NCBI RefSeq assembly: GCF_014673495.1
Contig: NZ_CP051006.1
Coordinates: 1,674,001-1,738,000, forward strand
Length of the DNA: 64,000 nt
Source of the DNA: Streptomyces griseofuscus
Lineage (GTDB): Bacteria; Actinomycetota; Actinomycetes; Streptomycetales; Streptomycetaceae
Direction of reading: 5' to 3'
Part shown: positions 1-64,000 of the stretch, piece after piece
Position numbering within the stretch: position 1 is the first letter of the stretch
Layout: every line of letters starts with the position of its first letter
Notes under the pieces: model-generated
Told to the model about the DNA's origin: nothing
Database searches by the model: none
Seen by the model: only the letters and a program-made list of their open reading frames with translations
Made by a program: the position numbers and the translations under genes

Positions 1-846
1 GTCGGCCAGGTCGAGCGCTCTGCGTGGGTGCCCGAGGTCGACTGCTTGATGGGCGAGGGCACGCAGGATGTGGCCGCCCAGCGGTCCGTCTGCGGCTTCG
101 GCCGCAATGCGTGCGGCGAGGGTGAGGTAGCGCTGGGCGGTCCGATGCTCTGAGGCGTCGAAGGCCATCCAGCCGGCGAGGTAGGTCATCTCTGCCACGG
201 CCGAGTACGTATCCCGGCGGTGCCGTTCCGTTCGGAACCTGCTGCCCAGGAGCGGCACCGCTTCGTCGCGAAGATGGCCGGCCAGGGCCGAGCGCCCCGA
301 GGCTCCACCGCGCTGCTGGTCCCTCGCGGAGTAGAAGGTGGTCAGTTTGCGGACATCGTCGATGTCAGCCTGAGTCACCAGCCGGGAGGAGACTGCAGGG
401 CGCGAGGCCGCCGCGGCCGGGGCGGCTGCCCACCAGGGAGCGGCAGGCAGGACGAGGCCGGCGGCCGAGTACGCGGTGGTAGCCAACAGCTTGCGTCGGT
501 GCATGTCCAGATCGTCGCTTCCCAGCTCGGCCAGCACGGTCAGAGGGTCGACGCTCCAGTCAGAACTACTGTTAGTGGATCCTGTCGGCCCATCTTCCAG
601 TCCGAGGTCAGCGAGGGTGAGGCGTCGGCCGAGCCTGCGGGACAGCGTCTCACGCAGGATATGAGGCGCTCGTCCACTGGGCTTCGTGCCCTGGACCCAC
701 ATGGCGATGTGGGAGCGGGAAATGGCCTCCAGTTCGCGTACACCGCTCTCCGCGGCAACGCGAGCGACCGCGGCGGCTGCTTGGGGCTGGGACCAGCCCG
801 CTTCGCGCAGGAGCGCGGCAAGGGCGACGTTTCTCTCACGGGCCAT
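1..846 (-). CDS. XRE-type HTH regulator, C-terminus beyond window
   Basis: The gene starts at ATG 846 and stays open to base 1, so 282 codons are visible and the 3' end is missing. Residues about 10-60 look like a helix-turn-helix (WSQPQAAAAVARV, then SHIAMWVQG). A central Ala-rich segment (RRKLLATTAYSAAG) and helical, TPR-like sequence (AHQAVDLGHPRRALDLA) follow. This is the architecture of the many Streptomyces XRE regulators with a C-terminal TPR-like sensor. It is transcribed away from the DUF6415 gene at 1036, with about 190 bp between the two. The ligand and targets cannot be inferred. Confidence 0.75.
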   Translation of the reverse strand, partial: MARERNVALAALLREAGWSQPQAAAAVARVAAESGVRELEAISRSHIAMWVQGTKPSGRAPHILRETLSRRLGRRLTLADLGLEDGPTGSTNSSSDWSVDPLTVLAELGSDDLDMHRRKLLATTAYSAAGLVLPAAPWWAAAPAAAASRPAVSSRLVTQADIDDVRKLTTFYSARDQQRGGASGRSALAGHLRDEAVPLLGSRFRTERHRRDTYSAVAEMTYLAGWMAFDASEHRTAQRYLTLAARIAAEAADGPLGGHILRALAHQAVDLGHPRRALDLAD

Positions 847-1035
847 GTACTGCCCCTCGGTTCCGAAATGATCTTTGACGCCTTTGACGACCTTGAGGGC
901 CGCGTAGGCATACCCCCTGACAGGGATTCGCGGTACGCTCAACGTAGCCGCAGGATCACTCACCTTGCACGTCAGTTGCCTGCGGTCCACAGCGTTCCTC
1001 GCTCAAGTTGGCTTGATTCACTTAGGAGTTGCGTC

Positions 1036-1527
1036 ATGCGTCCCTCGCTAGCCCTTCGCCGGGCGTGCCAACTCAGTGATCAGGGAAGGAGAAGCCACGC
1101 CCTTGGTGAGCCCATCCTGCGACGGGACCCGGCGGCCTCGGCGACGGAAACGGTGGCGCTCGTGCTGGGCGAGGACTCGCCGTTACCCGATACTGCCGCC
1201 GATGTGGAGGACCTCGCACTGCGGCTGCGAGGACACGTCAGCCAGCTCGGAGCTCTGACGCCTTCGCAAGAGCCAGCCCTGCTCCGTGCGCAGCAGCTCT
1301 GTTCGGGCGGCCTCCCCGATGGCTACATGCCCAGCAGGGTTCATCTGGTCAGGCTGGCCGAGGCGACCCAAGACCTTATCGCTGCCGTGCAGGCCCACGA
1401 CGTGGCCCCTGCGAAGTCGGTCCAGAGACGGCGCTGGTGGAAGCCGCCGATCAACGTGCTGCGCGGCGCGGTCTTCGCTCTCGCCCTCGCGTGCGTGGTT
1501 CTGGCCGCGTCGGTGCCCCGGACATGA
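1036..1527 (+). CDS. DUF6415-like protein with C-terminal membrane segment
   Basis: 163 residues. ATG 1036 is chosen because AGGAG (1024-1028) lies 7 nt upstream; the same frame is open further upstream but without such support. Residues about 40-120 (VALVLGEDSPLPDTAADVE, then GLPDGYMPSRVHLVRLAEAT) have the acidic, helical layout of the actinobacterial DUF6415 family, which is often annotated near natural-product clusters but has no known reaction. The C-terminus has a basic stretch (SVQRRRWWKPP) followed by one hydrophobic helix, suggesting inner-membrane anchoring. Its stop overlaps the next start (ATGA). Confidence 0.6.
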   Translation: MRPSLALRRACQLSDQGRRSHALGEPILRRDPAASATETVALVLGEDSPLPDTAADVEDLALRLRGHVSQLGALTPSQEPALLRAQQLCSGGLPDGYMPSRVHLVRLAEATQDLIAAVQAHDVAPAKSVQRRRWWKPPINVLRGAVFALALACVVLAASVPRT

Positions 1528-1670
1528 CCGCCGCCGGGGCAGTTCTGATCGCGCTGATTCTCGGTCCCATGGCGTGGCTGGCTCTTCGTGGTGAGCGAGT
1601 AACCGACCGCATTGCTCCACGGGACGTGGATCCCCGGCCGAGGCAGAACAGTCCTCCCCCGGACCGGTAA
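1524..1670 (+). CDS. Small single-pass membrane protein
   Basis: 48 residues, translationally coupled to the preceding gene through a 4-nt ATGA overlap. Residues 3-22 (AAGAVLIALILGPMAWLALR) form one hydrophobic helix; the tail is polar and proline-rich. No family is recognised. The coupling to another protein with a terminal membrane helix suggests the two act together at the membrane. Confidence 0.5.
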   Translation: MTAAGAVLIALILGPMAWLALRGERVTDRIAPRDVDPRPRQNSPPPDR

Positions 1671-1759
1671 CCACCGTGCCTCTCTCACCGACACTTCCCG
1701 GCCGCCCCGGCGGCCCCGAAGCCACCCCCGGGTCCACGGGGACTACGGAGACCCACACG

Positions 1760-3658
1760 ATGAAACGCCTCCCGCGCATCGAGCAGTACGGCCTGATCGG
1801 CGACATGCAGACCAGTGCCCACGTCTGCGATGACGGTTCGATCGACTGGCTGTGCCTGCCCCGGTTCGACTCGTCGGCCGTCTTCGCCGGCCTGCTCGGC
1901 ACGCACAAGCACGGCACCTGGCAGATCGCCCCGGCCGCGCCTGGCCCCTCCGGGCCCAGAGCGGTCGCCGAGCGCCGGTACCGCGGTGACACGCTCGTTC
2001 TCGAATCGATTTGGCGCACACCGGACGGGTCGGTCCGCGTCCTGGACTTCATGCCGCCTCGCGACGGGGCACCGCAGGTGATCCGGATCGTCGAGGGCCT
2101 GGTCGGCGAGGTTGCGATGGTCTCGGCCATGTGTCCGCGGCCGGGATACGGCAGTGTCAGCCCGTGGATCCATGAGGCCGGTGGGCGCATGGTCGCGGAG
2201 GCTGGCGCGGACGCGCTGTGGCTCGACACCTGCGTCCGGCAGGTGGAGAAGGACGGCGTCGTCGTCAGTGCCTTTGCCGTCCGAGCCGGGCAGAGCGTGG
2301 CGTTTGTGCTCAGCTGGTCCCCGTCCCACGCACCGGCTCCGGGGATCCCCGATGCGAACGCGGCGCTCACCGAGACACTCGCCCTCTGGCAGGACTGGAC
2401 GCGGCAGTGCGCCTACGACGGCCCCTACCGTGAGGCCGTGGTCCGGTCTTCGATCGTGCTGAAAGCGATGACCTACGGGCCGAGCGGCGGGATCGTCGCC
2501 GCGCCGACCACGTCGCTGCCCGAGGAGATCGGCGGCGACAGAAACTGGGACTACCGCTTCACCTGGCTGCGCGACGCGTCCACCACCTCGGCGGCGTTGC
2601 TGGGGACCGGGTACCGGCAGGAGGCACAGGCGTGGCGGCGATGGCTGCTGCGTGCCGTGGCCGGGGACCCGGAGAACCTGCAGATCATGTACGGAATCAC
2701 CGGAGAGCGTGACCTGCGGGAGCGGGAGCTGCCGTGGCTTCCCGGATACGAGGGCTCGGCCCCAGTACGGGTGGGAAACGGGGCGGCGGACCAGCTCCAG
2801 CTCGACGTGTACGGCGAGGTCATCGACACCCTGTACCTGCCGCACCAGAGCGGTGTCGCCCACTGCGCCGACACCGCGGTCCTGCACCGGCGGCTCATCG
2901 AGCACCTGGCGCGGCGCTGGCAGGAGCCCGACGAGGGCATCTGGGAGATCCGCGGGGGCCGCCGGCACTTCGTCCATTCCAAGGTGATGGCCTGGGTGGC
3001 GGTCGACCGCACCATCCGCCTGGCCGAGGCCGGCGCGCTCGACATGGACGTGGCCCCTCTGGTCGAGCTGCGGGCGACGATCCACCGGGAGGTCTGTGAC
3101 AAGGGCTTCGACCCCGTGCGCAACACCTTCACCCAGTCCTACGGCTCGAAGGAACTGGACGCTGCCACGCTGCTCATCCCCCGCACCGGCTTCCTGCCAC
3201 CCGACGATCCGCGCGTCATCGGCACAGTGGATGCCGTACGTCGTGAACTCTCCACGGACGACGGGCTCGTGTACCGGTACCGGACCTGCGGTGAGGCCGC
3301 CGGGGTGGACGGCTTGACCGGCGACGAGGGCACCTTCTTCCTGTGCGCCTTCTGGCTCGTCGATGGCCTCGCCCTGACCGGCCGCCTCGACGAGGCCCGC
3401 GCCTTGTTCGAACACCTCCTCGCTCTGCGCAACGACCTCGGGCTCCTGGCGGAGGAGTACGACCCCATCCAGCAGCGCCAGCTCGGCAACTTCCCGCAGG
3501 CGTTCAGCCACATGGGCCTGATCCAGAGCGCCCTGCTCCTTCAGCAGATGGTGGCGCAGTCCTCCCGCCGCCAAGGTGGCGTCGCGGTTCCGACGCCCCG
3601 CTCGGCCTCCCGCAGCACGCGCCAGAGCGCCGCAGACCTGACGCCGCAGCACGCTTAG
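1760..3658 (+). CDS. Glycoside hydrolase family 15 (glucoamylase/trehalase-like)
   Basis: 632 residues from ATG 1760, preceded by CTACGGAG. The N-terminus (RIEQYGLIGDMQTSAHVCDD, then GSIDWLCLPRFDS) is the typical beta-sandwich start of actinobacterial GH15 proteins. The (alpha/alpha)6 catalytic domain carries NWDYRFTWLRDAS at about 262-274, IWEIRGG with the probable catalytic acid Glu at about 396, and EEYDP with the probable base Glu at about 565-566. GH15 enzymes invert the anomeric centre while removing glucose from alpha-glucans or trehalose. No signal peptide is seen, so it is probably cytoplasmic. A trehalase-like role is common for this branch, but the substrate is not proven by sequence. 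A Ser/Arg-rich tail ends the protein. Confidence 0.88.
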   Translation: MKRLPRIEQYGLIGDMQTSAHVCDDGSIDWLCLPRFDSSAVFAGLLGTHKHGTWQIAPAAPGPSGPRAVAERRYRGDTLVLESIWRTPDGSVRVLDFMPPRDGAPQVIRIVEGLVGEVAMVSAMCPRPGYGSVSPWIHEAGGRMVAEAGADALWLDTCVRQVEKDGVVVSAFAVRAGQSVAFVLSWSPSHAPAPGIPDANAALTETLALWQDWTRQCAYDGPYREAVVRSSIVLKAMTYGPSGGIVAAPTTSLPEEIGGDRNWDYRFTWLRDASTTSAALLGTGYRQEAQAWRRWLLRAVAGDPENLQIMYGITGERDLRERELPWLPGYEGSAPVRVGNGAADQLQLDVYGEVIDTLYLPHQSGVAHCADTAVLHRRLIEHLARRWQEPDEGIWEIRGGRRHFVHSKVMAWVAVDRTIRLAEAGALDMDVAPLVELRATIHREVCDKGFDPVRNTFTQSYGSKELDAATLLIPRTGFLPPDDPRVIGTVDAVRRELSTDDGLVYRYRTCGEAAGVDGLTGDEGTFFLCAFWLVDGLALTGRLDEARALFEHLLALRNDLGLLAEEYDPIQQRQLGNFPQAFSHMGLIQSALLLQQMVAQSSRRQGGVAVPTPRSASRSTRQSAADLTPQHA

Positions 3659-3686
3659 CCACCCCACCCCCCTGACGAGGATTTCC

Positions 3687-5198
3687 ATGTCTGACAGCGC
3701 CTTCCTGGCACGGCCAGCCGCTACCAGCCACCGCAGGCGGCGGCCCCCGGTCGACGCGAACACGCTGTACCTCGCTCGCCGCGCAGTGGCACTGCCTCTG
3801 GTGCTCCTTGCCGCGCTGCTGGTCGCCGCCTTCGTTCTCCGGTCGGTGTCCGTCGTAGGCACCGGCTGGGTCCTGGCCGGCCTCGTCTGCGGACTGGCGG
3901 GGGTCGCCGCGGTGGCGGCACGCGGAGCGCGCGCCGTCGCCAGAGCCGTGCAGTCGGCCGTGGAGGATTCCCAGGCGGCAGCGCTGCAAGCGGTCGCAGT
4001 GGCAGCGGCAGCCGTCGAGAAGTCAGTGCAGTGGTCGGCGGACCAGCTGTGCCGCGGAAAACGCCCGCCGTTGCCAGACCCGCAGACCCCGCGGTCGCCC
4101 CATCCGAACGCCGGGATCGACAACGCCCTGAGTGCCCTCCAGGCGCAGGCCATCGCCTCGCTGATCCGCGTGCACGACGAGTCCCAGTCCGTCGTTCTCC
4201 TGGAAGTGCTTCGCCGCCTGGCCATGCGCGAGCACGCCCTGGTCAGCAAGGCACTCCAGGCGCTGAGCCAGCTGGAGATGCTGACCGACGACCCGGAGCT
4301 GCTGGCCCAGATCTTCGAGATCGATCACCTCGTGACGCGGATGCGCCGCCAGGTCGAGAGCACGGCGGTCCTGGGCGGGCAATCCCTGCGCAGCGTGCGC
4401 CGGCCCGTTCCCGTCACGACGGCCCTGCGCGGCGCCGTCTCCGAGGTCGTGCAGTATCCGCGGGTGGCCGTCGCGGCCGGATCTGTGGGCGCCGAGCTGG
4501 GTCTGCCCGGCCATATGGGCCCGGACCTGACGCACCTGCTGGCCGAGCTGATCGAGAACGCCTGCGAGTGCTCGGATCCGGCGACGCGGGTGATGGTGCG
4601 CGCGCAGCGGGTGCCGCACGGGCTGGCCATCGAGGTCGAGGACCGCGCCATCCCCATGCCCCCGCAGACGCGGGCACAGATGAACCACCTGCTCAAAGCC
4701 CCGGACGAGGTCGACGTCAGCGGCCAGGTCCGGGCCGGACAGCTCGGCCTGCTGGTCGCCGCGAAGATCGCACAGTCACACGGGCTGTCCGTCCTCCTGC
4801 AGGAGAACCCGACGGGCGGCACCACCGCCCTGGTCGTCATACCGGCACGCCTCCTGGTAGCAACTCCATCGGTCAAGGACGCGGACGCACTGCCGCCCGA
4901 GGAAGCCCGCACCTCCGGGCGGCACCCGCAGGTGGCTGCGGCTCCTGCCGCCCCGAGGGCGGGTCAGGCCGCACGCCCCGGCGCTGCTGGGGCACCGATC
5001 GCAGCGGGGCATTCGGCCGACGTGCCCGCTCTTCCCACGCGCACAAGCAGGCCGGACTCTTTCCGTCCGCCACACGAGCGGGAGCAAGCACCCGTGGCCG
5101 CGGCAACGCCCGGGCTCGCAGCCGCCTTCCGCAACGGCCTCCGGGCCGGCGGCACCGCCGGTTCCCTTCCTGCCTCGGCAGAACACCCCACACCCTGA
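3687..5198 (+). CDS. cvnA: Conservon CvnA: membrane sensor-kinase-like ATPase
   Basis: 503 residues; GAGGA precedes ATG 3687. Two hydrophobic segments lie at about 34-55 and 60-80, followed by an Ala-rich helical region. An HATPase domain follows, with an N-box-like LLAELIENACECSDP and a glycine-containing GQLGLLVAAKIAQSHGL. The tail of about 120 residues is Pro/Ala-rich and disordered. Conservons of Streptomyces encode a sensor-like CvnA, a roadblock CvnB, a DUF742 CvnC and a small GTPase CvnD that assemble at the membrane like a G-protein-coupled system. The next three genes supply exactly that set, which makes the assignment firm. Confidence 0.88.
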   Translation: MSDSAFLARPAATSHRRRRPPVDANTLYLARRAVALPLVLLAALLVAAFVLRSVSVVGTGWVLAGLVCGLAGVAAVAARGARAVARAVQSAVEDSQAAALQAVAVAAAAVEKSVQWSADQLCRGKRPPLPDPQTPRSPHPNAGIDNALSALQAQAIASLIRVHDESQSVVLLEVLRRLAMREHALVSKALQALSQLEMLTDDPELLAQIFEIDHLVTRMRRQVESTAVLGGQSLRSVRRPVPVTTALRGAVSEVVQYPRVAVAAGSVGAELGLPGHMGPDLTHLLAELIENACECSDPATRVMVRAQRVPHGLAIEVEDRAIPMPPQTRAQMNHLLKAPDEVDVSGQVRAGQLGLLVAAKIAQSHGLSVLLQENPTGGTTALVVIPARLLVATPSVKDADALPPEEARTSGRHPQVAAAPAAPRAGQAARPGAAGAPIAAGHSADVPALPTRTSRPDSFRPPHEREQAPVAAATPGLAAAFRNGLRAGGTAGSLPASAEHPTP

Positions 5199-5265
5199 CC
5201 CGACCTTTCGCGTTCCCGGTGGCCGCGTACGTCCGCTGGCCCTTCCCCCTTCTGGAGCGATCCCT

Positions 5266-5781
5266 ATGAACACCCACCCCGCGACGAGCAACGTGACTGG
5301 CGATGCGCCCGCATCCGCGACCACCACAAGCGGACAGCGGGACGGCATGGCCTGGCTGCTGCGTCAGTTCGCCGCCGAGACGCCGGGCGTCACGCACGCC
5401 GTCCTGATCTCGCGCGACGGACTGCGGCTGCTGGACAGCGACGTCGACAAGGACTGGGCGGACGAACTGTCGGCCGCCTTCAGCGGGGTTGCCTCCCTCG
5501 CAGCGAACATCACCGGCCCCAGCCACAAGAAGAGGCCGGCCCGGCAGGTCATCATCGAGCGCGACGACTGCCTGTTCTTCGTCCAGAGCGCCGGCCGCAG
5601 CGCGGCCTTCGACAACCACCCCGGCAACGACCGCGGTGAGGTGGACACGATCCTCGCCGTCATCGCCACCAGGGACGCCGACGCAGGCACCGTCGGGTTC
5701 GAAATGGGCCGCCTCGTCCAGAAGTTCGCCCCGTACATGCTGATCTCCGTCCGTGTCAGCACGGACGGAGAAGTCCGGTGA
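5266..5781 (+). CDS. cvnB: Conservon CvnB: roadblock/LC7 domain protein
   Basis: 171 residues from ATG 5266, with GGAGCG upstream. The roadblock/LC7 core begins at about residue 26 (AWLLRQFAAETPGVTHAVLI, then SRDGLRLLDS) and runs to about 120. It is longer than the usual 130-140 aa CvnB because of an N-terminal Thr/Ala-rich leader and a charged loop (NDRGEVDTI). Roadblock proteins regulate the GTP cycle of partner small GTPases, here probably CvnD. It overlaps cvnC by 4 nt (GTGA). Confidence 0.88.
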   Translation: MNTHPATSNVTGDAPASATTTSGQRDGMAWLLRQFAAETPGVTHAVLISRDGLRLLDSDVDKDWADELSAAFSGVASLAANITGPSHKKRPARQVIIERDDCLFFVQSAGRSAAFDNHPGNDRGEVDTILAVIATRDADAGTVGFEMGRLVQKFAPYMLISVRVSTDGEVR

Positions 5782-6185
5782 GCACGCCCGGCCCCGCGGC
5801 CGAGCAGGCGGTGTTCGTGCGGACCTACATGCTCACGCGCGGGCGCACCAAGCCGCGGCACCTGCTCGGCCTGGAAACCGTGCTGGAAGCGGGACCAGGC
5901 AGGCCCGGCCCGGCGCAGGCCGAGGAGTGCGAGGAGATTCTCGCCCTGTGCCGGGAGCGCCGGCGGTCGGTGGCCGAACTGGCCGGCCGACTCTGCCGGC
6001 CCGTGACCGCCGTCAAGATCCTCGTCTCCGACCTCCTGGACGCCGACGCCCTGACCGTCCCCCTGCCCCACCCCTACGCCGATACCGGCGCGGGATCCCG
6101 TCCCTCTACCCAACTGCTGGCAGCCCTTTCAGCGGGCTTGAGGAGGAAGTGGCCTGATGCCATCGCCTATCCCCAGGCCGGATGA
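5778..6185 (+). CDS. cvnC: Conservon CvnC: DUF742 protein
   Basis: 135 residues from GTG 5778. The family signature is visible: FVRTYMLTRGRTKPRHLLGL near the N-terminus, a helical middle (EECEEILALCRERRRSVAEL), then a winged-helix-like stretch (LCRPVTAVKILVSDLLDADAL). It overlaps cvnB by 4 nt and cvnD by 29 nt, so all three should be translated together. The role is the adaptor of the conservon complex; its molecular activity is unknown. Confidence 0.88.
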   Translation: MSTPGPAAEQAVFVRTYMLTRGRTKPRHLLGLETVLEAGPGRPGPAQAEECEEILALCRERRRSVAELAGRLCRPVTAVKILVSDLLDADALTVPLPHPYADTGAGSRPSTQLLAALSAGLRRKWPDAIAYPQAG

Positions 6186-6810
6186 CCCGGCCACCGTTGG
6201 GCCGCACCCGCAGGCCGGTGCGCCGACCGTGCTGAAGATCGTCATCGCCGGGGGCTTCGGCGCGGGCAAGACCACCGCCGTGGGCGCCGTCAGCGAGATC
6301 ACACCACTGAGCACGGAGGAGTACCTGACCGAGGCGAGCGCGGGCGTCGACAACCTGGCGGGCATCGAGGCCAAGCAGACCACCACGGTCGCCTTCGACT
6401 TCGGTCGCCTGAGCCTTCCCGACGCGCTGACGCCCCTGGAGCTGTTCCTGTTCGGCACGCCCGGCCAGGACCGGTTCGTCGATCTCTGGTACGACATCTC
6501 CCGCGGTGCCGTCGGCGCGGTCGTCCTCGTCGACACCCGCCGCCTGGAAAGCAGCTTCACCCCCGTCAGCTTCTTCGAAGACATCGGTCTCCCCTTCGTC
6601 GTCGCCGTCAACCAGTTCGACGGGGCGCACCGCTACCACCCCGAGCAGGTCCGCACCGCTCTCGGACTCCCCGCCGCCGTGCCGGTGGTCACCTGCGACG
6701 CCCGCGACCCGAATCACGTCGCCGGCGTTCTGCTGACCCTCGTCCACCACGCCGACGCCGTCACGAGCCGCGTTGGTCACACACCTTCCACCACCCTCCA
6801 GGACGCCTGA
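6157..6810 (+). CDS. cvnD: Conservon CvnD: small GTPase-like ATP/GTP-binding protein
   Basis: 217 residues. The Walker A motif GGFGAGKT is at 32-39, a G3-like segment reads LFLFGTPGQDRF, and the base-recognition motif is NQFD in place of NKxD. These fit the conservon GTPase family (MglA/Ras-like) expected to switch under CvnA-C control. The C-terminus lacks an obvious lipidation site. The gene ends one base into the start of the GAF-domain gene. Confidence 0.88.
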   Translation: MPSPIPRPDDPATVGPHPQAGAPTVLKIVIAGGFGAGKTTAVGAVSEITPLSTEEYLTEASAGVDNLAGIEAKQTTTVAFDFGRLSLPDALTPLELFLFGTPGQDRFVDLWYDISRGAVGAVVLVDTRRLESSFTPVSFFEDIGLPFVVAVNQFDGAHRYHPEQVRTALGLPAAVPVVTCDARDPNHVAGVLLTLVHHADAVTSRVGHTPSTTLQDA

Positions 6811-7454
6811 TGTCACAGCACCCCAGCGACTCCTACCGCACGCCGCAAGCCGCCGCCCCATCCGCACGGTCCTTGCCGCGACGCGACATGCGGGACGCCC
6901 ACCGTGGCCTGGTCACCCCGCCCGCCACCGCCCTCACCAGCCAGCCGCCCCAGCGGGCGTCGGAGCTGGCGCAGCGTTACGAGCTGCTTAACCGCTTGGG
7001 CGTGCCCACCGTGCCCAACGAGGATTTCGACGACCTGGCCCGCGACATGGCCACACAGGCCAGATTCTTGTACGGGTTCGTCAACCTGTTCCTGGAGGAG
7101 CAGACCTTCATCGGGCTGCACCAGCCGCCCGCGGACAGCGGATACGTGATCGTCGGCCGCACCATGAGCCGGGACCACGGCTGGTGCCCGGAGGTCATGG
7201 CCCGCAAGAAGGCCCTCCCCCTGCACGACGTGCACGCGTCCCCGCGCTTCAGCGGCAACGCGGTGGTCGACGCCGTCGGGATCCGCTCCTACTTCGGCGC
7301 CCCTCTCATCGACGACAGCGGCACCGTGCTGGGCACGGTGTGTGTCATCGACCCCGAGAAGCGGCCCCTGGCCGATGCCCGCCGTCTGCGGGACATCGTC
7401 ATCAACGCCGCCACGCAGGTGCTGGACCACATCGCCCGCGCCCCCCTCCGCTAA
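6810..7454 (+). CDS. GAF-domain protein coupled to the conservon
   Basis: 214 residues; the ATG overlaps the cvnD stop by 1 nt. The first 55 residues are low complexity. A GAF domain fills about 60-210 (LLNRLGVPTVPNEDFDDLAR, LFLEEQTFIGLH, RSYFGAPLIDDSGTVLGTVC). GAF domains bind small ligands or sense redox state and light. In this operon the protein may be an input or output partner of the conservon. No enzymatic output domain is attached. Confidence 0.75.
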   Translation: MSQHPSDSYRTPQAAAPSARSLPRRDMRDAHRGLVTPPATALTSQPPQRASELAQRYELLNRLGVPTVPNEDFDDLARDMATQARFLYGFVNLFLEEQTFIGLHQPPADSGYVIVGRTMSRDHGWCPEVMARKKALPLHDVHASPRFSGNAVVDAVGIRSYFGAPLIDDSGTVLGTVCVIDPEKRPLADARRLRDIVINAATQVLDHIARAPLR

Positions 7455-7508
7455 GCCGTCCATCCCCAGCCGCTCCACAGCGCGACCTTCACCAGGGAGA
7501 GGGAGACC

Positions 7509-8750
7509 ATGTCCACCACACTGCCACCGGCACTGCGTCCCTACCTCACCGCCCGCCACCACCTGCTGTGGCAGGAGGCGGACGCCTTCGCGGCCGAGTA
7601 CGTCGCGCCGCGCGTCGCGCGGATGGAGGCCGCCCCAGGCAGGGTGGAGCGCAAAATCGCCGAGTGGACGGCCGCGCGGGGCTGGTTCGGCGTCACGGTT
7701 CCGCCGGCCTTCGGTGGGCTGGGCGCCGGGCATGTGGCCAAGACGATTCTGGTCCATCGCATCGCGCGGGTCTCTGCGGCTGCCGCAGCCATCCTGCAGG
7801 CCAGTTTGATCCCGGTCGGCGCCCTGCTGCGCTGCGCCACGCACGAGCAGAAAAGCCGCTGGCTGCCCCGCATCGCGGGCGGCTCACTGCTCTTGTCGAT
7901 CGCAGTGACCGAGCCGCTCGGCGGCGGACACATCGGCGGCATCGAAACCATCGCCGAACGCTCCGGCAGCCAGTGGGTGATTACCGGCAGCAAGATCCAC
8001 ATCGGCAACAGCCACTTGGCGGGAGCCCACCTGGTGATCGCTCGCACCGCCCAGCCGGGTGTGAGCAGTTCCCAGGCGCTGACCGCGTTCATGGTCGAAG
8101 CCGACCGCCCCGGGCTCACCGTCGCCGAGCACCGCCCTGCCCTCGGCCTGCACGGTTTCTCCGCCGGCCGCCTCGACCTCGACCACGTCCGCGTCCCCGA
8201 GGACCACGTGGTCGGCGAGATCGGCCAGGGGCTCAGCGTCGCCCAAAGCGGCAGCATCCTCTCCGGGCGCCCCAATCTGGCCGCGCTCAGCCTGGGTCTG
8301 CACGAAGCGGTGGTGGACATCACCACCTCGTACCTCAAGACCCGGCCTCGGTACGGAAGCGTTCTGTCCGACCTCCCGGTCATACGGCACCGCATCGGCC
8401 AGATGGAGGCACACCTGCGTGCCGCCCGCGTCCTGGCCTACCAGGCCGTGCATCTCCTCGACCTCGGCGTGCCCTGCGACGCGGACCTGATCACCGCCAA
8501 GCACCTCGGCCACAAGTGGGCGGCCGAGGCCGCCCAGGCCGCGATGGAACTGCACGGGGCACACGGACTCGACGGCGGCTACGTCCTCCAGCGGCTCTGG
8601 CGCGACATCCAGCACACCTACGCGCCCGCCGGGACCGGTGAGGTCCAGCGCCTGCGCTTGGCCGAGACGGCTCTGCACGAGGACCCCATCCAGTGGTCCG
8701 AGCACGTCACCGCGCAGACCGACTGGGCTCCCGATCCCACCCCCGCATGA
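7509..8750 (+). CDS. Acyl-CoA dehydrogenase family flavoprotein
   Basis: 413 residues from ATG 7509 with AGGGAGAGGGAG upstream. The protein shows an N-terminal helical domain, a beta domain (LSIAVTEPLGGGHIGGIETI, ITGSKIHIGNSHLA) and a C-terminal helical domain (AKHLGHKWAAEAAQAAMELH, HGLDGGYVLQRLWRDIQH). The segment AGTGEVQ near residue 378 has a Glu where this family usually places its catalytic base. The reaction would be FAD-dependent alpha,beta-dehydrogenation of an acyl thioester, or a related oxidation. It closes the conservon operon; a physiological link is possible but not shown. Confidence 0.8.
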   Translation: MSTTLPPALRPYLTARHHLLWQEADAFAAEYVAPRVARMEAAPGRVERKIAEWTAARGWFGVTVPPAFGGLGAGHVAKTILVHRIARVSAAAAAILQASLIPVGALLRCATHEQKSRWLPRIAGGSLLLSIAVTEPLGGGHIGGIETIAERSGSQWVITGSKIHIGNSHLAGAHLVIARTAQPGVSSSQALTAFMVEADRPGLTVAEHRPALGLHGFSAGRLDLDHVRVPEDHVVGEIGQGLSVAQSGSILSGRPNLAALSLGLHEAVVDITTSYLKTRPRYGSVLSDLPVIRHRIGQMEAHLRAARVLAYQAVHLLDLGVPCDADLITAKHLGHKWAAEAAQAAMELHGAHGLDGGYVLQRLWRDIQHTYAPAGTGEVQRLRLAETALHEDPIQWSEHVTAQTDWAPDPTPA

Positions 8751-8754
8751 AGCC

Positions 8755-8795
8755 CCCGTGCGCGGCCCCCGTGAATCCGCAACGCCGCGCACGGG
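8755..8795 (+). terminator. Strong hairpin after the conservon/acyl-CoA dehydrogenase operon
   Basis: A perfect 12-bp stem (CCCGTGCGCGGC at 8755-8766 pairing with 8784-8795) has a 17-nt loop and begins 4 nt after the stop codon. No U-tract follows, which is common for Streptomyces terminators. Confidence 0.6.
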
Positions 8796-8878
8796 CCCGC
8801 CGCCGGCCCGACACTGCCCTTCCCCCGGGCAGGCGGGGCCGGCGGCACCACAGCACACCACCGAACCCGGAAGTGACC

Positions 8879-9763
8879 ATGACCGCGAACCCCCCGACAG
8901 TGCCCGAGCAGGCCACCGTGGGAAGTGCCGTCGCTTTGAAGCAGCAGCTCGAAGGCGCTTTGAGGGAAGCCGCCTTCACGTCGTCGGTCGAATCGGCCGA
9001 CAACGGGACGGCCCTGAAGCTGACGGTGTACAGCAGCAGCTACTGTCCCTTCGAGGACACCGTGGAAGCCGCCTCCGAATGGCTGCGTGAAGTCGGCATC
9101 AACGCCACCGCCGCACGGGACGAGGAGACCTTCCGGATCGTCCTCACCCTTCCCACCGCCGACTCCGTGCGCACGCTCATCGCGACGCTGCTGCAGCCCT
9201 GGATAACCGCCCGCACCACCGCCAAGCATCTCGACGACGTGCTGTCGGACCACGGACTCGACGCCACGATCGACGTGGGAACGAAGGCCCTCAGCCTCCA
9301 CCTGGCCGAGGACGAGCTGGACTCGGCCGTCACCCTCGCGCGGCTCCTCGGCGCCCCGGACATCGGAGAAGATCTCCAGCTCCACCGCCGGCGCGGGGTT
9401 CGCCGGCTCACCGAGCGGATCCTGTGGCTGATCACCGGAGTCGTCGGATCTCCGGTGTCCGCAGACATCGAGCCCGCCTGCGAGCACGAGGTCGACCGCC
9501 TCACGATCGGGATGAGCCTGGAACAGGCGCACCGTCTGACGCAGCGCCTCCTCCTCGCAGAGGTCGCCGACCCGACCGCACGGCTCCAGCGGCTGCTCGG
9601 CAAGACAGTGGGGACGGGCGTCCATGTGGCGTCGAAGCCCAAGAACACATCTGGATCCGACCGTCTCACGATCACCCTGAGCCCCGAGCAGGGGCGCCAC
9701 CTGACGCACCGCCTGGACCCGGACAGCGACGCCATCCCGGCTCACGAGCTGACCACACACTGA
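8879..9763 (+). CDS. Hypothetical protein
   Basis: 294 residues from ATG 8879; a GTG at 8873 is in the same frame. No domain is recognised. The protein alternates amphipathic alpha/beta segments. The motif LTI-(G/T)-(M/L)-S-x-EQ-x-(H/R)-x-LT occurs twice (about 204-221 and 261-278), suggesting an internal duplication. Acidic, no signal peptide or membrane helix. It starts a set of short, partly coupled genes running to 12.0 kb. Confidence 0.55.
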   Translation: MTANPPTVPEQATVGSAVALKQQLEGALREAAFTSSVESADNGTALKLTVYSSSYCPFEDTVEAASEWLREVGINATAARDEETFRIVLTLPTADSVRTLIATLLQPWITARTTAKHLDDVLSDHGLDATIDVGTKALSLHLAEDELDSAVTLARLLGAPDIGEDLQLHRRRGVRRLTERILWLITGVVGSPVSADIEPACEHEVDRLTIGMSLEQAHRLTQRLLLAEVADPTARLQRLLGKTVGTGVHVASKPKNTSGSDRLTITLSPEQGRHLTHRLDPDSDAIPAHELTTH

Positions 9764-9778
9764 TCTGGACCTCACACC

Positions 9779-10252
9779 ATGACCACCACGACGTCACCGA
9801 CCAAACGACTCACCCAGGCGGAGAAGGATCTCGCCCTGCCACTGGCGGCCGGCCTGGGCGTACACACGATCGCCGCCAAAGAGTGCCTGGCCTCCTCGAC
9901 CGTCAGGAGCCGTGTCAAGGCGTTGCGATCGAAGCTGGGCTGCCCCGGCGCACCACTGCACGTCCTCGTGCACGCCATCCTGTCTGCCGGGCATGCGCCG
10001 AACCCCGTAGCCCCCAGGCCCGCCCCCGACGTCAGCTCCGAGCAGGCGAAGCTCTGGCGCGCGCTCGCCAGCCACAAGCTCGCGCTCGACATCGCACACG
10101 CCGCCGGCATCGCCCCCGCGGATCTGAAGGAACAGACCGACCAACTCCTCACCGCCGTCGGCACCACCGATCTCACGCAGCTCGTCATCCTCGGCCACGC
10201 CTGGGACAAGCTCCGCTCGGACCACGCGACGCGGAGCGGAGCGAGCCTGTGA
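9779..10252 (+). CDS. Small HTH protein resembling LuxR-type DNA-binding domains
   Basis: 157 residues. Residues 10-55 (RLTQAEKDLALPLAAGLGVH, then TIAAKECLASSTVRSRVKAL) resemble a GerE/LuxR helix-turn-helix. The C-terminal 90 residues are helical and unassigned. With no receiver or sensor domain it could be a stand-alone regulator of this locus. It overlaps the next gene by 4 nt (GTGA). Confidence 0.6.
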   Translation: MTTTTSPTKRLTQAEKDLALPLAAGLGVHTIAAKECLASSTVRSRVKALRSKLGCPGAPLHVLVHAILSAGHAPNPVAPRPAPDVSSEQAKLWRALASHKLALDIAHAAGIAPADLKEQTDQLLTAVGTTDLTQLVILGHAWDKLRSDHATRSGASL

Positions 10253-10899
10253 GCATCCCTCCGACTCTCGCGGGCCGCGAGGAACCACCGTCCGCGGCAT
10301 CCTCCATCCCGGCGCCCCCAACCGCCGTGTACGAGGTGCGCACGTTACGCACGGACGCCGAGCATGAGGAAGCTGCCGCCCTTGTCCAGGACCGACAGCG
10401 CTGGCTGACCCTGCACGGGCTCCCCGTACCCGCCCGAGCCGACATCCCGGCGCAATTCCGCGAGCCGCAGACCCGGTCCGCCGGACTGTTCGAGGACGGG
10501 AAGCTGCTGGCCTGCATGATCCCCGAGCATGCCCCCGACCTCGGATGGGGCAAGGGGCCGTGCCTCTTCCTCCGCAGCGTCCACACCCTGCCCGACCAGT
10601 CCGACGGCATCACCCGCCTGATCACCCTGTGGGCGTCCGACCTGGCCGCCCGGCTCGATCTCCCCGTCGTACGGGCCGAGACTCTAGCCCGCCACGCCCT
10701 CGAAGCCGAACCCCTCGCTGCCCTCCTGCGTCGGTTCACCGACATCGGCTGGGACGTGTGCGGATCCGGCCCCGGACGCGACGGCGATCGAGTCGCCCGC
10801 CTCGAACTCCAAGCGGAGCACCGCCCCACGCTCAGCGCGATGATCAGCTGCCAGGTCCACGTGCCTCGACCGACCTCCGATGATCGGAGCGACACGTGA
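10249..10899 (+). CDS. Hypothetical protein, possible GNAT-fold
   Basis: 216 residues from GTG 10249. The layout of the middle (YEVRTLRTDAEHEEAAALVQ, SAGLFEDGKLLACMIPE, CLFLRSVHTLPDQSDGITRL) is reminiscent of an N-acyltransferase: a strand-helix start, a substrate-facing loop and a beta-bulge region. No clear acetyl-CoA pyrophosphate loop can be pointed to, so the function remains open. Coupled at both ends by 4-nt overlaps. Confidence 0.5.
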   Translation: MSIPPTLAGREEPPSAASSIPAPPTAVYEVRTLRTDAEHEEAAALVQDRQRWLTLHGLPVPARADIPAQFREPQTRSAGLFEDGKLLACMIPEHAPDLGWGKGPCLFLRSVHTLPDQSDGITRLITLWASDLAARLDLPVVRAETLARHALEAEPLAALLRRFTDIGWDVCGSGPGRDGDRVARLELQAEHRPTLSAMISCQVHVPRPTSDDRSDT

Positions 10900-11471
10900 C
10901 GAGCGACGAACCGCAGCGGCCCGACCTCGCCCGCGAGCTGATCGCCCGCGCCACGGAATCGGCCGCACACCGGGCCGCGCACGTGCGCGGCCAGCTCGAC
11001 GCCGTCCAGCTCGGGCGGGCCCGGCACGCCGACCACGCTAATACCAAGGTGCTGCGCCGCATCCTGGCCGAGTACGACTGGCCCGGCCACTGCCTCGTCG
11101 GCCCCGACGCGGCCCGTGCCGCGTGGAGCATCGCTCTGCACAGCGACTACGACCCCGCCTTCCAGCGCGCCGCCACCACCCTGCTGGGACGTGCGGTCCA
11201 AGACGGCGACGCGTTGGTCCAGCACTGGGCGCACCTGTACGACCGCGCCCTCGTCACCAGCGGGCGCGACCAGGAGTACGGCACCCAGCTCCTGTTGCAC
11301 GCCGACGGCATCGAGCTGTGTCCGCTGCGCGCGCCGGAGTCCGTCGACACACGCAGGGCCACCGTCCGTCTGCCGCCGATCGCTGTCGCTGTGAAGGCGA
11401 TGCGCCGCCGGTACGCCCCTGACGGCTCTGCCGATGAATCCCCGACCGTCGTCCTCGCGGGGGCCGCGTGA
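10896..11471 (+). CDS. DUF6624-like protein
   Basis: 191 residues from GTG 10896, overlapping the previous stop. The DUF6624 pattern is clear: RPDLARELIARA at the start, EYDWPGHCLVGPDAARAAW in the middle, then HSDYDPAFQRAA and DQEYGTQL. The family is common in Streptomyces and has no established biochemical role. Confidence 0.65.
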   Translation: MTSDEPQRPDLARELIARATESAAHRAAHVRGQLDAVQLGRARHADHANTKVLRRILAEYDWPGHCLVGPDAARAAWSIALHSDYDPAFQRAATTLLGRAVQDGDALVQHWAHLYDRALVTSGRDQEYGTQLLLHADGIELCPLRAPESVDTRRATVRLPPIAVAVKAMRRRYAPDGSADESPTVVLAGAA

Positions 11472-11545
11472 ACACGCGGAACACCAGCTTCTCTCCCAGT
11501 CGGCCTTCCGGCCGCAACTCCGCTCTGCGAAAGGATCGTTGACCG

Positions 11546-12013
11546 ATGAAGCTCACCACCGCCGTCCTAGCTGCCGGTGCTGCCGTCTCCCTCACCACCG
11601 CCGTGGTCGGAGCCGCCCGGCTCAGGCAGGACGCGCGGCACCAGGCCGAGCGCAACGAGGTCATCGTCACCCGCAACCAGCTCGACTGGCTGGCGCAGAT
11701 GTCCACCGATGCCAGCCTCGCCAAGCTCTGGGTGCCCGAGGGCATGGACGTCGAGGAGTACATGCAGTTGCTCAGCGCCAACCAGCTCATCTGCATGCTC
11801 AGTCTCCGCGACCGCCTCGGCTTCGTCCGCGACGGGCAACTGCCCTTCTACGCCTCGATGGTCATGAGCAGCGACGTCTGCCGACGGTACTGGCACCGCT
11901 TCGGCGATCTCCGCGCCCGGGAGGCCGAGGGCGACCAGCGGGCCGAGCACTTCACCCATGTGCTGGACCAGGCCGCGAAGAACCAGCCGCACGCGCAGCC
12001 CGCCGCAGCCTGA
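11546..12013 (+). CDS. DUF6082-like membrane-anchored protein
   Basis: 155 residues. An N-terminal hydrophobic helix (TTAVLAAGAAVSLTTAVVGA) acts as a signal anchor. The DUF6082 core follows: RNQLDWLAQMSTDASLAKLW, then SANQLICMLSLRDRLGFV. GAAAGGATCG precedes the start. The function of the family is unknown; members are small, extracytoplasmic-facing or membrane-tethered proteins of streptomycetes. Confidence 0.65.
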   Translation: MKLTTAVLAAGAAVSLTTAVVGAARLRQDARHQAERNEVIVTRNQLDWLAQMSTDASLAKLWVPEGMDVEEYMQLLSANQLICMLSLRDRLGFVRDGQLPFYASMVMSSDVCRRYWHRFGDLRAREAEGDQRAEHFTHVLDQAAKNQPHAQPAAA

Positions 12014-12143
12014 CGGCACCACCCCGGTTCCCAGGCGCGCGACTGCTCAGGCGACTTCGCAGCCTGTCGGCGTCTGGCAGCAGACCCCGGGGCCCGACCG
12101 GGCCTCGGCATCCCGCACCATCCGCCACTCCTAGGAGGCATGC

Positions 12144-12329
12144 ATGACCGCCGTCCAGGCCGAGAGGCCGACCGCTCCCGCACAGACGGACCTCGTGAAG
12201 GCCGATGCCGACCCGTTCGGGCTCGACATCACCTTCATCGAGGGCACGCCGGCGACCGAGACGGTCCTGATGTGCAGCACGGGCGACACCTGCGGCAGCT
12301 CCTGCCCCAGCGCCTGCACCACCTCGTAA
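12144..12329 (+). CDS. FxLD-family lanthipeptide precursor peptide
   Basis: 61 residues from ATG 12144, 5 nt after a perfect AGGAGG (12133-12138). The leader carries the defining FxLD motif as FGLD at 25-28. The C-terminal core region (about 40-61) is rich in Ser/Thr and has four Cys (44, 50, 54, 58), enough for up to four thioether rings. One Asp (48) sits between Gly and Thr in the core. Established: FxLD peptides (TIGR04363 type) occur beside LanB, LanC and a dedicated methyltransferase, all present just downstream. Inferred: Asp48 is the residue modified by the PIMT-like enzyme. The leader cleavage site is not evident and no protease is encoded nearby. Confidence 0.9.
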   Translation: MTAVQAERPTAPAQTDLVKADADPFGLDITFIEGTPATETVLMCSTGDTCGSSCPSACTTS

Positions 12330-12348
12330 GCCGGATCACCCCGGCAAC

Positions 12349-12382
12349 GCGGGCCGGACGGGGCTCTCCCCGTGCGGCCCGC
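12349..12382 (+). terminator. Stem-loop between precursor and lanB
   Basis: Two stacked stems (8 bp, 12349-12356 with 12375-12382; 6 bp, 12358-12363 with 12368-12373) share a CTCT loop and one mismatch. It lies 20 nt after the precursor stop. Such hairpins often act as leaky terminators that keep precursor transcript in excess over enzyme transcript; that role is inferred. Confidence 0.5.
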
Positions 12383-12414
12383 CCCTCCCGCCTGCAGAAG
12401 ATAGGAGAGCCCTG

Positions 12415-14454
12415 ATGACACGGCACCGGCCCAGCCTGTACGAGGCCGCGGGGCAGGCGATGCTGCGCGCCGCGGTCCACACACCCGAGCCCGCCATGCC
12501 GCCCTGGCCGACGGCCACGGCGCCCGCGGAGGAGTGGCGCGCGTGGCTAAGCACGGTGTGGTCCGATACCGGCTTCTGCCGGACCGTGTCGCAGGCGAGC
12601 CTGAACCTCGCCGAGCAGGTGCAGGCCATCATCGAAGGCCGCACACCGAAGGTGCGCCGGATGCGCCGGGCGGCGCTGTCCACTGCGCGCTACGCGATCC
12701 GATATGCACGCCGCTCCACCCCTTATGGCCTGTTCGCCGGCGTCGCCCCGCTAGCCTTCGACCGGACCGCGTCCGTTCGTATCGGGGACGAGCACCAGGT
12801 CGTGGTCCGTCCCGAGCCGGCCGGTCTCGATGACGTCCTCAGCACCTGGGAGAGCGACGCGGCGCGCATGGCCGACGCCGAGGTCTGCGTCAACACCCTG
12901 ATCTATCAGCGTGGCCGGCACATTCACGTACCGTCCGAGGGCGACGCCGAGTTCCGCCTCGCTCTGAGCCCCGCACTGCGCCTCGTACTGGACCTGGCCC
13001 GGTCACCGGTCACGTATCGCCAGTTGTCCGACAAGCTGGCCGCGGAGTTCCCCGCCGTGGACGGCGCCGCGCGCGAACGGCTACTCGGTGAACTGCTGCG
13101 GGTGCGGTTGTTGCGCTCCTCGCTGCGCGCGCCCGCAACCGTCGCCGACCCAACGAACGTCCTACCGCCTGCGGCGCGCGCTCAGGCAGCCGGGCTGCGC
13201 GCCGCATGCGACCTGCGGTTGGACGCCGACGTGCGGCTGCCCGAGCAAGTGCTGACCGAAGTGCAGACCGCCGCGTCCGTTCTGGCCCGCCTGGTCACCC
13301 ATCCGAACGGGACACCGAGCTGGCGGCGGTGGATCGAGCAGTTCTCCGAGCGCTACGGCGAGAACACCCCGGTGCCGGTGGACGCGGCCACGGACCCCGA
13401 CCGGGGCGTGGGTTTCCCAGCAGGATTCGTCACGGCGAGCGAACCGCCCCGGCCGATGTCCCGGCGCGACCGCCTGCTGCTGGAGCTGGCCGGCACCGCC
13501 GCCACCGAAGGCAACCGCACCGTCGCGCTGACCGGGGCGGTGATCGAGGAACTGGAAGCAGCGGCTGGGGACAAGCCCCACGGCCTGGCACCTCACCTCG
13601 AACTGGCAGCCCAGGTTCACGCCATCTCCGTTGCGGCCCTGGACCGGGGCGACTTCCGGCTGCGCGTGCTGACCGTCTCCCGCTCCGCCGGATCGATGAC
13701 CGGCCGGTTCTGGCATCTGTTCCCCGGCACCGAGACGGCGTACGCGAACCTGCCCACGGTCGATCCGCAGGCGGAACTCGCACAGCTCTCCTTCCACGCC
13801 GGACGCGTGCCGGCCGACCTGCTCACCCGCGCGCCCCAGGCCCTGCCCCGCGTGGTGAGCGTCGGCGAATTCCGCCGTCCCGCCCCGCATGTCCTCTTCC
13901 CCCGCGACCTGTCGGTCACCGTCACTGACGGCCGCCCCCAGCTGGTGGAGTCCGCCACGGGCAAGCCGCTTGAGCTGCTGGCCCCCACCGCCATCAACTT
14001 CCTGTGGAACAACTACACCCCGCCGATGGCCCGCTTCCTCGGCGAGATCAGCCGAGCGGCCTCCCCGCAGGTCACCTGGTTCGACTGGGGCGCCGCCTGG
14101 ACCCTGCCCTCCATCCCGGCCCTCACCTACCGGCGCACCATCCTCACCGCTGCCCGGTGGAAGGTCCGCAGCCGCACGTTGCCCGCCCGCACCGCCCCAC
14201 TCCAGCAGTGGGCGGACCAACTCCACGCCTGGCGTGCCCGGTTCCGGGTACCGGAGCGAGTCCTGCTCGCCGAAGACGACCAGCAGCTGCCCCTCGACCT
14301 GTCCCGCGACGTCGACCTGGACCTCCTGCGCGCGTACCTGGACGCCAGCCCCTTCGGCATCGCCAGCCTGCATGAAGCTCCCCCGCCGGACGCCGACGGG
14401 TGGATAGACGGCCGGGCCCACAGCATCGTCGTCCCCCTGGCCAGGCGCTCATGA
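12415..14454 (+). CDS. Split LanB: lanthipeptide dehydratase, glutamylation domain only
   Basis: 679 residues from ATG 12415, preceded by TAGGAGAG. The LanB signature TARYAIRYARRSTPYGLFAG is at about 95-115, and VLFPRDLSVTVTDGRPQLVE lies towards the C-terminus. Full class I LanBs are about 1000 aa and end in a glutamate-elimination (SpaB_C-like) domain. This protein stops before it, and the missing domain is found at the N-terminus of the gene at 15555. Function: tRNA-Glu-dependent glutamylation of precursor Ser/Thr. It overlaps lanC by 4 nt. Confidence 0.9.
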   Translation: MTRHRPSLYEAAGQAMLRAAVHTPEPAMPPWPTATAPAEEWRAWLSTVWSDTGFCRTVSQASLNLAEQVQAIIEGRTPKVRRMRRAALSTARYAIRYARRSTPYGLFAGVAPLAFDRTASVRIGDEHQVVVRPEPAGLDDVLSTWESDAARMADAEVCVNTLIYQRGRHIHVPSEGDAEFRLALSPALRLVLDLARSPVTYRQLSDKLAAEFPAVDGAARERLLGELLRVRLLRSSLRAPATVADPTNVLPPAARAQAAGLRAACDLRLDADVRLPEQVLTEVQTAASVLARLVTHPNGTPSWRRWIEQFSERYGENTPVPVDAATDPDRGVGFPAGFVTASEPPRPMSRRDRLLLELAGTAATEGNRTVALTGAVIEELEAAAGDKPHGLAPHLELAAQVHAISVAALDRGDFRLRVLTVSRSAGSMTGRFWHLFPGTETAYANLPTVDPQAELAQLSFHAGRVPADLLTRAPQALPRVVSVGEFRRPAPHVLFPRDLSVTVTDGRPQLVESATGKPLELLAPTAINFLWNNYTPPMARFLGEISRAASPQVTWFDWGAAWTLPSIPALTYRRTILTAARWKVRSRTLPARTAPLQQWADQLHAWRARFRVPERVLLAEDDQQLPLDLSRDVDLDLLRAYLDASPFGIASLHEAPPPDADGWIDGRAHSIVVPLARRS

Positions 14455-15521
14455 CCACGACCACCGTGCCCCGCACGCAGGACCTGTCCGAGGGCGCCCT
14501 GGGGATGGCCCTGCTCGACATCGAGCGCGGCGACCTGTCCACCGCACGCCGCCACCTCACCGAGGCCACCGCCCGCGGGGTCAGCACCGGCAGCAACGCC
14601 AGCCTCTTCCACGGCGCACCCGCCCTGGAGTTCGTCCTGGCCCGCGCCCACGGGGCCGGCGACGACGTCCGCGCGGCCGTCGACCGCGTCGTGGATGCCC
14701 GACTCGCCGCCGCCCACCGCCGTCAGGCGGCCGGCGTGCTGCCCCACCTCGCCGAATGGGACCTCATCCGCGGCCTGACCGGACTCGCCGCCCTCCTGCT
14801 CTCCCGGCAACCGCCCGCTCCCCGGTTGCCCGACGTGCTCGCCTGCCTCGTCGCGCTCGCCCACCCCACCTCCGGTGGGGGCCGGATACTGCCCGGGTGG
14901 TGGTCAGCGGTCGGCCCGGACGGGAAGGAGATGGCCGGCGGTCACGGCAACAACGGCATGGCCCACGGCATCGCAGGCCCCCTGGCCGTGCTCTCCCTCG
15001 CCCTGCGCGCCGGAGTCAGCGTCCCCGGGCAGGAGGAGGCCGTCCGCACGTTCGCAACCTGGCTCGACCGGCACGGCGTCCACTACTGGTCCACCGCAGC
15101 CCACCTGGACGCCGAGCAGCCGCCCGCGCCGGAGCCGGCCCGCCAGTCCTGGTGCTACGGCCAGCCCGGTATCGCCCGCGCCCAGCAGCTCGCCGCGCTT
15201 GCCCTCGGCGACCTGGCCCGGCGCCAAGCAGCTGAGGACACCGTGGAGGCCGTCCTGAGCGACCCGCTGCGGCTCGCCCGGATCACCGACTCCGCGCTCT
15301 GCCATGGCTGGGCCGGGCTGCTGATGCTCACCCGCGCGGTCGCCGCCGACAGCCCCGCGCCCGAACGCTTCACCCCGATCATCCAGGACCTGCACCAACG
15401 GCTGGCCACCGGCTGGGAGCACCTGCCCAAGCTCGGCTTCATGGAAGGCCGCGCCGGCGCCCAACTCGCCCTCCAGGCCGCCGATACCACCGGCTGGAGC
15501 CGCGCCCTCCTCCTCACCTGA
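14451..15521 (+). CDS. LanC-like lanthionine cyclase
   Basis: 356 residues from ATG 14451 (ATGA overlap with lanB). The zinc ligands of LanC enzymes are visible as WCYGQPG (Cys, about 237) and LCHGWAG (Cys-His, about 285). The Gly-rich helix turns GGHGNNGMAHGIAG and LFHGAPALEFVL are also typical. The enzyme adds precursor Cys thiols to dehydrated residues to form (methyl)lanthionine rings. The length is slightly under a typical 400-aa LanC, mainly through a short N-terminus. Confidence 0.9.
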   Translation: MTTTTVPRTQDLSEGALGMALLDIERGDLSTARRHLTEATARGVSTGSNASLFHGAPALEFVLARAHGAGDDVRAAVDRVVDARLAAAHRRQAAGVLPHLAEWDLIRGLTGLAALLLSRQPPAPRLPDVLACLVALAHPTSGGGRILPGWWSAVGPDGKEMAGGHGNNGMAHGIAGPLAVLSLALRAGVSVPGQEEAVRTFATWLDRHGVHYWSTAAHLDAEQPPAPEPARQSWCYGQPGIARAQQLAALALGDLARRQAAEDTVEAVLSDPLRLARITDSALCHGWAGLLMLTRAVAADSPAPERFTPIIQDLHQRLATGWEHLPKLGFMEGRAGAQLALQAADTTGWSRALLLT

Positions 15522-15554
15522 CCCTCACACCCGCCGCCGTGCAAGGAGCTTCCT

Positions 15555-17597
15555 ATGACCTTCGACGACGAGAATCTGCCGATCCCTCCGGCCACGTCCT
15601 GGTGGCACGCATCTGTGGCCTTCACCGATCCGCAAGTGGACGCTGCTCGGACCCTGGCGACCGCGCTGGCCGGGCGCCGCTTCCACTTCCTGCGCAAGGA
15701 CGCCGGCGTGCGCCTGCGCACCGAACAGCCCGCCACCGGCCTGCTGGACCAGCTCGTCGCCGACCGCGTGATCACCGGCTGGACGGGCGGAATGTACGAG
15801 CCGGAGACCCATGCGTTCGGCGGCCCTGAAGGCATGCAGGTCGCACACGACGTGTTCTGCGCCGACAGCCCGGCCGCGCTCGCCGAGACCGGCACCCCCG
15901 GCGCCCGCGAGCGAAGCGTGATGCTGCTGTCCGCCATGATCCGCGAGGCCGGGCTGGACCCGTTCGAAGCCGGAGACGTGTACGCCCAGTGGGCCGCCCT
16001 GCGACCCCCCGTCACCCCGCCCCAGGGAGCCGCCCTGGACGGAGCCGTCTCCGCGATGCGGCGGCTGATGAACGCCGACGCCGCCCTGCGCCCCAACGCG
16101 GAAGTCGGCTGGGGCGAGCGCGTCGGCGCGTTCGAGGACGCCGGCCGCCGCCTGCACCGGCTCGCCGCCGACGGCCGACTGATACGCGGAATCCGCGGCG
16201 TCATCGCCCACCACGCCATCTTCGCGTTCAACCGTGCAGGCGTCCCTGCCGAAGTGCAGGCCGCCACCGCGTGGCTCGGCCGTCACGTCGCCTTCTCCTC
16301 TGGAGAAGGCGACGTGTCTACCCGCAAGTCCGCCTCTGCGGAGCCTAGCCTCCCCCGAATGGAGACCACCGTGACACCGGTAACCGACCCTGACCAGCTG
16401 CGCGAAGACCTCGCCCAGCGGCTCGTCAACAGCGGCCACCTGCGCAGCAAGGCGGCCATCGACGCCTTCCGCACCACCGACCGGCACGCCTTCCTGCCCG
16501 GCGTCGACCTGGGGAGCGCGTACAAGGAGGACGCGGTCCCGATCAAGCACGACGAGCACGGTGAGATGATCTCCTGCATCTCCGCGCCGTCCATCGTCGC
16601 CACCCAGCTCGAACAGCTCGGCGCCCAGCCCGGCCACAAGGTCCTGGAAGCCGGAGCCGCCACCGGCTACAACGCCGCCCTCCTCGGCAAGATCGTCTTC
16701 CCCGGCGGGCAGGTCTGGACTCTCGACGTCGACCAGGATCTCGTCGCCGGCGCGAGCCGGCACCTCGCCGAAGCCGGCGTCGACAACGCCACCGCGGTGA
16801 TGGCCGACGGCGCGGCCGGACTGCCTGAACACGCCCCCTACGACCGGATCATCTTCACCGTCGGCGCCGGCGACGTACCCGTGAAGATCCTCGACCAGCT
16901 CGCCCCCGCAGGCCGCCTGGTCCTGCCGATGCGCATCCGCGGCAGCATCTCCCGCTCCTTCGCCTTCGAACGCGACGGCGACACATGGAAAACCGTCTCC
17001 TGCGAGATGGCCACCTTCATCCCGCTGCGCAAGGGCGTCTGCGACGACGTGTACACCCTCGTGCCGATGGCCGGCGAGGGCAACGTGCGCCTGGAGACGT
17101 TCAGCGAGCAAGACGTCGACCGCGACGCCCTGCATACCGTCCTCGACGAGCAGCAGACCAAGATCTACACCGGGGTGAAGTTCCGGCAGGGCTCGGCCTG
17201 GGAGTGGCTGTACCTGTACCTGGCCTGCGTGCTGCCCAACGGCCTCTCCCGTCTCCCGGGACAGCGCCCCGGGTTTACACCGCACTTCCGATGGGGCTCC
17301 ATGGCAGCCCTCGACGGCGGGTCGCTGGCGTACCTGACCATCCGGGAAGGCGAGGACGAGAAGGGCCGGTACTGGGAGGTCGGCGTGATCGGCCACGGCA
17401 AAAGCGGCGCCGACCTCGCCGAGCGCGTCGTGAGCGAGATCCGCGCCTGGGACGCGAGTGGCGGCAACGACGCCCCCGAACCGGGCTTCCGTATGGCCAC
17501 CGCGGACTCGCGTGACCATCTGACGGTGGACGACGCGCGCTTCGTCATCGACAAGCCCTACAGCCGACTTGTCGTCGACTGGACGCGCAAGGGCTGA
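15555..17597 (+). CDS. Fusion of LanB elimination domain and PIMT-like methyltransferase (FxLD system)
   Basis: 680 residues; AAGGAG precedes ATG 15555. Residues about 15-240 are the thiopeptide/lantibiotic elimination domain (WWHASVAFTDPQVDAARTLA, FHFLRKDAGVRLR). A Ser-rich linker at about 250-270 leads to a protein-L-isoaspartate methyltransferase-like domain with the SAM-binding motif VLEAGAATGY at 363-372 and YDRIIFTVGA at about 430. The C-terminal 200 residues are an extension seen in FxLD methyltransferases (TIGR04364 type). In related LanSA enzymes the PIMT domain methyl-esterifies a core Asp, giving a succinimide or isoaspartate; here this is inferred for core Asp48. The fusion would couple glutamate elimination and Asp modification in one polypeptide. 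Confidence 0.88.
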   Translation: MTFDDENLPIPPATSWWHASVAFTDPQVDAARTLATALAGRRFHFLRKDAGVRLRTEQPATGLLDQLVADRVITGWTGGMYEPETHAFGGPEGMQVAHDVFCADSPAALAETGTPGARERSVMLLSAMIREAGLDPFEAGDVYAQWAALRPPVTPPQGAALDGAVSAMRRLMNADAALRPNAEVGWGERVGAFEDAGRRLHRLAADGRLIRGIRGVIAHHAIFAFNRAGVPAEVQAATAWLGRHVAFSSGEGDVSTRKSASAEPSLPRMETTVTPVTDPDQLREDLAQRLVNSGHLRSKAAIDAFRTTDRHAFLPGVDLGSAYKEDAVPIKHDEHGEMISCISAPSIVATQLEQLGAQPGHKVLEAGAATGYNAALLGKIVFPGGQVWTLDVDQDLVAGASRHLAEAGVDNATAVMADGAAGLPEHAPYDRIIFTVGAGDVPVKILDQLAPAGRLVLPMRIRGSISRSFAFERDGDTWKTVSCEMATFIPLRKGVCDDVYTLVPMAGEGNVRLETFSEQDVDRDALHTVLDEQQTKIYTGVKFRQGSAWEWLYLYLACVLPNGLSRLPGQRPGFTPHFRWGSMAALDGGSLAYLTIREGEDEKGRYWEVGVIGHGKSGADLAERVVSEIRAWDASGGNDAPEPGFRMATADSRDHLTVDDARFVIDKPYSRLVVDWTRKG

Positions 17598-17601
17598 GCC
17601 G

Positions 17602-18714
17602 ATGATCCCCGCGATAGCCAGCCGCGTCCCCCTGGTCCGCCGCACCAAGGCACCCGCGCTCCCCTTGGAGGAGCGCATCACCCACCTCACCGGGCTGACC
17701 GTCGCGCCCGCAGGTGCGAGCCACCACGACCTGGTGGCCCGCACCTGCGGGGTCCTCAACTACGCCGCGCTCATCGCCTCCGACATCGGCCTGCCCGACC
17801 TGGCCGAGGAACTGTGCTGGCGCCAGCACCACGTCTTTGCCAACGCCGGACACCTCAGCGGCCGGGTCGCCGTCATGTCACTCATGCCACTCGTCAACCT
17901 CGCCCGGCTGCGGACTCGCGCCGGCCACGGCGAACTCGCCTACAGCTTGTTGCGCTGCCTCAACGACGCTGCCCGGCACCGGAACAAGACCGACATCGAC
18001 GGCCGCACCGTCGACCTCTCATCGCTGACCGGCACGGACGAGGACCACCGCACGGTGTGCCAGGAGCTGTACATCACCCTGCTCGTGGACGGCGCCCGCG
18101 CCCTCGCTCAAATCGGCCGGTGGACCGAGGCAGCCGACGCCATGGCCCAGCACCGCGGCATCGGCAACCGCCTCCTCGACGGCCGGCAGATCAAGATCAT
18201 GGCCCTGATGGAGCAGGGCCTGGACCAGCAGGCCCGCGGCCTGATCGACACCACCCAGCCCACGGCGCCCTGGGAGAGTGCCATCGCCCTCCTCCTACAC
18301 GCCCACTGCCGGCCCGAAGACACCCCCGTTCCTGAACCCGACCTTGACCGCACCCTGGAAAAGGCCCTCCAGCTCCTTGCCCACCCCGATCCGCCGACCG
18401 CCGCCTTCCAGACCCGGACGGGCCTGTCAGCCCTGGAGCTGGACCGCACCGGACGACATACCGCCCGCATACTCGACTCCCTCGTCAGCGTCGCCCGACT
18501 CGACGCATACGCCGCACGAGACGCACTGCACCACACCGTCGCCGCGTCCGCCCTGGACGACGGGGCGACAGACGCGCTTAACGCAGTGGTCGCCGCGGCC
18601 GGACTGGGATCCGGCGTCCTCTCCGCCCACCACCACGAGGCTCTGACAGACGCGGTCGACCACGCCGAGACAGGACTGGAACGGCTGCTGCAAGCCAGCC
18701 CAGATCCCCACTAG
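17602..18714 (+). CDS. Hypothetical helical protein at the end of the lanthipeptide operon
   Basis: 370 residues from ATG 17602, 4 nt after the methyltransferase stop. The sequence is almost wholly alpha-helical with Ala/Leu-rich TPR-like pairs (DLAEELCWRQHHVF, RLRTRAGHGELAYSLLRCL, GARALAQIGRWTEAADAM). No catalytic motif, signal peptide or membrane helix is seen. The spacing indicates it belongs to the lanthipeptide operon, perhaps as a scaffold or regulator. Confidence 0.65.
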   Translation: MIPAIASRVPLVRRTKAPALPLEERITHLTGLTVAPAGASHHDLVARTCGVLNYAALIASDIGLPDLAEELCWRQHHVFANAGHLSGRVAVMSLMPLVNLARLRTRAGHGELAYSLLRCLNDAARHRNKTDIDGRTVDLSSLTGTDEDHRTVCQELYITLLVDGARALAQIGRWTEAADAMAQHRGIGNRLLDGRQIKIMALMEQGLDQQARGLIDTTQPTAPWESAIALLLHAHCRPEDTPVPEPDLDRTLEKALQLLAHPDPPTAAFQTRTGLSALELDRTGRHTARILDSLVSVARLDAYAARDALHHTVAASALDDGATDALNAVVAAAGLGSGVLSAHHHEALTDAVDHAETGLERLLQASPDPH

Positions 18715-18784
18715 AAAGGGGCTCCCAGGATGATCCGCCGTGCTGCTCACGCCGGTTGGCGCATTCGGCGGTTCGGCCATTGAC

Positions 18785-18973
18785 AGCGGATACGCCGGTG
18801 GTGGCCCTCTCAACGGCGGCAAGCTCGCGCAGGTCGGTCTGGATGGCCTGGGCACCCGGCGGCCCCATGAGGGGCCACCGGTCGAGGAGCCGCAGGGGGA
18901 TGCCGGAGGCTGCGAGGTCTGCGGCCAGGCGGGTGTCGATGGCGCCGGCGGCCCCGGTGATCAGCAGCGTCAC
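18785..18973 (-). pseudogene. Truncated NAD(P)-dependent epimerase remnant
   Basis: GTG 18973 overlaps the stop of the upstream F420-ligase gene by 4 nt, as for a genuine next operon member. The reading begins LLITGAAGAIDTRLAADLAA, a Rossmann TGxxGxxG start with Asp in place of the final Gly, followed by LRLLDRWP and DLRELAAVERAT. Similarity stops near 18785; only unrelated sequence follows before the convergent lanthipeptide operon ends at 18714. This is the first 60-odd codons of an epimerase/dehydratase, cut by a rearrangement. Confidence 0.65.
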
Positions 18974-19698
18974 GGCCGGTGGTGCAGCGCTGCTGCGACT
19001 CCCTCGTCGCTGGCGGTGTAGGCGATGCCGCGCAGGACGGCGACGGGAGCGCCGCGCCCGCGCTGGCCGAGGATGATTCCGGCCGCGGCGGCGATCAGGT
19101 CGGTGAAGGTCTCCTCCTGCCGCTTTCCGCCGTGTTCGGTGATCCGCAGCGGGGCGATGCCGGCGGCGCCGATGGAGATGACGGTGGCCCCGCGCCGGTC
19201 GGCGCGGCCGTCGGAGTCTGCGACGACTACCGCGACGTCGGCACCGGTGTGGGTGATCAACGCGTCCCGCAGGGCGCGGGCGGAGGCGTCCGGGTCGACC
19301 GGCAGCAGCCAGGCGCCCTCGGTGCCGGCGCGGTCGATCCCGGCGGAAGTGAGCTGGTAGCCCAGGCGGTGCCGGGCGATGATGGGGCCCTTGTCGGTGG
19401 CCAGGAAGTAGTCGCTGGCGGAGTCGAGGATCAGCTGCACGAGCGGGGCCGGCTTGCCCGTCTTGCCCGCCAACTCCTGGGCTTCGGGGCCGGGGGTCAC
19501 GGTGCCCAGGTCGATGTACCGCTTCTCGGCGATGGAGACGGCTTTGCTCGCGATGACGACGATGTCCCCGTCCTGCAGCGCGGTATCGGTGCGGGTGAGG
19601 ACGTCGGTGATGGTGGCGGCCAGGTCGTCGCCCATCTGGAGTTCGGGGAACGGTTCCAGGGCGAAGGCCGAGAAGCCGGAGGTCGGGGTGGCGGTCAT
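18970..19698 (-). CDS. CofE-like coenzyme F420-0:L-glutamate ligase
   Basis: 242 residues from ATG 19698 with GCAGGAG upstream. The CofE/FbiB N-domain pattern is clear: DGDIVVIASKAVSIAEKRYI near 44-63, GADVAVVVADSDGRADRRGA near 157, then ISIGAAGIAPL. CofE forms GTP-dependent amide bonds between a phospho-lactyl carboxylate and glutamate. Actinobacterial F420 synthesis normally uses FbiB, in which this domain is fused to a nitroreductase-like domain. Here the ligase stands alone inside a biosynthetic operon, so it may glutamylate or aminoacylate a pathway intermediate rather than F420. It overlaps its neighbours by 4 nt on each side. Confidence 0.82.
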   Translation of the reverse strand: MTATPTSGFSAFALEPFPELQMGDDLAATITDVLTRTDTALQDGDIVVIASKAVSIAEKRYIDLGTVTPGPEAQELAGKTGKPAPLVQLILDSASDYFLATDKGPIIARHRLGYQLTSAGIDRAGTEGAWLLPVDPDASARALRDALITHTGADVAVVVADSDGRADRRGATVISIGAAGIAPLRITEHGGKRQEETFTDLIAAAAGIILGQRGRGAPVAVLRGIAYTASDEGVAAALHHRP

Positions 19699-20753
19699 CG
19701 GCGGGCTCCTGCGGGAGTGAGGATGTAGTGGTGCAGGCGGGCGTGGGCGCCGGCGAGTCGTTCGGCCCGCTGCCGGGTGGTGGCGTGCTGCCCGAGGGTG
19801 AGCCAGTCGTGGACGCGCCGGAGGTAGTACGGCCACAACCGGCGGGCCGCTTCGGTCGCCGACGCGCCAGAGTTGACGGCGTGCCAGGCGTCCGCGGCGG
19901 GCAGCGGCCAGGGGCGTTCATCGTATCCGCCGAGGTGTGGGCCAAAGCTGTCCAGCGTTGTCAGCATGGTCGCGAGGCGGGTGGGCTCCACTGCACGGTC
20001 AGCAACCCGGTACGACGCCTGGTTCTGGCCCCGGGGGACGGGCACCGGGCGGCGAGCGGCGGTCAGGTGCAGCAGCACGGGGACGGCCTGCTGGTAGATA
20101 GCCGGGAGGTGGGGGAAGGACCCGGCGTGCTGCTTGGGCCGGTCGAACCGTACGGAGACGATCGGCCCAATGGTTGCGACGGTCAGCAACAGGAAGGCGT
20201 CGATGCCGTATCCGTCTACGCACGCCGCTACTTCTGCGGGCAGCGCCGCGACAGCTCGGAGGGCGGCGTCCAGGGCGGCAGCGGAGAGGGTGATGTCCCC
20301 GGCCAGCGGCTGGGGCACGTCGTGGCCGCTGGTGGCGGCGATCAGCGGCCGGGCGAGGTGGTTGGTGAGGTTGGCCTCGTCCCAGTAGCGCGGATAGTCG
20401 GCGATGGCCACCGCAGCCCCGGCCCGGACGCGGTCCAGTAGCGCGCGGTAGACGGCCGGATCGGGATTGCGGGTATCGGTGTCAGCGATCAGCACTGCTT
20501 CGGCCGTCGCGATTTCGCTGCGACAGGCGGCGGCCAGGATCTGGGTGCCCTTGCCTCGCACCAGGTCGGTCAGCGGCACCTTCGCCGTCGTCGTGCCGGT
20601 GGCGGCGAACTGCCGCGCGGTTGCCGGGGTGTCGGAGGAGTCGGCGTGGACGATGACCGCCCCCAGGTCGTCGAGGGCCGCATCGACGGCCGTCGTGACG
20701 GCGGCGATGGTGGCGGGCTCGTTGCGGCTGGGCAGAATCGCGGCGAGGCTCAT
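19695..20753 (-). CDS. GT-A glycosyltransferase (GT2/GpgS-like)
   Basis: 352 residues from ATG 20753. The N-terminus AAILPSRNEPATIAAVTTAV is a GT-A nucleotide-sugar fold, GKGTQILAAA at about 68 is the GKG-type motif, and the metal-binding DxD is DTD at 91-93 followed by NPDP. These resemble glucosyl-3-phosphoglycerate synthase-like transferases. The acceptor is unknown. Overlaps of 4 nt with the P-loop gene upstream and the ligase gene downstream indicate one transcript. Confidence 0.78.
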   Translation of the reverse strand: MSLAAILPSRNEPATIAAVTTAVDAALDDLGAVIVHADSSDTPATARQFAATGTTTAKVPLTDLVRGKGTQILAAACRSEIATAEAVLIADTDTRNPDPAVYRALLDRVRAGAAVAIADYPRYWDEANLTNHLARPLIAATSGHDVPQPLAGDITLSAAALDAALRAVAALPAEVAACVDGYGIDAFLLLTVATIGPIVSVRFDRPKQHAGSFPHLPAIYQQAVPVLLHLTAARRPVPVPRGQNQASYRVADRAVEPTRLATMLTTLDSFGPHLGGYDERPWPLPAADAWHAVNSGASATEAARRLWPYYLRRVHDWLTLGQHATTRQRAERLAGAHARLHHYILTPAGARR

Positions 20754-21628
20754 CCGTTCTCGTCCTCCTTGCTCAACAGGTCGGCGGCCGTCTCGGGATC
20801 GGGGGCGTGCAGATAGTCGAACTGGCAGCTGGCAAGCCGGGTGATGAGGTGGCTGCGCCAGCGGGCCAGCCCGGGGGTGTCCAGCGGCCACACCGGCCCG
20901 TACGGAACCCCGGTGACGCCGTTCAGCGGGGTGGGCAGGCCGGAGATGGAGCGGCCCAGCAGCTCGTGCAGCCGCAGCCGCTCGTTCACCGACAGCGGCA
21001 CTGCGGGCGTTATCGACGCCGTGCCCAGGGCGGGGTGCACGGCCAGGTGCACGATGTGGGCCAGCGGGGCAGGGCCGACGGCGAACGGCTCCAGGGCACG
21101 GTGGGGCTTCGGGGCCAGTGGCTGGGCCGGGTCGCGGACGGCGGCGGTGGACTTGCCCGGCCAGACCGCCACCGTGCCGTCGCCGCTCTCGCCGAGGACG
21201 ACGAGGTCGTCACCGGCATGCGTCCAGCCGCGTGCCGCGAGGGCGAGCGCGGTGGACGTCTTGCCCGCGCCTTTCGTACCGAGCAGCAGCACCGCTCGTC
21301 CCTCGGGCACTATCAGCGCGGTGGCATGCACCGTGATCTTGAGCTGCTGCTGGCGGACGCGTTCGAGCGCGGTGTAGGTGACGTACGCCAGCGTGTCCGA
21401 GGCGGTGACGGACGGGGGAAGCCGCAGGCGCACGGTGTCCCCTGTGACGGTGACTGCTGCGGAGCCCCTGGTGACTTCGACGTCGACCGATTCCGTGGCG
21501 GAGGCGGCCGTGAGGCTCCATCCGCCGGGCAGGGCCCGGTCGGCCGCCCGCGCGGCCGTGGCGTCCAGACGCTCGGGCAGGGCGAGGAGAGCGGAAACGT
21601 GGCCGGTGGCGAGCCGGTGGGTGCTCAC
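20750..21628 (-). CDS. HPr-kinase-like P-loop protein
   Basis: 292 residues from GTG 21628. Residues 1-95 form an N-terminal domain of unknown type. The Walker A motif GTKGAGKT is at 117-124, followed by TALALAARGWTHAGDDLVVL, the layout of HprK-related kinases found beside many biosynthetic genes. PLNGVTGVPYGPVWPLD near residue 240 is also typical of these small kinases. Likely reaction: phosphorylation of a small molecule or peptide side chain; the substrate is unknown. Coupled by 4-nt overlaps at both ends. Confidence 0.7.
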   Translation of the reverse strand: MSTHRLATGHVSALLALPERLDATAARAADRALPGGWSLTAASATESVDVEVTRGSAAVTVTGDTVRLRLPPSVTASDTLAYVTYTALERVRQQQLKITVHATALIVPEGRAVLLLGTKGAGKTSTALALAARGWTHAGDDLVVLGESGDGTVAVWPGKSTAAVRDPAQPLAPKPHRALEPFAVGPAPLAHIVHLAVHPALGTASITPAVPLSVNERLRLHELLGRSISGLPTPLNGVTGVPYGPVWPLDTPGLARWRSHLITRLASCQFDYLHAPDPETAADLLSKEDENG

Positions 21629-22851
21629 CCCGCTGCTCGCTCCAGGTCGGCCAGCAGCTCCTCGACCGGGGCGACGGCGGGCAGGTACTGGCCGGCCAGC
21701 AGGTCCTCCATCCAGTCCGTGCGGGACAGCGTGGCCCGCACCAGCTCCTCGGCCGCCCCGGGCGGTGCCTGGTTGACCGTGGTGATCTCGATCGAGGCGG
21801 GCTCGTCGTACGGGGCGCCGTTGCGCCACAGCAGCGCGATACGGCAGGGCCCGAACTCGGCGGCCACCGCGCGGGCGGCCTCATCGGCGAGCCATCCGCC
21901 GACCTTGCCGACGTGGTAGGCCGGGTTCTTCCCGAACGTCGCCTCGTTCCCGGCCAGGTGGGCGCCGCTGATCACGCCGGTGCGGGCGTTGCCCCGGCCC
22001 ACGAGGCCGTCCTCGCCGTAGTCGACAGCCGACCCCGACAGCGTGAAGTACTGCCCGGAGAGCGGTCCGGTGCGGGAGTTGCGAGTGTTGCACACCACCG
22101 TCACCCGGCCCGGCAGCCGCTGAGCGAGCAGGTTGGTCAGCTCGCCGGCCGTGGCGGTGACCGCGTCGTCGAACTCGGCGGAGCTGCTCAGGTGCCCGGC
22201 CAGGGCGGGCACGCACACGGTCACCGTCCAGTTCGAGCTGTCGCGGACGGCGAGGGCCTTGATGTCGCTGCCTGCCCACGGCAAGCGGCGGAACCACGCC
22301 TCGGCCAGCAGCACCACGGTCTCCGTGACCGTGCGCGGGACCGAGCCGACGAGGTAGGCGGTGTCATTGGAAAACGCCCTTCGCCGCTCGGGCAGATCGT
22401 CCGGGGAGCGGGGCGCGAACCAGTGGGGGAACTTGGAGGAGTCGGTCGTCTCGTGCCTCACCTCCAGCTTCACCCGGCCGAAGCCCGGCAGGGCAATGCG
22501 CAGGTGGTCGACGACGGCCTGCTCCAGGATCTCTCGCACCGGCAGCGGGCGGCCGGCGAAGCTGGTGGAGATCCGGCCGCCGAAGACGACCCGCAGCGGC
22601 CGGTCGTACACGCCGTCGGTGTCGGTGAAGGCGGCCCGGCCGCCGAGGACAGCGACCTTGTCCAGGTTGTGGTGCAGCACCGCCCCCGCCACGTCCAGGC
22701 AGTGCCGGCTGTAGCGGATGGAGGCCAGCTCGGCGATGCCGTCGGCGAGGGTGTCGGGGTGGCCGATCCCTTTGCGTTCGACGACCTCGACCGGCAGCTC
22801 ATGCGGCAGCGGCGTGCGCGGCGCGGACAACGCGGGCGTCGCGGTAGACAC
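21625..22851 (-). CDS. Archaeal-type S-adenosylmethionine synthetase
   Basis: 408 residues from GTG 22851; GGAGG is 9 nt upstream (a TTG at 22857 is an alternative). The motif VERKGIGHPDTLADGIAE near the N-terminus and GNEATFGKNPAYHVGKVG near residue 310 match the archaeal methionine adenosyltransferase family (AdoMet_Synthase), which is unrelated in sequence to bacterial MetK. The reaction makes SAM from methionine and ATP. Such genes are rare in bacteria and usually sit in specialised-metabolite loci. Here it could supply the methyltransferase at 32614 or transfer a modified adenosyl group. The start overlaps the end of the Gfo/Idh gene. Confidence 0.85.
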   Translation of the reverse strand: MSTATPALSAPRTPLPHELPVEVVERKGIGHPDTLADGIAELASIRYSRHCLDVAGAVLHHNLDKVAVLGGRAAFTDTDGVYDRPLRVVFGGRISTSFAGRPLPVREILEQAVVDHLRIALPGFGRVKLEVRHETTDSSKFPHWFAPRSPDDLPERRRAFSNDTAYLVGSVPRTVTETVVLLAEAWFRRLPWAGSDIKALAVRDSSNWTVTVCVPALAGHLSSSAEFDDAVTATAGELTNLLAQRLPGRVTVVCNTRNSRTGPLSGQYFTLSGSAVDYGEDGLVGRGNARTGVISGAHLAGNEATFGKNPAYHVGKVGGWLADEAARAVAAEFGPCRIALLWRNGAPYDEPASIEITTVNQAPPGAAEELVRATLSRTDWMEDLLAGQYLPAVAPVEELLADLERAAG

Positions 22852-23167
22852 GGTCAATCACCTCCAGCGGGCGCCGCAGCGCCGTCAGCGGGAACAGGCA
22901 TGGGTGGGCGGGACGGCCCTCGGCGGCGTCCAACACCGCGGCGTACATCGCGCGCCGCAAGGCCGCGTGCGTAGGGGCGGCGGCGATCTCGCCGAGTCCG
23001 GCTTCGAGGTTCCGGCCGCGAACGGCAAGGCGGCGCCCGTCGGCGAGGTGGAGGACGAGTTCGTGGGCCGGCGGGCCGTCGTGGTCGACGCGGGCGTCGA
23101 TGTGCACCATGGCCCCGCCGGCGAGGACGATGGCGGCGGTGACGTGGTCCTCGGTCTCCGCCAGGCA
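22799..23167 (-). pseudogene. Gfo/Idh/MocA oxidoreductase, 3' fragment
   Basis: This is the C-terminal 122 codons of the oxidoreductase whose 5' part lies at 28756-29322. It resumes with CLAETEDHVTAAIVLAGGAM, then RGRNLEAGLGEIAAAPTHAA and PLEVIDRVYRDARVV, a typical substrate-domain end of the Gfo/Idh family. It lacks its own NAD-binding domain and starts exactly at the left boundary of the Tn554-like insertion. Joining the two fragments at the shared CCGG gives an uninterrupted frame of about 311 residues. Confidence 0.85.
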
Positions 23168-23184
23168 CCGGTTTCTCTGGGGGC
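23168..23184. repeat. Left end of the Tn554-like element
   Basis: Target core CCGGT (23168-23172) is followed by the terminal 12-mer TTCTCTGGGGGC. The complement of the 12-mer is at 28743-28754. No second copy of the 12-mer was noticed near this end. Confidence 0.75.
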
Positions 23185-23322
23185 AACCGTGTGGCGCGAG
23201 GCGAGTGGAGACCACTTTGTGCAGCTCAGCGCTGGTGTGATCGACAGTATCGTGTGCAACACCTGTGGCGCTACTGCCGGGTCGCCAAGCGGGATTGCCG
23301 ACCCGGCAGCGGAGGTTCGGTG

Positions 23323-23754
23323 TCAGTGTTCGGCGCCCTTCGCGCGGATGTCGGAGGCTGGCGGCACGGGGGTGGAAACCAGCAAGAGTGCGGCAAACGC
23401 AAGGGGAGCGGCTGTCTGGTACCCGATCCACACCTCGCCCCCGGCACTGCCGTCCTGCCACGCCATCAGTAAGCCGGCAAGCGCCGTCAGCACCCAGCCG
23501 CTGTCGTAGGCGACCATGAGCCGCATGTAGGTGCGGATCGGGTGACTGCGCACAAACTTGATCTCGATCCCGCCGCCGATCAGCAAGGCGACGCCGGAGA
23601 CGGCCATCAACCAGGCGGACACGCCAAGTAGATCGCCAAGCCAGGAAGCGCCAATTAAGTAGGCGGCACCGAGCACTACCTTGAAGACACCGTCAGCGAT
23701 GATCCCCGCCAAGCGGCGCGTCGCTGACGGTGTCGCAGCCTGGGCCTGCGTCAT
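23323..23754 (-). CDS. Four-helix integral membrane protein (transposon cargo)
   Basis: 143 residues from ATG 23754, with GAGGAA upstream. Hydrophobic segments lie at about 22-44 (VFKVVLGAAYLIGASWLGDL), 46-64, 82-100 and 112-130. No transport signature is recognised. It is divergent from the TetR gene across a 60-bp intergenic region containing two palindromes, so it is the likely regulatory target, perhaps conferring efflux or membrane protection. Confidence 0.65.
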   Translation of the reverse strand: MTQAQAATPSATRRLAGIIADGVFKVVLGAAYLIGASWLGDLLGVSAWLMAVSGVALLIGGGIEIKFVRSHPIRTYMRLMVAYDSGWVLTALAGLLMAWQDGSAGGEVWIGYQTAAPLAFAALLLVSTPVPPASDIRAKGAEH

Positions 23755-23786
23755 GAGCGTTCCTCCCTGATGCCTGTCCCACTCCC

Positions 23787-23816
23787 GTAACGTTGTTACT
23801 AGAATAATGGAATTAT
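23787..23816. promoter_or_regulatory. Palindromes between membrane protein and tetR, probable operator
   Basis: GTAAC-GTT-GTTAC (23787-23799) and ATAAT-GGA-ATTAT (23804-23816) lie back to back in the short divergent intergenic region; the second runs into the tetR start codon. TetR proteins bind such palindromes and commonly autoregulate, so either could be the operator. Confidence 0.5.
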
Positions 23817-24447
23817 GAGAATGACGAGAGCGGAAACCAAGGAACGCAACCGCCGCGCCCTGCTGGATGCTGCCTTCCAAGTCGTCTCCCGGGATGGGCA
23901 CCGCGCAAGGCTCGACGAGATCGCTGAGCAGGCCGGCCTGACGACCGGCGCTGTCTACTCACTGTTCGGCAGCAAGGGCGGCCTGGTAGCAGCCTTGGTC
24001 ACCGACTACCTGCGGCCGCACTATGAAGAGATCGAGCAGGTGATCCCCGCAGAGATGGATCTCCTGGAAGCGGTTGAAGCCTTTGCCCGGTACTACCGGC
24101 GCAGCTGCGATGCCCCGGCCGCGATCTCTGCCCTGTCGTTGCAGATCACCCTGCTGGACATGGCCTTGCACGACCCCGAACTCGGTTCCCAGCTCGCCGC
24201 GTCCGTCCAGACGCAGGAGAGCCACCTGATCGCGTTGTTCACCGGCAGATCACACAACGGGAAAGCCGTGACGTCGCATCAGGCACAACGTCTGGTTACC
24301 GCGCTCAGGGCACTGTTCGTCGGTCTCACGCAGGGAGTCATCCTGGGCCTCGCCCCCGGTGCCGACGAGCAGTACTTCGCCGATACCGCCTGCGCCCTGG
24401 TGTCCAACGCGACCCTCATCGATCAGGACGTCGACGCCCCTGCGTGA
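23815..24447 (+). CDS. TetR family transcriptional regulator (transposon cargo)
   Basis: 210 residues from ATG 23815 (ATG 23821 also possible). The TetR HTH is at about 10-55: RNRRALLDAAFQVVSRDGHR, then LDEIAEQAGLTTGAVYSLFG. The C-terminal ligand domain is helical. It is convergent with the tnpC-like gene, leaving 1 nt between stops. Base composition is slightly lower in GC than the surrounding operon, in keeping with imported cargo. Confidence 0.85.
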   Translation: MRMTRAETKERNRRALLDAAFQVVSRDGHRARLDEIAEQAGLTTGAVYSLFGSKGGLVAALVTDYLRPHYEEIEQVIPAEMDLLEAVEAFARYYRRSCDAPAAISALSLQITLLDMALHDPELGSQLAASVQTQESHLIALFTGRSHNGKAVTSHQAQRLVTALRALFVGLTQGVILGLAPGADEQYFADTACALVSNATLIDQDVDAPA

Positions 24448-24448
24448 T

Positions 24449-24973
24449 TCAGCCGCGTTGGTTCAGGGCTCTGGTCAGATCTCGGTTGGCCTCCCTCGCG
24501 GCATCGAGATCGGACCGGGCCTCCTCCAACGCGGAGGTCAGTTCGACGTTGTGCTGCTCCAGCCTCGTGATCTTCCGCTGGAGCTCGTCGATGTCCGCTG
24601 GAGCTCCGAGCCCTGACTCCTGCCATGCCTGAGTTCCCAGCGCCTGCGACAGCCGCTTCTCCAACTGCTGGACGCGGGCGGCGAGGCGGGCGTTGCGAGC
24701 CTGGGCGTTCGCGAGGTCGGCTTGGAGCGAGGCTCGGCTCACTGGCGAAGTGCCTGCCGGGTCCTGAGTCGCAGGTTCGAGCTCGGCCGCGTGCACGATT
24801 TCCAGCAGGTCGCGGTGACGGTAGAGGAAGCTGCGATCGACTCCGGCTTGCCGGGCGATCGCCGAGACGCTGATGGGCGTGCCGTTCCTCGCGGCGTTCT
24901 TGACTGCGGTGGCGACGCGCTGGCGGCGTCGCTCGGTGTCGGCCTGCCGGCCGTCGCGCATGGCAGGGATCAC
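24449..24973 (-). CDS. TnpC-like/DUF6262 accessory protein
   Basis: 174 residues from ATG 24973, overlapping the upstream recombinase stop by 4 nt. Residues 15-60 hold a winged-helix-like segment (GTPISVSAIARQAGVDRSFL, then YRHRDLL). Residues 80-170 form a long coiled coil (LEKRLSQALG, DIDELQRKITRLEQHNVELT). This is the third, small partner found with paired tyrosine recombinases in Tn554-type elements, thought to assist strand choice or efficiency. Confidence 0.75.
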   Translation of the reverse strand: MIPAMRDGRQADTERRRQRVATAVKNAARNGTPISVSAIARQAGVDRSFLYRHRDLLEIVHAAELEPATQDPAGTSPVSRASLQADLANAQARNARLAARVQQLEKRLSQALGTQAWQESGLGAPADIDELQRKITRLEQHNVELTSALEEARSDLDAAREANRDLTRALNQRG

Positions 24974-27462
24974 GGGAGCCTCCAGGGCCTGACGTCGGGA
25001 AGCGGCTGGCCGACGCGGGGCATGCCCAGCATCACTGAGCGGCCGCGGCGTACCACGGCGACGGCTTCTTCGATCTGGGCACGTTCTTCGTCGGAGAGGT
25101 CGTCCAGGTCGGCCTTGACCCGGTTGATCAGACGGCGGACCCGGCTGATCTCTTCCTCGGAGGGCATCGCTTCGCTGCGGGCCCAGTCGTCGGCCTCGAA
25201 GGCCGACATCAGCCGCTCGCGGCTGCGGAGAAGATCAGAGAGGTATCGCTCCAGGTCAGGCAGGTAGGAGACGTCGGTGCGGAAGTGGTCGCAGCCGATG
25301 CAGCGGAAGCGGAGCGGGCAGCTCTGGCCGCCAGCCGCGACGTTGTGGGGTTCCAGGCAGATGCCGTAGGCAGTGGCGACTTCGCCGATGGCCCGCCGTA
25401 CGTGCTCGGAGTCCAGAAGTCCTTGTGCTTTGCGCCAGACGCGGGTGCCGCGGCGGTCGAACTGCAACGCGGTGACCCGGTCGACGGCCTCACGGCGTCG
25501 ACCCTGGCTGACCCGGTAATAGCCCTGAGTTGTGGAGAGTTCACGATGGTCCATCAAATCCATGAGCACGTCGGGGTCGACGTTGGCGTCCGCGTGCCGC
25601 TGAGCGAAGGAGTGCCGGTAGGCGTAGGGAAAGATCTTGGACTTGTCGAACGGCAGCAGCTTCGTCACCAGCTGCCCGTCGACCTCGACGACGACCGGAA
25701 TCATGATGTCGGGCAGAGTGTTGACCCAGGCCCGGTGGGCGTCGCCGATCGAACCGATCGGCTTCGTTCCTGCGGGGTTGGCCACCGGGCTCGGCAGCAG
25801 CTTGAGCTTATCGGCCGGAGTGTCGGGGAAGCGTTCACGCACCCGCTCCTGCTGTTCCATGATCACGGCGGCGGTCGCCTTCGCGATCGGCAGACGACGG
25901 CCCAGCCGGTAGTTCTTGGAGTTGTCATAGATCAGGACCAAGGTCCCGTCCGGGTCCTTGCCCAGGCACTCCAGCGCCAACGTGCTGATCTCGTCCGGCC
26001 GCCGGCCGGTGTCGACAAGCAGCTCGGCCGCGACGCGATACTCGCGGTTGCTCATCTTCTCCAGCAGATCGAAGTTGTCGCAGAGTTCCCGCATCACCTC
26101 GTCCGGCAGGTCCCGTCCCGCCTCGGTGTCCTCGGGCTCGTCGGGGATGTCCTCCATGGACAGGGAGAAGTCCGCCGGCAGGCCCTCCAGCATCTGGCCG
26201 GGGCCAGTGAGACCCAGGACACGGATCCGGTTCACGATTCTGCGGACGTAGCGGATCACGTTGACCCGGTGATGAGCCCCGAAGACGCCGGTCTCGGCGA
26301 GGAACGCGACGCGGTTGCAGAAGCTGACCATGTCCGTGCGGCTCAGAAGCCGAATTTCGTGCCCCTCGTCGTCTCGCTGCAGCCGCAGGCTGTCCGAGAG
26401 CTGTTCCATGCCGCGGATCATGTTCTGCATGGAACTGGCGACATGCCGGCCGCGGCGCCGAGGGAGTTCGTCATAGGCCCAGACCTTGACCGCCTCCCGC
26501 AGGGGACGCTGGTGGATCCGGCTGAACGTGAGCGTGCCGTGGTGGCCGAAGACGAACAGGTCCCAGACGTCCTTGAGCCGCTCGGTCTCCGCAGTCGCCC
26601 CCAGCCTGCGCAGCGCAGTCTGTGCACCACGGATGATCATCCGCAGGTCATCGACCATCCCCGCGCGGATCAGGTCGTCCTCTCCCAGCATCTCCAGGCT
26701 CGGGACCTGGAGCAGACGCAGCTGATCGCTGATATGCCGCATCCGGTGATCCTTGGTCTTCGCCTGCCGGGCGGTGCGGACCTGAAGGCAGTAGAGGAGC
26801 TCCGCGACCAGCCGGTCAGGCAGCCCGCGCAGGCTGACTTCGCGGTTGACCGGCACCGACGACGACGTCAGGCGCCACCGTTCCTCGTCTCCGTCGAAGG
26901 TCCCCAACCGCCGTTCGCGGTTGAGGCGGCCTCGGTGGACCTCGCAGTAGCGGGTCCGTTCCGAGCCGCGCAGCCGGTAGCAGGCGGCGACCTGACAGGG
27001 TCCGAACCCGGGCAGCCCCTGCTGCGGGGAGTTCCGCAGGAAGTCCTCCACGGTCAGCTCGGACGAGCTGTGCCAGCGCGCCTGGTGAGTGGTGCAAAGA
27101 CCATGAGTGACCAGCCGGGGCGGTCGCTGACAGCCCGAGACACGACAGAGGACCTGCCCGTCGGAGCGGTGATAGGCACTGTCCCTCGGGACCGCGGCGA
27201 AGTCCTCGAAGGACAGGCCGGACCGCCGCCAGCGGCCGATGCAGCCGACACAGACCGGTTCGCCGAGCGGGGTGCCCTTCGTGCAGCCGGGGATCTCGCA
27301 GTCCGGCATGCCCAGCACCGGATGGACCTTGGGGTAGCGCACGACACGCGACTCCCAGTCCCAGCTCACCAGGCTCAGGAACTCGGCGTCCAAGGCGTCG
27401 ATGATGACCTGGGTCCGCAGGTCCTGAAGCTCATGGGCCAGCGGCAGAGGTGCCCCGATCAC
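24970..27462 (-). CDS. TnpB-like large tyrosine recombinase
   Basis: 830 residues from ATG 27462. The N-terminal 200 residues contain Cys/His-rich clusters (CEIPGCTKGTPLGEPVCVGC, CRVSGCQRPP, CEVHRGR) suggesting zinc-binding DNA contacts. The catalytic half has an Arg in DTGRRPDEIS (about 490), a His/Arg cluster in YAYRHSFAQRH (about 627) and the nucleophile region LMDHRELSTTQGYYRVS. A further Cys cluster CPLRFRCIGCDHFR follows near 730. Size and partners match TnpB of Tn554-type elements. It overlaps the TnpA-like and TnpC-like genes by 4 nt each. Confidence 0.85.
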   Translation of the reverse strand: MIGAPLPLAHELQDLRTQVIIDALDAEFLSLVSWDWESRVVRYPKVHPVLGMPDCEIPGCTKGTPLGEPVCVGCIGRWRRSGLSFEDFAAVPRDSAYHRSDGQVLCRVSGCQRPPRLVTHGLCTTHQARWHSSSELTVEDFLRNSPQQGLPGFGPCQVAACYRLRGSERTRYCEVHRGRLNRERRLGTFDGDEERWRLTSSSVPVNREVSLRGLPDRLVAELLYCLQVRTARQAKTKDHRMRHISDQLRLLQVPSLEMLGEDDLIRAGMVDDLRMIIRGAQTALRRLGATAETERLKDVWDLFVFGHHGTLTFSRIHQRPLREAVKVWAYDELPRRRGRHVASSMQNMIRGMEQLSDSLRLQRDDEGHEIRLLSRTDMVSFCNRVAFLAETGVFGAHHRVNVIRYVRRIVNRIRVLGLTGPGQMLEGLPADFSLSMEDIPDEPEDTEAGRDLPDEVMRELCDNFDLLEKMSNREYRVAAELLVDTGRRPDEISTLALECLGKDPDGTLVLIYDNSKNYRLGRRLPIAKATAAVIMEQQERVRERFPDTPADKLKLLPSPVANPAGTKPIGSIGDAHRAWVNTLPDIMIPVVVEVDGQLVTKLLPFDKSKIFPYAYRHSFAQRHADANVDPDVLMDLMDHRELSTTQGYYRVSQGRRREAVDRVTALQFDRRGTRVWRKAQGLLDSEHVRRAIGEVATAYGICLEPHNVAAGGQSCPLRFRCIGCDHFRTDVSYLPDLERYLSDLLRSRERLMSAFEADDWARSEAMPSEEEISRVRRLINRVKADLDDLSDEERAQIEEAVAVVRRGRSVMLGMPRVGQPLPDVRPWRLP

Positions 27463-28676
27463 TTCTCCACCGTTTCGTGCAGGGACCGCGGGGAGGGGAC
27501 ACGCTCGATCGCCTCGCGCAATCGGGCCCGGTCGGGAATCAGGTAGGGCCTGGGCGACTCCGGGTGTGTCTGGCCGAGCAGGGCCTGCACCTCGTCCGCC
27601 GACCCGCCGGCGTCCGCGACGTTGCTGCCGAAAGCCCGGCGGGCCATGTGGGGGCCGACCTTCCGCGACAGCCCGGCCCGCTGGCTCAGCCGCTCGAACA
27701 GCTCGCCCAGCGCGTCCGGCGGCATCGGCGCCCCCAGCGGCTCGCGAAACAGGTTCACCAGCAGGAAATCGCTGCCGCCCGCCCCGAGTACTTCGTGGCG
27801 CTCATCGACGTACTGGTCGAAAGCCTGGACCACCAAGAAGTCCAACGGCTGTGTCCATGCCTGCTTCGACTTCGACCAGGCCCGGTTGCTGTTGTCCCGC
27901 CGCCGGACGTGGAGGTGGGCACCGCTGTAGTCGCAGCCCAGGGCCCGCGAGTCGGGAAGCAGGTGACAGTCACTGCGGTGCAGGCCGGCCGCCTGGCCGC
28001 GGCGCAGCCCGACCCGGCCGAGCAGCAGCACGATCAACCGGTCACGGGCGTTGCGGCACTCCAGGAACATCGCCACCAGCTCTTCGTCGGTGGCCCGGTC
28101 CACCTCGGCCTCCGGCTCCTGGCTCCGGTGGACAGCTCGCAGCCGGTAGGACAAGCCGGAGTCCTCGCCCTGGGCCTCCACCGGCAGGTCCCGGCTGTCC
28201 GCCAGCTCGTAGATCTGTCCGAGCACCGACCGCGGTGCCTCACCGACCGACACCGCGTAGGACAGCAGCCCCCGCACCGCCGTCAGGACGCCGTTGACCC
28301 GCCGCTCTTTGCGAGCCGGGTCGGCGCCTGGCCCCAGCACCACCGGCGCCGGGTCCTCATCCAGCGAGGACGGCGTGTACTTCAGCCAGACCATGAACAG
28401 GCCCAAGTCCCGCGCGGCGACGGACCATTCGCGCCCGGTTGACCGGCACCACCGCAGGTACAGCGCTATGCCGCCCGCGTACGCCTTCGTCGTCAACTCG
28501 GACCGGCTTCGGCCGAACCGCAAGAACCTCAGCCACTGATCAGCGATGAACACGACCTCGTAGCCGTCATCGACGACCGTCCAATACCGCACGCCAGAGG
28601 GCAATCTGACAGGAAAGGCACGCAATGCAACTCCATGATCTGACGGTTGATGCAACAACCCGCCACAGAGCCGCAC
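27459..28676 (-). CDS. TnpA-like tyrosine recombinase
   Basis: 405 residues from GTG 28676; a later start is possible. The N-terminal SAM-like core-binding domain spans about 45-160 (FLRFGRSRSELTTKAYAGGI). The catalytic domain has Arg in GRVGLRRGQAAGL (about 243), HMARRAFGSN (His and Arg, about 345) and LLGQTHPESPRPYL with the probable Tyr nucleophile. The usual LLGH is LLGQ here. First gene of the tnpABC-like operon, starting about 80 nt from the element's right end. Confidence 0.85.
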   Translation of the reverse strand: MRLCGGLLHQPSDHGVALRAFPVRLPSGVRYWTVVDDGYEVVFIADQWLRFLRFGRSRSELTTKAYAGGIALYLRWCRSTGREWSVAARDLGLFMVWLKYTPSSLDEDPAPVVLGPGADPARKERRVNGVLTAVRGLLSYAVSVGEAPRSVLGQIYELADSRDLPVEAQGEDSGLSYRLRAVHRSQEPEAEVDRATDEELVAMFLECRNARDRLIVLLLGRVGLRRGQAAGLHRSDCHLLPDSRALGCDYSGAHLHVRRRDNSNRAWSKSKQAWTQPLDFLVVQAFDQYVDERHEVLGAGGSDFLLVNLFREPLGAPMPPDALGELFERLSQRAGLSRKVGPHMARRAFGSNVADAGGSADEVQALLGQTHPESPRPYLIPDRARLREAIERVPSPRSLHETVEK

Positions 28677-28760
28677 CCCCAGAGAACGATCTTCAGAAGA
28701 TCAACATAGCCCTCCGGTACAACGTCCCACCACATAGAGCCAGCCCCCAGAGAACCCGGT
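28676..28760. repeat. Right end of the Tn554-like element with repeated terminal motif
   Basis: The end motif CCCCCAGAGAAC occurs twice in direct orientation, at 28676-28687 and 28744-28755, 68 bp apart. A 15-bp palindrome GATCTTC-A-GAAGATC (28688-28702) lies between. The outer copy pairs with the left end as an inverted repeat and abuts target core CCGGT (28756-28760). The inner copy may be a subterminal recombinase-binding site. Confidence 0.7.
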
Positions 28761-29322
28761 AGTGCACCACCTTGGCGTCGATCGCCTCGACGTCGCCGGG
28801 CAGCAGCCGAAGGGTGACGGCCAGGCCGTGGATGGCCTGCTGGTGCAGCACACCGCCTGCGGAGGCGTAAGTGCGTCGCCAACCGCGGAAGTAGCCGGGA
28901 TCCCGCCGTACGGCCAGCAGCACCTCGGTCCTTACGACATCCGGAGGCTCGGCGAGCAGTGCGTCGAGGCCGGGGGCGAAGTGCGGCTGGAAGGCAACGA
29001 AGATGCGTTCGTCGCCAGGCCGGGGCACCAGGGCGGCGGGGTCGATGGTGCAGGGCTTCTCCACGAGCACGGCGGCTCCGGCCTGGGCGGCGTCCCGGGC
29101 CGCGGCGAGCGCGGTCCCAGGCGGGGCGGCCACGACCACCAGATCCGGTGTCGTGGCCGTCAGGGCCGTCCGGCAGGAAGCGAACAGCGGGATGCCTGGA
29201 GGCACCTCGGCGCGCGGGTCGGGGTCGGCGACCGCGGCAACCGCCAGGCCAGGAGCGCCGACGAGGGCGGCCAGGTGCTTGGCTCCGACCTCCCCGGCTC
29301 CGACCAGCAGCACCCGCTTCAC
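28756..29322 (-). pseudogene. Gfo/Idh/MocA oxidoreductase, 5' fragment
   Basis: 189 codons from GTG 29322, overlapping the upstream isomerase stop by 4 nt. The Rossmann start VLLVGAGEVGAKHLAAL, the EKP-containing motif AAVLVEKPCTIDPA (about 90) and GGVLHQQAIHGLAVTL (about 160) define the NAD(P)-binding Gfo/Idh family. Native coding ends at KVVHYR, exactly at the transposon junction; a further 20 codons read into the element before a stop. Its continuation is at 22799-23167. Confidence 0.85.
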
Positions 29323-30176
29323 GCGATGCCGCCCGGGACAGCGGAGCGCAGGAACGCGGCGCCGGCAGCGAGTGCCTCGGTGGGCGTGTCGCGCACATGG
29401 GTCTCCAGCGCGTACGGCAGAGCCGGCCGGGCCGCGTGCAGCAGCGGCAGTACCTCGCCATACGGCACCACGCCCTCGCCGGCCGGACAGAACGCCCGGC
29501 CGCCGCCGTCGGTGGGCCGGTAGTCCTTGACGTGCACGTAACCCACGTACGGGGCCAGAGCGCGGACCACCTCGGAAGTGGCCTGGCCGACTTCATGAAG
29601 GTTCGCCACGTCCAGCCACAGCCCCAGGCCCTGCCCGTGGTACCGGTCCAGGATCTGCAGCAGCGGCTCGGCGTGGGCGACGGTGCACACCGGCTCGTTC
29701 TCCAGCAGCAGCCGCACCCCCGCGGCATTCGCCAGCTCCAGGGCCTTGGCCAGCAGCGGATCGCCGAACAACTCCTCGGTCAGCTCCGGCTCGACACGCA
29801 GGTGGGAGAAGACCCGCACGACCGGAGCGCCAACGATCCGGGCGACTTCGATGACCCTCTCGACCCAGCCCAGCCGCTCCTCGGGCGGGACCCGGGTGGG
29901 GAAGCCGAAGGTGTCCACCCGGCCGGGCCGAGCCTCGGGTCGGCACCACTTCCACAGCGGCGAGGCCAGCGCCGCCACTTTCAGGCCGCGCTCGTCGGCC
30001 ATGGCGCGGATGCGCCGCAGTCGGTCGGTGGGCAGGGTCACCGCGTTGGCGCCCTCGGCCGAGCGGATCTCCAGATGCCCGATGCCCAGCTTCACCGCCA
30101 GATCCATGCCCGGCGCTGGGTCGGGGCCGATTTCGTCAGGGTTGAGTACCAGCGTGCTCGCCGACGGTGCGTCCAC
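29319..30176 (-). CDS. Xylose-isomerase-like TIM-barrel protein
   Basis: 285 residues from GTG 30176 with AAGGAGAAG upstream. The sugar phosphate isomerase/epimerase (AP_endonuc_2) fold is indicated by LGIGHLEIRSAEGANA, GAPVVRVFSHLR, VRLLLENEP (metal Glu), LGLWLDVANLHEVGQ (metal Asp) and VGYVHVKDYRP (metal His/Asp). Such enzymes isomerise or epimerise keto-sugars and often pair with Gfo/Idh oxidoreductases, as here through a 4-nt overlap. The pair would oxidise and isomerise a sugar or inositol-like intermediate. Confidence 0.82.
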   Translation of the reverse strand: MDAPSASTLVLNPDEIGPDPAPGMDLAVKLGIGHLEIRSAEGANAVTLPTDRLRRIRAMADERGLKVAALASPLWKWCRPEARPGRVDTFGFPTRVPPEERLGWVERVIEVARIVGAPVVRVFSHLRVEPELTEELFGDPLLAKALELANAAGVRLLLENEPVCTVAHAEPLLQILDRYHGQGLGLWLDVANLHEVGQATSEVVRALAPYVGYVHVKDYRPTDGGGRAFCPAGEGVVPYGEVLPLLHAARPALPYALETHVRDTPTEALAAGAAFLRSAVPGGIA

Positions 30177-30212
30177 GGCCGTCTTCTCCTTCGGGTGAGG
30201 GGGGAACGGATG

Positions 30213-30245
30213 CCTCGTGCCGGGGCGCCTTCTTCCGGCACGAGG
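30213..30245. terminator. Hairpin in the 256-nt gap upstream of the isomerase gene
   Basis: A perfect 11-bp stem, CCTCGTGCCGG (30213-30223) with 30235-30245, has an 11-nt loop. It sits 36 nt upstream of the isomerase start on the minus strand and could be a terminator or a structured leader. Confidence 0.45.
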
Positions 30246-30395
30246 GGCGTCCAGGGCTGTCAGAGCGGGCTCAGTCGTCGCCGCCCGGCGGGGCGGCTGC
30301 GGGATCGGCGACAGAGGCCGAGGGGGCGGGGGCTGCGGCCCCCAGGCGGGGACCGGAACGGGTCAGGCGGTCAGCTGCGGGCCGACCGACCCCAA

Positions 30396-30427
30396 CCCGC
30401 GTGGGCTGGCGCGACAGCCCACGCGGG
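30396..30427 (-). terminator. Hairpin terminator after the JmjC/cupin gene
   Basis: A perfect 13-bp stem, CCCGCGTGGGCTG (30396-30408) with 30415-30427, has a 6-nt loop and begins 5 nt past the minus-strand stop at 30433. It probably splits the biosynthetic operon into two transcription units or attenuates read-through. Confidence 0.6.
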
Positions 30428-30432
30428 AGCCT

Positions 30433-31095
30433 TCAGCTCACGGCCCTCAGATGCCCCGGCCGCGCAGCCAATGGCACGTCCAGGACCGCGAGGACCAGGT
30501 GGATCGAGTGGCCCGGGTCCGCGAGAGTGCTGACGTCATGTCGCATGCCACGCGGCACGATCAGTACGTCGCCGGCCCGCATGATGATCTCCGTGGCCTC
30601 GTCATCCCCGTCCGGCCAGAGCAGCCACCGCTTCATGCCGCTCATCTGCACGACGACGCCATCCCACGTGTCGTGATGCGGTCCGAGGGTGCTGTCCTCG
30701 CGCCGTGACTGGTAGATCGTGCAGACCACCTCACGGCCCAGCATGCAGGCCAGGCGCAGCGCCGTCACGCCGATCCAGCCACCGCTGAGCAGGTGCACAC
30801 TCTCGTACACCTGCGTCCGCGGTTGCTCCGCGAGCTCGCGCTCAAGGTCATCCGCTCTGGACACGCGCGTGAAAGCGTGTCCGTCGGCCAGGGCCACCGT
30901 CTGGACGGGGCGGCGGGCGCCCCCCACGGGCAGAGGCAGACGCTCCGTCCAGGACGGTTCCATCGCGGCGGGCACGTACAGGAGCGCATCGGGGGGCAGT
31001 CTGATTGCCGGCAGGACGATCGACGCCAGCCGTGCCAGCACTTCGGCAGAGATCTTGTGTGACAGAGCCTCCGTCGTGATCGCGCCCTCACGCAT
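30433..31095 (-). CDS. JmjC/cupin Fe(II)-2-oxoglutarate-type oxygenase
   Basis: 220 residues from ATG 31095, overlapping the preceding gene by 8 nt. The metal triad of cupin/JmjC hydroxylases is visible: GPHHDTWDG (His140, Asp142) and GMRHDV (His186), separated by MSGMKRWLLWPDGDD and GDVLIVPRG. This is the layout of ribosomal-oxygenase-like JmjC proteins, which hydroxylate protein side chains, though many act on small molecules. The tight coupling to the 115-aa protein makes that protein a candidate substrate or partner. Confidence 0.78.
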   Translation of the reverse strand: MREGAITTEALSHKISAEVLARLASIVLPAIRLPPDALLYVPAAMEPSWTERLPLPVGGARRPVQTVALADGHAFTRVSRADDLERELAEQPRTQVYESVHLLSGGWIGVTALRLACMLGREVVCTIYQSRREDSTLGPHHDTWDGVVVQMSGMKRWLLWPDGDDEATEIIMRAGDVLIVPRGMRHDVSTLADPGHSIHLVLAVLDVPLAARPGHLRAVS

Positions 31096-31435
31096 AGCTG
31101 TGCATCTTTTTGTCGCCGAGTTCGAACATGTAGCAGCCCTTGATACTCGCCGCCTGGGCGTGGGCGATGAGCGCGCCGTCCTGGGGGTTGACGACCTGGG
31201 TCTCGTGCAGCACGTCCCGGCGGTCCACCTCGGACAGGCGCACCGGGCGCAGCTGCACAACCCGGCGCGCGGCGTCCACCTCCTGCACGAGCACCTCGCC
31301 GGCGTCCAGGTCCAGTTCCGACGGCGCGTACAGCAGCCGGAACGCAGCCCCGAGCGGGTGCCCGGCCAGCAGCCCGTTGACATCGTGCAGCAGGTTCGTC
31401 AGGTCCCTGACCTGCTCGGAAACGGTCACGGTCAT
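31088..31435 (-). CDS. Unrecognised 115-aa protein coupled to the JmjC oxygenase
   Basis: ATG 31435 follows a strong GAGGAGA. The first 75 residues are acidic and amphipathic (VRDLTNLLHDVNGLLAGHPL, LDLDAGEVLVQEVDAARRVV). The last 20 are different in character: they hold Cys, Met, Tyr, Phe, His and two Lys (GCYMFELGDKKMHSYA). No family is recognised. The start of the JmjC gene lies inside its last codons. It may be an accessory subunit, a carrier, or a ribosomal-peptide substrate with a C-terminal core; the last is speculative. Confidence 0.6.
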   Translation of the reverse strand: MTVTVSEQVRDLTNLLHDVNGLLAGHPLGAAFRLLYAPSELDLDAGEVLVQEVDAARRVVQLRPVRLSEVDRRDVLHETQVVNPQDGALIAHAQAASIKGCYMFELGDKKMHSYA

Positions 31436-31577
31436 AGCAATCTCCTCTTCTTTAAGACCAGTTGGCTTGTGAATCGCGGCCGGTGACGCAAGCGGCGTAC
31501 TCATGCACGAACGCCTCCACGCAGGCGGGGTGGAAGCCGCTCCGCCAGCGCACTCGCGGCCCGTTTTTCGTGCTGTG

Positions 31578-32438
31578 TCATGAGCGCGGTCCCACCAGCA
31601 CGTCGCACCACACCGGGAGATGATCCGAATGTTTCCGGGCATCAGGGGTGTCGTGGATGCCGTAGCCGACCGCCTCCATGCCAGCGGTCAGGGTGTAGTC
31701 CAGGCGCCAGGGCACCCGCTCGTTCTCCCAGAAGTAGCCGACGCTCGCGGCCTCGCGGTCACCGAACATCGTCTGCGGGTCCTGCCAGCCGGAGGCGAGC
31801 AGCACCTGGACGGCACGCCGGTCCGCAGGGCCGAAGGCGCCGTTGGGCAGCACGATCCGGTACCGCGATTGCAGGTTCTCGGGGACGCGTGACCAGTCGT
31901 CCAGATCCCTGTCCGGCGTGTTGAGATCACCCAGGAGCAGCGCGCCCCGCGGCACGCCCGGGAAGGGACCCCCGTAGTCGGTCAGCATCCGGGCCTCGAT
32001 CAGCCGTGCGTCGCCCGAGGACCAGCCGAAGTGCGTGGCGAAGACGGTGAAGTCGCTGCTCGGGTCGTCGCCGACCGCGGCCGGGCGCAGCAGGGCCCGG
32101 ATCAAAGCGTGGTGGAAAGTGCCCTCGCCCACGCTCCACCAGTCGATGAGCCGGACGGTGGAAGGCCGGATCAGCAGGGAGGTGCCGTTCGGTGGGCTGG
32201 GGACCCTGCGGACGCGCGAGGGCACCATGGCGACGGGCACCATACCCAGCGTGCGAGCCATCCAGGAGAGGTGGTGGTTGGCCCAGCCCGTGCACTCCTG
32301 GAGGCTCAGGATGTCCGGGGTCAGGCTGGCAAGCATGTCCGTCTGCGCGCGAAGGCGCGTGTCGGTGCCGGCGTCGAGGCCGCCGTTGAGCATGTTGTAG
32401 GTCATGGCACGCAGCCGGATCGGCGCAATGCTAGTCAT
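31578..32438 (-). CDS. Endonuclease/exonuclease/phosphatase (EEP) superfamily hydrolase
   Basis: 286 residues from ATG 32438. EEP motifs appear in order: MTYNMLNGG (Asn), LSLQECTGW (metal Glu, about 48), ATHFGWSSGDARL, LLLGDLNTP (Asp/Asn, about 195) and the C-terminal HSDHLPVWCDV (catalytic Asp-His). The superfamily hydrolyses phosphodiesters or phosphomonoesters in nucleic acids, lipids and nucleotides. No signal peptide is seen. In this operon it could remove a phosphate from a biosynthetic intermediate, consistent with the HPr-kinase-like gene downstream; that pairing is inferred. Confidence 0.82.
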   Translation of the reverse strand: MTSIAPIRLRAMTYNMLNGGLDAGTDTRLRAQTDMLASLTPDILSLQECTGWANHHLSWMARTLGMVPVAMVPSRVRRVPSPPNGTSLLIRPSTVRLIDWWSVGEGTFHHALIRALLRPAAVGDDPSSDFTVFATHFGWSSGDARLIEARMLTDYGGPFPGVPRGALLLGDLNTPDRDLDDWSRVPENLQSRYRIVLPNGAFGPADRRAVQVLLASGWQDPQTMFGDREAASVGYFWENERVPWRLDYTLTAGMEAVGYGIHDTPDARKHSDHLPVWCDVLVGPRS

Positions 32439-32521
32439 ATGTACCCCAGCAGGGGCCTAGTCGAGCAGCGACGGCAGATGGTCATGGGGCTCCTTGCGCA
32501 CGTTCCAGAGTCGGTTGGTGA

Positions 32522-32565
32522 CCGCTCCCCGGCCGCGACCGTGACGTCCGGCGGCCGGGGAGCGG
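32522..32565 (-). terminator. Strong hairpin between methyltransferase and EEP genes
   Basis: A perfect 15-bp GC-rich stem (32522-32536 with 32551-32565) has a 14-nt loop and lies 49 nt downstream of the methyltransferase stop on the minus strand. It is probably a terminator or attenuator inside the operon. Confidence 0.6.
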
Positions 32566-32613
32566 CGCTTGCCCCGCCCCCTGGACGGGCCAGATCAGGG
32601 GGCAGGAGTCTCA

Positions 32614-33201
32614 TCAATTCCGCAGGGCTACGCCGACCAAGGCGCTGTCCCTGGTGAGGCGGTACACGGTCATGTGCCGCCAGTGGCTGGCCAGCTCATC
32701 GATCGCCGACTTCGGCAGACCGCGGCGAGCTACGCCCGGCCGCGTCAACTCGGACACGGTCGTCGTGATGTGGAGCACTCCGCCCGGCCGGAGCCAGCGG
32801 CGCAAATTGGCCGTGAAGCGGGGACCGGCCACGAACTCATAGCTGAGCCTGCACGTGACGAGGTCTACGGGGCCTGGGTCAGGGACCAGCGGTCGCGGGC
32901 TCGTGACGTCGTACAGGCGGAAGTCCAACAGCGGGACATCGGCGTGGGCCCAGCGCGCGGACGCGATGGCGGACAGGCTGTGGTCGAGGCCCGTGACCTG
33001 CATCCCCCAGCTGGCCAGGTGGGCACTCAGCCGACCGGTGCCGCAGCCGACGTCCAGGACGCGCATGCCGGACTCGGCTCCGGTGGTGGCGCGCAGCATC
33101 TGCCGCTCGATGTCGGAGGGCGGAGGCGTGGTGTAGCCGGTCTCATAGAGGTCGTCCCAGTAGGCGGCCATCTGCGTCTCGATCAGGGTGTCGGTGCTCA
33201 T
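32614..33201 (-). CDS. Class I SAM-dependent methyltransferase
   Basis: 195 residues from ATG 33201. The SAM-binding motif I is VLDVGCGTGRLSAHLASWGM at about 49-68, motif II TGLDHSLSAIASARW, then PVDLVTCRLSYEFV and LRPGGVLHITTT. The fold is of the small-molecule type (methyltransf_25/11). The start overlaps the stop of the small membrane protein by 4 nt. The SAM synthetase downstream on the same strand suggests methylation, or another SAM-derived transfer, is central to the pathway. Confidence 0.82.
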   Translation of the reverse strand: MSTDTLIETQMAAYWDDLYETGYTTPPPSDIERQMLRATTGAESGMRVLDVGCGTGRLSAHLASWGMQVTGLDHSLSAIASARWAHADVPLLDFRLYDVTSPRPLVPDPGPVDLVTCRLSYEFVAGPRFTANLRRWLRPGGVLHITTTVSELTRPGVARRGLPKSAIDELASHWRHMTVYRLTRDSALVGVALRN

Positions 33202-33395
33202 GCGTTACCTGTCTCCTGGTCAAAGGGCGTGACCGGCTCAGCCGTGACCGTCTGGAGCCTGCTGATGTCGTCGTGAATGGTGAAGCCGAGGAGCATGTAC
33301 GCGGCGAGGTGACCGGCCACCAGGAGCGTGGCTGGGACCGCGCCTAACAGCTCGCGCCTCACTCGGCCGGGGCTCAGGGGGGGTCTTGCAGACAT
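33198..33395 (-). CDS. Small single-pass membrane protein
   Basis: 65 residues from ATG 33395. One hydrophobic helix (LLGAVPATLLVAGHLAAYML) is flanked by a basic N-terminus and a polar tail. No recognised family. It overlaps the methyltransferase start by 4 nt, so it is probably co-translated. Confidence 0.55.
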   Translation of the reverse strand: MSARPPLSPGRVRRELLGAVPATLLVAGHLAAYMLLGFTIHDDISRLQTVTAEPVTPFDQETGNA

Positions 33396-33466
33396 GACTC
33401 TCGATTCAGGAGGGCGAGGAAGAGGCGTCGGCCGTGGGCGGGGCAGAGGGGACGGCCGACGCCAGC

Positions 33467-34006
33467 TCATCGGGTTGTCGGCGCACACGAGGCGGCCTCG
33501 GCCGCACGCGCGCGCAGTGCCTCGTAGAGGTGCTCGGGGTCCGCGAGAACCGGGCCGCCGTAGTCGGGAGGGATCAGCCAGTAGTGCCCGGGGGGCGAGG
33601 TGCGGTCCAGGCTCGGCACAACGATGCACTGGGTGAAGGGCGGGGTCCCGCCCTGGCACACCACGCCGACCAGGCCGCTGTCGCGTGGCCAGTACCCGGA
33701 CGTGCCGGGCGGCACCAAAAAGTAGATGGCCGGCAGGAAGGGGTCGCACCAGACCGCCCCGACTCCCAGCGCCTTCACCGTGGAGCGAAGCTCCTCCGGC
33801 GCGGTGAACCCGTCGCCAAGAGCACTGTAGGGCGCGCGTACGGCGTCCCACACGATCCCGGCTGTCAACGGGGCTACACCGCGCTCCGCCCACCCCTCGG
33901 GCGTGGGCGTCGGCCTTGCGGCCCGGAGCATCCACTGCGTCGCCCGAACCCGACGCTCCAGGGCCTCCCCGCGCGACGGGGGCACCGCGCGTCTCACGGC
34001 GGTCAC
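33467..34006 (-). CDS. Hypothetical protein, first gene of the biosynthetic operon
   Basis: 179 residues from GTG 34006. It contains aromatic and proline-rich stretches (AVWCDPFLPAIYFLVPPG, SPPGHYWLIPPDYGGPV) followed by a helix (PEHLYEALRARAAEAAS). No catalytic motif or family is recognised and there is no signal peptide. It is the most upstream gene of the minus-strand cluster, 226 nt below the XRE/TPR regulator. Confidence 0.6.
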   Translation of the reverse strand: MTAVRRAVPPSRGEALERRVRATQWMLRAARPTPTPEGWAERGVAPLTAGIVWDAVRAPYSALGDGFTAPEELRSTVKALGVGAVWCDPFLPAIYFLVPPGTSGYWPRDSGLVGVVCQGGTPPFTQCIVVPSLDRTSPPGHYWLIPPDYGGPVLADPEHLYEALRARAAEAASCAPTTR

Positions 34007-34140
34007 CGCTCAGCACCTGCCTCGGGCGCAGGCCGGCATGCGCGGGCATCTGTGGCGCGCTCGTCGCACGGGCATCGCCTGGGTCGACGTCGCACAACGG
34101 TCGTAGACGTATGCAAGCGTGAGCGATGCAGTCATTAAGA

Positions 34141-34196
34141 ACCCCCTGGTCAGTTCAGGTCGGCGACTACAGGCCCGACCGTAGTGACCAGGGGGT
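34141..34196. promoter_or_regulatory. Nested inverted repeat upstream of the biosynthetic operon
   Basis: The outer arms ACCCCCTGGTCA (34141-34152) and TGACCAGGGGGT (34185-34196) are perfect 12-bp complements. Inner arms GGTCGG and CCGACC lie between them. The structure is 36 nt past the regulator stop and 135 nt upstream of the first operon gene on the minus strand. It could be the regulator's terminator, a structured leader, or an operator. Confidence 0.5.
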
Positions 34197-34231
34197 GATG
34201 CAAGTGCTACAGAACGTAGGACTTTTGATGG

Positions 34232-35461
34232 TCAGACGAGGCCGAGCCGGATGCCCAGCTCGACCAGTTCGCCCCTCTTCTGGGTCCGGATCATCGTGCC
34301 GACGGTCTCCCGTACGCCCGCGTGCATCCGGGTGGCCTGGGGTGCCAGCCGCTCGGCCTTGATGAAGGCCCCCAGAGCTTCCTGTCGCTGCCCGTTGTAG
34401 AAGTAAGCGCGCCCCACATCGATGAGGTGGTGGGAGTGGCGCTCGGGGGAGAACTCGGATGGCAGGCGTACCTTCCCGGCGCGCTCCACCGCTACGCGGC
34501 CTCGACCCATCTCCACCGGCAACGACACCCCCCAGATCGCCACGTTGGTCGGGCCGAACTGCAACTCGAAGTCGTTGCGGTCCTCGCCCAGCTCCTCGGC
34601 CGCGACCTTCGCCTTCTCCCAGTGCTGCTCGGCCACGGCTGCGGTTTCCGAACGCACCGAGTTCAGTGCGGCCTTCAGGTGGAACGCCCCTCGTAGGGAC
34701 ACCACCTCAGGGCTGGCCTCGCGCACCGCGCCCAGCTCGGTCAGGGCACTGTCGATGACGGCGCCCGCCTCGTCGTGCTCCCCTATGCTCAGGAACTCGC
34801 CTGCGTCGTACCACCTGGAGGCCAGAACCCGCAGCGGGTCCTCTGTCTCGCATGCCGACCAGACCACCCGCTCGGTCGCCAGCGTGGCATCCGAGATGTG
34901 GCCCAACTTGTACAGGTACTGCATGGCGCACTCGTAGCCCGAGGTGAGCAGGCCGAACGTCTCCCTGCGCTGGTCGCCCTCGCTCACCTCGCAAGCCACC
35001 TGGAGGTCGCGAAGCAGCTGTGGCAGCACCGCACCAGACCGCGCAAGTGCGGCGGCCTGCCGGAGGGCGTTCGCCTCGCCCACCCGCCGACGTAGGTCGA
35101 CCAGGTCGACCGCGGCGACCTCGTGGTCCGCCGGCCTTGTTGGTCGGCCATGCCGAAGAAGGGCCCGGCGTACACCGGCAACCGCCGCGACCGCGGCCTG
35201 CCCGTCAGTGTCGGAGGTCAGCGGCATGTACGGGGCCCCGGTGATCTCCGTGGGATGGCAGTCCAGGGCCTTGGCGAAGGCCAGCACGATCGCTGACCGG
35301 TCCAGGCTCCTGCGCCCTTGCTCGTACGCTCGCACCGCGGAGATCGAGAATCCGGTTTCAGTGGCCAGGCGTTGCTGTGTCCACCGGCGGCGCACGCGGA
35401 GGCGGGCAAGACGCTGCCCGTTGCTCTCCACGCCCCTGCCGGTGTCGGCGTAGTGGGGCAT
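34232..35461 (-). CDS. XRE family regulator with TPR-like sensor domain
   Basis: 409 residues from ATG 35461 (GGAGC upstream; open frame extends further 5' without support). The HTH is at about 14-62: RLARLRVRRRWTQQRLATET, then GFSISAVRAYEQGRRSLDR. About 300 residues of helical repeats follow (YFYNGQRQEALGAFIKAERL), as in Streptomyces pathway-associated XRE-TPR regulators. Its position directly upstream of, and on the same strand as, the biosynthetic operon makes it the likely controller. Confidence 0.78.
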   Translation of the reverse strand: MPHYADTGRGVESNGQRLARLRVRRRWTQQRLATETGFSISAVRAYEQGRRSLDRSAIVLAFAKALDCHPTEITGAPYMPLTSDTDGQAAVAAVAGVRRALLRHGRPTRPADHEVAAVDLVDLRRRVGEANALRQAAALARSGAVLPQLLRDLQVACEVSEGDQRRETFGLLTSGYECAMQYLYKLGHISDATLATERVVWSACETEDPLRVLASRWYDAGEFLSIGEHDEAGAVIDSALTELGAVREASPEVVSLRGAFHLKAALNSVRSETAAVAEQHWEKAKVAAEELGEDRNDFELQFGPTNVAIWGVSLPVEMGRGRVAVERAGKVRLPSEFSPERHSHHLIDVGRAYFYNGQRQEALGAFIKAERLAPQATRMHAGVRETVGTMIRTQKRGELVELGIRLGLV

Positions 35462-35642
35462 ACTGGCTCCATTCCTAGCGTCCACTAGGACGGTACCCCT
35501 CTTGGGGGGACCGGGGGCTGCGAACTTCCCTCGATTCCTACCGACTTGCAGTGGCGCTCGCATCGGGGCCCGAGGCTCTACGGTGCCAGAGCGGACAACC
35601 GCGTATCGGTGAACGCGGTAGGCAGAGTTGCGCTCCGGCTAG

Positions 35643-36539
35643 GTGGTTTCGTTTGGATCAGCGGGCGGACCACAGGAAGATGCCGGCGATGTGGAGTCCG
35701 GCCAGGTAGATGGTCGCGGTCTTCTCGTAGCGGGTGGCGATGCCGCGCCACTGCTTGAGGCGGTTGATGCACCGTTCGACGGTGTTGCGCTGCTTGTAGG
35801 TCTCGCGGTCGAAGGCCGGTGGTCTGCCGCCCCGGCTGCCTCGGCGCAGGCGGTGGCCGCGTTGGTCCGCCGGCACGGGGATCACCGCACGGATGCCGCG
35901 CCTGCGCAGGTGCTCGCGGATCGCCCTGGACGAATACGCTTTGTCCGCCAGGACCACATCCGGCCTGGTGCGCGGCCGGCCACGCCGTCGGGGAACACGC
36001 ACGCGGGCCATGACATCGGTGAAGGCCGGTGCATCGCCTGCCTGTCCGGCGGTGAGGACGAACGCCAGAGGCCGGCAGCGGGCATCGGCCGCGAGGTGGA
36101 TCTTCGTCGTCAGTCCGCCGCGGGACCGGCCGATGGCGTGGTCAGCCGGTTCGCCGGCCGGGGCCCCTTTTTGCGGGCTCCGGCCGCATGCTGGTGAGCC
36201 CGCACGATCGTGGAGTCCACGGACACAGCCCAGGCCAGATCCTCGTCGGCGTCGGCCTGGGCCATCAGCGCGGTGAAGACCCGCTCCCAGGTGCCGTCGA
36301 CGGCCCACATCCGCAGCCGGTTGTAGACGCCACGCCAGTTGCCGTACTTCTCCGGCAGGTGCACCCACTGCGTTCCGGTCTGGAACTTGAACGCGATCGC
36401 GTCGATCACCTCCCGGTGATCCCGCCACCGGCCGCCCCGCTTCGGCGTCCGGTCAGGGAGCAACGGCTCGATCCGCGACCATTGCACATCAGTTAACGGC
36501 ACGCCCAGACCAACGATCGACTGATCCAAACGAAACGGC
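35643..36539 (-). mobile_element. IS5-family element, copy 1 (897 bp)
   Basis: Identical in sequence, as far as read, to the copy at 56975-57871 but in opposite orientation. Ends read GTGGTTTCGTTTGGATCAG and GCCGTTTCGTTTGGATCAG. CTAG flanks both sides (35639-35642, 36540-36543), compatible with a YTAR- or TA-type target duplication. It lies between the XRE/TPR regulator and a plus-strand hypothetical gene. Confidence 0.9.
35658..36529 (-). CDS. IS5-family DDE transposase, two frames joined by -1 frameshift
   Basis: The first frame starts at TTG 36529 and stops at 36110; the second continues in the -1 frame to 35658. A slippery C-AAA-AAG lies at 36167-36173, just before the first frame loses homology. 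Visible catalytic features are VSVDSTIVRAHQH (first Asp), VVLADKAYSS (second Asp) and RNTVERCINRLKQWRG (Glu within the YREK-like motif). The N-terminal LTDVQWSRIEPLLPDR is the usual IS5/DUF4096 start. Programmed frameshifting is common in this group. Confidence 0.88.
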
Positions 36540-36657
36540 CTAGCTCCCAAGGGTGCTCCTGGTCGCTGGCCACCGCGCCCCCGGCACTGCTGTCTGGTAT
36601 CAGTGAAGATGGCGACGGCTTCGCCCAACATGGTGAACAGCCCTGGGGCGAGTTGGC

Positions 36658-37416
36658 ATGGCCGGCCAATCAAGGGTTATGGAGCCGCTAGGGTCGCGGA
36701 GCGTGACGGAGAAGAGAGCGCGGCGCTGTTTCTGCGGGTGTGGCGGGAACGCAGAAATGGGCAGTTGGTTTGTTCGGGGCCACGACGTCACCGCGGCCAC
36801 CGCTCTGCGCGCCGTGGAGGCCCTGCGCCTGCCACACCAGCTGATGTCGCTGGGGTACGGGCCGGAACGCTCGGTGGTCGAGGCGGCTGTCCAGGAGGCG
36901 GGCTGGGTCCGCTGTCCGGGGTGCGCGTACGTCGGACCGTCGACTGCCCACACCTGCACTGTCGGCGCCCCGGCTGGTGCTCAGTCCCCTGCCTCACCTG
37001 AAGACGGGTTGGAGCAAGCGCGGGAACCCGCGCCGCTGGGCCCCGCGGCAGCGTCGCTGGCCGAGTCCGGGGCTGCCAAGGGGCGCTTGCTGCCGAGGGC
37101 GGACGATTCGACTTGGGAGGCAGTGCCGCTGTATCTGCGCCAGCAGCTGCGGGGGCCCGCGCACCAGCTCGTGTCGCCCGCACAGGGGCCGCTGACGGCA
37201 CGAGAGAACCGGCGTCTGCTGGGCGCGGTCCGGGCGGCCAGCAGGATGCGGATGACTGGGGCGCACTGGGTTTTGCTGCTCACGACCGGCCGGGAGTCGT
37301 TCGGCGGCCCACGCAGCCAGCGGGCCCAGCGATTGTACGAAGCGCTGGAGCAGGTGGCGGCTGAATACGCGGCGCCCGGCGCACGCCCCGGCCGGCCCGC
37401 AGGTTCGCCATGTTGA
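36658..37416 (+). CDS. Hypothetical protein with Cys-rich N-terminus
   Basis: 252 residues from ATG 36658; GTG 36703 (MTEKRARRC) may be the true start. Two Cys clusters, CFCGCGG near the N-terminus and RCPGCAYVGPSTAHTC near residue 83, look like zinc sites. The middle is Pro/Ala-rich, and the C-terminus is helical (LLGAVRAASRMRMTGAHWVL). The function is unknown. The IS5 copy ends 118 bp upstream, so its promoter may have been altered. Confidence 0.55.
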   Translation: MAGQSRVMEPLGSRSVTEKRARRCFCGCGGNAEMGSWFVRGHDVTAATALRAVEALRLPHQLMSLGYGPERSVVEAAVQEAGWVRCPGCAYVGPSTAHTCTVGAPAGAQSPASPEDGLEQAREPAPLGPAAASLAESGAAKGRLLPRADDSTWEAVPLYLRQQLRGPAHQLVSPAQGPLTARENRRLLGAVRAASRMRMTGAHWVLLLTTGRESFGGPRSQRAQRLYEALEQVAAEYAAPGARPGRPAGSPC

Positions 37417-37573
37417 GCGAACTGTTCGCCACCTTCACTGAAACCGGACAACTGCGTACCGGTGCTCCCGCATGCTCAGCGTTGCGCTCCGGCTGGCTTC
37501 CAACGGCGATCCTGTTCGCTAGCCGCCGCCGATGAAGCCAGCGGGCCACCGCGTGTCGATGACCGCCGCCAGG

Positions 37574-38167
37574 TCAGCGCGCCAAGTGGAAGACAGCCGC
37601 GGCCACGATGGTGCCGAGGATGGTGCCTGCGATCACTTGGTTGCGTGTGTGGTCGCGTAGTTCGACGCGGGACCAGCCGACGAGGATGACCAAGAGGAAA
37701 CCGAGGGCCATCCACGGGCCATAGGTCTGCACGAGCATCGCGCAGGCACCTGCGGACACGGCTTGGTGGACGGAAATCTTCCAGGCGAAGGTGATTGCGG
37801 TGAGGATCGCGAGCGTCACGAGCATCGAAATGATGAGGCCCACCATGGTCCGCGGCGCCCCCGCGACGAGCATCAGCACGATGCCGGTGGCTACTGAGAG
37901 CAGGATGACGGCCATCACGACTAGCCGTGCTGGCTTTGCTCCGACGTGTCTGTCGCCCCAGTGGCCTTTGCGGATGCCGTACTTGATGAAGGTGATGGGG
38001 ATGACTGCCGCGAAGAGGGCGCCGACCATACCCCAGGCGACACCTGTCCATCGTGCGGTGTGCCAGCCGACCAGCAGGGTGACAGCGATGATCCAGTTCT
38101 TCGGCTCAAGCCAGTCTGTGATGCGGCGGGCCAGCTTCGACTCACTGGGGCGGACATCAGTTGTCAT
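37574..38167 (-). CDS. PAP2-like integral membrane protein
   Basis: 197 residues from ATG 38167, overlapping the MAB_1171c-like gene by 11 nt. Five or so membrane helices are visible, and the C-terminus ELRDHTRNQVIAGTILG matches the final His-containing motif of PAP2-type phosphatases. The earlier KxxxxxxRP and PSGH motifs are not recognisable, so catalytic competence is doubtful. It is the last gene of a four-gene operon under the XRE regulator at 40088. Confidence 0.65.
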   Translation of the reverse strand: MTTDVRPSESKLARRITDWLEPKNWIIAVTLLVGWHTARWTGVAWGMVGALFAAVIPITFIKYGIRKGHWGDRHVGAKPARLVVMAVILLSVATGIVLMLVAGAPRTMVGLIISMLVTLAILTAITFAWKISVHQAVSAGACAMLVQTYGPWMALGFLLVILVGWSRVELRDHTRNQVIAGTILGTIVAAAVFHLAR

Positions 38168-39356
38168 GTGAGGAAATCCTTTCCGAAGCGCCCTGCTCAT
38201 GAGAAATGGACGACTGCTCTTGCCGGACGAATTCGAAAACGACTGGCGAGGAGAGGTACGCGTGGGCAACAGCGCGCAACCATTGCAGTTCACTGTCTCT
38301 GTCTCGCCCAGTGACGCCAAGGGGTGGATATTCAACTCCCCGCAGCCGCTTGCCATTTCGGGCGCTCTGAGCGGCTGCACGCAACCAGCAGGCTTCCGCC
38401 ACTGCGTCAGAAAGTTGCGCGTCGACCCCTTCTTGGCGAACGAACCTCCGAGCCTTTGCATGTATGTCTACTGACACGTATTCGCGAAGTGCCAGGCAGG
38501 CATCTTCGATTTCGATGACGCACCGTTCCAACCGGAAGGGGATACGCCTTCTGCCTACGGAGGTCGCGAGCACCACGTACGGGGCGGCTTCCGTGAGCTG
38601 CGCCCAGAGGGGACGCAGCTTCCGCAGAGTGCTCCACGCCACGACGTACTCCACGGCGACGGAGAGAGGAGGCAAGCAGACGCCGAGCGCGACCGACAGG
38701 GCCGTGGCCTGCTTAAGCGTCGTGGAGAAGAGATTCTCCAAGCCCGGATAGCTGGCTCCGGAGGCGAGGTGGACCGTCACGAACACGATGCGCTGGAGGG
38801 CGTAGAGGCTCCCGAGCAGAGTCCCCAAGCCCAGGAATCCGAGGCCGGCCTTCCCAAGGAGTGTCCGGCTATGGCGTACGCCGCCGAGGAACAACCACGT
38901 CGCCACGACCATGGCGACACCGATGTACAGCGTGAAGACCGTCATATAGAGGAGCGGAAAGAGGGCGTCACGACCTCCCCCAAGCCTGACCGGCCCTCCC
39001 GGCGTCCAGTTGGCCAAGGCGTAGAAGGCAAGCATGAGGGGCAACGTCACGCCAGCGGCCACGAGTCGGGCGCGGCGGGCCAAGCCCTGCGGTCGAACGA
39101 CTGCGATGACAAAGTCGAGCAGGTATGCCGCCGAGGTAACGCCGAGCATCTGTTTGAGCAGCGGCGACAGCCTGACATCTGCACCGACGATGGCATCGAC
39201 TGCCTCTTTGACCTGCGAAACCTCGAACGTCATTGCAGCCGCGAGAGTCACCAGGGTCAGCGCCAGACTTCGCTGCTTGTGGGAGTGCCGGAGGGACGGC
39301 AGCCGCCACAGAGCTACCAGCCACAGGGCGCCGGCGACGATGGTGGGTGTGCTCAT
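38157..39356 (-). CDS. MAB_1171c/DUF6545-like membrane protein
   Basis: 399 residues. Seven or so hydrophobic helices fill residues 1-240 (SAAYLLDFVIAVVRP, LYMTVFTLYIGVAMVVATWL). A cytoplasmic DUF6545 domain follows (LRKLRPLWAQLTEAAPYVVL, RRRIPFRLERCVIEIEDACL). The family is called a putative transporter, but its cargo is unknown. Streptomyces genomes often place it beside an XRE regulator and an ImmA-like protein, as here. It overlaps the ImmA-like gene by 4 nt. Confidence 0.75.
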   Translation of the reverse strand: MSTPTIVAGALWLVALWRLPSLRHSHKQRSLALTLVTLAAAMTFEVSQVKEAVDAIVGADVRLSPLLKQMLGVTSAAYLLDFVIAVVRPQGLARRARLVAAGVTLPLMLAFYALANWTPGGPVRLGGGRDALFPLLYMTVFTLYIGVAMVVATWLFLGGVRHSRTLLGKAGLGFLGLGTLLGSLYALQRIVFVTVHLASGASYPGLENLFSTTLKQATALSVALGVCLPPLSVAVEYVVAWSTLRKLRPLWAQLTEAAPYVVLATSVGRRRIPFRLERCVIEIEDACLALREYVSVDIHAKARRFVRQEGVDAQLSDAVAEACWLRAAAQSARNGKRLRGVEYPPLGVTGRDRDSELQWLRAVAHAYLSSPVVFEFVRQEQSSISHEQGASERISSHDN

Positions 39357-39907
39357 GAGCGGCGGTTCCTCCGTGGGTGGAGCAGGGCGTCGTCGAGGCG
39401 TGAAACCGCGCCAGACCGGCCGCTTTCTCGGCCCGAGTGGGCAAGATCGTGAAAGAGCTCTCCCAGGCAGGAGGCTGCCATCTCGGCGTCGTACTCGGTC
39501 TCGCTGTCGTAGCTCGTCCGACCGAGAGCGGAGAGCACCGCAGCGGGCTCGACCCCGTCAGGGAGGACTCCCAGCAGGGACTTGACGACGCTCTCGTTGC
39601 TCCCGGCATGTCCGAGCAGCAGGTGCGCTAGCTCGTGGCGCACGATCTGAGCACGATGCCGTTCGCTGGTAGCAGCGACGTGAAAGACGTAATCCCCGTG
39701 GTCGAACGAGAGAACCATTCCACAGGGAGCGTTGGCCCCTCCGGTCTCAGGCAATTCGTGGAGGTACAGAGGGCGGCCACGCTTGACGGCGAGCTGTCGG
39801 CATATTTCATCCACCGCGTAGGGGTCGGATATCTCGACCCCCCGCAACTGCTCCTCACACAGTCGCCTCAGTTGCGCCTCTCTGCGCGCAAATTGCCGTT
39901 TGAACAT
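39353..39907 (-). CDS. ImmA/IrrE-like zinc metallopeptidase
   Basis: 184 residues from ATG 39907. The zinc-peptidase motif HELAHLLLGH is at 91-100, and DSETEYDAEMAASCLGELF supplies the downstream Glu helix typical of ImmA/IrrE proteins. These proteases cleave partner XRE repressors to switch on mobile or stress genes. The XRE gene 180 nt upstream on the same strand is the obvious candidate partner. Confidence 0.75.
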   Translation of the reverse strand: MFKRQFARREAQLRRLCEEQLRGVEISDPYAVDEICRQLAVKRGRPLYLHELPETGGANAPCGMVLSFDHGDYVFHVAATSERHRAQIVRHELAHLLLGHAGSNESVVKSLLGVLPDGVEPAAVLSALGRTSYDSETEYDAEMAASCLGELFHDLAHSGRESGRSGAVSRLDDALLHPRRNRRS

Positions 39908-40087
39908 GGACGAGATCCTTGCTGTAGCCCCCGAATGAGCGCTGGCACGGCCCGCGCTAACCGGAACCCACCATTCCGCGTGGTTCGAGCGGAGCTTCGC
40001 ATACGTCCAGATGATCGCCCAAGGCGATCTTGAATGACCACGCGCGGCATACCAGTCAAATCCGCCCAGCGGGTGAGAGATGTCACA

Positions 40088-40540
40088 TCACTGCCCGGGC
40101 TTGTCGAGCCCTTCCCACCGTCGCGCTTGATTGATCACATCCGTGATCATCCTCAAACTGTCTGCCGAGAGGCCGTTGGCTCGAAGCGCAAGGCCGCGCA
40201 CGTCGCTGTCGGCCACGGCCTCGATCAGCTCCATGGAGGCGCGCACCTTTTCAGCCTCCTCCGCGTCGTAGTCGGAGAAGAAGTACTGCTCTTTGACGTG
40301 GAAGTGGCCGGCAAGCCGTTCCACCGTCGTGTAGGTGGGGTTGGGCTTGACCCCGGTCCGCAGCTGCGAGATCGCACTCTCGGACACGGAGATCGCCCGG
40401 GCGACCTCGGCGTTGGTGTAGCGCTTGCCGGTCTCCGGGTTCGTCACGGTGTGGAACAGGTGGTTGAGCTTGTCGGCGAATGAGCGCCGAGCGTCGGCCG
40501 CGCCGCCGGGCGCCGCCGCCGGTCCGCTGGACTCCACCAT
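40088..40540 (-). CDS. XRE family repressor-like regulator
   Basis: 150 residues from ATG 40540, 7 nt after AGGAG. The HTH lies at about 40-85 (RYTNAEVARAISVSESAISQ, then LRTGVKPNPTY). The C-terminus is helical. It heads the operon that includes the ImmA-like peptidase and two membrane proteins. Three palindromic CACTNNAGTG-type sites lie just upstream and are the probable operators. Confidence 0.8.
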   Translation of the reverse strand: MVESSGPAAAPGGAADARRSFADKLNHLFHTVTNPETGKRYTNAEVARAISVSESAISQLRTGVKPNPTYTTVERLAGHFHVKEQYFFSDYDAEEAEKVRASMELIEAVADSDVRGLALRANGLSADSLRMITDVINQARRWEGLDKPGQ

Positions 40541-40577
40541 CACCGACTCCTCTCGTCTAGACGCCGACCCCGGACTG

Positions 40578-40682
40578 TACTGCAGTGTAGTTCCCGGAGC
40601 CAAAGACCGAGAGGCTTCACTTCAGTGTTGACAGATCAGGATCACTTTGGCGTAGGTTTTGGATCACGGCTTCACTGAAGTG
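40578..40682. promoter_or_regulatory. Three palindromic CACTNNAGTG-type sites, probable XRE operators
   Basis: TACTGCAGTG (40578-40587), CACTTCAGTG (40618-40627) and CACTGAAGTG (40673-40682) are spaced 40 and 55 bp apart. The second and third are exact reverse complements and both are followed by TTG. A TTGACA box (40628-40633) abuts site two on the plus strand. The spacing upstream of the XRE start suggests autoregulation and possible control of the plus-strand genes. Confidence 0.6.
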
Positions 40683-40895
40683 TTGCCGCGTGGGTAGGGC
40701 GCGGTAGGCGCTCCTTGCCCGGCCTTCGTAACCTACGTACGCGCTAGGACCCGCCCATGATCGCTCCGCCTTCGTCGCAGCAGCTCACGCGACTACTACA
40801 GGGTTTAAGAACCAACTCTGGACCTTGACGCGGAGCCGTGCGTATGTTCGTCGTCCCTGCCGGGCAGATCGCCCGCACGGACAAGCACAGGAGCA

Positions 40896-40982
40896 ATGAC
40901 GTGCACAACTTCCGGGCCTCATAGGTCCCCGGATACAGCGACGGCGCCCGAGAGCTGCAACTCCCGGACGCCGGACGCCTAA
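40896..40982 (+). CDS. Possible 28-codon leader ORF upstream of the replication/mobilisation operon
   Basis: ATG 40896 follows AGGAG very closely (2 nt gap), encoding a Thr/Ser/Pro-rich peptide ending at TAA 40980-40982. It lies in the 540-bp non-coding stretch between the XRE gene and ATG 41082, which otherwise holds the operators and hairpins. It could be a regulatory leader peptide; coding status is uncertain. Confidence 0.35.
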   Translation: MTCTTSGPHRSPDTATAPESCNSRTPDA

Positions 40983-41023
40983 CGGCTGTACCGCCCCGGC
41001 AAGGGCGGAGATCGCCACCATCA

Positions 41024-41059
41024 CCACGCTGATCCCTTCCACGGGGCGTCTCAGCGTGG
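41024..41059 (+). promoter_or_regulatory. Leader stem-loop just upstream of the first operon RBS
   Basis: CCACGCTGA (41024-41032) pairs perfectly with 41051-41059 around an 18-nt loop, ending 7 nt before AAAGGAG. Another short stem (CCGCCC/GGGCGG) lies at about 40991-41009. Together with the small upstream ORF they suggest attenuation or translational control. Confidence 0.45.
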
Positions 41060-41081
41060 CAATACCAAAGGAGATTCTTGC

Positions 41082-41228
41082 ATGGGCTCCGCCCTGCGCA
41101 AAAGGCCCTTCCGTCCGGCCTGCGCGGCAGCTAGCTCCGCCTCGGCGCCTCAGTGCCCCGAGCCGGACCCCACCACCCTGGCCCAGATGAGCCGCACCTC
41201 CCGCCCGCTCACCGGGAGCGGCCGATGA
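41082..41228 (+). CDS. Small 48-aa protein, first gene of Rep-like operon
   Basis: ATG 41082 has AAAGGAG at ideal spacing, and its stop overlaps the next start (ATGA at 41225). The peptide is basic at the N-terminus, with two Cys (SALRKRPFRPACAAASSA) and a Pro/Thr-rich end. No family recognised; translational coupling to the Rep-like gene may be its main role. Confidence 0.5.
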   Translation: MGSALRKRPFRPACAAASSASAPQCPEPDPTTLAQMSRTSRPLTGSGR

Positions 41229-42121
41229 GCAGCGAAGCCCGCGAGTGGGTGTGGGAGCACAGCTCCAGCCGAGGGGCTGCGCGACTGGTCCTGCTGTCGA
41301 TCGCCGACCGGGTGGCCGACGATCAGTGCATCTCCTGGGCCTCGCTGTCCAGCCTGGCCAAGCGCACGCGCGCGTCGGTCTCCACGGTGCGTGAAGCCGT
41401 CGAGCGCCTGCTCCTGGCCGGCGAGCTGGAGCAGCTCGACGACCTGGTCGGCCCGCAGCGCAGCACGGTCTACCGTCTGCCTCTCGCCGCCGAAGCGGTC
41501 GCGCAGGCGCTGCGAGAGCAGCGGGAGGAAGAAGGCGACACGGCGGTATCGAACGAGCCCGCTGCCCCCGCGCGGCTCCGGCTGTCGGCTCTGCGGCGGT
41601 ACGGAATCCGCCCGCGTGAGGTGCCGGAATCCCCCGCGAGGGTCCGGAAACCGGCAGTACCGGAAACCGGCAGGTCGCGGCGGAAGCCGGCACGGCGACG
41701 TACCGGTCACCGGCACAGCGATGTACCGGCTACCGGCACACAGAACCCTAGTGAACCTGATTTGAACCGGAGGTACAGCAGTGGTGGTGCTGCCGTCCTC
41801 TCGGCTGCCGAGTGGCAGGTCGACCCCGCCACGCACACCTGGGTCCGCCAGCAGGGGCACCTCGACCGTCTCGGCGAGCACGGCTTGCGGGCCGCCGACG
41901 CGAAGTGGCGTGCACACCGGGCGGACCATGCTCCGAGGCCGGCGGAAGCCTGGGCTGCCGACTGGCGCTCCTGGATCGCCCGGGAGCACGCCCCCAGCCG
42001 CCCGAACCTCTACGCCGTGCCCGGCAAGAACGCCGTCGCGCCGGGGGGCATGACGCGGGCAGAGGCCCACACCGCCGCCCTGCTGGCCGCCCTGAACGAG
42101 CCGACCGGAACGGAGCAGTAG
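41225..42121 (+). CDS. Winged-helix Rep-like/HTH_36 protein
   Basis: 298 residues. Residues 5-75 are a winged helix (GAARLVLLSIADRVADDQCI, SWASLSSLAKRTRASVSTVR), as in helix-turn-helix proteins of actinobacterial plasmids and integrative elements. A basic linker at about 115-180 is encoded by repetitive, iteron-like DNA. The C-terminal part (HTWVRQQGHLDRLGEHGL, AEAWAADWRSWIAREH) is conserved in such elements. It probably initiates or controls replication of the mobile region, by analogy. Confidence 0.65.
   Translation: MSSEAREWVWEHSSSRGAARLVLLSIADRVADDQCISWASLSSLAKRTRASVSTVREAVERLLLAGELEQLDDLVGPQRSTVYRLPLAAEAVAQALREQREEEGDTAVSNEPAAPARLRLSALRRYGIRPREVPESPARVRKPAVPETGRSRRKPARRRTGHRHSDVPATGTQNPSEPDLNRRYSSGGAAVLSAAEWQVDPATHTWVRQQGHLDRLGEHGLRAADAKWRAHRADHAPRPAEAWAADWRSWIAREHAPSRPNLYAVPGKNAVAPGGMTRAEAHTAALLAALNEPTGTEQ
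41644..41740. repeat. Iteron-like repeats inside the Rep-like gene
   Basis: CCGGAAACCGGCAG occurs at 41644-41657 and 41660-41673 (16-bp period). Two near-identical 17-mers, TACCGGTCACCGGCACA and TACCGGCTACCGGCACA, start at 41701 and 41724 (23-bp period). Clustered ACCGG repeats in a rep gene are a common form of plasmid origin. Confidence 0.5.
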
Positions 42122-42123
42122 CC

Positions 42124-42840
42124 GTGGACCGCCGCGAAATCGCCGCCCTGCTGGCCTACATCGGCCGACTCGACCCCCGCACGATCCGCACCGACCAGGG
42201 CGAGGCCCGCGACCAGCTCGCCCAGTGGCACGAGCTGCTCGGTGACGTGCCGATGGCCACCCCGCATGGCTGGGATGCCCGCGTCGCCGCCCGCCAGCAC
42301 ATCCGCACCTCGCCATATCAGATCCTGCCCGCGGACGTGGCCCGTCCCTGGGAGAGCTACCGGCGCGACCGTCTGGCCCGGCACTCCGATCCCACGCCGT
42401 CCGCCGACCCGGACGACCAGGCCGCCTGGACCGCTGAGCTGGTCGGTACCCGACGCGCCGTCGCCGCCGGCATCGCCCAGCCAGCGCAGGCCAGAGCCAT
42501 CACCAGCGGTCGCGCCGGGATCGACCCGAGGCTGAAAGCGCGGCTGCGGGAGGTCGGCTCCTGCATACCGCCCGCCGCCCGCGCAGCCCTCGCGCCCTAC
42601 CGGCCCGCCCGAGCCGCGCGCGAGGCGACGGTCGCCCAGGGGCAGCCCGACGCCTTGAGCGTCCGGTGCGAGTGGTGCCTGGCCCAGCCCGGCGAACCTT
42701 GCCGCCGCCGAAGGATGGGCCCGAACGCCGGGGTCCTGGCGCTCACCCCACGCGCCACCCCGCACCCCGGCCGCCTCGACCTCGCCGCCGCCCAGCAGGC
42801 CCAGCCCACCGAACAGGTCCAGCAGCCCGCCCTGGCCTGA
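42124..42840 (+). CDS. Zinc-finger protein of mobile-element type
   Basis: 238 residues from GTG 42124, 2 nt after the previous stop. The C-terminal motif CEWCLAQPGEPC (about 181-192) followed by RRRRMGPNAG and a later HPGR is the CxxC...PGxPC...H pattern of small zinc-binding domains in actinobacterial phage and mobile-element proteins. The N-terminal 150 residues are unassigned and helical (LAYIGRLDPRTIRTDQGEAR). Confidence 0.6.
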   Translation: MDRREIAALLAYIGRLDPRTIRTDQGEARDQLAQWHELLGDVPMATPHGWDARVAARQHIRTSPYQILPADVARPWESYRRDRLARHSDPTPSADPDDQAAWTAELVGTRRAVAAGIAQPAQARAITSGRAGIDPRLKARLREVGSCIPPAARAALAPYRPARAAREATVAQGQPDALSVRCEWCLAQPGEPCRRRRMGPNAGVLALTPRATPHPGRLDLAAAQQAQPTEQVQQPALA

Positions 42841-43001
42841 CGGGCGCACCCGGCGCGTGCACGCCGTCCGCTGCACCGCCACCCCACATCACTATCCCGC
42901 ACGGGCTGCGGCGCACGCCCAGCGCCGCAGCTGGCACCCGACGCCGCAGCCGCCGAGCATTGTCGTAACCGGCCGGCGCGGCAGCACATCGGAGACCCGC
43001 C

Positions 43002-43643
43002 TTGCGCCACATCACCACCCACGACACGCCGGCCACCGGCCTGCGCGGCATCGGAGACACCAGCTGGCACACCCGCGGAGCGTGCCACGGCATGGACGTC
43101 GAGGACGCCGACGCCGTGTTCTTCCCCGGTCCCCGGGATCACGAGGAGATCGCGGAGGCGAAGGAGCTGTGCGGCTGGTGCCCCGTACGCCGCGAGTGCC
43201 TGGACTTCGCTCTGGAGAACGTCCTCAAGGAGGGCGTCTGGGGCGGGCTCACCGAGGCCGAGCGACGCCCGCTCCACGACAACCTGCACCGACGCCTGGA
43301 CTACCGGCGGGTGACCGCCGTCTTCCAGGGACGCGACGTGCACCTGACGGAGGCCGAGCGGCAGGTCGTCATCGACCACGCCTACGTCCGGGGCTGGCAG
43401 CCCGACCGGCTCGCCGGCGCCCTGCAGATCAGCCACAAGCACGCCCGCGACCTGCTCCGCCAAGCGGCCAACAAGGTCTTCGACCGCGATCGCAATTACG
43501 GCGTGCCCCGCTCCAAGAAGAAGCGGAAGAAGACCTCCAAGGCCAAGGGCACCCCCGCACCCGCAGTTTCCGGCACTCAGCAGCCGGCAGGCCGCCCGGC
43601 AGCGTCGACCCCGGCGCACGCCCTTCTCGGAAAGGCAGCATGA
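43002..43643 (+). CDS. WhiB-family iron-sulfur regulator with C-terminal extension
   Basis: 213 residues from TTG 43002; GGAG is about 8 nt upstream. The four cluster ligands are Cys28, Cys57, Cys60 and Cys66 (LCGWCPVRREC), followed by the GVWGG turn at about 78-82. WhiB proteins bind a [4Fe-4S] cluster and act with sigma factors. The extra 110 residues are unusual: a possible HTH (HAYVRGWQPDRLAGALQISH) and a Lys-rich tail (RSKKKRKKTSKAKG). Element-borne WhiB proteins are known in actinobacterial plasmids and phages. Confidence 0.85.
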   Translation: MRHITTHDTPATGLRGIGDTSWHTRGACHGMDVEDADAVFFPGPRDHEEIAEAKELCGWCPVRRECLDFALENVLKEGVWGGLTEAERRPLHDNLHRRLDYRRVTAVFQGRDVHLTEAERQVVIDHAYVRGWQPDRLAGALQISHKHARDLLRQAANKVFDRDRNYGVPRSKKKRKKTSKAKGTPAPAVSGTQQPAGRPAASTPAHALLGKAA

Positions 43644-45313
43644 CCCACCCCGTCCTCGCCTTCGGTGCTACTTCGGGCCTCCCCCTCGTCCTCGCCGCCG
43701 TCGTGCCCGCCGCCCTCGCGCTGACCGCCTGGGCCATCCGGCACCGGGGAACCCGCCCGCAGAAACGTCTCGGCGGCCCGGCGGTCAAGGTCGCCGCCGT
43801 CGCCGCCCTGGGTTGCACCGCCTACAGCGCCGACACCTCGTGGCGCTTCGCGGCCGACTACCTCGATATGGCCGGCACCGCCGAGCGCGCCGGTATGTTC
43901 GCCGCCGCCGAACTCGCCTTGTTCGCCACCGCACTGATGGCACGGCAGAACCTGGCTGCCCAGGGCGCCCCCGGCCTGCCGGGCACGCTGGTCTGGGTGA
44001 TCACCACGGTGCAGGTGATCCCCGCCTACGCCGAGAGCGGCCCCATCGGCGGCACCGTCCGCGCCTTCGTCGGACCAGTCATGGCCGCGATGCTGTGGCA
44101 CCTGGCCATGGGCATCGAACTGCGTTTGCGCGCCCCCGGTGCCGCGTCGAACGGGCTGGTTGCCGTGCTGGGCCGGGAGGCACGCGAGCGGCTGCTGTCC
44201 CGCCTGGGCATCGCCGCGCGGGACCGCGACGCCGCGCAGATCACCCGGGACCGGGCCACCGCCCGAGCGGTCACACTCGCCGCCCGTCTCGCCGAGCGCA
44301 CTCCCGAGCAGCAGCGAAACCGTCGCGGCCGGCGGCTGACCCGACGCCTGTCGAAGGCGGTCGGCAGGGCCGCGGTCGGCACCGATCCGCTCCAGCGGGC
44401 ACAGCTGCTCGACCAGCTCGCCGCCCGGCGACACGCTCTCGCACTCGCCACGGTCTCCCTCCCTTCTCCCTGGTCCCCGGCGGGCAACGCGTCGGTGGCC
44501 ACGGTCCTCCCACAGCCGGACCCGAATGTGGCGGCGGTCCCCGCCTCCGGTCCCGACAGTTCCGACGAGCCGGTCCGGGACCGAGGACCGGGGACCGCGT
44601 CGGGACCGGTCCCCAGTGAAGCGGCTCCGGAGGCGGAGGTCGGGTCCGGGACCGAGGGAGACGGAACGGGGCCGCTCGCGGCGACCAACGGCCTTGAAGA
44701 CAGTGCTGTGCCGGGGACCGGTCCCAGCGATCCAGAAGCCGCAGAGCCGGACGCAGTAGACACGAAGCCCGACCGCAACGCACACGAAGCAGCAGCTCAG
44801 AGCGCGAATTGCCGGGAACCGAACTTCGCGACGTCCGGGACCGAGAGCACCGAGGACCGAGGACCGACCACCAGCGAGTCCGGGACCGACACCACCCAGG
44901 ACCGAGGACCGACCACCAGCGAGTCCGGGACCGACACCACCCAGGACCGAGGACCGACCACCAGCGAGTCCGGGACCGACACCACCCAGGACCGAGGGCA
45001 CAAGGTTCCGCTCCGCCGGAAGTCGGTCCGGAAACCTCGCACGAATAACAAGGACCTGCGTGCCCGGTCCCGCTCGCGCCAGACGGAGCGCGCACGCGAG
45101 CTGGGCGAGCCTGAGCGCCAGCTCGTCCACGAGGTACGCCCCCACGTTCCCGCCCTGCTCGAACGGGACGGCAACGCCGCGATCACCCGGGTGCAGCTGC
45201 GCGAGATCATCCGCCGCCAGGGCCTGACGGGGGTCGGCAACGACCGACTCGGCCTCGTCCTCCAGGAGCTGCGCAACGGAGACATCACCACCACAAGGAG
45301 CAACGTCCGATGA
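43640..45313 (+). CDS. Spd/DUF2637-like membrane protein with 15-aa tandem repeats
   Basis: 557 residues from ATG 43640 (ATGA overlap with whiB). Four hydrophobic helices occupy about 8-155 (LPLVLAAVVPAALALTAWAI, AGMFAAAELALFATALMA), resembling the DUF2637/Spd proteins of Streptomyces conjugative plasmids. A disordered acidic stretch (about 290-395) leads to 3.7 tandem copies of a 15-residue unit (TTSESGTDTTQDRGP phase). The C-terminal 70 residues are basic then winged-helix-like (AAITRVQLREIIRRQGLTGV). Spd proteins aid intra-mycelial plasmid spread; that role is by analogy. Confidence 0.65.
   Translation: MTHPVLAFGATSGLPLVLAAVVPAALALTAWAIRHRGTRPQKRLGGPAVKVAAVAALGCTAYSADTSWRFAADYLDMAGTAERAGMFAAAELALFATALMARQNLAAQGAPGLPGTLVWVITTVQVIPAYAESGPIGGTVRAFVGPVMAAMLWHLAMGIELRLRAPGAASNGLVAVLGREARERLLSRLGIAARDRDAAQITRDRATARAVTLAARLAERTPEQQRNRRGRRLTRRLSKAVGRAAVGTDPLQRAQLLDQLAARRHALALATVSLPSPWSPAGNASVATVLPQPDPNVAAVPASGPDSSDEPVRDRGPGTASGPVPSEAAPEAEVGSGTEGDGTGPLAATNGLEDSAVPGTGPSDPEAAEPDAVDTKPDRNAHEAAAQSANCREPNFATSGTESTEDRGPTTSESGTDTTQDRGPTTSESGTDTTQDRGPTTSESGTDTTQDRGHKVPLRRKSVRKPRTNNKDLRARSRSRQTERARELGEPERQLVHEVRPHVPALLERDGNAAITRVQLREIIRRQGLTGVGNDRLGLVLQELRNGDITTTRSNVR
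44834..44997. repeat. 45-bp in-frame tandem repeat, about 3.7 copies
   Basis: Units start at 44834, 44879, 44924 and 44969. Units two and three are identical; unit one differs by a few bases, and the last is cut short. The near identity implies recent expansion by slippage or unequal recombination inside the Spd-like gene. Confidence 0.9.
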
Positions 45314-45501
45314 AGACCTGCCACCAGTTCAACACCGTCCGCGCGGAGTACGAGCGCGAGATCGGCTTCATGCTCGCTCACTCCGAGCGGCACGCGGGCA
45401 GGCCGGCGGCGAAGTCGAGCGCGAAGCAGGCCGCCTCGGCGAAGCAGCGCATGGCCCGCGCTCTCAGCAGCCACGTCGGGCGCTGCCCCGAGTGCGGCTG
45501 A
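45310..45501 (+). CDS. Small hypothetical protein
   Basis: 63 residues from ATG 45310 (ATGA overlap). Helical and basic, ending in a lone CPEC motif (VGRCPECG) that might bind zinc as a dimer. No family recognised; coupled to the Spd-like gene. Confidence 0.5.
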   Translation: MKTCHQFNTVRAEYEREIGFMLAHSERHAGRPAAKSSAKQAASAKQRMARALSSHVGRCPECG

Positions 45502-45591
45502 ACCGGCCAAAGCAGCAGCACAAAGGCCCTATCCATCCACGGTGGTCCGGCTTCGCGCCGGGCCACCCCCCTCTCGTGCACAGGAGTTTCA

Positions 45592-45825
45592 ATGACGACC
45601 TCGTCTGCACCCGACCGCTTCGAGGACCGCTTGGTCTGGGCGTTCATGCACACCTTCCTGACCTATGGCTTCCTCCACTCGGCCGTCGACGGCCCGGACG
45701 GGCAATGGTTCGTCCAGATCAGTCCCACCGAGCGCGTTCATCACCTCACCGACTCGGAGGACGCCTTCGACTTCGTGCTCGAAATCCTGGAGGTCATCCA
45801 CAGCACCCAAGGCGGCGGGCAGTGA
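45592..45825 (+). CDS. Small hypothetical protein upstream of mobC
   Basis: 77 residues from ATG 45592 with CAGGAG upstream. Acidic, with FMHTFLTYGFLHSAVDGPDG and an amphipathic C-terminal helix (SEDAFDFVLEILEVIHST). Coupled to mobC by a 4-nt GTGA overlap, so it may be a mobilisation accessory protein. Confidence 0.55.
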   Translation: MTTSSAPDRFEDRLVWAFMHTFLTYGFLHSAVDGPDGQWFVQISPTERVHHLTDSEDAFDFVLEILEVIHSTQGGGQ

Positions 45826-46454
45826 CGGCCCCGCGCTCCACCCCCGCCCCAGACGACCGTTCGCCGAACTCCAACTCGGTCTCGGGGCGAGCAAGTTATC
45901 GGCCAAGCTACTCTTCCCCGTCGGGGAAGGCAGCTTGGCCATCTCCCGCCCCGGGGGTGGCGGGAGCGGTCCAGCACCGGGGGGCGCTGGACCGTCAGGC
46001 GGCGACCGAGGGCGGATCGCAGCCAGGGGTGGAGGAGCAGCCGCGAAGCGAAGCGCGCACCGCTCCAGCGTCCACCGCTCGTAAGCGCTCCCCCCAGAGG
46101 GCCAAGCGTGCGCGCATCTGCAACGTCCGTCTCAACGACGACGAGTGGAGTCGTCTGACCACCGCAGCACGTACCTCGCGCAAGACCCTGCCCGCCTACC
46201 TAGTGCGCGCCGGTCTCGCCGCCGCCGACGACGCCGAGAACACCGGTGCGGTCATTGCAGGTCACCGGGACCTGATCGTCGAGCTGTTCGCCGCGCGCCG
46301 TCATCTCGGGCAGGTCGGCAACAACCTGAATCAGGTCGCACGCGTCCTCAACAGCGGCGGACAACCCGCGGAACTCGACGCCGTCGTTTCGGCGGTCCAG
46401 CGAGCGGTCGCTCGCGTGCAGGCCCTCACCGACCGGCTGCTGGCACAGGATTGA
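45822..46454 (+). CDS. mobC: MobC-like relaxosome accessory protein
   Basis: 210 residues from GTG 45822. After a low-complexity N-terminus, residues about 95-210 show the MobC fold: CNVRLNDDEWSRLTTAARTS (ribbon-helix-helix-like) and RRHLGQVGNNLNQVARVLNS, the hallmark of MobC (PF05713). MobC opens DNA at oriT to help the relaxase nick. The 5' coding DNA contains a large inverted repeat that may be the oriT itself. Confidence 0.8.
   Translation: MTAPRSTPAPDDRSPNSNSVSGRASYRPSYSSPSGKAAWPSPAPGVAGAVQHRGALDRQAATEGGSQPGVEEQPRSEARTAPASTARKRSPQRAKRARICNVRLNDDEWSRLTTAARTSRKTLPAYLVRAGLAAADDAENTGAVIAGHRDLIVELFAARRHLGQVGNNLNQVARVLNSGGQPAELDAVVSAVQRAVARVQALTDRLLAQD
45901..45940. other. Candidate oriT: compound inverted repeat in the 5' part of mobC
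   Basis: GGCCAAGCT (45901-45909) pairs with 45932-45940. Inside it CTTCCCCG (45913-45920) pairs with CGGGGAAG (45922-45929). A locally AT-richer run (GCAAGTTAT) precedes it. oriT sites of MobC-type systems carry inverted repeats close to mobC; the nick site is not identifiable by eye. Confidence 0.45.
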
Positions 46455-46463
46455 CCGAGTTGC

Positions 46464-46949
46464 TCATGCAGACCACGAGGCGCCGCCAGCCAGCAGGCTT
46501 CGGATGTCGCGCCGAACAGCTTCCTGGAACCGGTCGCGCAGCGTGCCGACCTCGTCCTTCAGCGCGAGGAGCGCCGGGGTGGCCTGTGCATCCGCGATGG
46601 CCACGTATTCGCTCGCACGTCGCAGACCTCGAAAGATCTCGTCTGCTGCCCGAACGACGTCGAGTGGAGCCAGGACATGGATTCGCTGGCGCGTGCCGCC
46701 GAGATTGAAGCCGGCGAACGCAGCTGCAGCCGCCATCTCACGTTCCTCAACCTCCGTGGTCTGCAGCACGCGCAGCAGGTCCCTGCCCGTGTCCTCCATC
46801 GCAACCAAGTACTCGGCGTACAGCTCCGTACGTAGCTCCAGCAGGCGCGTGACCGCCTCCCGACGCCAACGCCGCCGGTCCGCCAGGGCCGTCGCACCGG
46901 CCCCCAGCAGAACTCCAAGCAGCGCGGCAAGCGACGATATCCAACTCAT
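46464..46949 (-). CDS. Membrane-anchored helical protein between mobC and relaxase
   Basis: 161 residues from ATG 46949, antiparallel to the mob genes. Residues 5-24 (SLAALLGVLLGAGATALADR) form an N-terminal anchor, followed by basic RRRWRREAVTRLLELRTELY and helices to the end. No family is recognised. Convergent with mobC, leaving 9 nt between stops. Confidence 0.55.
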   Translation of the reverse strand: MSWISSLAALLGVLLGAGATALADRRRWRREAVTRLLELRTELYAEYLVAMEDTGRDLLRVLQTTEVEEREMAAAAAFAGFNLGGTRQRIHVLAPLDVVRAADEIFRGLRRASEYVAIADAQATPALLALKDEVGTLRDRFQEAVRRDIRSLLAGGASWSA

Positions 46950-47033
46950 TCGTGAGCACTTCCCGCACCGCGCGCGTGGAACGCCTGCTTCCCACTGCCC
47001 ATCCCCGTTGATCAACCAGTCGAGGCCAGCAGC

Positions 47034-48773
47034 ATGATTCCCCGGATCCAAAAGCGCGGCCAGCGGACCACCGGCCTCCTGTACTACCTCTACGGGCCGG
47101 GCAAGTCCGAGGAGCACACCGACCCCCACCTCGTCGCCTCCTGGGATCACAACGCTCCCGACCCCGGCCGCGACGCCACCGCCACCCTCAAACAGCTCCA
47201 GCAGCTCCTGGACCAGCCCGTCGAGAACATCGACCCCTCGCAACGCCCGAAGAAGCATGTGTGGCATCTGTCCGTGCGCAATGGCAGCGAGGACCGGATC
47301 CTGTCGGATGAGGAATGGGGGGACGTGGCCCGCCGGATGGTCGCCGCTGCCGGGATCGACGACCCCGCGGCTGGAGCGGGCTGCCGGTGGGCTGCTGTGC
47401 GGCACGCCGACGACCACATCCACATCGTCGCCACCCTCGTCCGCGAAGACGGGTACAAACCCGACCTCGACAACGATGCTCACCGCGTCCACGCCGAGGC
47501 CCGCGCCCTCGAAGCGGAGCTGGGTCTGCGGCGCCTCAACAAGGGTGACGGCACCGCGGCGAAGCGGCCCACCAGCGCCGAACGCCACAAGGCCGAACGC
47601 CAGGGCCGCGAGCGCACCGCACGCGAGGAGTTGCGCGAAGCCGTACGGCGGGCAGTGGCCGGTGCGGGGAGCGACGAGGAGTTCTTCGACCGGCTCGCCG
47701 CCGCCGGCCTCCTGATCCGCAAGCGCGTCGCGCCCTCCGGCGACCTGCTCGGATACAAGGTCGCTCTGCCCGACGACCTGAACAAGGACGGCGAGCCGGT
47801 GTTCTTTCCCGGCGTCCGCCTTGCCCCCGACCTGTCGCTGCCCCGCATCCGCGAGCGCTGGACCGGTGGGGCCCAGGACGTTCCAGCCGCCGGGGAGGAG
47901 GCGATCCGTACGGGGCCGGGCGGTCCGGCCTCCGCGCGCCGCGGGACGGCGTCGGCGGTGTGGCAGGCCGTGTTCGTCGTCGAGCACGGCGAGGACGGGG
48001 TGGCCGCCGCACACATCGCCGCGGTCGGCGAGGTCCTGGACGCCCTCGCGACGACCTCAGCTGCCCACACCCGCCGCGAACTATGCGACGCGGCGACGGC
48101 TTTCGAACGGGCCTCGCGCTCTCACATCCGCGCCGTACGCGGGCACGATCGAGCCCTGCGGCAGGCCGCCCGCGATCTCGTCCAGGGCGGCCCGGCCCTC
48201 GGCCGCGGTGAGGACGGCGCCACCACGGCGATGGCGATCGACATGCTGTTCTTCCTGATCACCGCCGCCGCGCACTGGCATGCCAGGAAGGGGCACGCCC
48301 AGCAGGCCGAGGCCGCCGCCCGCGCCGCCGAGCACCTGCGCACCGCCTACCGGGCCGCCGCCGCCCAGCCGCTCGGTGTGCTCTACCAGCGCGGCCGGGG
48401 TCTGAGCCGGCCGATGCTCCAGCGGCAGACGGTGCTGCTGCGCGAGGCGCTGCCGGAGCTGGCCGAGCAGATCCTCGCCGAGCCCGGCTGGTACGCCCTG
48501 GCCGCGACGATCGCGGAGGCCGAAGCCGCCGGCCACGACCCGGCTGCCCTCCTGGCCGACGTTGCCGCACGGCGCGAACTCGACACTGCTGACTCCGTCA
48601 GCGACGTGCTCGTGTGGCGGATACGGCGGACCGCCGACCTGCCCGCCGACGCCTCCCACCTGCCCGAGGCCAGCACGGCAGGGAACCGGTCCACGACACG
48701 CGGGACGACCACCAGGCCCTCCGCACCCGGCGGACGACGTAGCGCAGAAGAGAGCCCGCGGCAGACCCTGTAG
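47034..48773 (+). CDS. Relaxase/mobilisation nuclease
   Basis: 579 residues from ATG 47034. The N-terminus IPRIQKRGQRTTGLLYYLYG and the metal-binding motif III HADDHIHIVATLV (His124, His128, His130) define the actinobacterial relaxase/VirD2-like family. A catalytic Tyr pair may be YY at 17-18 (LLYYLYG). The rest is helical with Arg/Ala-rich stretches. The enzyme would nick oriT and pilot the strand in transfer, with MobC as helper. No coupling protein (FtsK/TraB or VirD4-like) is in the window, so transfer would need help in trans. Confidence 0.83.
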   Translation: MIPRIQKRGQRTTGLLYYLYGPGKSEEHTDPHLVASWDHNAPDPGRDATATLKQLQQLLDQPVENIDPSQRPKKHVWHLSVRNGSEDRILSDEEWGDVARRMVAAAGIDDPAAGAGCRWAAVRHADDHIHIVATLVREDGYKPDLDNDAHRVHAEARALEAELGLRRLNKGDGTAAKRPTSAERHKAERQGRERTAREELREAVRRAVAGAGSDEEFFDRLAAAGLLIRKRVAPSGDLLGYKVALPDDLNKDGEPVFFPGVRLAPDLSLPRIRERWTGGAQDVPAAGEEAIRTGPGGPASARRGTASAVWQAVFVVEHGEDGVAAAHIAAVGEVLDALATTSAAHTRRELCDAATAFERASRSHIRAVRGHDRALRQAARDLVQGGPALGRGEDGATTAMAIDMLFFLITAAAHWHARKGHAQQAEAAARAAEHLRTAYRAAAAQPLGVLYQRGRGLSRPMLQRQTVLLREALPELAEQILAEPGWYALAATIAEAEAAGHDPAALLADVAARRELDTADSVSDVLVWRIRRTADLPADASHLPEASTAGNRSTTRGTTTRPSAPGGRRSAEESPRQTL

Positions 48774-48792
48774 GCCGCCGGATGCCGGGACA

Positions 48793-48816
48793 ACGACGTG
48801 CGATCAGGCACGTCGT
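48793..48816 (+). terminator. Hairpin after the relaxase gene
   Basis: ACGACGTGC (48793-48801) pairs perfectly with GCACGTCGT (48808-48816) around a 6-nt loop, 20 nt after the relaxase stop. Confidence 0.55.
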
Positions 48817-48880
48817 GACAGCACCGCCGCCCTGCTGACCTGGCCGGAAGCACTGTGGGCGTTGTGAATTGAAACAACCG

Positions 48881-49387
48881 ATGGCGCGGGGCACGATCAT
48901 GAAGCGCGCAGGACGAGATGACGAGGCTGAGGAGAACGCCAGGGTGTTTCACCGCATACGCCGCAGGGCCAAGGAGCCGAGCCAGGCTCAGAGGCAGTTC
49001 GCCGAGCTGCACGCGCAGCTGCAGGGCCAGGTCCCGCCCGGCTTCGGAAGCCCGGCGCCTGGGCCGGAGCCCGCCGAGCCGGCCGCCGTCGTGGACGACT
49101 TCCTTCCGCCGGAACTGCGCGTGCCGAGCCACGACCAGGTCGAAGGCAGGATGATGCCCTGGGCGCAGCCCCTCGTTCTCGACGGCGAGATGGCCGTCTG
49201 TGCCGAGTGCGGCGCGTACCGGGACTGGCTCATCCTCTCCACCCGTGGCGAGATCTGGCTGCGCTGCCGGGCCGGCCACCAGCAGCTGGAGACCCGCATC
49301 GACACCGCCTGGTACAACCGGCACTCCGGACCGGCGGACGGGACGTTCGCGACGTTCGAGGACTGTCTGCGCCACCTCGGGCACTGA
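48881..49387 (+). CDS. Hypothetical protein with possible zinc knuckle
   Basis: 168 residues from ATG 48881 (TTG 48869 and ATG 48899 also in frame; no clear RBS). A charged N-terminus (RIRRRAKEPSQAQRQFAELH) is followed by a Pro/Ala linker. The C-terminal domain contains AVCAECGAYRDWLIL and WLRCRAGHQQLETR, a CxxC...CxxxH set that could bind zinc. Family unknown; probably element-associated. Confidence 0.55.
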   Translation: MARGTIMKRAGRDDEAEENARVFHRIRRRAKEPSQAQRQFAELHAQLQGQVPPGFGSPAPGPEPAEPAAVVDDFLPPELRVPSHDQVEGRMMPWAQPLVLDGEMAVCAECGAYRDWLILSTRGEIWLRCRAGHQQLETRIDTAWYNRHSGPADGTFATFEDCLRHLGH

Positions 49388-49466
49388 CCACCACTCCTAC
49401 GACCCCACCGGGCCCGCGGGCCCGCACTGACCACCCGTCGCCTAGCCTCAAGGGGTCAGTTCCGTC

Positions 49467-50141
49467 ATGCGCGTTCGCGTCGCCACCACCGCACTCGGCA
49501 TCACCGCCGTCCTCCTCGCCGTGCCCGCCTGCTCCACCGCCACCACCGGCTCCAAGCACCAAACGTCCTCCTCCCGTACGGGAAAGCCGACCGAGGCCGT
49601 CCAGCACCCGGCCGTGCTCGGGGCTCGCCTGCTCGACCAGAGCGACCTTGGCAGCGGCTACCTGCCCAAGCCGGAGCGTCCGGCCCAGCACGACGACGTC
49701 ACCGTCATCGGCTGCCCAGCCCTGAGCGAGCTGGGCGGGGACGCAGCGACTGGCGGCACGCTCGCCTTCCCGAACAAGGCGAAGGCGGACTTCACCTACG
49801 GCGGCAGCTCCTTGGAGATCTCCGAGGAGCTGTACAGCGACAGCGCGAAGAAGCTCTCCGACGGCATCACCCGGATCTTCGACGCCATGACCGGCTGCCC
49901 GACCTATCAGGTCGTCCCGGACGGCACCCCGATCGACGTGACCTCGCAGAAGCTGCCCGCACCCCAGCTCGGGGACGAGCAGTGGAGCCAGCTCCTGACG
50001 TTCACCGCCGGGGGACGGAGCACCGTCGTCAAGCAGACCGCGATCCGCGACGGCAACCTGCTGCTGGTCGTCTCCGGCTCCCCGGCCCTCGTCGACCGCC
50101 ACCTCGACAAGGCCCTCGCCAAAGCCACGCCAACGGGCTGA
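49467..50141 (+). CDS. Secreted lipoprotein
   Basis: 224 residues from ATG 49467. The signal peptide ends in lipobox AVPAC with Cys22, after a hydrophobic stretch (TTALGITAVLLAV). The mature part (LLDQSDLGSGYLPKPE, VIGCPALSEL, FDAMTGCPTYQVV) has two Cys likely to pair, in the manner of actinobacterial PknH-like extracellular sensor or DUF-type lipoproteins. It would be tethered outside the cell membrane; ligand unknown. Confidence 0.7.
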   Translation: MRVRVATTALGITAVLLAVPACSTATTGSKHQTSSSRTGKPTEAVQHPAVLGARLLDQSDLGSGYLPKPERPAQHDDVTVIGCPALSELGGDAATGGTLAFPNKAKADFTYGGSSLEISEELYSDSAKKLSDGITRIFDAMTGCPTYQVVPDGTPIDVTSQKLPAPQLGDEQWSQLLTFTAGGRSTVVKQTAIRDGNLLLVVSGSPALVDRHLDKALAKATPTG

Positions 50142-50294
50142 CCCGCGTGCACGCCACGCTGCTGCCCCCGACCACCGCAGGTCGGGGGCAGCCGTGCGTT
50201 ACTGAGTGGCTCGTCGAGCGGCGCGAGCGGCTTGGCCTGGTACCCAGGCTCGGACCTGGCGGGCTGTACGTAAAACACGCTCGGGAAGCAAGAA

Positions 50295-50324
50295 AGTCCG
50301 GCACCCCAACTGGGGTGCCGGACT
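50295..50324. terminator. Bidirectional hairpin terminator
   Basis: A perfect 13-bp stem, AGTCCGGCACCCC (50295-50307) with 50312-50324, has a 4-nt loop. It lies between the convergent lipoprotein and DUF317 genes. Confidence 0.75.
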
Positions 50325-50352
50325 GCGATCGTCGAGAAATACGAGCTGGGCG

Positions 50353-51174
50353 TTAGATGGCCGGCGCGCGCAGGAGGCGCTCCCGGGTGGCCTCGGGCAG
50401 CACCCTCCGCAGGACCGGTGCGGTCGAGCTGAGGGAGGCGGCGAAGGCGGCGACGAGATCGTGCGGGACGCTCGCGGCGAACGATGCCGCCCACAGACAC
50501 GGTGCGCCGAGCGCGGGCTCGGCCCACGCCTGCCATCCAGCTGGTCCCGTCTCGTCGTCCTCGGCGGACAGGGCCCGCGGGTCGGTGTCCTGGATGAGGG
50601 GCGGGACCTCGCCGAGGCTGATGTGCGAGGTGAACGTCGGGTCCGTCGCCGCCGCCTGGGGCTGGTCGATGTCGCGGAGCCATCCGTGGGCGGCGACAGC
50701 GTCGAGGACCAGCTCGGGTCCGGCGAGCGGCACGGCAGGCTGGTGGCTTGCGTCGAGCGCGACGAGGAAGTCGACCACCGCTTCGCCGGGGACATCGCGG
50801 GTGAAGTAGGCCGACCACTGGGCGAGCGGGCTGCTCGCCTCGGCTCGGGCGGAGATCTGCCAGGCGATCGGCAGCTCCCCCAGGTGGAACGGCTCGTCCG
50901 CCAGACTCCACTGGGCCCAGCGCAAGGCGTCGGGGCTGATATGCAGGACGGTGCTGCGCAGAACCTGGCGGTCCTCCGGGGCCTCGTCCGGCTCATGCCG
51001 TCCACGGACGGTCGTCAGACTCGTCCAGCCCAGGCCGCCGAGCGCGTCGGCGACGGCGTCGTAGAGCCGTCCATCGTCACCGGCCAGGTGCCGGGGACCG
51101 ACCCAGAACGCGGGCTGGCCGCCGCACGGGCTGGACGGGCCGGGCGGGAGGTTGGGGTACAGGGGCGCCTCCAA
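50353..51174 (-). CDS. DUF317-domain protein
   Basis: 273 residues from ATG 51174. Two DUF317-like units are visible, each with a Trp-rich strand set: RWAQWSLADEPFHLGELPIA and WQISARAEASSPLAQW in the first, GPAGWQAWAEPALGAPCLWA in the second. The domain is confined to streptomycetes and relatives, often on mobile elements; its function is unknown. Transcribed with the two smaller genes upstream. Confidence 0.7.
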   Translation of the reverse strand: MEAPLYPNLPPGPSSPCGGQPAFWVGPRHLAGDDGRLYDAVADALGGLGWTSLTTVRGRHEPDEAPEDRQVLRSTVLHISPDALRWAQWSLADEPFHLGELPIAWQISARAEASSPLAQWSAYFTRDVPGEAVVDFLVALDASHQPAVPLAGPELVLDAVAAHGWLRDIDQPQAAATDPTFTSHISLGEVPPLIQDTDPRALSAEDDETGPAGWQAWAEPALGAPCLWAASFAASVPHDLVAAFAASLSSTAPVLRRVLPEATRERLLRAPAI

Positions 51175-51189
51175 GGGCTCGGTGTGGGG

Positions 51190-51480
51190 CTAGTTGCCGC
51201 CGGCGCGGCGGCGGGGGCGGCGCGGGGGCGCCTGGACGGGGCCCTGCCACGTCAGCTCGATGGCGACCTCCGGTGGAAGGTGGCCAAGCTGTGCGTCTGG
51301 GTCCGATCCCTCGGCGAGGTAGACGACGGTCCGGCCGGTCTCGTCGACCGACTGCACAACCTGCGCCAAGCGGTGCGCCATCGGGAAGTAGGGGTTCATG
51401 GCCTGGCGGACCGGAGCGCTCCGGTCGCAGCCGGACAACAGGTCGATGAGATCACCGACGGTCATCTCGGGGGTCGTCAC
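51190..51480 (-). CDS. Small hypothetical protein
   Basis: 96 residues from GTG 51480, with CAGGAGG upstream. VGDLIDLLSGCDRSAPVRQA and VYLAEGSDPDAQLGHLPPEV are acidic and globular-looking; the tail is Pro/Arg-rich. It sits between two DUF317 genes on the same strand. Confidence 0.6.
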   Translation of the reverse strand: MTTPEMTVGDLIDLLSGCDRSAPVRQAMNPYFPMAHRLAQVVQSVDETGRTVVYLAEGSDPDAQLGHLPPEVAIELTWQGPVQAPPRRPRRRAGGN

Positions 51481-51584
51481 GGACAGCCTCCTGGACTTCA
51501 GGGGGAACGCGGGCGGTGGAACGGGCCGACCTTCGGTACGGCCAGCACTCACAAGGCGGGGACTACGTGTCGGTGTCCGCGCTG

Positions 51585-51938
51585 TCAGAGGCGGCGCGAG
51601 GTCTCCAGCACACGCGCGACGGCGGCGGCGACGATGTCGGCCGGCGTCTCGGTATCGAACGACACGTGGTAGCCGCGGACCTTGGCGGTCCCGGTGACAG
51701 CGATCTTCCATCCCTCGCCATCCGTGCCGGGGCGGCCGAGCGGGAACCAGCCGAGGTAGAACCGGCCGTCCTTGCTGCTGACGTGTACGTCCGCACGGTC
51801 ATCGACGACCAGGTGGAAGTCCTCGGCGGAGAACTGGTCCATGACCACGGTCGGCTGGCCGGGACCGAGTTGCCACTCCCGCGGTCGCAGGGCTTCGACG
51901 GTGGTGGAGAAACCGGGACCCGAAGGGGCTACGGTCAC
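51585..51938 (-). CDS. DUF317-domain protein, single unit
   Basis: 117 residues from GTG 51938 (GAGAGG 9 nt upstream; TTG 51944 also possible). The DUF317 unit reads FHLVVDDRADVHVSSKDGRF, YLGWFPLGRPGTDGEGW, ending in a helix (TPADIVAAAVARVLETSRRL). About 900 bp upstream, to 52863, no intact gene is evident. Confidence 0.68.
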   Translation of the reverse strand: MTVAPSGPGFSTTVEALRPREWQLGPGQPTVVMDQFSAEDFHLVVDDRADVHVSSKDGRFYLGWFPLGRPGTDGEGWKIAVTGTAKVRGYHVSFDTETPADIVAAAVARVLETSRRL

Positions 51939-52261
51939 GGGCAATCACCTCTCTGACCTGGGTTTTCTTGCAAGGTCGTCTACGTTGACATGCCCTCGCG
52001 CCCGTTGGCCAGTCTTTCCGCGATCTTTCCTGTCTGCCCCCGGCGAACTGCAGTCGGGGGACATCAGTCGCGGGTGGGCCAGAAGAACGACGCGGGGAAC
52101 CGGACGGAGGCCAACCGCACCGCCTGGATCAGTCCGAGAACGGCTGCTGCGGCGCGAAGGGCTTCGTCGTAGGAGCCGGTACCGAGGACTTCAACTGAAC
52201 ATGCGCGGCAGTCTCCGGGGGCGCAAGCGTGGCTGGCGCTGGGGTCCTCGGTGCCTCGTAC

Positions 52262-52346
52262 GTGCACGAAGGCGTCCGTCCGCGTTGATCACCACGCAGT
52301 GGTGGTGTTCCTTGCCGATGTCCACTCCGGCCCAAATCTTGGGCAC
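52262..52346 (-). pseudogene. IS110-family transposase remnant (N-terminal 25-30 codons)
   Basis: GTG 52346, preceded by GGAGG, begins VPKIWAGVDIGKEHHHCVVI, the first catalytic-Asp segment of an IS110-type DEDD recombinase. Similarity ends about 28 codons in. The rest of 51945-52863 holds short non-convincing open frames and a 12-bp direct repeat GCGATCGAGTCG at about 52415 and 52440, but no other gene I can support. Confidence 0.6.
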
Positions 52347-52863
52347 GGCCACCTCCGCCAGCTTGCCGTCACACCCGTCACCCGCAGACGACCTCGCCGA
52401 CGTTGTCCTACAGCAGCGATCGAGTCGCGTCTCCCAATTGGCGATCGAGTCGTCGCGGGGCTCCGAGCGGCCAAGTCTCTTACGCCATCGAAGCGGCTCA
52501 GAACCTAGAGCCGTACCCAGAGCCCCAGGCCCTCCGATCTTACGAATGATCAGGTCAGACCCTCGCGTAGAAAGGTAGGACAGAACCTAACTAGTCGACG
52601 GAATCCGCAGCGATGCCACACACCGCTGCCCTGCTCGGCAAGATCTCCGCCGTCGCCGGAACCGTCGGCCGCAGCCGAGGGCAGCATCGCGGCATCTGCC
52701 CGCACGGCTTCCGCCGCCTGCGCATCCAACCAGGGTGCGACTGGCGGGCCGGTGTCACCCTCGCGACATCCGTTCTACCACAGATGCACTTTGTGTAACT
52801 GCTCCAATACTTTCCGTGGCTTGTCGTGGACTGCACGACGCCCGGAACCGAGGGGAGAACTCC

Positions 52864-53328
52864 ATGCGACGCATGTTCACCAAGGTGGCCGGCTTGGCTG
52901 CCGTCGCCATGCTGTCCTTCGCAGCAGCACAGCCCTCTCAGGCCAGCGCCCTCAGCAACCAGTCAACCCGCGCCGCCGCCGAGGCTCCCGCGTACTTCGT
53001 GATGACCGACATCACGCGGGAGCAGTTCGTCATCAAGCTGACGGAGAGCGGGGACATCAAGCACGCACGGGAACTCGTCCACGGCGAGACCACCGACCGG
53101 CCCCACGTGATCACGCGGATCGTCAAGCGGCCAGCCGCCTACAACCCGCGCTGGAGCTTCCACGCCAACCCGGACACCATCCAGCTCTTCGATAACGCCT
53201 TCGAGGTCTGCGACGCGACCATCCCGTACGTGGAGGACCACCTCGACGAAGCCGGAGGCCCCTTCCTGCCCGGCCTGCTCTGGTGCGACTGGACCTCGCG
53301 CATCATCAGGGAGATCCCCGCCCCGTAG
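52864..53328 (+). CDS. Secreted BP74-like protein
   Basis: 154 residues from ATG 52864 with GGGAGA upstream. A signal peptide spans about 1-28 (VAGLAAVAMLSFAAAQPSQA). The mature domain AYFVMTDITREQFVIKLTES, HARELVHGE and WSFHANPDTIQLFDNAFEVC, ending GPFLPGLLWCDWTSRIIREI, matches the BP74/calmodulin-binding-like domain first described in Dictyostelium and found in secreted bacterial proteins. Two Cys may form a disulfide. The role in bacteria is unknown. Confidence 0.72.
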   Translation: MRRMFTKVAGLAAVAMLSFAAAQPSQASALSNQSTRAAAEAPAYFVMTDITREQFVIKLTESGDIKHARELVHGETTDRPHVITRIVKRPAAYNPRWSFHANPDTIQLFDNAFEVCDATIPYVEDHLDEAGGPFLPGLLWCDWTSRIIREIPAP

Positions 53329-53421
53329 GTGACCGGCCGGGCTCCCGGCGCCGTGCACGTCGCGGCACCCGGCCCCAAGCAGAACTGTTCGGGCCGACCG
53401 CGAACGCCGGTCCGAACAGGG

Positions 53422-53658
53422 TCAGCGTACCGAGGCCAAGATCACTAACGGGCACGAGCGGTTGAGGCTGGGGAGCGGTGCGATCGGCCGCTCTCCATCG
53501 CGCGGGCGCAGGAGGCGCTGAGCCTCAGCAAGGTTCACCACGTACCCGTGAGGCTCCCAGATGTACCCGCTCCACCGCTGGATGAGGCAAGGTGCGTCGG
53601 GATTGAGCTTGTGTTTTAAGGTCTGACCTCGAACGATGCCCCGAACGTGATCGCTCAT
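53422..53658 (-). CDS. DUF6087-like small protein
   Basis: 78 residues from ATG 53658. The central NPDAPCLIQRWSGYIWEPHG and VVNLAEAQRLL match the end of DUF6087 proteins. Its N-terminus is shorter than usual, and the start lies next to the transposase-bearing insertion, so the gene may have lost its 5' end. Confidence 0.5.
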   Translation of the reverse strand: MSDHVRGIVRGQTLKHKLNPDAPCLIQRWSGYIWEPHGYVVNLAEAQRLLRPRDGERPIAPLPSLNRSCPLVILASVR

Positions 53659-53659
53659 A

Positions 53660-55235
53660 CGTGGATTCCGGGGACGTGAACACGGCCTTCGCCTGATCCT
53701 GTGCTCCGACGAAAGAGGCACTTGACCAGCACGAAGGCCGTGGGGGAATGAGTCTGCTGCATCACGATGCCGGGCGGGATGCGTTCGCTGTGGCGTCACA
53801 CTTCCGAGATGACTTCTACGCGTGCCTGCGCGCGTATGGCGACGAACTGTTCGAGCTGACGGACGCCCTGCTGTGTGCGGACGGGCCGGTGAGGACGCCG
53901 GTGGATCTGACACTGCTGGCCGAGCATCGCCGAGGGCACGGCGCGTTGTACGCGGCGTTGAACGAAGGCCGTATCGACGTCGGCCGGCTGCGGCGGACGC
54001 TTGCCGCATTGCCGCAGCCACAGGCCGCCGACCACCGACTCGTCTTGGCCGTGGACGTGACCAACTGGCTGCGGCCCGACGCCGAGTGCAGCCCGGATCG
54101 CCTGTTCTGCCACACCTTCGGCCGAGGCCGGGACCAGCACCTGATGATCCCCGGCTGGCCGTACTCGTTCGTCGCCGCCCTCGAATCAGGCCGCACCTCC
54201 TGGTGCCAGCTGCTGGACGCAGTCCGGCTCGGGCCCGAGGACGACGTCGCCGAGGTCACCGCCGTCCAGGTCCGCCGCGTGGTCGAAGACCTCATCGCCG
54301 ACGGTCGGTGGCGCGAGGGCGATCCGGACATCCTCGTCGTCTTCGACGCCGGCTACGACGCCCCGCGCATGGCCCACCTTCTCGACGGGTTGCCCGTCGA
54401 GATCCTGGGCCGGATGCGCTCGGACCGCGTCATGCGCCGGCCCACACCCACACAGCTGGAGTACGCCAACGCCTATCCCCGAGGCGGGCGGCCGCCGAAG
54501 CACGGCAAGGAGTTCCGCTTCGCCAAACCCGAGACCTGGGGCGAGCCCGATGCGGCGACCGTCCAGGTCACCGACCGCTACGGCACCGCACAAGCGATGG
54601 CCTGGGACCGTCTCCACCCGAGGCTCACCACCCGCTCCGCCTGGATCGACCACGACCGCGAACTGCCCATCATCGAGGGAACGCTGATCCGCCTGCAGGT
54701 CGACCGCCTACCCGGCGGCGGTGACCCGCTTCCGCTCTGGCTGTGGTCCTCCGCCACCGGAATGACTGGCACTGATGTCGATCTGCGCTGGCAGGCGTTC
54801 CTCCGGAGATTCGACCTGGAACACACGTTCCGGATGATCAAGCAGACGCTCGGCTGGACCCGCCCGAAGCTCCGTACCCCAGAAGCGGCAGACCGCTGGA
54901 CGTGGCTGATCGTCGTCGCGCACACTCAGCTCCGTCTTGCCCGGCCACTCGCGGAGGACATCCGCCGCCCCTGGGAGAGACCGGTGGAACCGAACAGGCT
55001 CACCCCGGCCCGGGTCCGCCGGGGGTTCAGGAACCTCCGCCCCCACCTGCCCTGTCCGGCCCGTGCACCCAAACCCACCCGGCCCGGCCCCGGCAGACCC
55101 CTCGGCTCGAAGAACCAGCGACCCGCCACCCGCTACGACGTGGGCAAAACGGTCAAGCGACCCGAGAGCATCATCGAACGGAACCGAGCCAGACCCTGAC
55201 GAGGCCGTGGGAGACCGTTTGCTTCAACCTCGGTG
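53660..55235 (+). mobile_element. Insertion sequence with NF041680-like transposase, ends not defined
   Basis: A single transposase gene (53748-55199) fills the interval between a DUF6087-like gene and a minus-strand hypothetical gene. An inverted repeat, CACGGCCTTCG (53681-53691) with CGAAGGCCGTG (53732-53742), lies just upstream of the transposase. Clear terminal repeats and a target duplication were not found by eye. Confidence 0.6.
53748..55199 (+). CDS. DDE transposase (IS701/NF041680-like)
   Basis: 483 residues from ATG 53748. The DDE triad is readable as LVLAVDVTNWLRPDAE (about 101), DILVVFDAGYDAPRM (about 202) and LEHTFRMIKQTLGW (about 360). LLHHDAGRDAFAVASHFRDD is the usual N-terminus of this Streptomyces transposase group. 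A basic Pro/Arg-rich tail (RPGPGRPLGSKNQRPATRYD) ends it. Appears full length. Confidence 0.82.
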   Translation: MSLLHHDAGRDAFAVASHFRDDFYACLRAYGDELFELTDALLCADGPVRTPVDLTLLAEHRRGHGALYAALNEGRIDVGRLRRTLAALPQPQAADHRLVLAVDVTNWLRPDAECSPDRLFCHTFGRGRDQHLMIPGWPYSFVAALESGRTSWCQLLDAVRLGPEDDVAEVTAVQVRRVVEDLIADGRWREGDPDILVVFDAGYDAPRMAHLLDGLPVEILGRMRSDRVMRRPTPTQLEYANAYPRGGRPPKHGKEFRFAKPETWGEPDAATVQVTDRYGTAQAMAWDRLHPRLTTRSAWIDHDRELPIIEGTLIRLQVDRLPGGGDPLPLWLWSSATGMTGTDVDLRWQAFLRRFDLEHTFRMIKQTLGWTRPKLRTPEAADRWTWLIVVAHTQLRLARPLAEDIRRPWERPVEPNRLTPARVRRGFRNLRPHLPCPARAPKPTRPGPGRPLGSKNQRPATRYDVGKTVKRPESIIERNRARP

Positions 55236-55236
55236 G

Positions 55237-56088
55237 TCACGTCGCGGTGGGGACGTAGGGCGCTGCTGCGACCTGGGCCATCGTCCGAAGATTCGCAAAG
55301 TAGGAGGCGCAGTACTCCTCGTTGATCAGAGGAACGATCTTGTCGAGGTCGGCGATGCAGCCCCAGAGGTAGGCGATGCCACTGCCGTCGAGCCCGCCCT
55401 TCAGCTCCCTCTGCACGAGGCCGGCGACGTCGGCGTCCAGGAGGACCAGATCCACGCCGTCGAAGTCCACACCGCGGAAGCCGTCGGGGAACAATGCACG
55501 CAGGTGGTCCTCCCACAAACGGGCGAGTCCTCCTTCGGGCTGTGCTCCGCCCACGTCGGCGGCTGTCGCCTCTGCCGCGGACGGTGGGCGAAGGAGCAGG
55601 GAGACGGCATCGAAGACGGCACGCAGCATTGCGACGGCCCGGACCGGGCGGAGGGCGGCACTTGACTCGGCGCCCTGCGTGAGCTTGTCGCGCAGCAATC
55701 GGCTGCGGTCGAGTTCGATGGCGAGCTCGGCCGTGATGAGCCCGGCGTCGGTGGCCCGCTCGATGAGGACGTGGAGCGGTTCGTTCGTGGCCAGACACTC
55801 AGCGAGGACGTGCTCCAGGGCGAACAGGGAATGCGTGACGGCGACGGTGGCGAACTCGTACCGGTAGTAGGAGTGCCGGATGAGCTCGCGGGAAGTTTCC
55901 AACGCGCTCATGACGTACATCGACGCGCCGCCGGGCAGCACCAGGTCGGCAACCAGAGCGTGCATCTCCGCATAGTCGAGAACGAGGTCGCGGGCGCGCG
56001 GGTCTCGTCCCGGCAGGAGGAGCGGGTCGGGCGGCGGTGGCAGGGTATTCACCGGTGCAGTCTTGTCGCCGTAGGTTGTCGGTGCCAT
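55237..56088 (-). CDS. Hypothetical helical protein
   Basis: 283 residues from ATG 56088. Mostly helical (SMYVMSALETSRELIRHSYY, RYEFATVAVTHSLFALEHVL) with an acidic second half (GVDFDGVDLVLLDADVAGLV). No catalytic motif or export signal. The insertion sequence ends close to its stop codon without disturbing it. Confidence 0.55.
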   Translation of the reverse strand: MAPTTYGDKTAPVNTLPPPPDPLLLPGRDPRARDLVLDYAEMHALVADLVLPGGASMYVMSALETSRELIRHSYYRYEFATVAVTHSLFALEHVLAECLATNEPLHVLIERATDAGLITAELAIELDRSRLLRDKLTQGAESSAALRPVRAVAMLRAVFDAVSLLLRPPSAAEATAADVGGAQPEGGLARLWEDHLRALFPDGFRGVDFDGVDLVLLDADVAGLVQRELKGGLDGSGIAYLWGCIADLDKIVPLINEEYCASYFANLRTMAQVAAAPYVPTAT

Positions 56089-56211
56089 CGGATTTGCTCG
56101 GGGCGGTTGGTAACCCGCGGCCGCATCTCGCCAGCGGGTCCGACCTTAAAGAACAAGTTGAGTGCCTGTTCCTGAAGTTCCTGCCACCGGTCTGGCTGGT
56201 TGCCGCACAGA

Positions 56212-56349
56212 TCACAGCGGTTTTCGAGGTTCTCCGCCGTCCTTCCGGGGCTCTCGCAGCCGCTGGGGGAACAAGAAGTTCTCCAGGGCGTCCAGCCCGA
56301 ACAGCATGAGCACGAGGAGTACCGGCAGGAGCAAAGCAATCACGACCAT
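56212..56349 (-). CDS. Small membrane protein
   Basis: 45 residues from ATG 56349; GGGAGG is 4 nt upstream. Residues 2-22 (VVIALLLPVLLVLMLFGLDA) form one helix, followed by a charged tail. Such short membrane proteins are frequent in streptomycetes and are usually missed by size limits. Confidence 0.5.
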   Translation of the reverse strand: MVVIALLLPVLLVLMLFGLDALENFLFPQRLREPRKDGGEPRKPL

Positions 56350-56510
56350 GACGCCTCCCGGTGGAGCAGTGATCACGGGAACGCGGTGGCACAGACTCCC
56401 TGTCAGACTGGGCCGAACGAAGGAAGGGGGCTCGCCCGGCGTGGAAGCGATGCGGCCGTTCGGGTGACGTTTGCCGTCTGGTGACCAGGCCACTGAGTGT
56501 CTGCCCAGCC

Positions 56511-56970
56511 TCAGTGCCTGTTTCCGAGCTGGCATGACATGGCCACCTGCAGCCTCTGGGCGTTTGCCCCCGTGGTCAGGGTGAGCAGCGTGGAGGTGCC
56601 GGTGCCGATGTTCACGGTCGCGCCGGGCAGGAGCTTGCCGGTCTTGTCGTCCTTGGCCTGCAGGAGGGCCTTGGCGGCCCTGAACGGGTCGGTGATCGTC
56701 AGCCGGGTGGCGTTGCCCGGGGTGACGATGACGTCTTGGTCCGCGGCGACCTCGTAGAGCGGGCTGCCGGACCCCGTCTGCTTGAGCCGGTAGATGCCCG
56801 GCGCGAGGTCAGGAAGGTCAGCTTCCCCTGGGCATCGCTCCGGCGGCGTCCGGCTTCCTGGCCGGTGGAGTCGGCTTCTTTCACGCCGCCGAAGGGGGAC
56901 CGATGGTGCACTTGCCCGCGCCGCTGAACAGGTTGGTGCTGAAGGTGCCGGCGAAGGGGCCGTCCGTCAC
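56511..56970 (-). pseudogene. 3' remnant: secreted-protein end joined to SpaA-like fold fragment
   Basis: Starting at the insertion boundary, the minus strand reads TDGPFAGTFSTNLFSGAGKC in the frame of the secreted protein at 61140-61562. It then shifts to PFGGVKEADSTG, and shifts again to LAPGIYRLKQTGSGSPLYEV, then VIVTPGNATRLTITDPF and LLPGATVNIGTGTSTL, a prealbumin/SpaA-like beta-sandwich. Two frameshifts and the IS insertions make it non-functional. Confidence 0.65.
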
Positions 56971-56974
56971 CTAG

Positions 56975-57871
56975 GCCGTTTCGTTTGGATCAGTCGATCG
57001 TTGGTCTGGGCGTGCCGTTAACTGATGTGCAATGGTCGCGGATCGAGCCGTTGCTCCCTGACCGGACGCCGAAGCGGGGCGGCCGGTGGCGGGATCACCG
57101 GGAGGTGATCGACGCGATCGCGTTCAAGTTCCAGACCGGAACGCAGTGGGTGCACCTGCCGGAGAAGTACGGCAACTGGCGTGGCGTCTACAACCGGCTG
57201 CGGATGTGGGCCGTCGACGGCACCTGGGAGCGGGTCTTCACCGCGCTGATGGCCCAGGCCGACGCCGACGAGGATCTGGCCTGGGCTGTGTCCGTGGACT
57301 CCACGATCGTGCGGGCTCACCAGCATGCGGCCGGAGCCCGCAAAAAGGGGCCCCGGCCGGCGAACCGGCTGACCACGCCATCGGCCGGTCCCGCGGCGGA
57401 CTGACGACGAAGATCCACCTCGCGGCCGATGCCCGCTGCCGGCCTCTGGCGTTCGTCCTCACCGCCGGACAGGCAGGCGATGCACCGGCCTTCACCGATG
57501 TCATGGCCCGCGTGCGTGTTCCCCGACGGCGTGGCCGGCCGCGCACCAGGCCGGATGTGGTCCTGGCGGACAAAGCGTATTCGTCCAGGGCGATCCGCGA
57601 GCACCTGCGCAGGCGCGGCATCCGTGCGGTGATCCCCGTGCCGGCGGACCAACGCGGCCACCGCCTGCGCCGAGGCAGCCGGGGCGGCAGACCACCGGCC
57701 TTCGACCGCGAGACCTACAAGCAGCGCAACACCGTCGAACGGTGCATCAACCGCCTCAAGCAGTGGCGCGGCATCGCCACCCGCTACGAGAAGACCGCGA
57801 CCATCTACCTGGCCGGACTCCACATCGCCGGCATCTTCCTGTGGTCCGCCCGCTGATCCAAACGAAACCAC
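56975..57871 (+). mobile_element. IS5-family element, copy 2 (897 bp)
   Basis: Inverted duplicate of the copy at 35643-36539, flanked by CTAG at 56971-56974 and 57872-57875. The right CTAG is shared with the left edge of the IS630 element, so one of the two landed on the other's boundary. Confidence 0.9.
56985..57856 (+). CDS. IS5-family DDE transposase, copy 2, -1 frameshift
   Basis: The first frame runs from TTG 56985 to a stop at 57404; the second, in the -1 frame, continues to 57856. The slippery heptamer C-AAA-AAG is at 57341-57347. Same catalytic features as copy 1: VSVDSTIVRAHQH, VVLADKAYSS and RNTVERCINRLKQ. The absence of decay between copies suggests recent transposition or ongoing gene conversion. 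Confidence 0.88.
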
Positions 57872-57961
57872 CTAGTGCTCTGACCGGGAAGGTTCACCGG
57901 GTTGGTGGTCGTGGCGGTTGGATGGGCGGTGGCATTCGTCTGTCCGATCGCTGGGGGTGTG

Positions 57962-58195
57962 GTGGCTGAGCCTGTCTGTGTGCGCAGATTGACCGACCAG
58001 GAGGGGCAGAAGCTGCAACAGATCGTGCGCCGGGGCAGCACCAGTTCGGTGCGATATCGGCGCGCGATGATGTTGCTGGCCTCTGCCGGCGGGAACCGGG
58101 TCCCGGTGATCGCGAAGCTGGTGCAGGCCGACGAGGACACCGTCCGGGATGTGATCCACCGGTTCAACGAGATCGGCCTGGCTTGCCTGGACCCT
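57962..58195 (+). pseudogene. IS630 transposase, 5' fragment
   Basis: From GTG 57962 the frame reads VRRLTDQEGQKLQQIVRRGS, RRAMMLLASAGGNRVPVIAK and IHRFNEIGLACLDP, the HTH start of an IS630 transposase. It is cut at codon 78 by the IS110 element and continues at 59930. Confidence 0.85.
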
Positions 58196-58280
58196 AATTC
58201 GTTGGTAGCGGCACCGGCGCGGCTTCTCGGAGCATTGCCGGGCTGTTCGAGTGCGGGACTGAACCGTACTTGTGAGCATT

Positions 58281-58625
58281 GGGACCTGACGCCTTACGTC
58301 TTCCTGGCTTCGAGCCCTCGCGGGAGAGCGGCCCAGGTCCCCGTGCTCATGGTGGTGGCGGTCGCGTGGACGCCGGGCGGACGACCTATACGAGCCCCGG
58401 CCTGCGAGGCCTCTAGGTAGATCGGTGACGTTCTGCTCTTCACGGCCGCTACCACCCATGCGGGATCACTCGTTGATGTTGGTGGTGCGAGCCCGCTTCA
58501 CGGTGACCTCTTGCCAGTCCCGAGCCGTCGAGCTCTGGGCAAGACCGAGGCCCGTGGCGCGCGCTGGCGTCGCGAACGGCTTGTGAGATGTCGGACCGAA
58601 GAGTCCTGGAATTAGGGAGCCGCGT
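58281..58625 (+). ncRNA. Candidate bridge RNA of the IS110 element
   Basis: The 445-nt leader before the recombinase has no convincing gene. It contains a stem GGGACCTG/CAGGTCCC (58281-58288, 58334-58341). Near its 3' end, GTGAGATGTC (58583-58592) is identical to the element's right end plus core C (59919-59928). GAATTAG (58609-58615) is the reverse complement of core CT plus the left end (58194-58200). These are the two halves expected for a donor-binding loop. RNA boundaries are not known; coordinates are approximate. Confidence 0.5.
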
Positions 58626-58640
58626 GGCCCGCATGCGCTC

Positions 58641-59906
58641 GTGACCAGCGCAGATACCAGCGCCAAGGGGAGGAACAACTTGATCTATTGCGGGATCGAC
58701 TGGGCCGAAAAGCATCACGACATCGCCCTCATCGACGACACCGGGCAGCTGCTGGCCAAGCGTCGCATCAGCGACGATGCAGTCGGCTACCAGCTACTGC
58801 TGGACCTGCTTGCCGAGTACGGCGATACCGAAGAAGCCCCCATCCCCATCGCGATCGAGACCAGCCGTGGACTCCTGGTTGCTGCCTTGAGGCAGGGCAA
58901 GCGGAAGGTCTTCGCGGTCAACCCGATGGCCGCCGCCCGATACCGTGACCGGCACGGCGTCTCACGCAAAAAGTCAGATCCAGGCGACGCCCTGGTCCTG
59001 GCGAACATCCTGCGTACCGACATGCCCATGCACCGCCCGCTGCCGGACGACACCGATCTGGCCCGCGCTATCGCTGTCCTGGCCCGTGCTCAGCAAGACG
59101 CCACCTGGAACCGGCAGCAGATCGCCAACCAGCTCCGCTCCCTGCTGCGCGAGTACTACCCCGCTGCCCTGGATGCCTTCGCCGGATGGCAGAACGGCCT
59201 GTGCCGTCCCGAAGCCCGCGAACTACTCAAGGTGGCCCCGACGCCGGCCCAGGCCGCGCGGCTCACCCGCGCACAGCTCCGCTCCGCCCTCAAGCGTGCC
59301 GGTCGTAGCCGTGGCATCGAAGCAGAGGCTGAGCGGCTCCGCGAGATCTTCCGGGGTGACTACGCGAGTCAGCCATGGCTGGTCGAGGACGCACTCGGCA
59401 AGCAGGCCCTCGCCCTTCTGCGGCAGCTCGAAGCCGCCTGCCTCGCGGCTGACGAACTCACCGAGGCGGTCGAGGCGTCTCTTCTCCAACACCCGGACGC
59501 TGACGTGATCTTGAGCTTCCCCGGTCTCGGGGTTCAGCTCGGTGCCCGAGTACTCGCCGAGATCGGAGACGACCGTCAGCGATTCGCCGACGCCCGCGGC
59601 ATGAAGGCATACGCGGGATCCGCCCCCGTCACCCGCGCATCCGGGAAGAAACACCACGTCGGACGCCGCATGATCAAGAATGACCGGCTCAACCACGCCG
59701 GCTACCTGTGGGCCTTCTCCGCCCTGCGGTCCTCACCCGGAGCCGACGCCCACTACCGTCGCCGACGCGAGCAGGGAGACTGGCACGCAGCCGCCCAGCG
59801 GCACCTGTTCAACCGAATGATCGGGCAGCTCTACCACTGCCTCCAGACCGGCGAACTGTTCGACGAAAACGTCGCGTTCCCCTCCCAACTGGCCGCAGCA
59901 GCTTGA
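58641..59906 (+). CDS. IS110-family DEDD recombinase
   Basis: 421 residues from GTG 58641. The RuvC-like N-domain starts IYCGIDWAEKHHDIALIDDT and contains PIAIETSRGLLVAAL and GVSRKKSDPGDALVLANILR. The C-terminal Tnp20-like domain has VILSFPGLGVQLGARVLAEI and the conserved YAGSAPVTRASGKKHHV. IS110 enzymes use a bridge RNA to choose donor and target DNA. The gene is intact and probably active. Confidence 0.9.
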   Translation: MTSADTSAKGRNNLIYCGIDWAEKHHDIALIDDTGQLLAKRRISDDAVGYQLLLDLLAEYGDTEEAPIPIAIETSRGLLVAALRQGKRKVFAVNPMAAARYRDRHGVSRKKSDPGDALVLANILRTDMPMHRPLPDDTDLARAIAVLARAQQDATWNRQQIANQLRSLLREYYPAALDAFAGWQNGLCRPEARELLKVAPTPAQAARLTRAQLRSALKRAGRSRGIEAEAERLREIFRGDYASQPWLVEDALGKQALALLRQLEAACLAADELTEAVEASLLQHPDADVILSFPGLGVQLGARVLAEIGDDRQRFADARGMKAYAGSAPVTRASGKKHHVGRRMIKNDRLNHAGYLWAFSALRSSPGADAHYRRRREQGDWHAAAQRHLFNRMIGQLYHCLQTGELFDENVAFPSQLAAAA

Positions 59907-59927
59907 CGACTTGGCATCGTGAGATGT

Positions 59928-60747
59928 CTCAGTGGGCGGGAGGCCGTCCCCGCCCGCTCAGCCCTGACGACGAGGACTTCGTCATCCAGACGGCCACCAC
60001 CCGCCCGACCAAGCTCGGCCAACCCTTCACCGCTGGTCGGTCCGCAAACTCGCCACCCGCCGCGGCATCACCTTCCAGCGCACCAAGACGTGGAAGGAGT
60101 CGCCCGATCCCGAGCGCGACGCCAAGCTCGACCGCATCGAGGAGGTGCTGGAACGCTTTCCAGACCGGGTCTTCTCGTTCGACGAGTTCGGCCCGCTCGG
60201 TATCCGCCCCACCGGCGGGTCGTGCTGGGCCCCTGCCGGTCACCCCGAGCGACACCCCGCGACCTACCACCGCACCCACGGCGTCCGCTACTTCCACGGC
60301 TGCTACTCAATCGGCGACGACACGCTTTGGGGCGTCAACCGTCGCAAGAAGGGCGCGGCGAACACCCTGGCCGCACTGAGGTCGATCCGTGCGGCCCGCC
60401 CGGACGGCGCCCCGATCTACGTCATCCTGGACAACCTGTCCGCCCACAAGGGTGAGACGATCCGGCGCTGGGTGAGGAAGAACCGGGTCGAGCTGTGCTT
60501 CACCCCGACCTACGCGTCCTGGGCCAACCCGATCGAGGCCCACTTCGGGCCGTTTCGGCAGTTCACCGTCGCCAACTCCAACCACCCCAACCACACCGTC
60601 CAGACCAGGGCGATGCACGCTTACCTGCGCTGGCGCAATCAGAATGCACGTCACCCGGACGTCCTTGATGCCCAGCAGAAGGAACGCGCTCGCATACGCA
60701 GCGAGAAGGGCATTCGCTGGGGCGGCAGACCCGCGCTCGCGGCGTGA
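59928..60747 (+). pseudogene. IS630 transposase, 3' fragment, frameshifted
   Basis: The frame resumes as QWAGGRPRPLSPDDEDFVIQ after the IS110 junction. Around 60030 one base is missing (the expected FTRWSVRKLA appears only in the +1 phase) and an internal segment is lost before RRGITFQRTKTWKESPDPER. The DDE core then reads RVFSFDEFGPL, YVILDNLSAHKGETIR and YASWANPIEAHFGPFRQF to stop 60747. The split, frameshift and deletion make it inactive. Confidence 0.85.
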
Positions 60748-60763
60748 GGAGCCCCGAGCAGAG

Positions 60764-61075
60764 CTATTCCGCGACGTCCTCGGACGCCCAGATCCGGAAC
60801 AGCGAGAGCGCCTCGGCCAGATTGCCGGGCCCACAGGCGACGTGAAACGTCTGCTCAGACGTCCACGCCATAACCCAGTCGTGCTCGCCTCGAGTGACCT
60901 GGTGGCGGGGATGCTCCCGGTCAGCCAACGCTGTCTCCTCAAGATTGATCTTGACGAACCACCCAGGGTTGTCAGTCGTCTCGACCTTCACGCCCCATTC
61001 GTGTTCCCAGTCGCCATCGCACTGTGAGGAATACCAGCTCTGCAACCACTCAAGGACGTGCTCGGGTCCGGACAT
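60764..61075 (-). CDS. Imm53-family immunity protein carried inside IS630
   Basis: 103 residues from ATG 61075. The family signature is unusually clear: WLQSWYSSQCDGDWEHEWGV, then KVETTDNPGWFVKINLEET and GPGNLAEALSLFRIWASE. Imm53 proteins neutralise polymorphic-toxin nucleases or similar effectors in contact-dependent competition. No toxin gene is nearby, so this is an orphan immunity gene. It lies between the dead transposase and the right inverted repeat, inside the element. Confidence 0.82.
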   Translation of the reverse strand: MSGPEHVLEWLQSWYSSQCDGDWEHEWGVKVETTDNPGWFVKINLEETALADREHPRHQVTRGEHDWVMAWTSEQTFHVACGPGNLAEALSLFRIWASEDVAE

Positions 61076-61139
61076 GAACGCGATGGTAGGCGAACCACAT
61101 GCGGATCAACGGACCCGGTGAACCTTCCCGGTCAGAGCA

Positions 61140-61562
61140 CTAGCCGGTCACGTTCGCGTCATTGAGGACGGTCTTGTCGATGGTCAGATTGAAGGTGCTG
61201 CGCAGCCGGTAGCCGTCCACGGTGGTCCACTCGATCGTGCCGGTGCCGCTGCCCGTGCCGCCGCCGGACAGGCAGCCCAGGGTGACACCGTCGAAGTCAG
61301 CCGTGATGCACGCGCTGCTGATACCGATGTCGGTGTTGTCATTGCAACGGCCGTCCCGGCCTTGGTAGGAGACGTGCTGCTGGCGCGGCCAGAGCTGCAC
61401 ACCGGGGGTGAAGTGGGTCCGACCGGAGGCCGAGCACGAGATGGTCACGTTCGGGGCGGCGGTTGCGACGGTGGGTGCGGTGAGGGCCGCACCCGCGGAC
61501 AGTGCGGCGCAGGCGACGGCAGCGGCCAGGACACGCGTACGGGAGCGGACAGCACGGAGCAT
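61140..61562 (-). pseudogene. Secreted protein, 5' part, interrupted by IS630
   Basis: From ATG 61562 a signal peptide (TRVLAAAVACAALSAGAALT) precedes PNVTISCSASGRTHFTPG, RCNDNTDIGISSACITADFD and TIEWTTVDGYRLRSTFNL. The coding runs to TVLNDANVTG, where a TAG formed at the IS630 TA junction stops it. The same frame resumes on the other side of the insertions at 56970 (TDGPFAGTFSTN). Four Cys suggest disulfides. Confidence 0.7.
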
Positions 61563-61650
61563 GGCGCGAGTTTCCTCTCCAGAAGGCGAGCGGCGGTCAC
61601 AGACCCGACCGCGAGGACACAACCCAGCATTCCGATTACGTACAGAAACT

Positions 61651-61672
61651 TCACTACTACTATTGGTAGTGA
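61651..61672. promoter_or_regulatory. Inverted repeat upstream of the secreted-protein gene
   Basis: TCACTAC (61651-61657) and GTAGTGA (61666-61672) flank an AT-rich 8-bp centre, 90 bp upstream of the minus-strand start 61562. It sits in the 385-bp region 61563-61947, which otherwise shows no gene, and may be an operator. Confidence 0.4.
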
Positions 61673-61901
61673 CTGTGGCTGGTCGGAGCATAGGCCAACG
61701 GCACTTCCTCCCCCAGCGTGCACACCCGCCTCCAGGACACTCCCGCACGCCCCTCGCCCCCGCTACGCCCTCCTGGTAATCCTCCATGGACCGGCATGCT
61801 CTCCATGAACACCCCACGGGCGGCGATCCGGCGGTGTGACTAGTTCGCCCAGGGAGTGAAACCGAGGCCAATCGCCACGTGCGGCGCCGCCCCAAGGGCT
61901 A

Positions 61902-61931
61902 CGAAGATCACAACCCTGTTCGTGATCTTCG
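61902..61931. promoter_or_regulatory. Hairpin immediately upstream of the HNH nuclease RBS
   Basis: CGAAGATCAC (61902-61911) pairs perfectly with GTGATCTTCG (61922-61931) around 10 nt. The GGAGA ribosome site begins at 61935, so the structure could control initiation, end an upstream transcript, or be a repressor site. Confidence 0.45.
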
Positions 61932-61947
61932 AAACGGAGACCCGGCT

Positions 61948-62652
61948 GTGCGCCTCGCCCGTACCCGACGCACCCTGCTCGCCGCCCTGTTCGCGCCCCT
62001 CGCCCTGCTCACCCCCACCACCGCCCACGCCGCCCCCGCGGCCGCCGGGAACCTGCCCGCCCGGCACGCGCCCGGCGAGACCGCCACCCTCCCGGTCCGC
62101 GACGCCCTCGCCCAACTCACCGTGGCCGACGAAGACCGCACCGGCTACACCCGGGACAAGTTCAAGCACTGGACCGACGCCGACAAGGACGGCTGCAACA
62201 CTCGCGCCGAGGTCCTCCTCGAGGAAGCGGTCACCGCTCCCGAGATCGGACCCAAGTGCGCGCTGACCGGGGGGAGCTGGTACTCGCCGTACGACGACCG
62301 CTACCTCGACAGCGCGAGCCAGCTGGACGTCGACCACCTGGTCCCGCTCGCCGAAGCCTGGGACTCCGGCGCCTCCGCCTGGACGGCGAAGGAACGCGAA
62401 GCCTACGCCAACGATCTCGACGACTCCCGGGCCCTGATCGCCGTCTCCGCGGCCTCCAACCGGTCCAAGGCTGACAAGGACCCCACCGAATGGCTGCCCC
62501 CGTACACCCCGTACTGGTGCGAGTACGTCACCAATTGGGTCGCCGACAAGACCCGCTACCAGCTCCGCGTCGACCCCGCCGAACACAACGCGCTCGCCAC
62601 GCGTCTCGCCGACTGCCCCGACCGGCCCATCACCGTCACCTTCGCCCGCTGA
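61948..62652 (+). CDS. Secreted HNH (DUF1524-type) nuclease
   Basis: 234 residues from GTG 61948 with GGAGA 8 nt upstream. The signal peptide is about 1-28 (RTLLAALFAPLALLTPTTAH, then AA). The nuclease domain has LDVDHLVPLAEAWDSGASAW (catalytic His within the VDHLVPL motif) and AASNRSKADKDPTEWLPP, the Asn-containing loop of the HNH/DUF1524 family. Two or three Cys pairs are likely oxidised. Extracellular DNA or RNA degradation for nutrition or competition is expected. Confidence 0.88.
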   Translation: MRLARTRRTLLAALFAPLALLTPTTAHAAPAAAGNLPARHAPGETATLPVRDALAQLTVADEDRTGYTRDKFKHWTDADKDGCNTRAEVLLEEAVTAPEIGPKCALTGGSWYSPYDDRYLDSASQLDVDHLVPLAEAWDSGASAWTAKEREAYANDLDDSRALIAVSAASNRSKADKDPTEWLPPYTPYWCEYVTNWVADKTRYQLRVDPAEHNALATRLADCPDRPITVTFAR

Positions 62653-62660
62653 GCAGCCGG

Positions 62661-62699
62661 CCGGCCCGTCACCACGGCGGAAGGTAGGTGACGGGCCGG
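62661..62699 (+). terminator. Hairpin terminator after the HNH nuclease gene
   Basis: A perfect 13-bp stem (62661-62673 with 62687-62699) has a 13-nt loop, 8 nt after the nuclease stop. The remaining sequence to 62956 shows no gene. Confidence 0.65.
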
Positions 62700-62956
62700 A
62701 CAGGGAGACGGTATACGGCGGCGGCCGGCGGTACACCCCGAACCAGCGCACCACCGGGCGGCAGAGATGCCGGTGACCACCTCCGGGTTTGTGCAGCTCA
62801 GCCACTGGTGGTCGAACTCTAACTGGCGCAACAGCTGTGGTGCTATCGCCGGCTGGAGGGCTGCGGACGCCGGTCGGGCGGGGAATGGGCCGGACGCCGG
62901 TGCGGGCCCCCGGCCGTGTTTCGGCAGGGGGCCCGCACGGTCCATCGGGGCGGGGG

Positions 62957-63670
62957 TCAGCTGGGCTGGTCGCCGGTGTAGCGGTAGATGTCGCCGGCGC
63001 TGTTGATGTGCCATGCGTTGCCGTCGGCGCCGGCGGCGATGTCGGTGGCGGTGCCGGGGATCTTGATCCAGGGGTTGGTGCCGCTGGCATCGTTGTTGGT
63101 GTACCGGTAGATGCTGCCGGCGGGGTCGACGCCCCACACGTTCGTCCTGGAGCCCACAGCGATGCGCTTGAGGCTGCCTGGGACGCCCACCCACGGGTTC
63201 GAGGCGTCCTGGTCCCCGGTGTACCGGTAGACCTGGTTGCCGCTGTTGACGCCCCAGACCGTGCCGTCCGCGCCGGCGCCGATGTCGCTCAGCCCTCCGG
63301 GGACCTTCACCCAGGGGTTGGCGTCGAAGTTGGTGTACCGGTAGATGGCGCCGGCGGAGTCCACCCCCCATACGCTCGTGCGGGAGCCCGCGTCGATGCG
63401 GACCAGGCTGCCGGGGATACCCTTCCACGGGTTCACGCCGTCCTGGTCCCCGTGGTACCGGTAGATCTGATTGCTGCTGTTGACCCCCCACACTGTGCCG
63501 TCCGCCGCGGCGCCGATGTCGCTCAGGCCCCCGGGGATGTTGATCCAGGGATTGCCGTCGAAGTTGGTGTACCGGTAGACGGCGCTCGCCGCGTTCACCC
63601 CCCATACCGTCGTCCTGGACCCTGCCGAGATCGCCGCGAGGCCGCCCGCGACCTTCACCCAATCAGCCAT
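62957..63670 (-). CDS. Tectonin-repeat beta-propeller lectin-like protein
   Basis: 237 residues from ATG 63670, GAAGGGGG upstream. Six tectonin-type repeats of about 38 residues are visible, each with DIGAGADGTVWGVNS or RIDAGSRTSVWGVDS followed by a YRYT strand and NPW turn (repeats alternate between GGLSDI and GSLVRI types). This is the six-bladed propeller of tectonins, which bind sugars or lipopolysaccharide. No signal peptide is seen, so it may act inside or leave by a non-classical route. Alternating repeats are more alike at two-repeat distance, pointing to duplication of a two-blade unit. Confidence 0.85.
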   Translation of the reverse strand: MADWVKVAGGLAAISAGSRTTVWGVNAASAVYRYTNFDGNPWINIPGGLSDIGAAADGTVWGVNSSNQIYRYHGDQDGVNPWKGIPGSLVRIDAGSRTSVWGVDSAGAIYRYTNFDANPWVKVPGGLSDIGAGADGTVWGVNSGNQVYRYTGDQDASNPWVGVPGSLKRIAVGSRTNVWGVDPAGSIYRYTNNDASGTNPWIKIPGTATDIAAGADGNAWHINSAGDIYRYTGDQPS

Positions 63671-64000
63671 GGAACCCCCTTCGTTGCTGCTGACGTCACT
63701 GCCATCATGGACGGCGGAAGAAGCAGGCAAAGAGGTGAATTTCTGTTCTATAAGCAAATAAGCCCGTAAGTCGATGTTTAGTTTCCCGCAGCCCTTGCGG
63801 GACCGAGGAACGCGACGGCCAACCGCAGAGCAGCTCGGCCCAAAGCACCGTCGCTCCCAGGAGGGATCGACAAAATCGTCGGTCCATGCCTGCGACGGTT
63901 CGCAGGCACGGGGCCCAGAGCGAGCTTCCGGGCTCGACGGCAGCCGCGGACGCACCAGCCCCCGATCTGCATGACGTTAAGACGCGCCGCGGCCGGGACA
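63671..64000. other. Non-coding region upstream of the tectonin gene
   Basis: About 330 bp without a gene I can support. It contains an AT-rich stretch (63715-63780), unusual here and likely to hold the tectonin promoter, and a short CCCGCA/TGCGGG stem at 63785-63801. Confidence 0.4.

Follow-up and report, generated by a model that had tools for sequence, protein, structure and literature searches.

A long run of minus-strand genes in Streptomyces griseofuscus raises the question of whether its members act in one pathway, or whether a smaller conserved unit lies within it. The window analysed here is a stretch of 64,000 nucleotides (contig NZ_CP051006.1, positions 1,674,001 to 1,738,000), in which our gene calls place minus-strand genes at 18970-34006, several adjoining by 4-nt overlaps. 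A sequence-only reading had described this layout correctly and had proposed that the roughly 13 genes form a single set. Genes were called with a simple codon-usage caller, with approximate start codons. The features of interest are:

18782..18973, minus strand, remnant of a uronate-dehydrogenase-like SDR, first 66 residues only
18970..19698, minus strand, CofE-like ligase (F420_ligase domain), outside any F420 locus
19695..20753, minus strand, GT-A glycosyltransferase (GT), mannosylglycerate/glucosyl-3-phosphoglycerate synthase-like
20750..21628, minus strand, HprK/PEPCK-fold P-loop kinase-like protein
21625..22851, minus strand, archaeal-type methionine adenosyltransferase (MAT, AdoMet synthase; PF01941, NF003362)
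22799..23171, minus strand, Gfo/Idh oxidoreductase, C-terminal piece (about residues 189-299)
23173..28758, no strand assigned, inserted transposon of about 5.6 kb, with two tyrosine recombinases and a DUF6262 protein
23323..23754, minus strand, transposon cargo, membrane protein, weakly DUF2243-like (below cut-off)
23821..24447, plus strand, transposon cargo, TetR-family regulator
24449..24973, minus strand, transposon, DUF6262 / TnpC-like protein
24970..27462, minus strand, transposon, tyrosine recombinase 2 (TnpB-like)
27459..28592, minus strand, transposon, tyrosine recombinase 1 (TnpA-like)
28755..29322, minus strand, Gfo/Idh oxidoreductase, N-terminal piece (residues 1 to about 191), cut by the transposon
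29319..30176, minus strand, TIM-barrel isomerase/epimerase-like protein (PF01261), first cassette gene

Comparison of 24 loci showed that six families recur in a fixed order: TIM-barrel, Gfo/Idh, archaeal-type MAT, HprK-like, GT-A and CofE-like. In most copies a uronate-dehydrogenase-like SDR, an AroE-like dehydrogenase or both come next. Two of the loci (L034 and L055) come from the same genome, thus the 24 loci represent 23 genomes, the window's included; the four cassette genes of L105 match those of L055 exactly. The same core order was found in the 22 other genomes compared, one of them with a degraded copy (L047, whose contig ends inside CofE), and also on plasmids. Overlaps between core genes are mostly -4 nt across loci, with -41 to -53 nt between Gfo/Idh and MAT according to our own gene caller, and both order and overlaps hold except where a contig end or, in L047, degradation interrupts the cassette. 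CofE, GT and HprK were each present in 23 of the 24 loci, MAT in 22 and TIM/Gfo in 22; every non-core family was limited to 12 loci or fewer. Because one order with stereotyped overlaps recurs, the co-occurrence of the six core families is not due to chance. The proposed check, a comparison of genomes carrying an intact block, thus bears out the view of MAT-HprK-GT-CofE as an unusual conserved biosynthetic unit. The single 13-gene set did not survive the same comparison: only the TIM, Gfo/Idh, MAT, HprK, GT and CofE genes are conserved together.

The cassette is common to many actinobacteria and patchy in Streptomyces, where it was found in 5 of 392 genomes. A match over most of the HprK-like protein occurs in 3 of 72,556 plasmid records; the full 8-gene form lies on the conjugative plasmid NZ_CP109316.1 and a 6-gene form, with neither SDR nor AroE next to CofE, on plasmid CP108998.1. 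Streptomyces sp. NBC_01601 is one strain with an intact plasmid copy. Protein searches scored the 7,997-7,999 candidates sharing most words.

In the window the cassette is broken twice, by the transposon, which splits Gfo/Idh, and by the loss of the terminal SDR after 66 residues. The Gfo/Idh pieces match residues 1 to about 191 and about 189-299 of intact relatives, showing that they belong to one gene; the family had been named correctly from sequence, although as a whole gene rather than two pieces around an insertion. Likewise, the supposed broken epimerase is indeed broken, but corresponds to residues 1-66 of a uronate-dehydrogenase-like SDR. We take the element to be Tn554-like by its layout: it has the two tyrosine recombinases, third small protein and defined ends of the Tn554 type. 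Its ends match an element on plasmid NZ_CP108555.1, whose cargo differs. The sequence-only reading had spoken of a transposon in its check but omitted the two recombinase genes inside the run. As Gfo/Idh is split, we predict that the window's copy of the pathway is inactive.

The individual proteins suggest what intact copies might do. Domain matches confirmed the TIM barrel, in which E154, D182, H208 and E251, presumably the metal-binding residues, are invariant in a 15-row alignment. Intact relatives of the SDR are uronate-dehydrogenase-like (225.6 bits to 6mfh) and keep the YxxxK motif (Y131/K135) in 6/6 rows. The shikimate dehydrogenase-like family (F5), absent from the window, has K64, N85, D100 and Q243 in 10/10 rows and Ala for the first substrate Ser, again in 10/10; the catalytic Lys/Asp and substrate positions follow those of E. 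coli. Neither SDR nor AroE was found in five of the 22 other genomes (L040, L043, L048, L051 and the degraded L047). The alignments covered 20 of 22 MAT, 19 of 23 CofE, 20 of 23 GT and 18 of 23 HprK rows, near-duplicates and truncated rows being omitted; the caller or the end of a contig shortened HprK at its start in L039, and TIM in L040 and L057.

The genes called from sequence as a P-loop kinase-like protein and a GT-A transferase were both confirmed. In the former, the P-loop residues G121, K123, G126, K127, T128 and S129 are present in 18/18 rows. Known kinase families matched it at only 20-26 bits, Hpr_kinase_C (Pfam) reaching 22 bits, below its cut-off of 33.3. A Foldseek search with the L033 model found PEPCK (E 3e-7, TM about 0.5) and HprK 1ko7 (E 2e-6, TM 0.3). 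Judging from this model, the protein has a P-loop and the HprK/PEPCK fold, with a moderate fold match.

The GT model of L033 is closest to mannosylglycerate synthase 2y4m (E 1.6e-10, probability 1.00, TM about 0.6) and GpgS 4dec (E 8.9e-9), which we take to be members of GT78/GT81. The GT shares with these enzymes the GT-A fold, a DxD-type motif (DTD in 20/20 rows), a QPLxG motif and a likely α-hydroxy-acid acceptor. It scores only 28 bits against solved GpgS by profile, and against the GpgS equivalog NF010496 33.7 bits in the window and 34-40 overall, for a cut-off of 262. It forms a tight family of its own, with 160 proteins at E ≤1e-5; the 120 matches listed bear only actinobacterial names, where named.

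The F420-type glutamate ligase was likewise confirmed by its F420_ligase domain (PF01996, 174.5 bits). The CofE-like protein scores 141 bits to 7uld, and the TIGR01916 scores of the window (163.8 bits) and L033 (170 bits) both lie below the equivalog cut-off of 180.65. Across the 24 loci, whose families were annotated through representatives, no CofC, CofD or CofGH is conserved, and none is annotated in L062 and L063; a variant F420 pathway was therefore rejected; the host genome has a second F420 ligase elsewhere. According to a review on F420, individual bacterial CofE enzymes are known within F420 producers, where CofE is co-inherited with the other F420 genes, and a CofE homolog adds glutamate in 3PG-F420, thus a glyceryl acceptor is known. 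As in the assembly of the F420 tail (CofC/CofD/CofE; FbiD/FbiA/FbiB), the cassette ligase would join glutamate to a lactyl- or glyceryl-type carboxylate; unlike in F420, the hydroxyl of the acid would bear a hexose and not a phosphodiester. Fold similarity does not fix the acceptor of the GT or the amino acid used by CofE.

GT and CofE also co-vary most strongly with each other. Their distances correlate with r 0.85, and those of TIM, Gfo, MAT and HprK with r 0.90-0.95 among themselves; correlations between the two modules (0.33-0.59) are weaker than within either, and all exceed permutations (0/999) that ignore shared ancestry. Module trees (17 rows) conflict, with p-AU values of 0.0004 and 1e-70 for groups picked after the trees had been seen. 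Both modules recover a group of eight loci (module I 100/100, module II 86/71). Given the shared main split and the above-permutation correlations, exchange between the modules appears to be only partial. A single metagenome protein cluster (P0069, 11 members, from a contig of 2.3 kb and with an unusual start) looks like a fusion of GT and CofE, which may be a frame artefact.

We therefore favour, at somewhat less than even confidence, the reading that the broken copy in the window belongs to a self-contained actinobacterial cassette, in which the GT attaches a hexose to the hydroxyl of an α-hydroxy acid and the CofE-like ligase joins glutamate to the carboxylate of the same acid. TIM, Gfo/Idh, HprK-like and MAT would supply a modified sugar, phosphate and an AdoMet-derived part. 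Gfo/Idh would oxidise, and TIM isomerise or epimerise, a sugar or cyclitol; the HprK-like protein would phosphorylate a small molecule; the GT would glycosylate a glycerate- or lactate-like acid, on which the CofE-like ligase would form a GTP-driven amide of glutamate; and SDR and/or AroE-like, both missing from some copies, would adjust the oxidation state of the sugar-acid part. The glycosylated, phosphorylated and glutamylated product imagined from sequence fits these enzymes; its methylation is left without support, since the methyltransferase is not conserved with the cassette. A thuringiensin-like cluster came into question, since the two seem to resemble each other in having an aldarate-forming dehydrogenase, a hexosyltransferase, a kinase and adenosyl chemistry; the thu cluster is plasmid-borne and its product joins adenosine, hexose, a sugar diacid and phosphate. 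It was set aside, as the gene list in the accessible text of PMC4147579 differs, with no MAT or CofE.

Alternatively, the product could be a compatible solute in modified form or a glycoside resembling a cofactor, such as a glutamylated glycosylglycerate, and not a secreted bioactive compound, with the MAT only raising AdoMet supply. We consider this unlikely. Relatives of the GT make mannosyl- or glucosylglycerate-type compounds, which serve as solutes, and no transporter is found among the core families. However, the patchy spread, the plasmid copies and a recurrent divergent gene, found in 13 of the 18 loci whose upstream DNA spans 5 kb or more, resemble accessory specialised metabolism, and the host genome already has three MetK N-domain matches. 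Nine of the divergent genes belong to HTH families F6/F8 and four to family F10, which has no Pfam match. The window itself has a regulator upstream, at 34232-35461.

The MAT bears on how adenosyl chemistry enters the favoured pathway. The archaeal type recognised from sequence was confirmed in the window (PF01941, 206.5 bits, cut-off 27; NF003362, 482.5 bits, cut-off 481), and the L033 copy scores 433 bits against NF003362, below the cut-off. No methyltransferase is conserved in the cassette among the loci compared; because of this and of the host's MetK-type matches, the MAT would make AdoMet as a building block and not as a methyl donor, though it may just boost AdoMet supply. Residue roles were mapped by alignment from TkMAT as given in PMC3853416, where H62, N64 and N161 hold the methionine carboxylate and D283 contacts the ribose and the methionine amino group. 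H30, H59, N61, N161, D195 and Y267 of the cassette MAT occur in 20/20 rows, and the positions for the catalytic His, the methionine carboxylate, adenine and one ribose Asp are likewise kept in 20/20. At the D283 position all 20 cassette MATs have Glu instead of Asp, thus methionine is not certain to be the substrate.

This substitution raises the possibility, which we regard as rather improbable, that the MAT homologue adenosylates a nucleophile other than methionine by attack on C5' of ATP, and that the product bears a 5'-adenosyl group. In addition, an R-to-A and a Y-to-G change are conserved at ≥90% on each side of the comparison with 29 other MATs, at least one of which (L004) is read in the wrong frame. 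The five cassette copies score 192-211 bits against PF01941, versus 294-329 for most other Streptomyces copies, indicating a distinct subfamily, and the missing methyltransferase points the same way; the invariant methionine-carboxylate residues argue against it.

It is very unlikely that the whole run between 34006 and 18785, with JmjC, EEP and the methyltransferase in it, serves a single product. The single strand, the short gaps, an EEP relative near the L046 cassette and F11 relatives of the upstream regulator by the L043 and L048 cassettes would fit one long pathway. The EEP, methyltransferase and JmjC (JmjC_2) domains proposed from sequence are all present. However, EEP is the sole gene of 30433-34006 with a relative in the 23 other loci; JmjC, the 115-aa protein, the methyltransferase, the small membrane protein and the gene of unknown function have none there. 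Moreover, JmjC and the 115-aa protein occur together without the cassette in L103 and L104, and are a separate pair, distinct from the cassette. The neighbourhood comparison thus rejects one 13-gene pathway. Outside Streptomyces, the 115-aa protein had two matches in 394 genomes (E 1.7e-4).

A defence or signalling cassette instead of a metabolite pathway is the least probable reading by our estimate, for in spite of the compact, mobile and patchy unit and the HTH-type regulators nearby, PADLOC (2023) matched the L062 HprK-like protein to mad8 at 17 bits only and the other seven L062 proteins to nothing, the HprK-like protein matched 0 of 50,697 phage records at 1e-5, and a known anti-phage system was accordingly rejected.

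The favoured reading, a cassette making a glycosylated and glutamylated acid, can be set beside other archaeal-type MAT loci. Such MATs had been called rare in actinobacteria; they are uncommon, but with 37 of 392 Streptomyces genomes not rare. Among 20 other loci in Streptomyces, 15 carry a gene set with a SerRS-like gene and five an SDR-containing set, four of the latter also with an inositol-phosphate-synthase-like gene. Kinase-like genes were present in 18 of the 20; L078 and L087 had none of the kinase families looked for, and L078, which adjoins condensation/AMP-binding-type genes, is not compact. Like the cassette, other actinobacterial loci place the MAT beside sugar/cyclitol-type, transferase or ligase-like genes. 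A sister cassette (L074/L075/L077) shares the TIM and Gfo/Idh genes; in place of CofE stands a carbamoyltransferase in this sister, a seryl-tRNA-synthetase-like gene in type B and an inositol-phosphate-synthase-like gene in type C. Tentatively, and with more doubt than for the cassette itself, actinobacterial archaeal-type MATs may, rather than supplying methyl groups, mark a family of small mobile cassettes that has yet to be described. It would comprise four or more types (CofE, carbamoyl, SerRS-like, inositol-phosphate), which incorporate AdoMet, or some other unit with a 5'-adenosyl group, into phosphorylated conjugates of sugars or cyclitols; in the CofE type, the F420 glutamate ligase would be used independently of F420.

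Searches of an open-access library with few subscription journals returned no paper that describes the cassette, whose product is likely still undescribed. With a core of six to eight genes and intact plasmid copies, this product can be sought directly. The extra SAM synthase becomes a search handle, since all 20 other Streptomyces MAT neighbourhoods sort into two recurring gene sets, and, if the proposal is true, the F420 glutamate ligase would gain a role outside F420.

The minus-strand run that the sequence-only reading had taken for a 13-gene operon holds a real, conserved cassette of TIM-barrel, Gfo/Idh, archaeal-type MAT, HprK-like, GT-A and CofE-like genes, usually followed by SDR and/or AroE-like genes. 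The conserved unit is smaller than proposed, being confined to the core families, and it is broken in this 9.1-Mb genome. Searches of an open-access library, which excludes most subscription journals, found no description of the cassette, and it is probably undescribed.

30176 down to 18782, minus strand: cassette copy (TIM-barrel, Gfo/Idh in two pieces, MAT, HprK-like, GT-A, CofE-like, SDR remnant)
about 23173-28758: transposon inserted within Gfo/Idh
30433-34006, minus strand: JmjC_2, 115-aa protein, EEP, methyltransferase, small membrane protein and unknown protein, upstream of the cassette
34232-35461, minus strand: HTH_31 regulator, beyond that run

The transposon divides Gfo/Idh into one piece with residues 1 to about 191 and another with about 189-299. 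It shares its ends with an element of plasmid NZ_CP108555.1, to which it is 94.4% identical across 4,310 bases and, at the opposite end, 88.8% identical across 107 bases; the plasmid element carries a methyltransferase gene, the window transposon a TetR-family regulator and a membrane protein. A second lesion affects the SDR, whose similarity to intact relatives ends at residue 66 (position 18782); a plus-strand gene terminates at 18714, and no AroE-like sequence was found within the 64-kb window. The pathway is therefore predicted not to function from this copy, even though the reading frames of MAT, HprK, GT and CofE remain open. Elsewhere in the window, two transposase-like ORF pairs on opposite strands (35658-36409 and 57105-57856) have identical start residues, so that the same insertion sequence seems to be present twice.

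We next consider the distribution of the cassette. PF01941 matches occurred in 37 of 392 Streptomyces genomes, five of which carry the cassette (G008, G128, G225, G284 and the window's genome, G000). At E 1e-60, a class-wide sample of 394 genomes contained the cassette MAT in two (G000, G534), a sister MAT in three (G292, G445, G583) and weaker MATs in four. Scanning genome contigs with a GT alignment yielded 19 loci, in Streptomyces, Salinispora, Sphaerimonospora, Actinomadura, Pseudonocardia, Nocardia, Actinacidiphila and Streptantibioticus. At the protein level, 160 GT relatives (1e-5) and 136 HprK relatives (1e-3) were found, every named one among the 120 matches listed being actinobacterial; the 1,497 MAT relatives at 1e-20 take in other clades and thus give no cassette count. 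Of 72,556 plasmid records, 3 encode most of the length of the HprK-like protein; the full eight-gene cassette lies on conjugative plasmid NZ_CP109316.1, and a six-gene form on plasmid CP108998.1.

The comparison covered 24 loci from 23 genomes, the window's included, since L034 and L055 come from separate contigs of one genome. Among them, L047 is degraded, L041 and L053 are near-duplicates with common flanks, and L042 and L049 are both from Salinispora. Protein clustering recovered CofE, GT and HprK in 23 loci each, MAT in 22, TIM/Gfo in 22, the AroE-like family in 12 and SDR in eight, the next-commonest families being mostly regulators. Core gene order was identical wherever readable, with SDR and AroE downstream of CofE except in L034, where SDR precedes TIM. 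Core genes mostly overlap by 4 nt, and Gfo/Idh and MAT by 41-53 nt, lengths that depend on the caller's start codons (the RefSeq start in L062 shortens the latter). A divergent upstream gene was present in 13 of the 18 loci whose upstream DNA extends for 5 kb or more, from families F6 (six) and F8 (three), which carry HTH domains, or F10 (four), which matched no Pfam entry; two small genes separate it from the cassette in L044. The window's HTH_31 regulator (34232-35461, minus strand) belongs to another family, F11, members of which also adjoin the cassette in L043 and L048.

The window also contains two candidate peptide-type loci. The 115-aa protein and JmjC form a conserved pair (window 30433-31435, minus strand; L103 8566-9572; L104 8662-10139), and the JmjC protein occurs in 2 of 294 other Streptomyces genomes, adjoined by the small protein in both. 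Because the 115-aa protein begins with a conserved part, ends in a variable tail containing Cys, and is present twice in L104, the pair resembles a RiPP precursor accompanied by a JmjC-type oxygenase. An FxLD-family lanthipeptide cluster occupies 12144-18714 on the plus strand:

12144-12329, plus strand: FxLD precursor (TIGR04363, 56 bits)
within 12144-18714, plus strand: lantibiotic-dehydratase-like protein (our reading; no NCBIfam match)
within 12144-18714, plus strand: LanC-like protein (weak LanM-model match)
within 12144-18714, plus strand: FxLD methyltransferase (TIGR04364, 417 bits)

Judged by its sequence, the cassette MAT is a distinct subfamily: the five Streptomyces members score 192-211 bits to PF01941, whereas most other copies in the genus reach 294-329, and alignment with 29 other MATs revealed six positions conserved differently between the two sides. 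Residue roles, reported for the T. kodakarensis enzyme in PMC3853416, were carried over by alignment: all 20 cassette rows keep the catalytic His, the methionine-carboxylate His/Asn, one ribose Asp and the adenine Tyr, and have Glu at the position of Asp283. For the other proteins, bit scores were 141 for CofE-like to a solved CofE, 210-226 for SDR to uronate dehydrogenases, 197 for AroE-like to shikimate dehydrogenases, 61 for Gfo/Idh to an oxidoreductase and a weak 27 for TIM to Art22. AlphaFold models of the L033 relatives gave mannosylglycerate synthase and GpgS as best folds for GT (pLDDT 83), and PEPCK, with HprK weaker, for the HprK-like protein (pLDDT 85); by sequence the HprK-like assignment is weak.

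Outside the cassette, actinobacterial archaeal-type MATs belong to other recurring sets, with SerRS-like, carbamoyltransferase or inositol-phosphate-synthase-like genes. We read the neighbourhoods of 20 other Streptomyces loci (L078-L097) in 19 of the 37 PF01941-positive genomes, applying Pfam to representatives. In 15, MAT accompanies a seryl-tRNA-synthetase-like protein, a histidine-phosphatase-family protein and unknown protein M3, together with a GT4-like transferase and a fructosamine-kinase-like protein in all but L078, which has a different group-1 GT and adjoins NRPS-type genes. The other five pair MAT with SDR, and carry inositol-1-phosphate-synthase-like (four) and APH-type kinase-like (four) genes; their HprK-like proteins matched cassette HprK weakly in BLASTP (1e-4), with no match at 1e-8 and none to Pfam. 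A kinase-like gene is present in 18 of the 20. A sister cassette (L074, L075, L077; MAT 39-41% identity) combines MAT, TIM and Gfo/Idh with P-loop AAA_28-like, GT2, carbamoyltransferase and NUDIX genes.

Pairwise distances correlated at 0.90-0.95 among TIM, Gfo, MAT and HprK (module I) and at 0.85 between GT and CofE (module II), compared with 0.33-0.59 between the sets; each value exceeded all 999 permutations, which ignore shared ancestry. Both sets recovered the same main eight-locus group (100/100 and 86/71). Inside it the trees disagree: the MAT-side group L032, L033, L045, L054 is rejected by GT+CofE data (p-AU 0.0004) and the GT-side group L032, L035, L052, L054, L057 by MAT-side data (p 1e-70). 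These p values are optimistic, since the two groups were defined once the trees had been inspected. Finally, metagenome protein cluster P0069, in which CofE appears to follow GT in one frame, the CofE part incomplete at its end, reads as a GT-CofE fusion. All together, the correlations, the conflicting trees and P0069 suggest two sub-pathways that act in sequence, with partial exchange between cassettes.

We infer the following chemistry, against which stands the lack of both SDR and AroE in some cassettes. Module I would act on a sugar or cyclitol by oxidation and isomerisation, carry out a phosphorylation and supply AdoMet. No methyltransferase is conserved with the cassette among the 24 loci, and the window's genome has three bacterial-type MetK N-domain matches (G000:C2:107028, C1:6887631, C1:3080280); our favoured guess is therefore that AdoMet serves as a building block. 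For the nearest GT relatives the acceptor is glycerate, lactate or 3-phosphoglycerate, and the PDB titles among the GT fold matches include a lactate complex. CofE homologues add glutamate to a lactyl carboxylate or, in 3PG-F420, a glyceryl carboxylate (PMC8498797). As the relatives of both act on such acids, GT and CofE would fit a single α-hydroxy acid as the module II acceptor: GT may put a hexose on its hydroxyl, and the CofE-like ligase a glutamate on its carboxylate.
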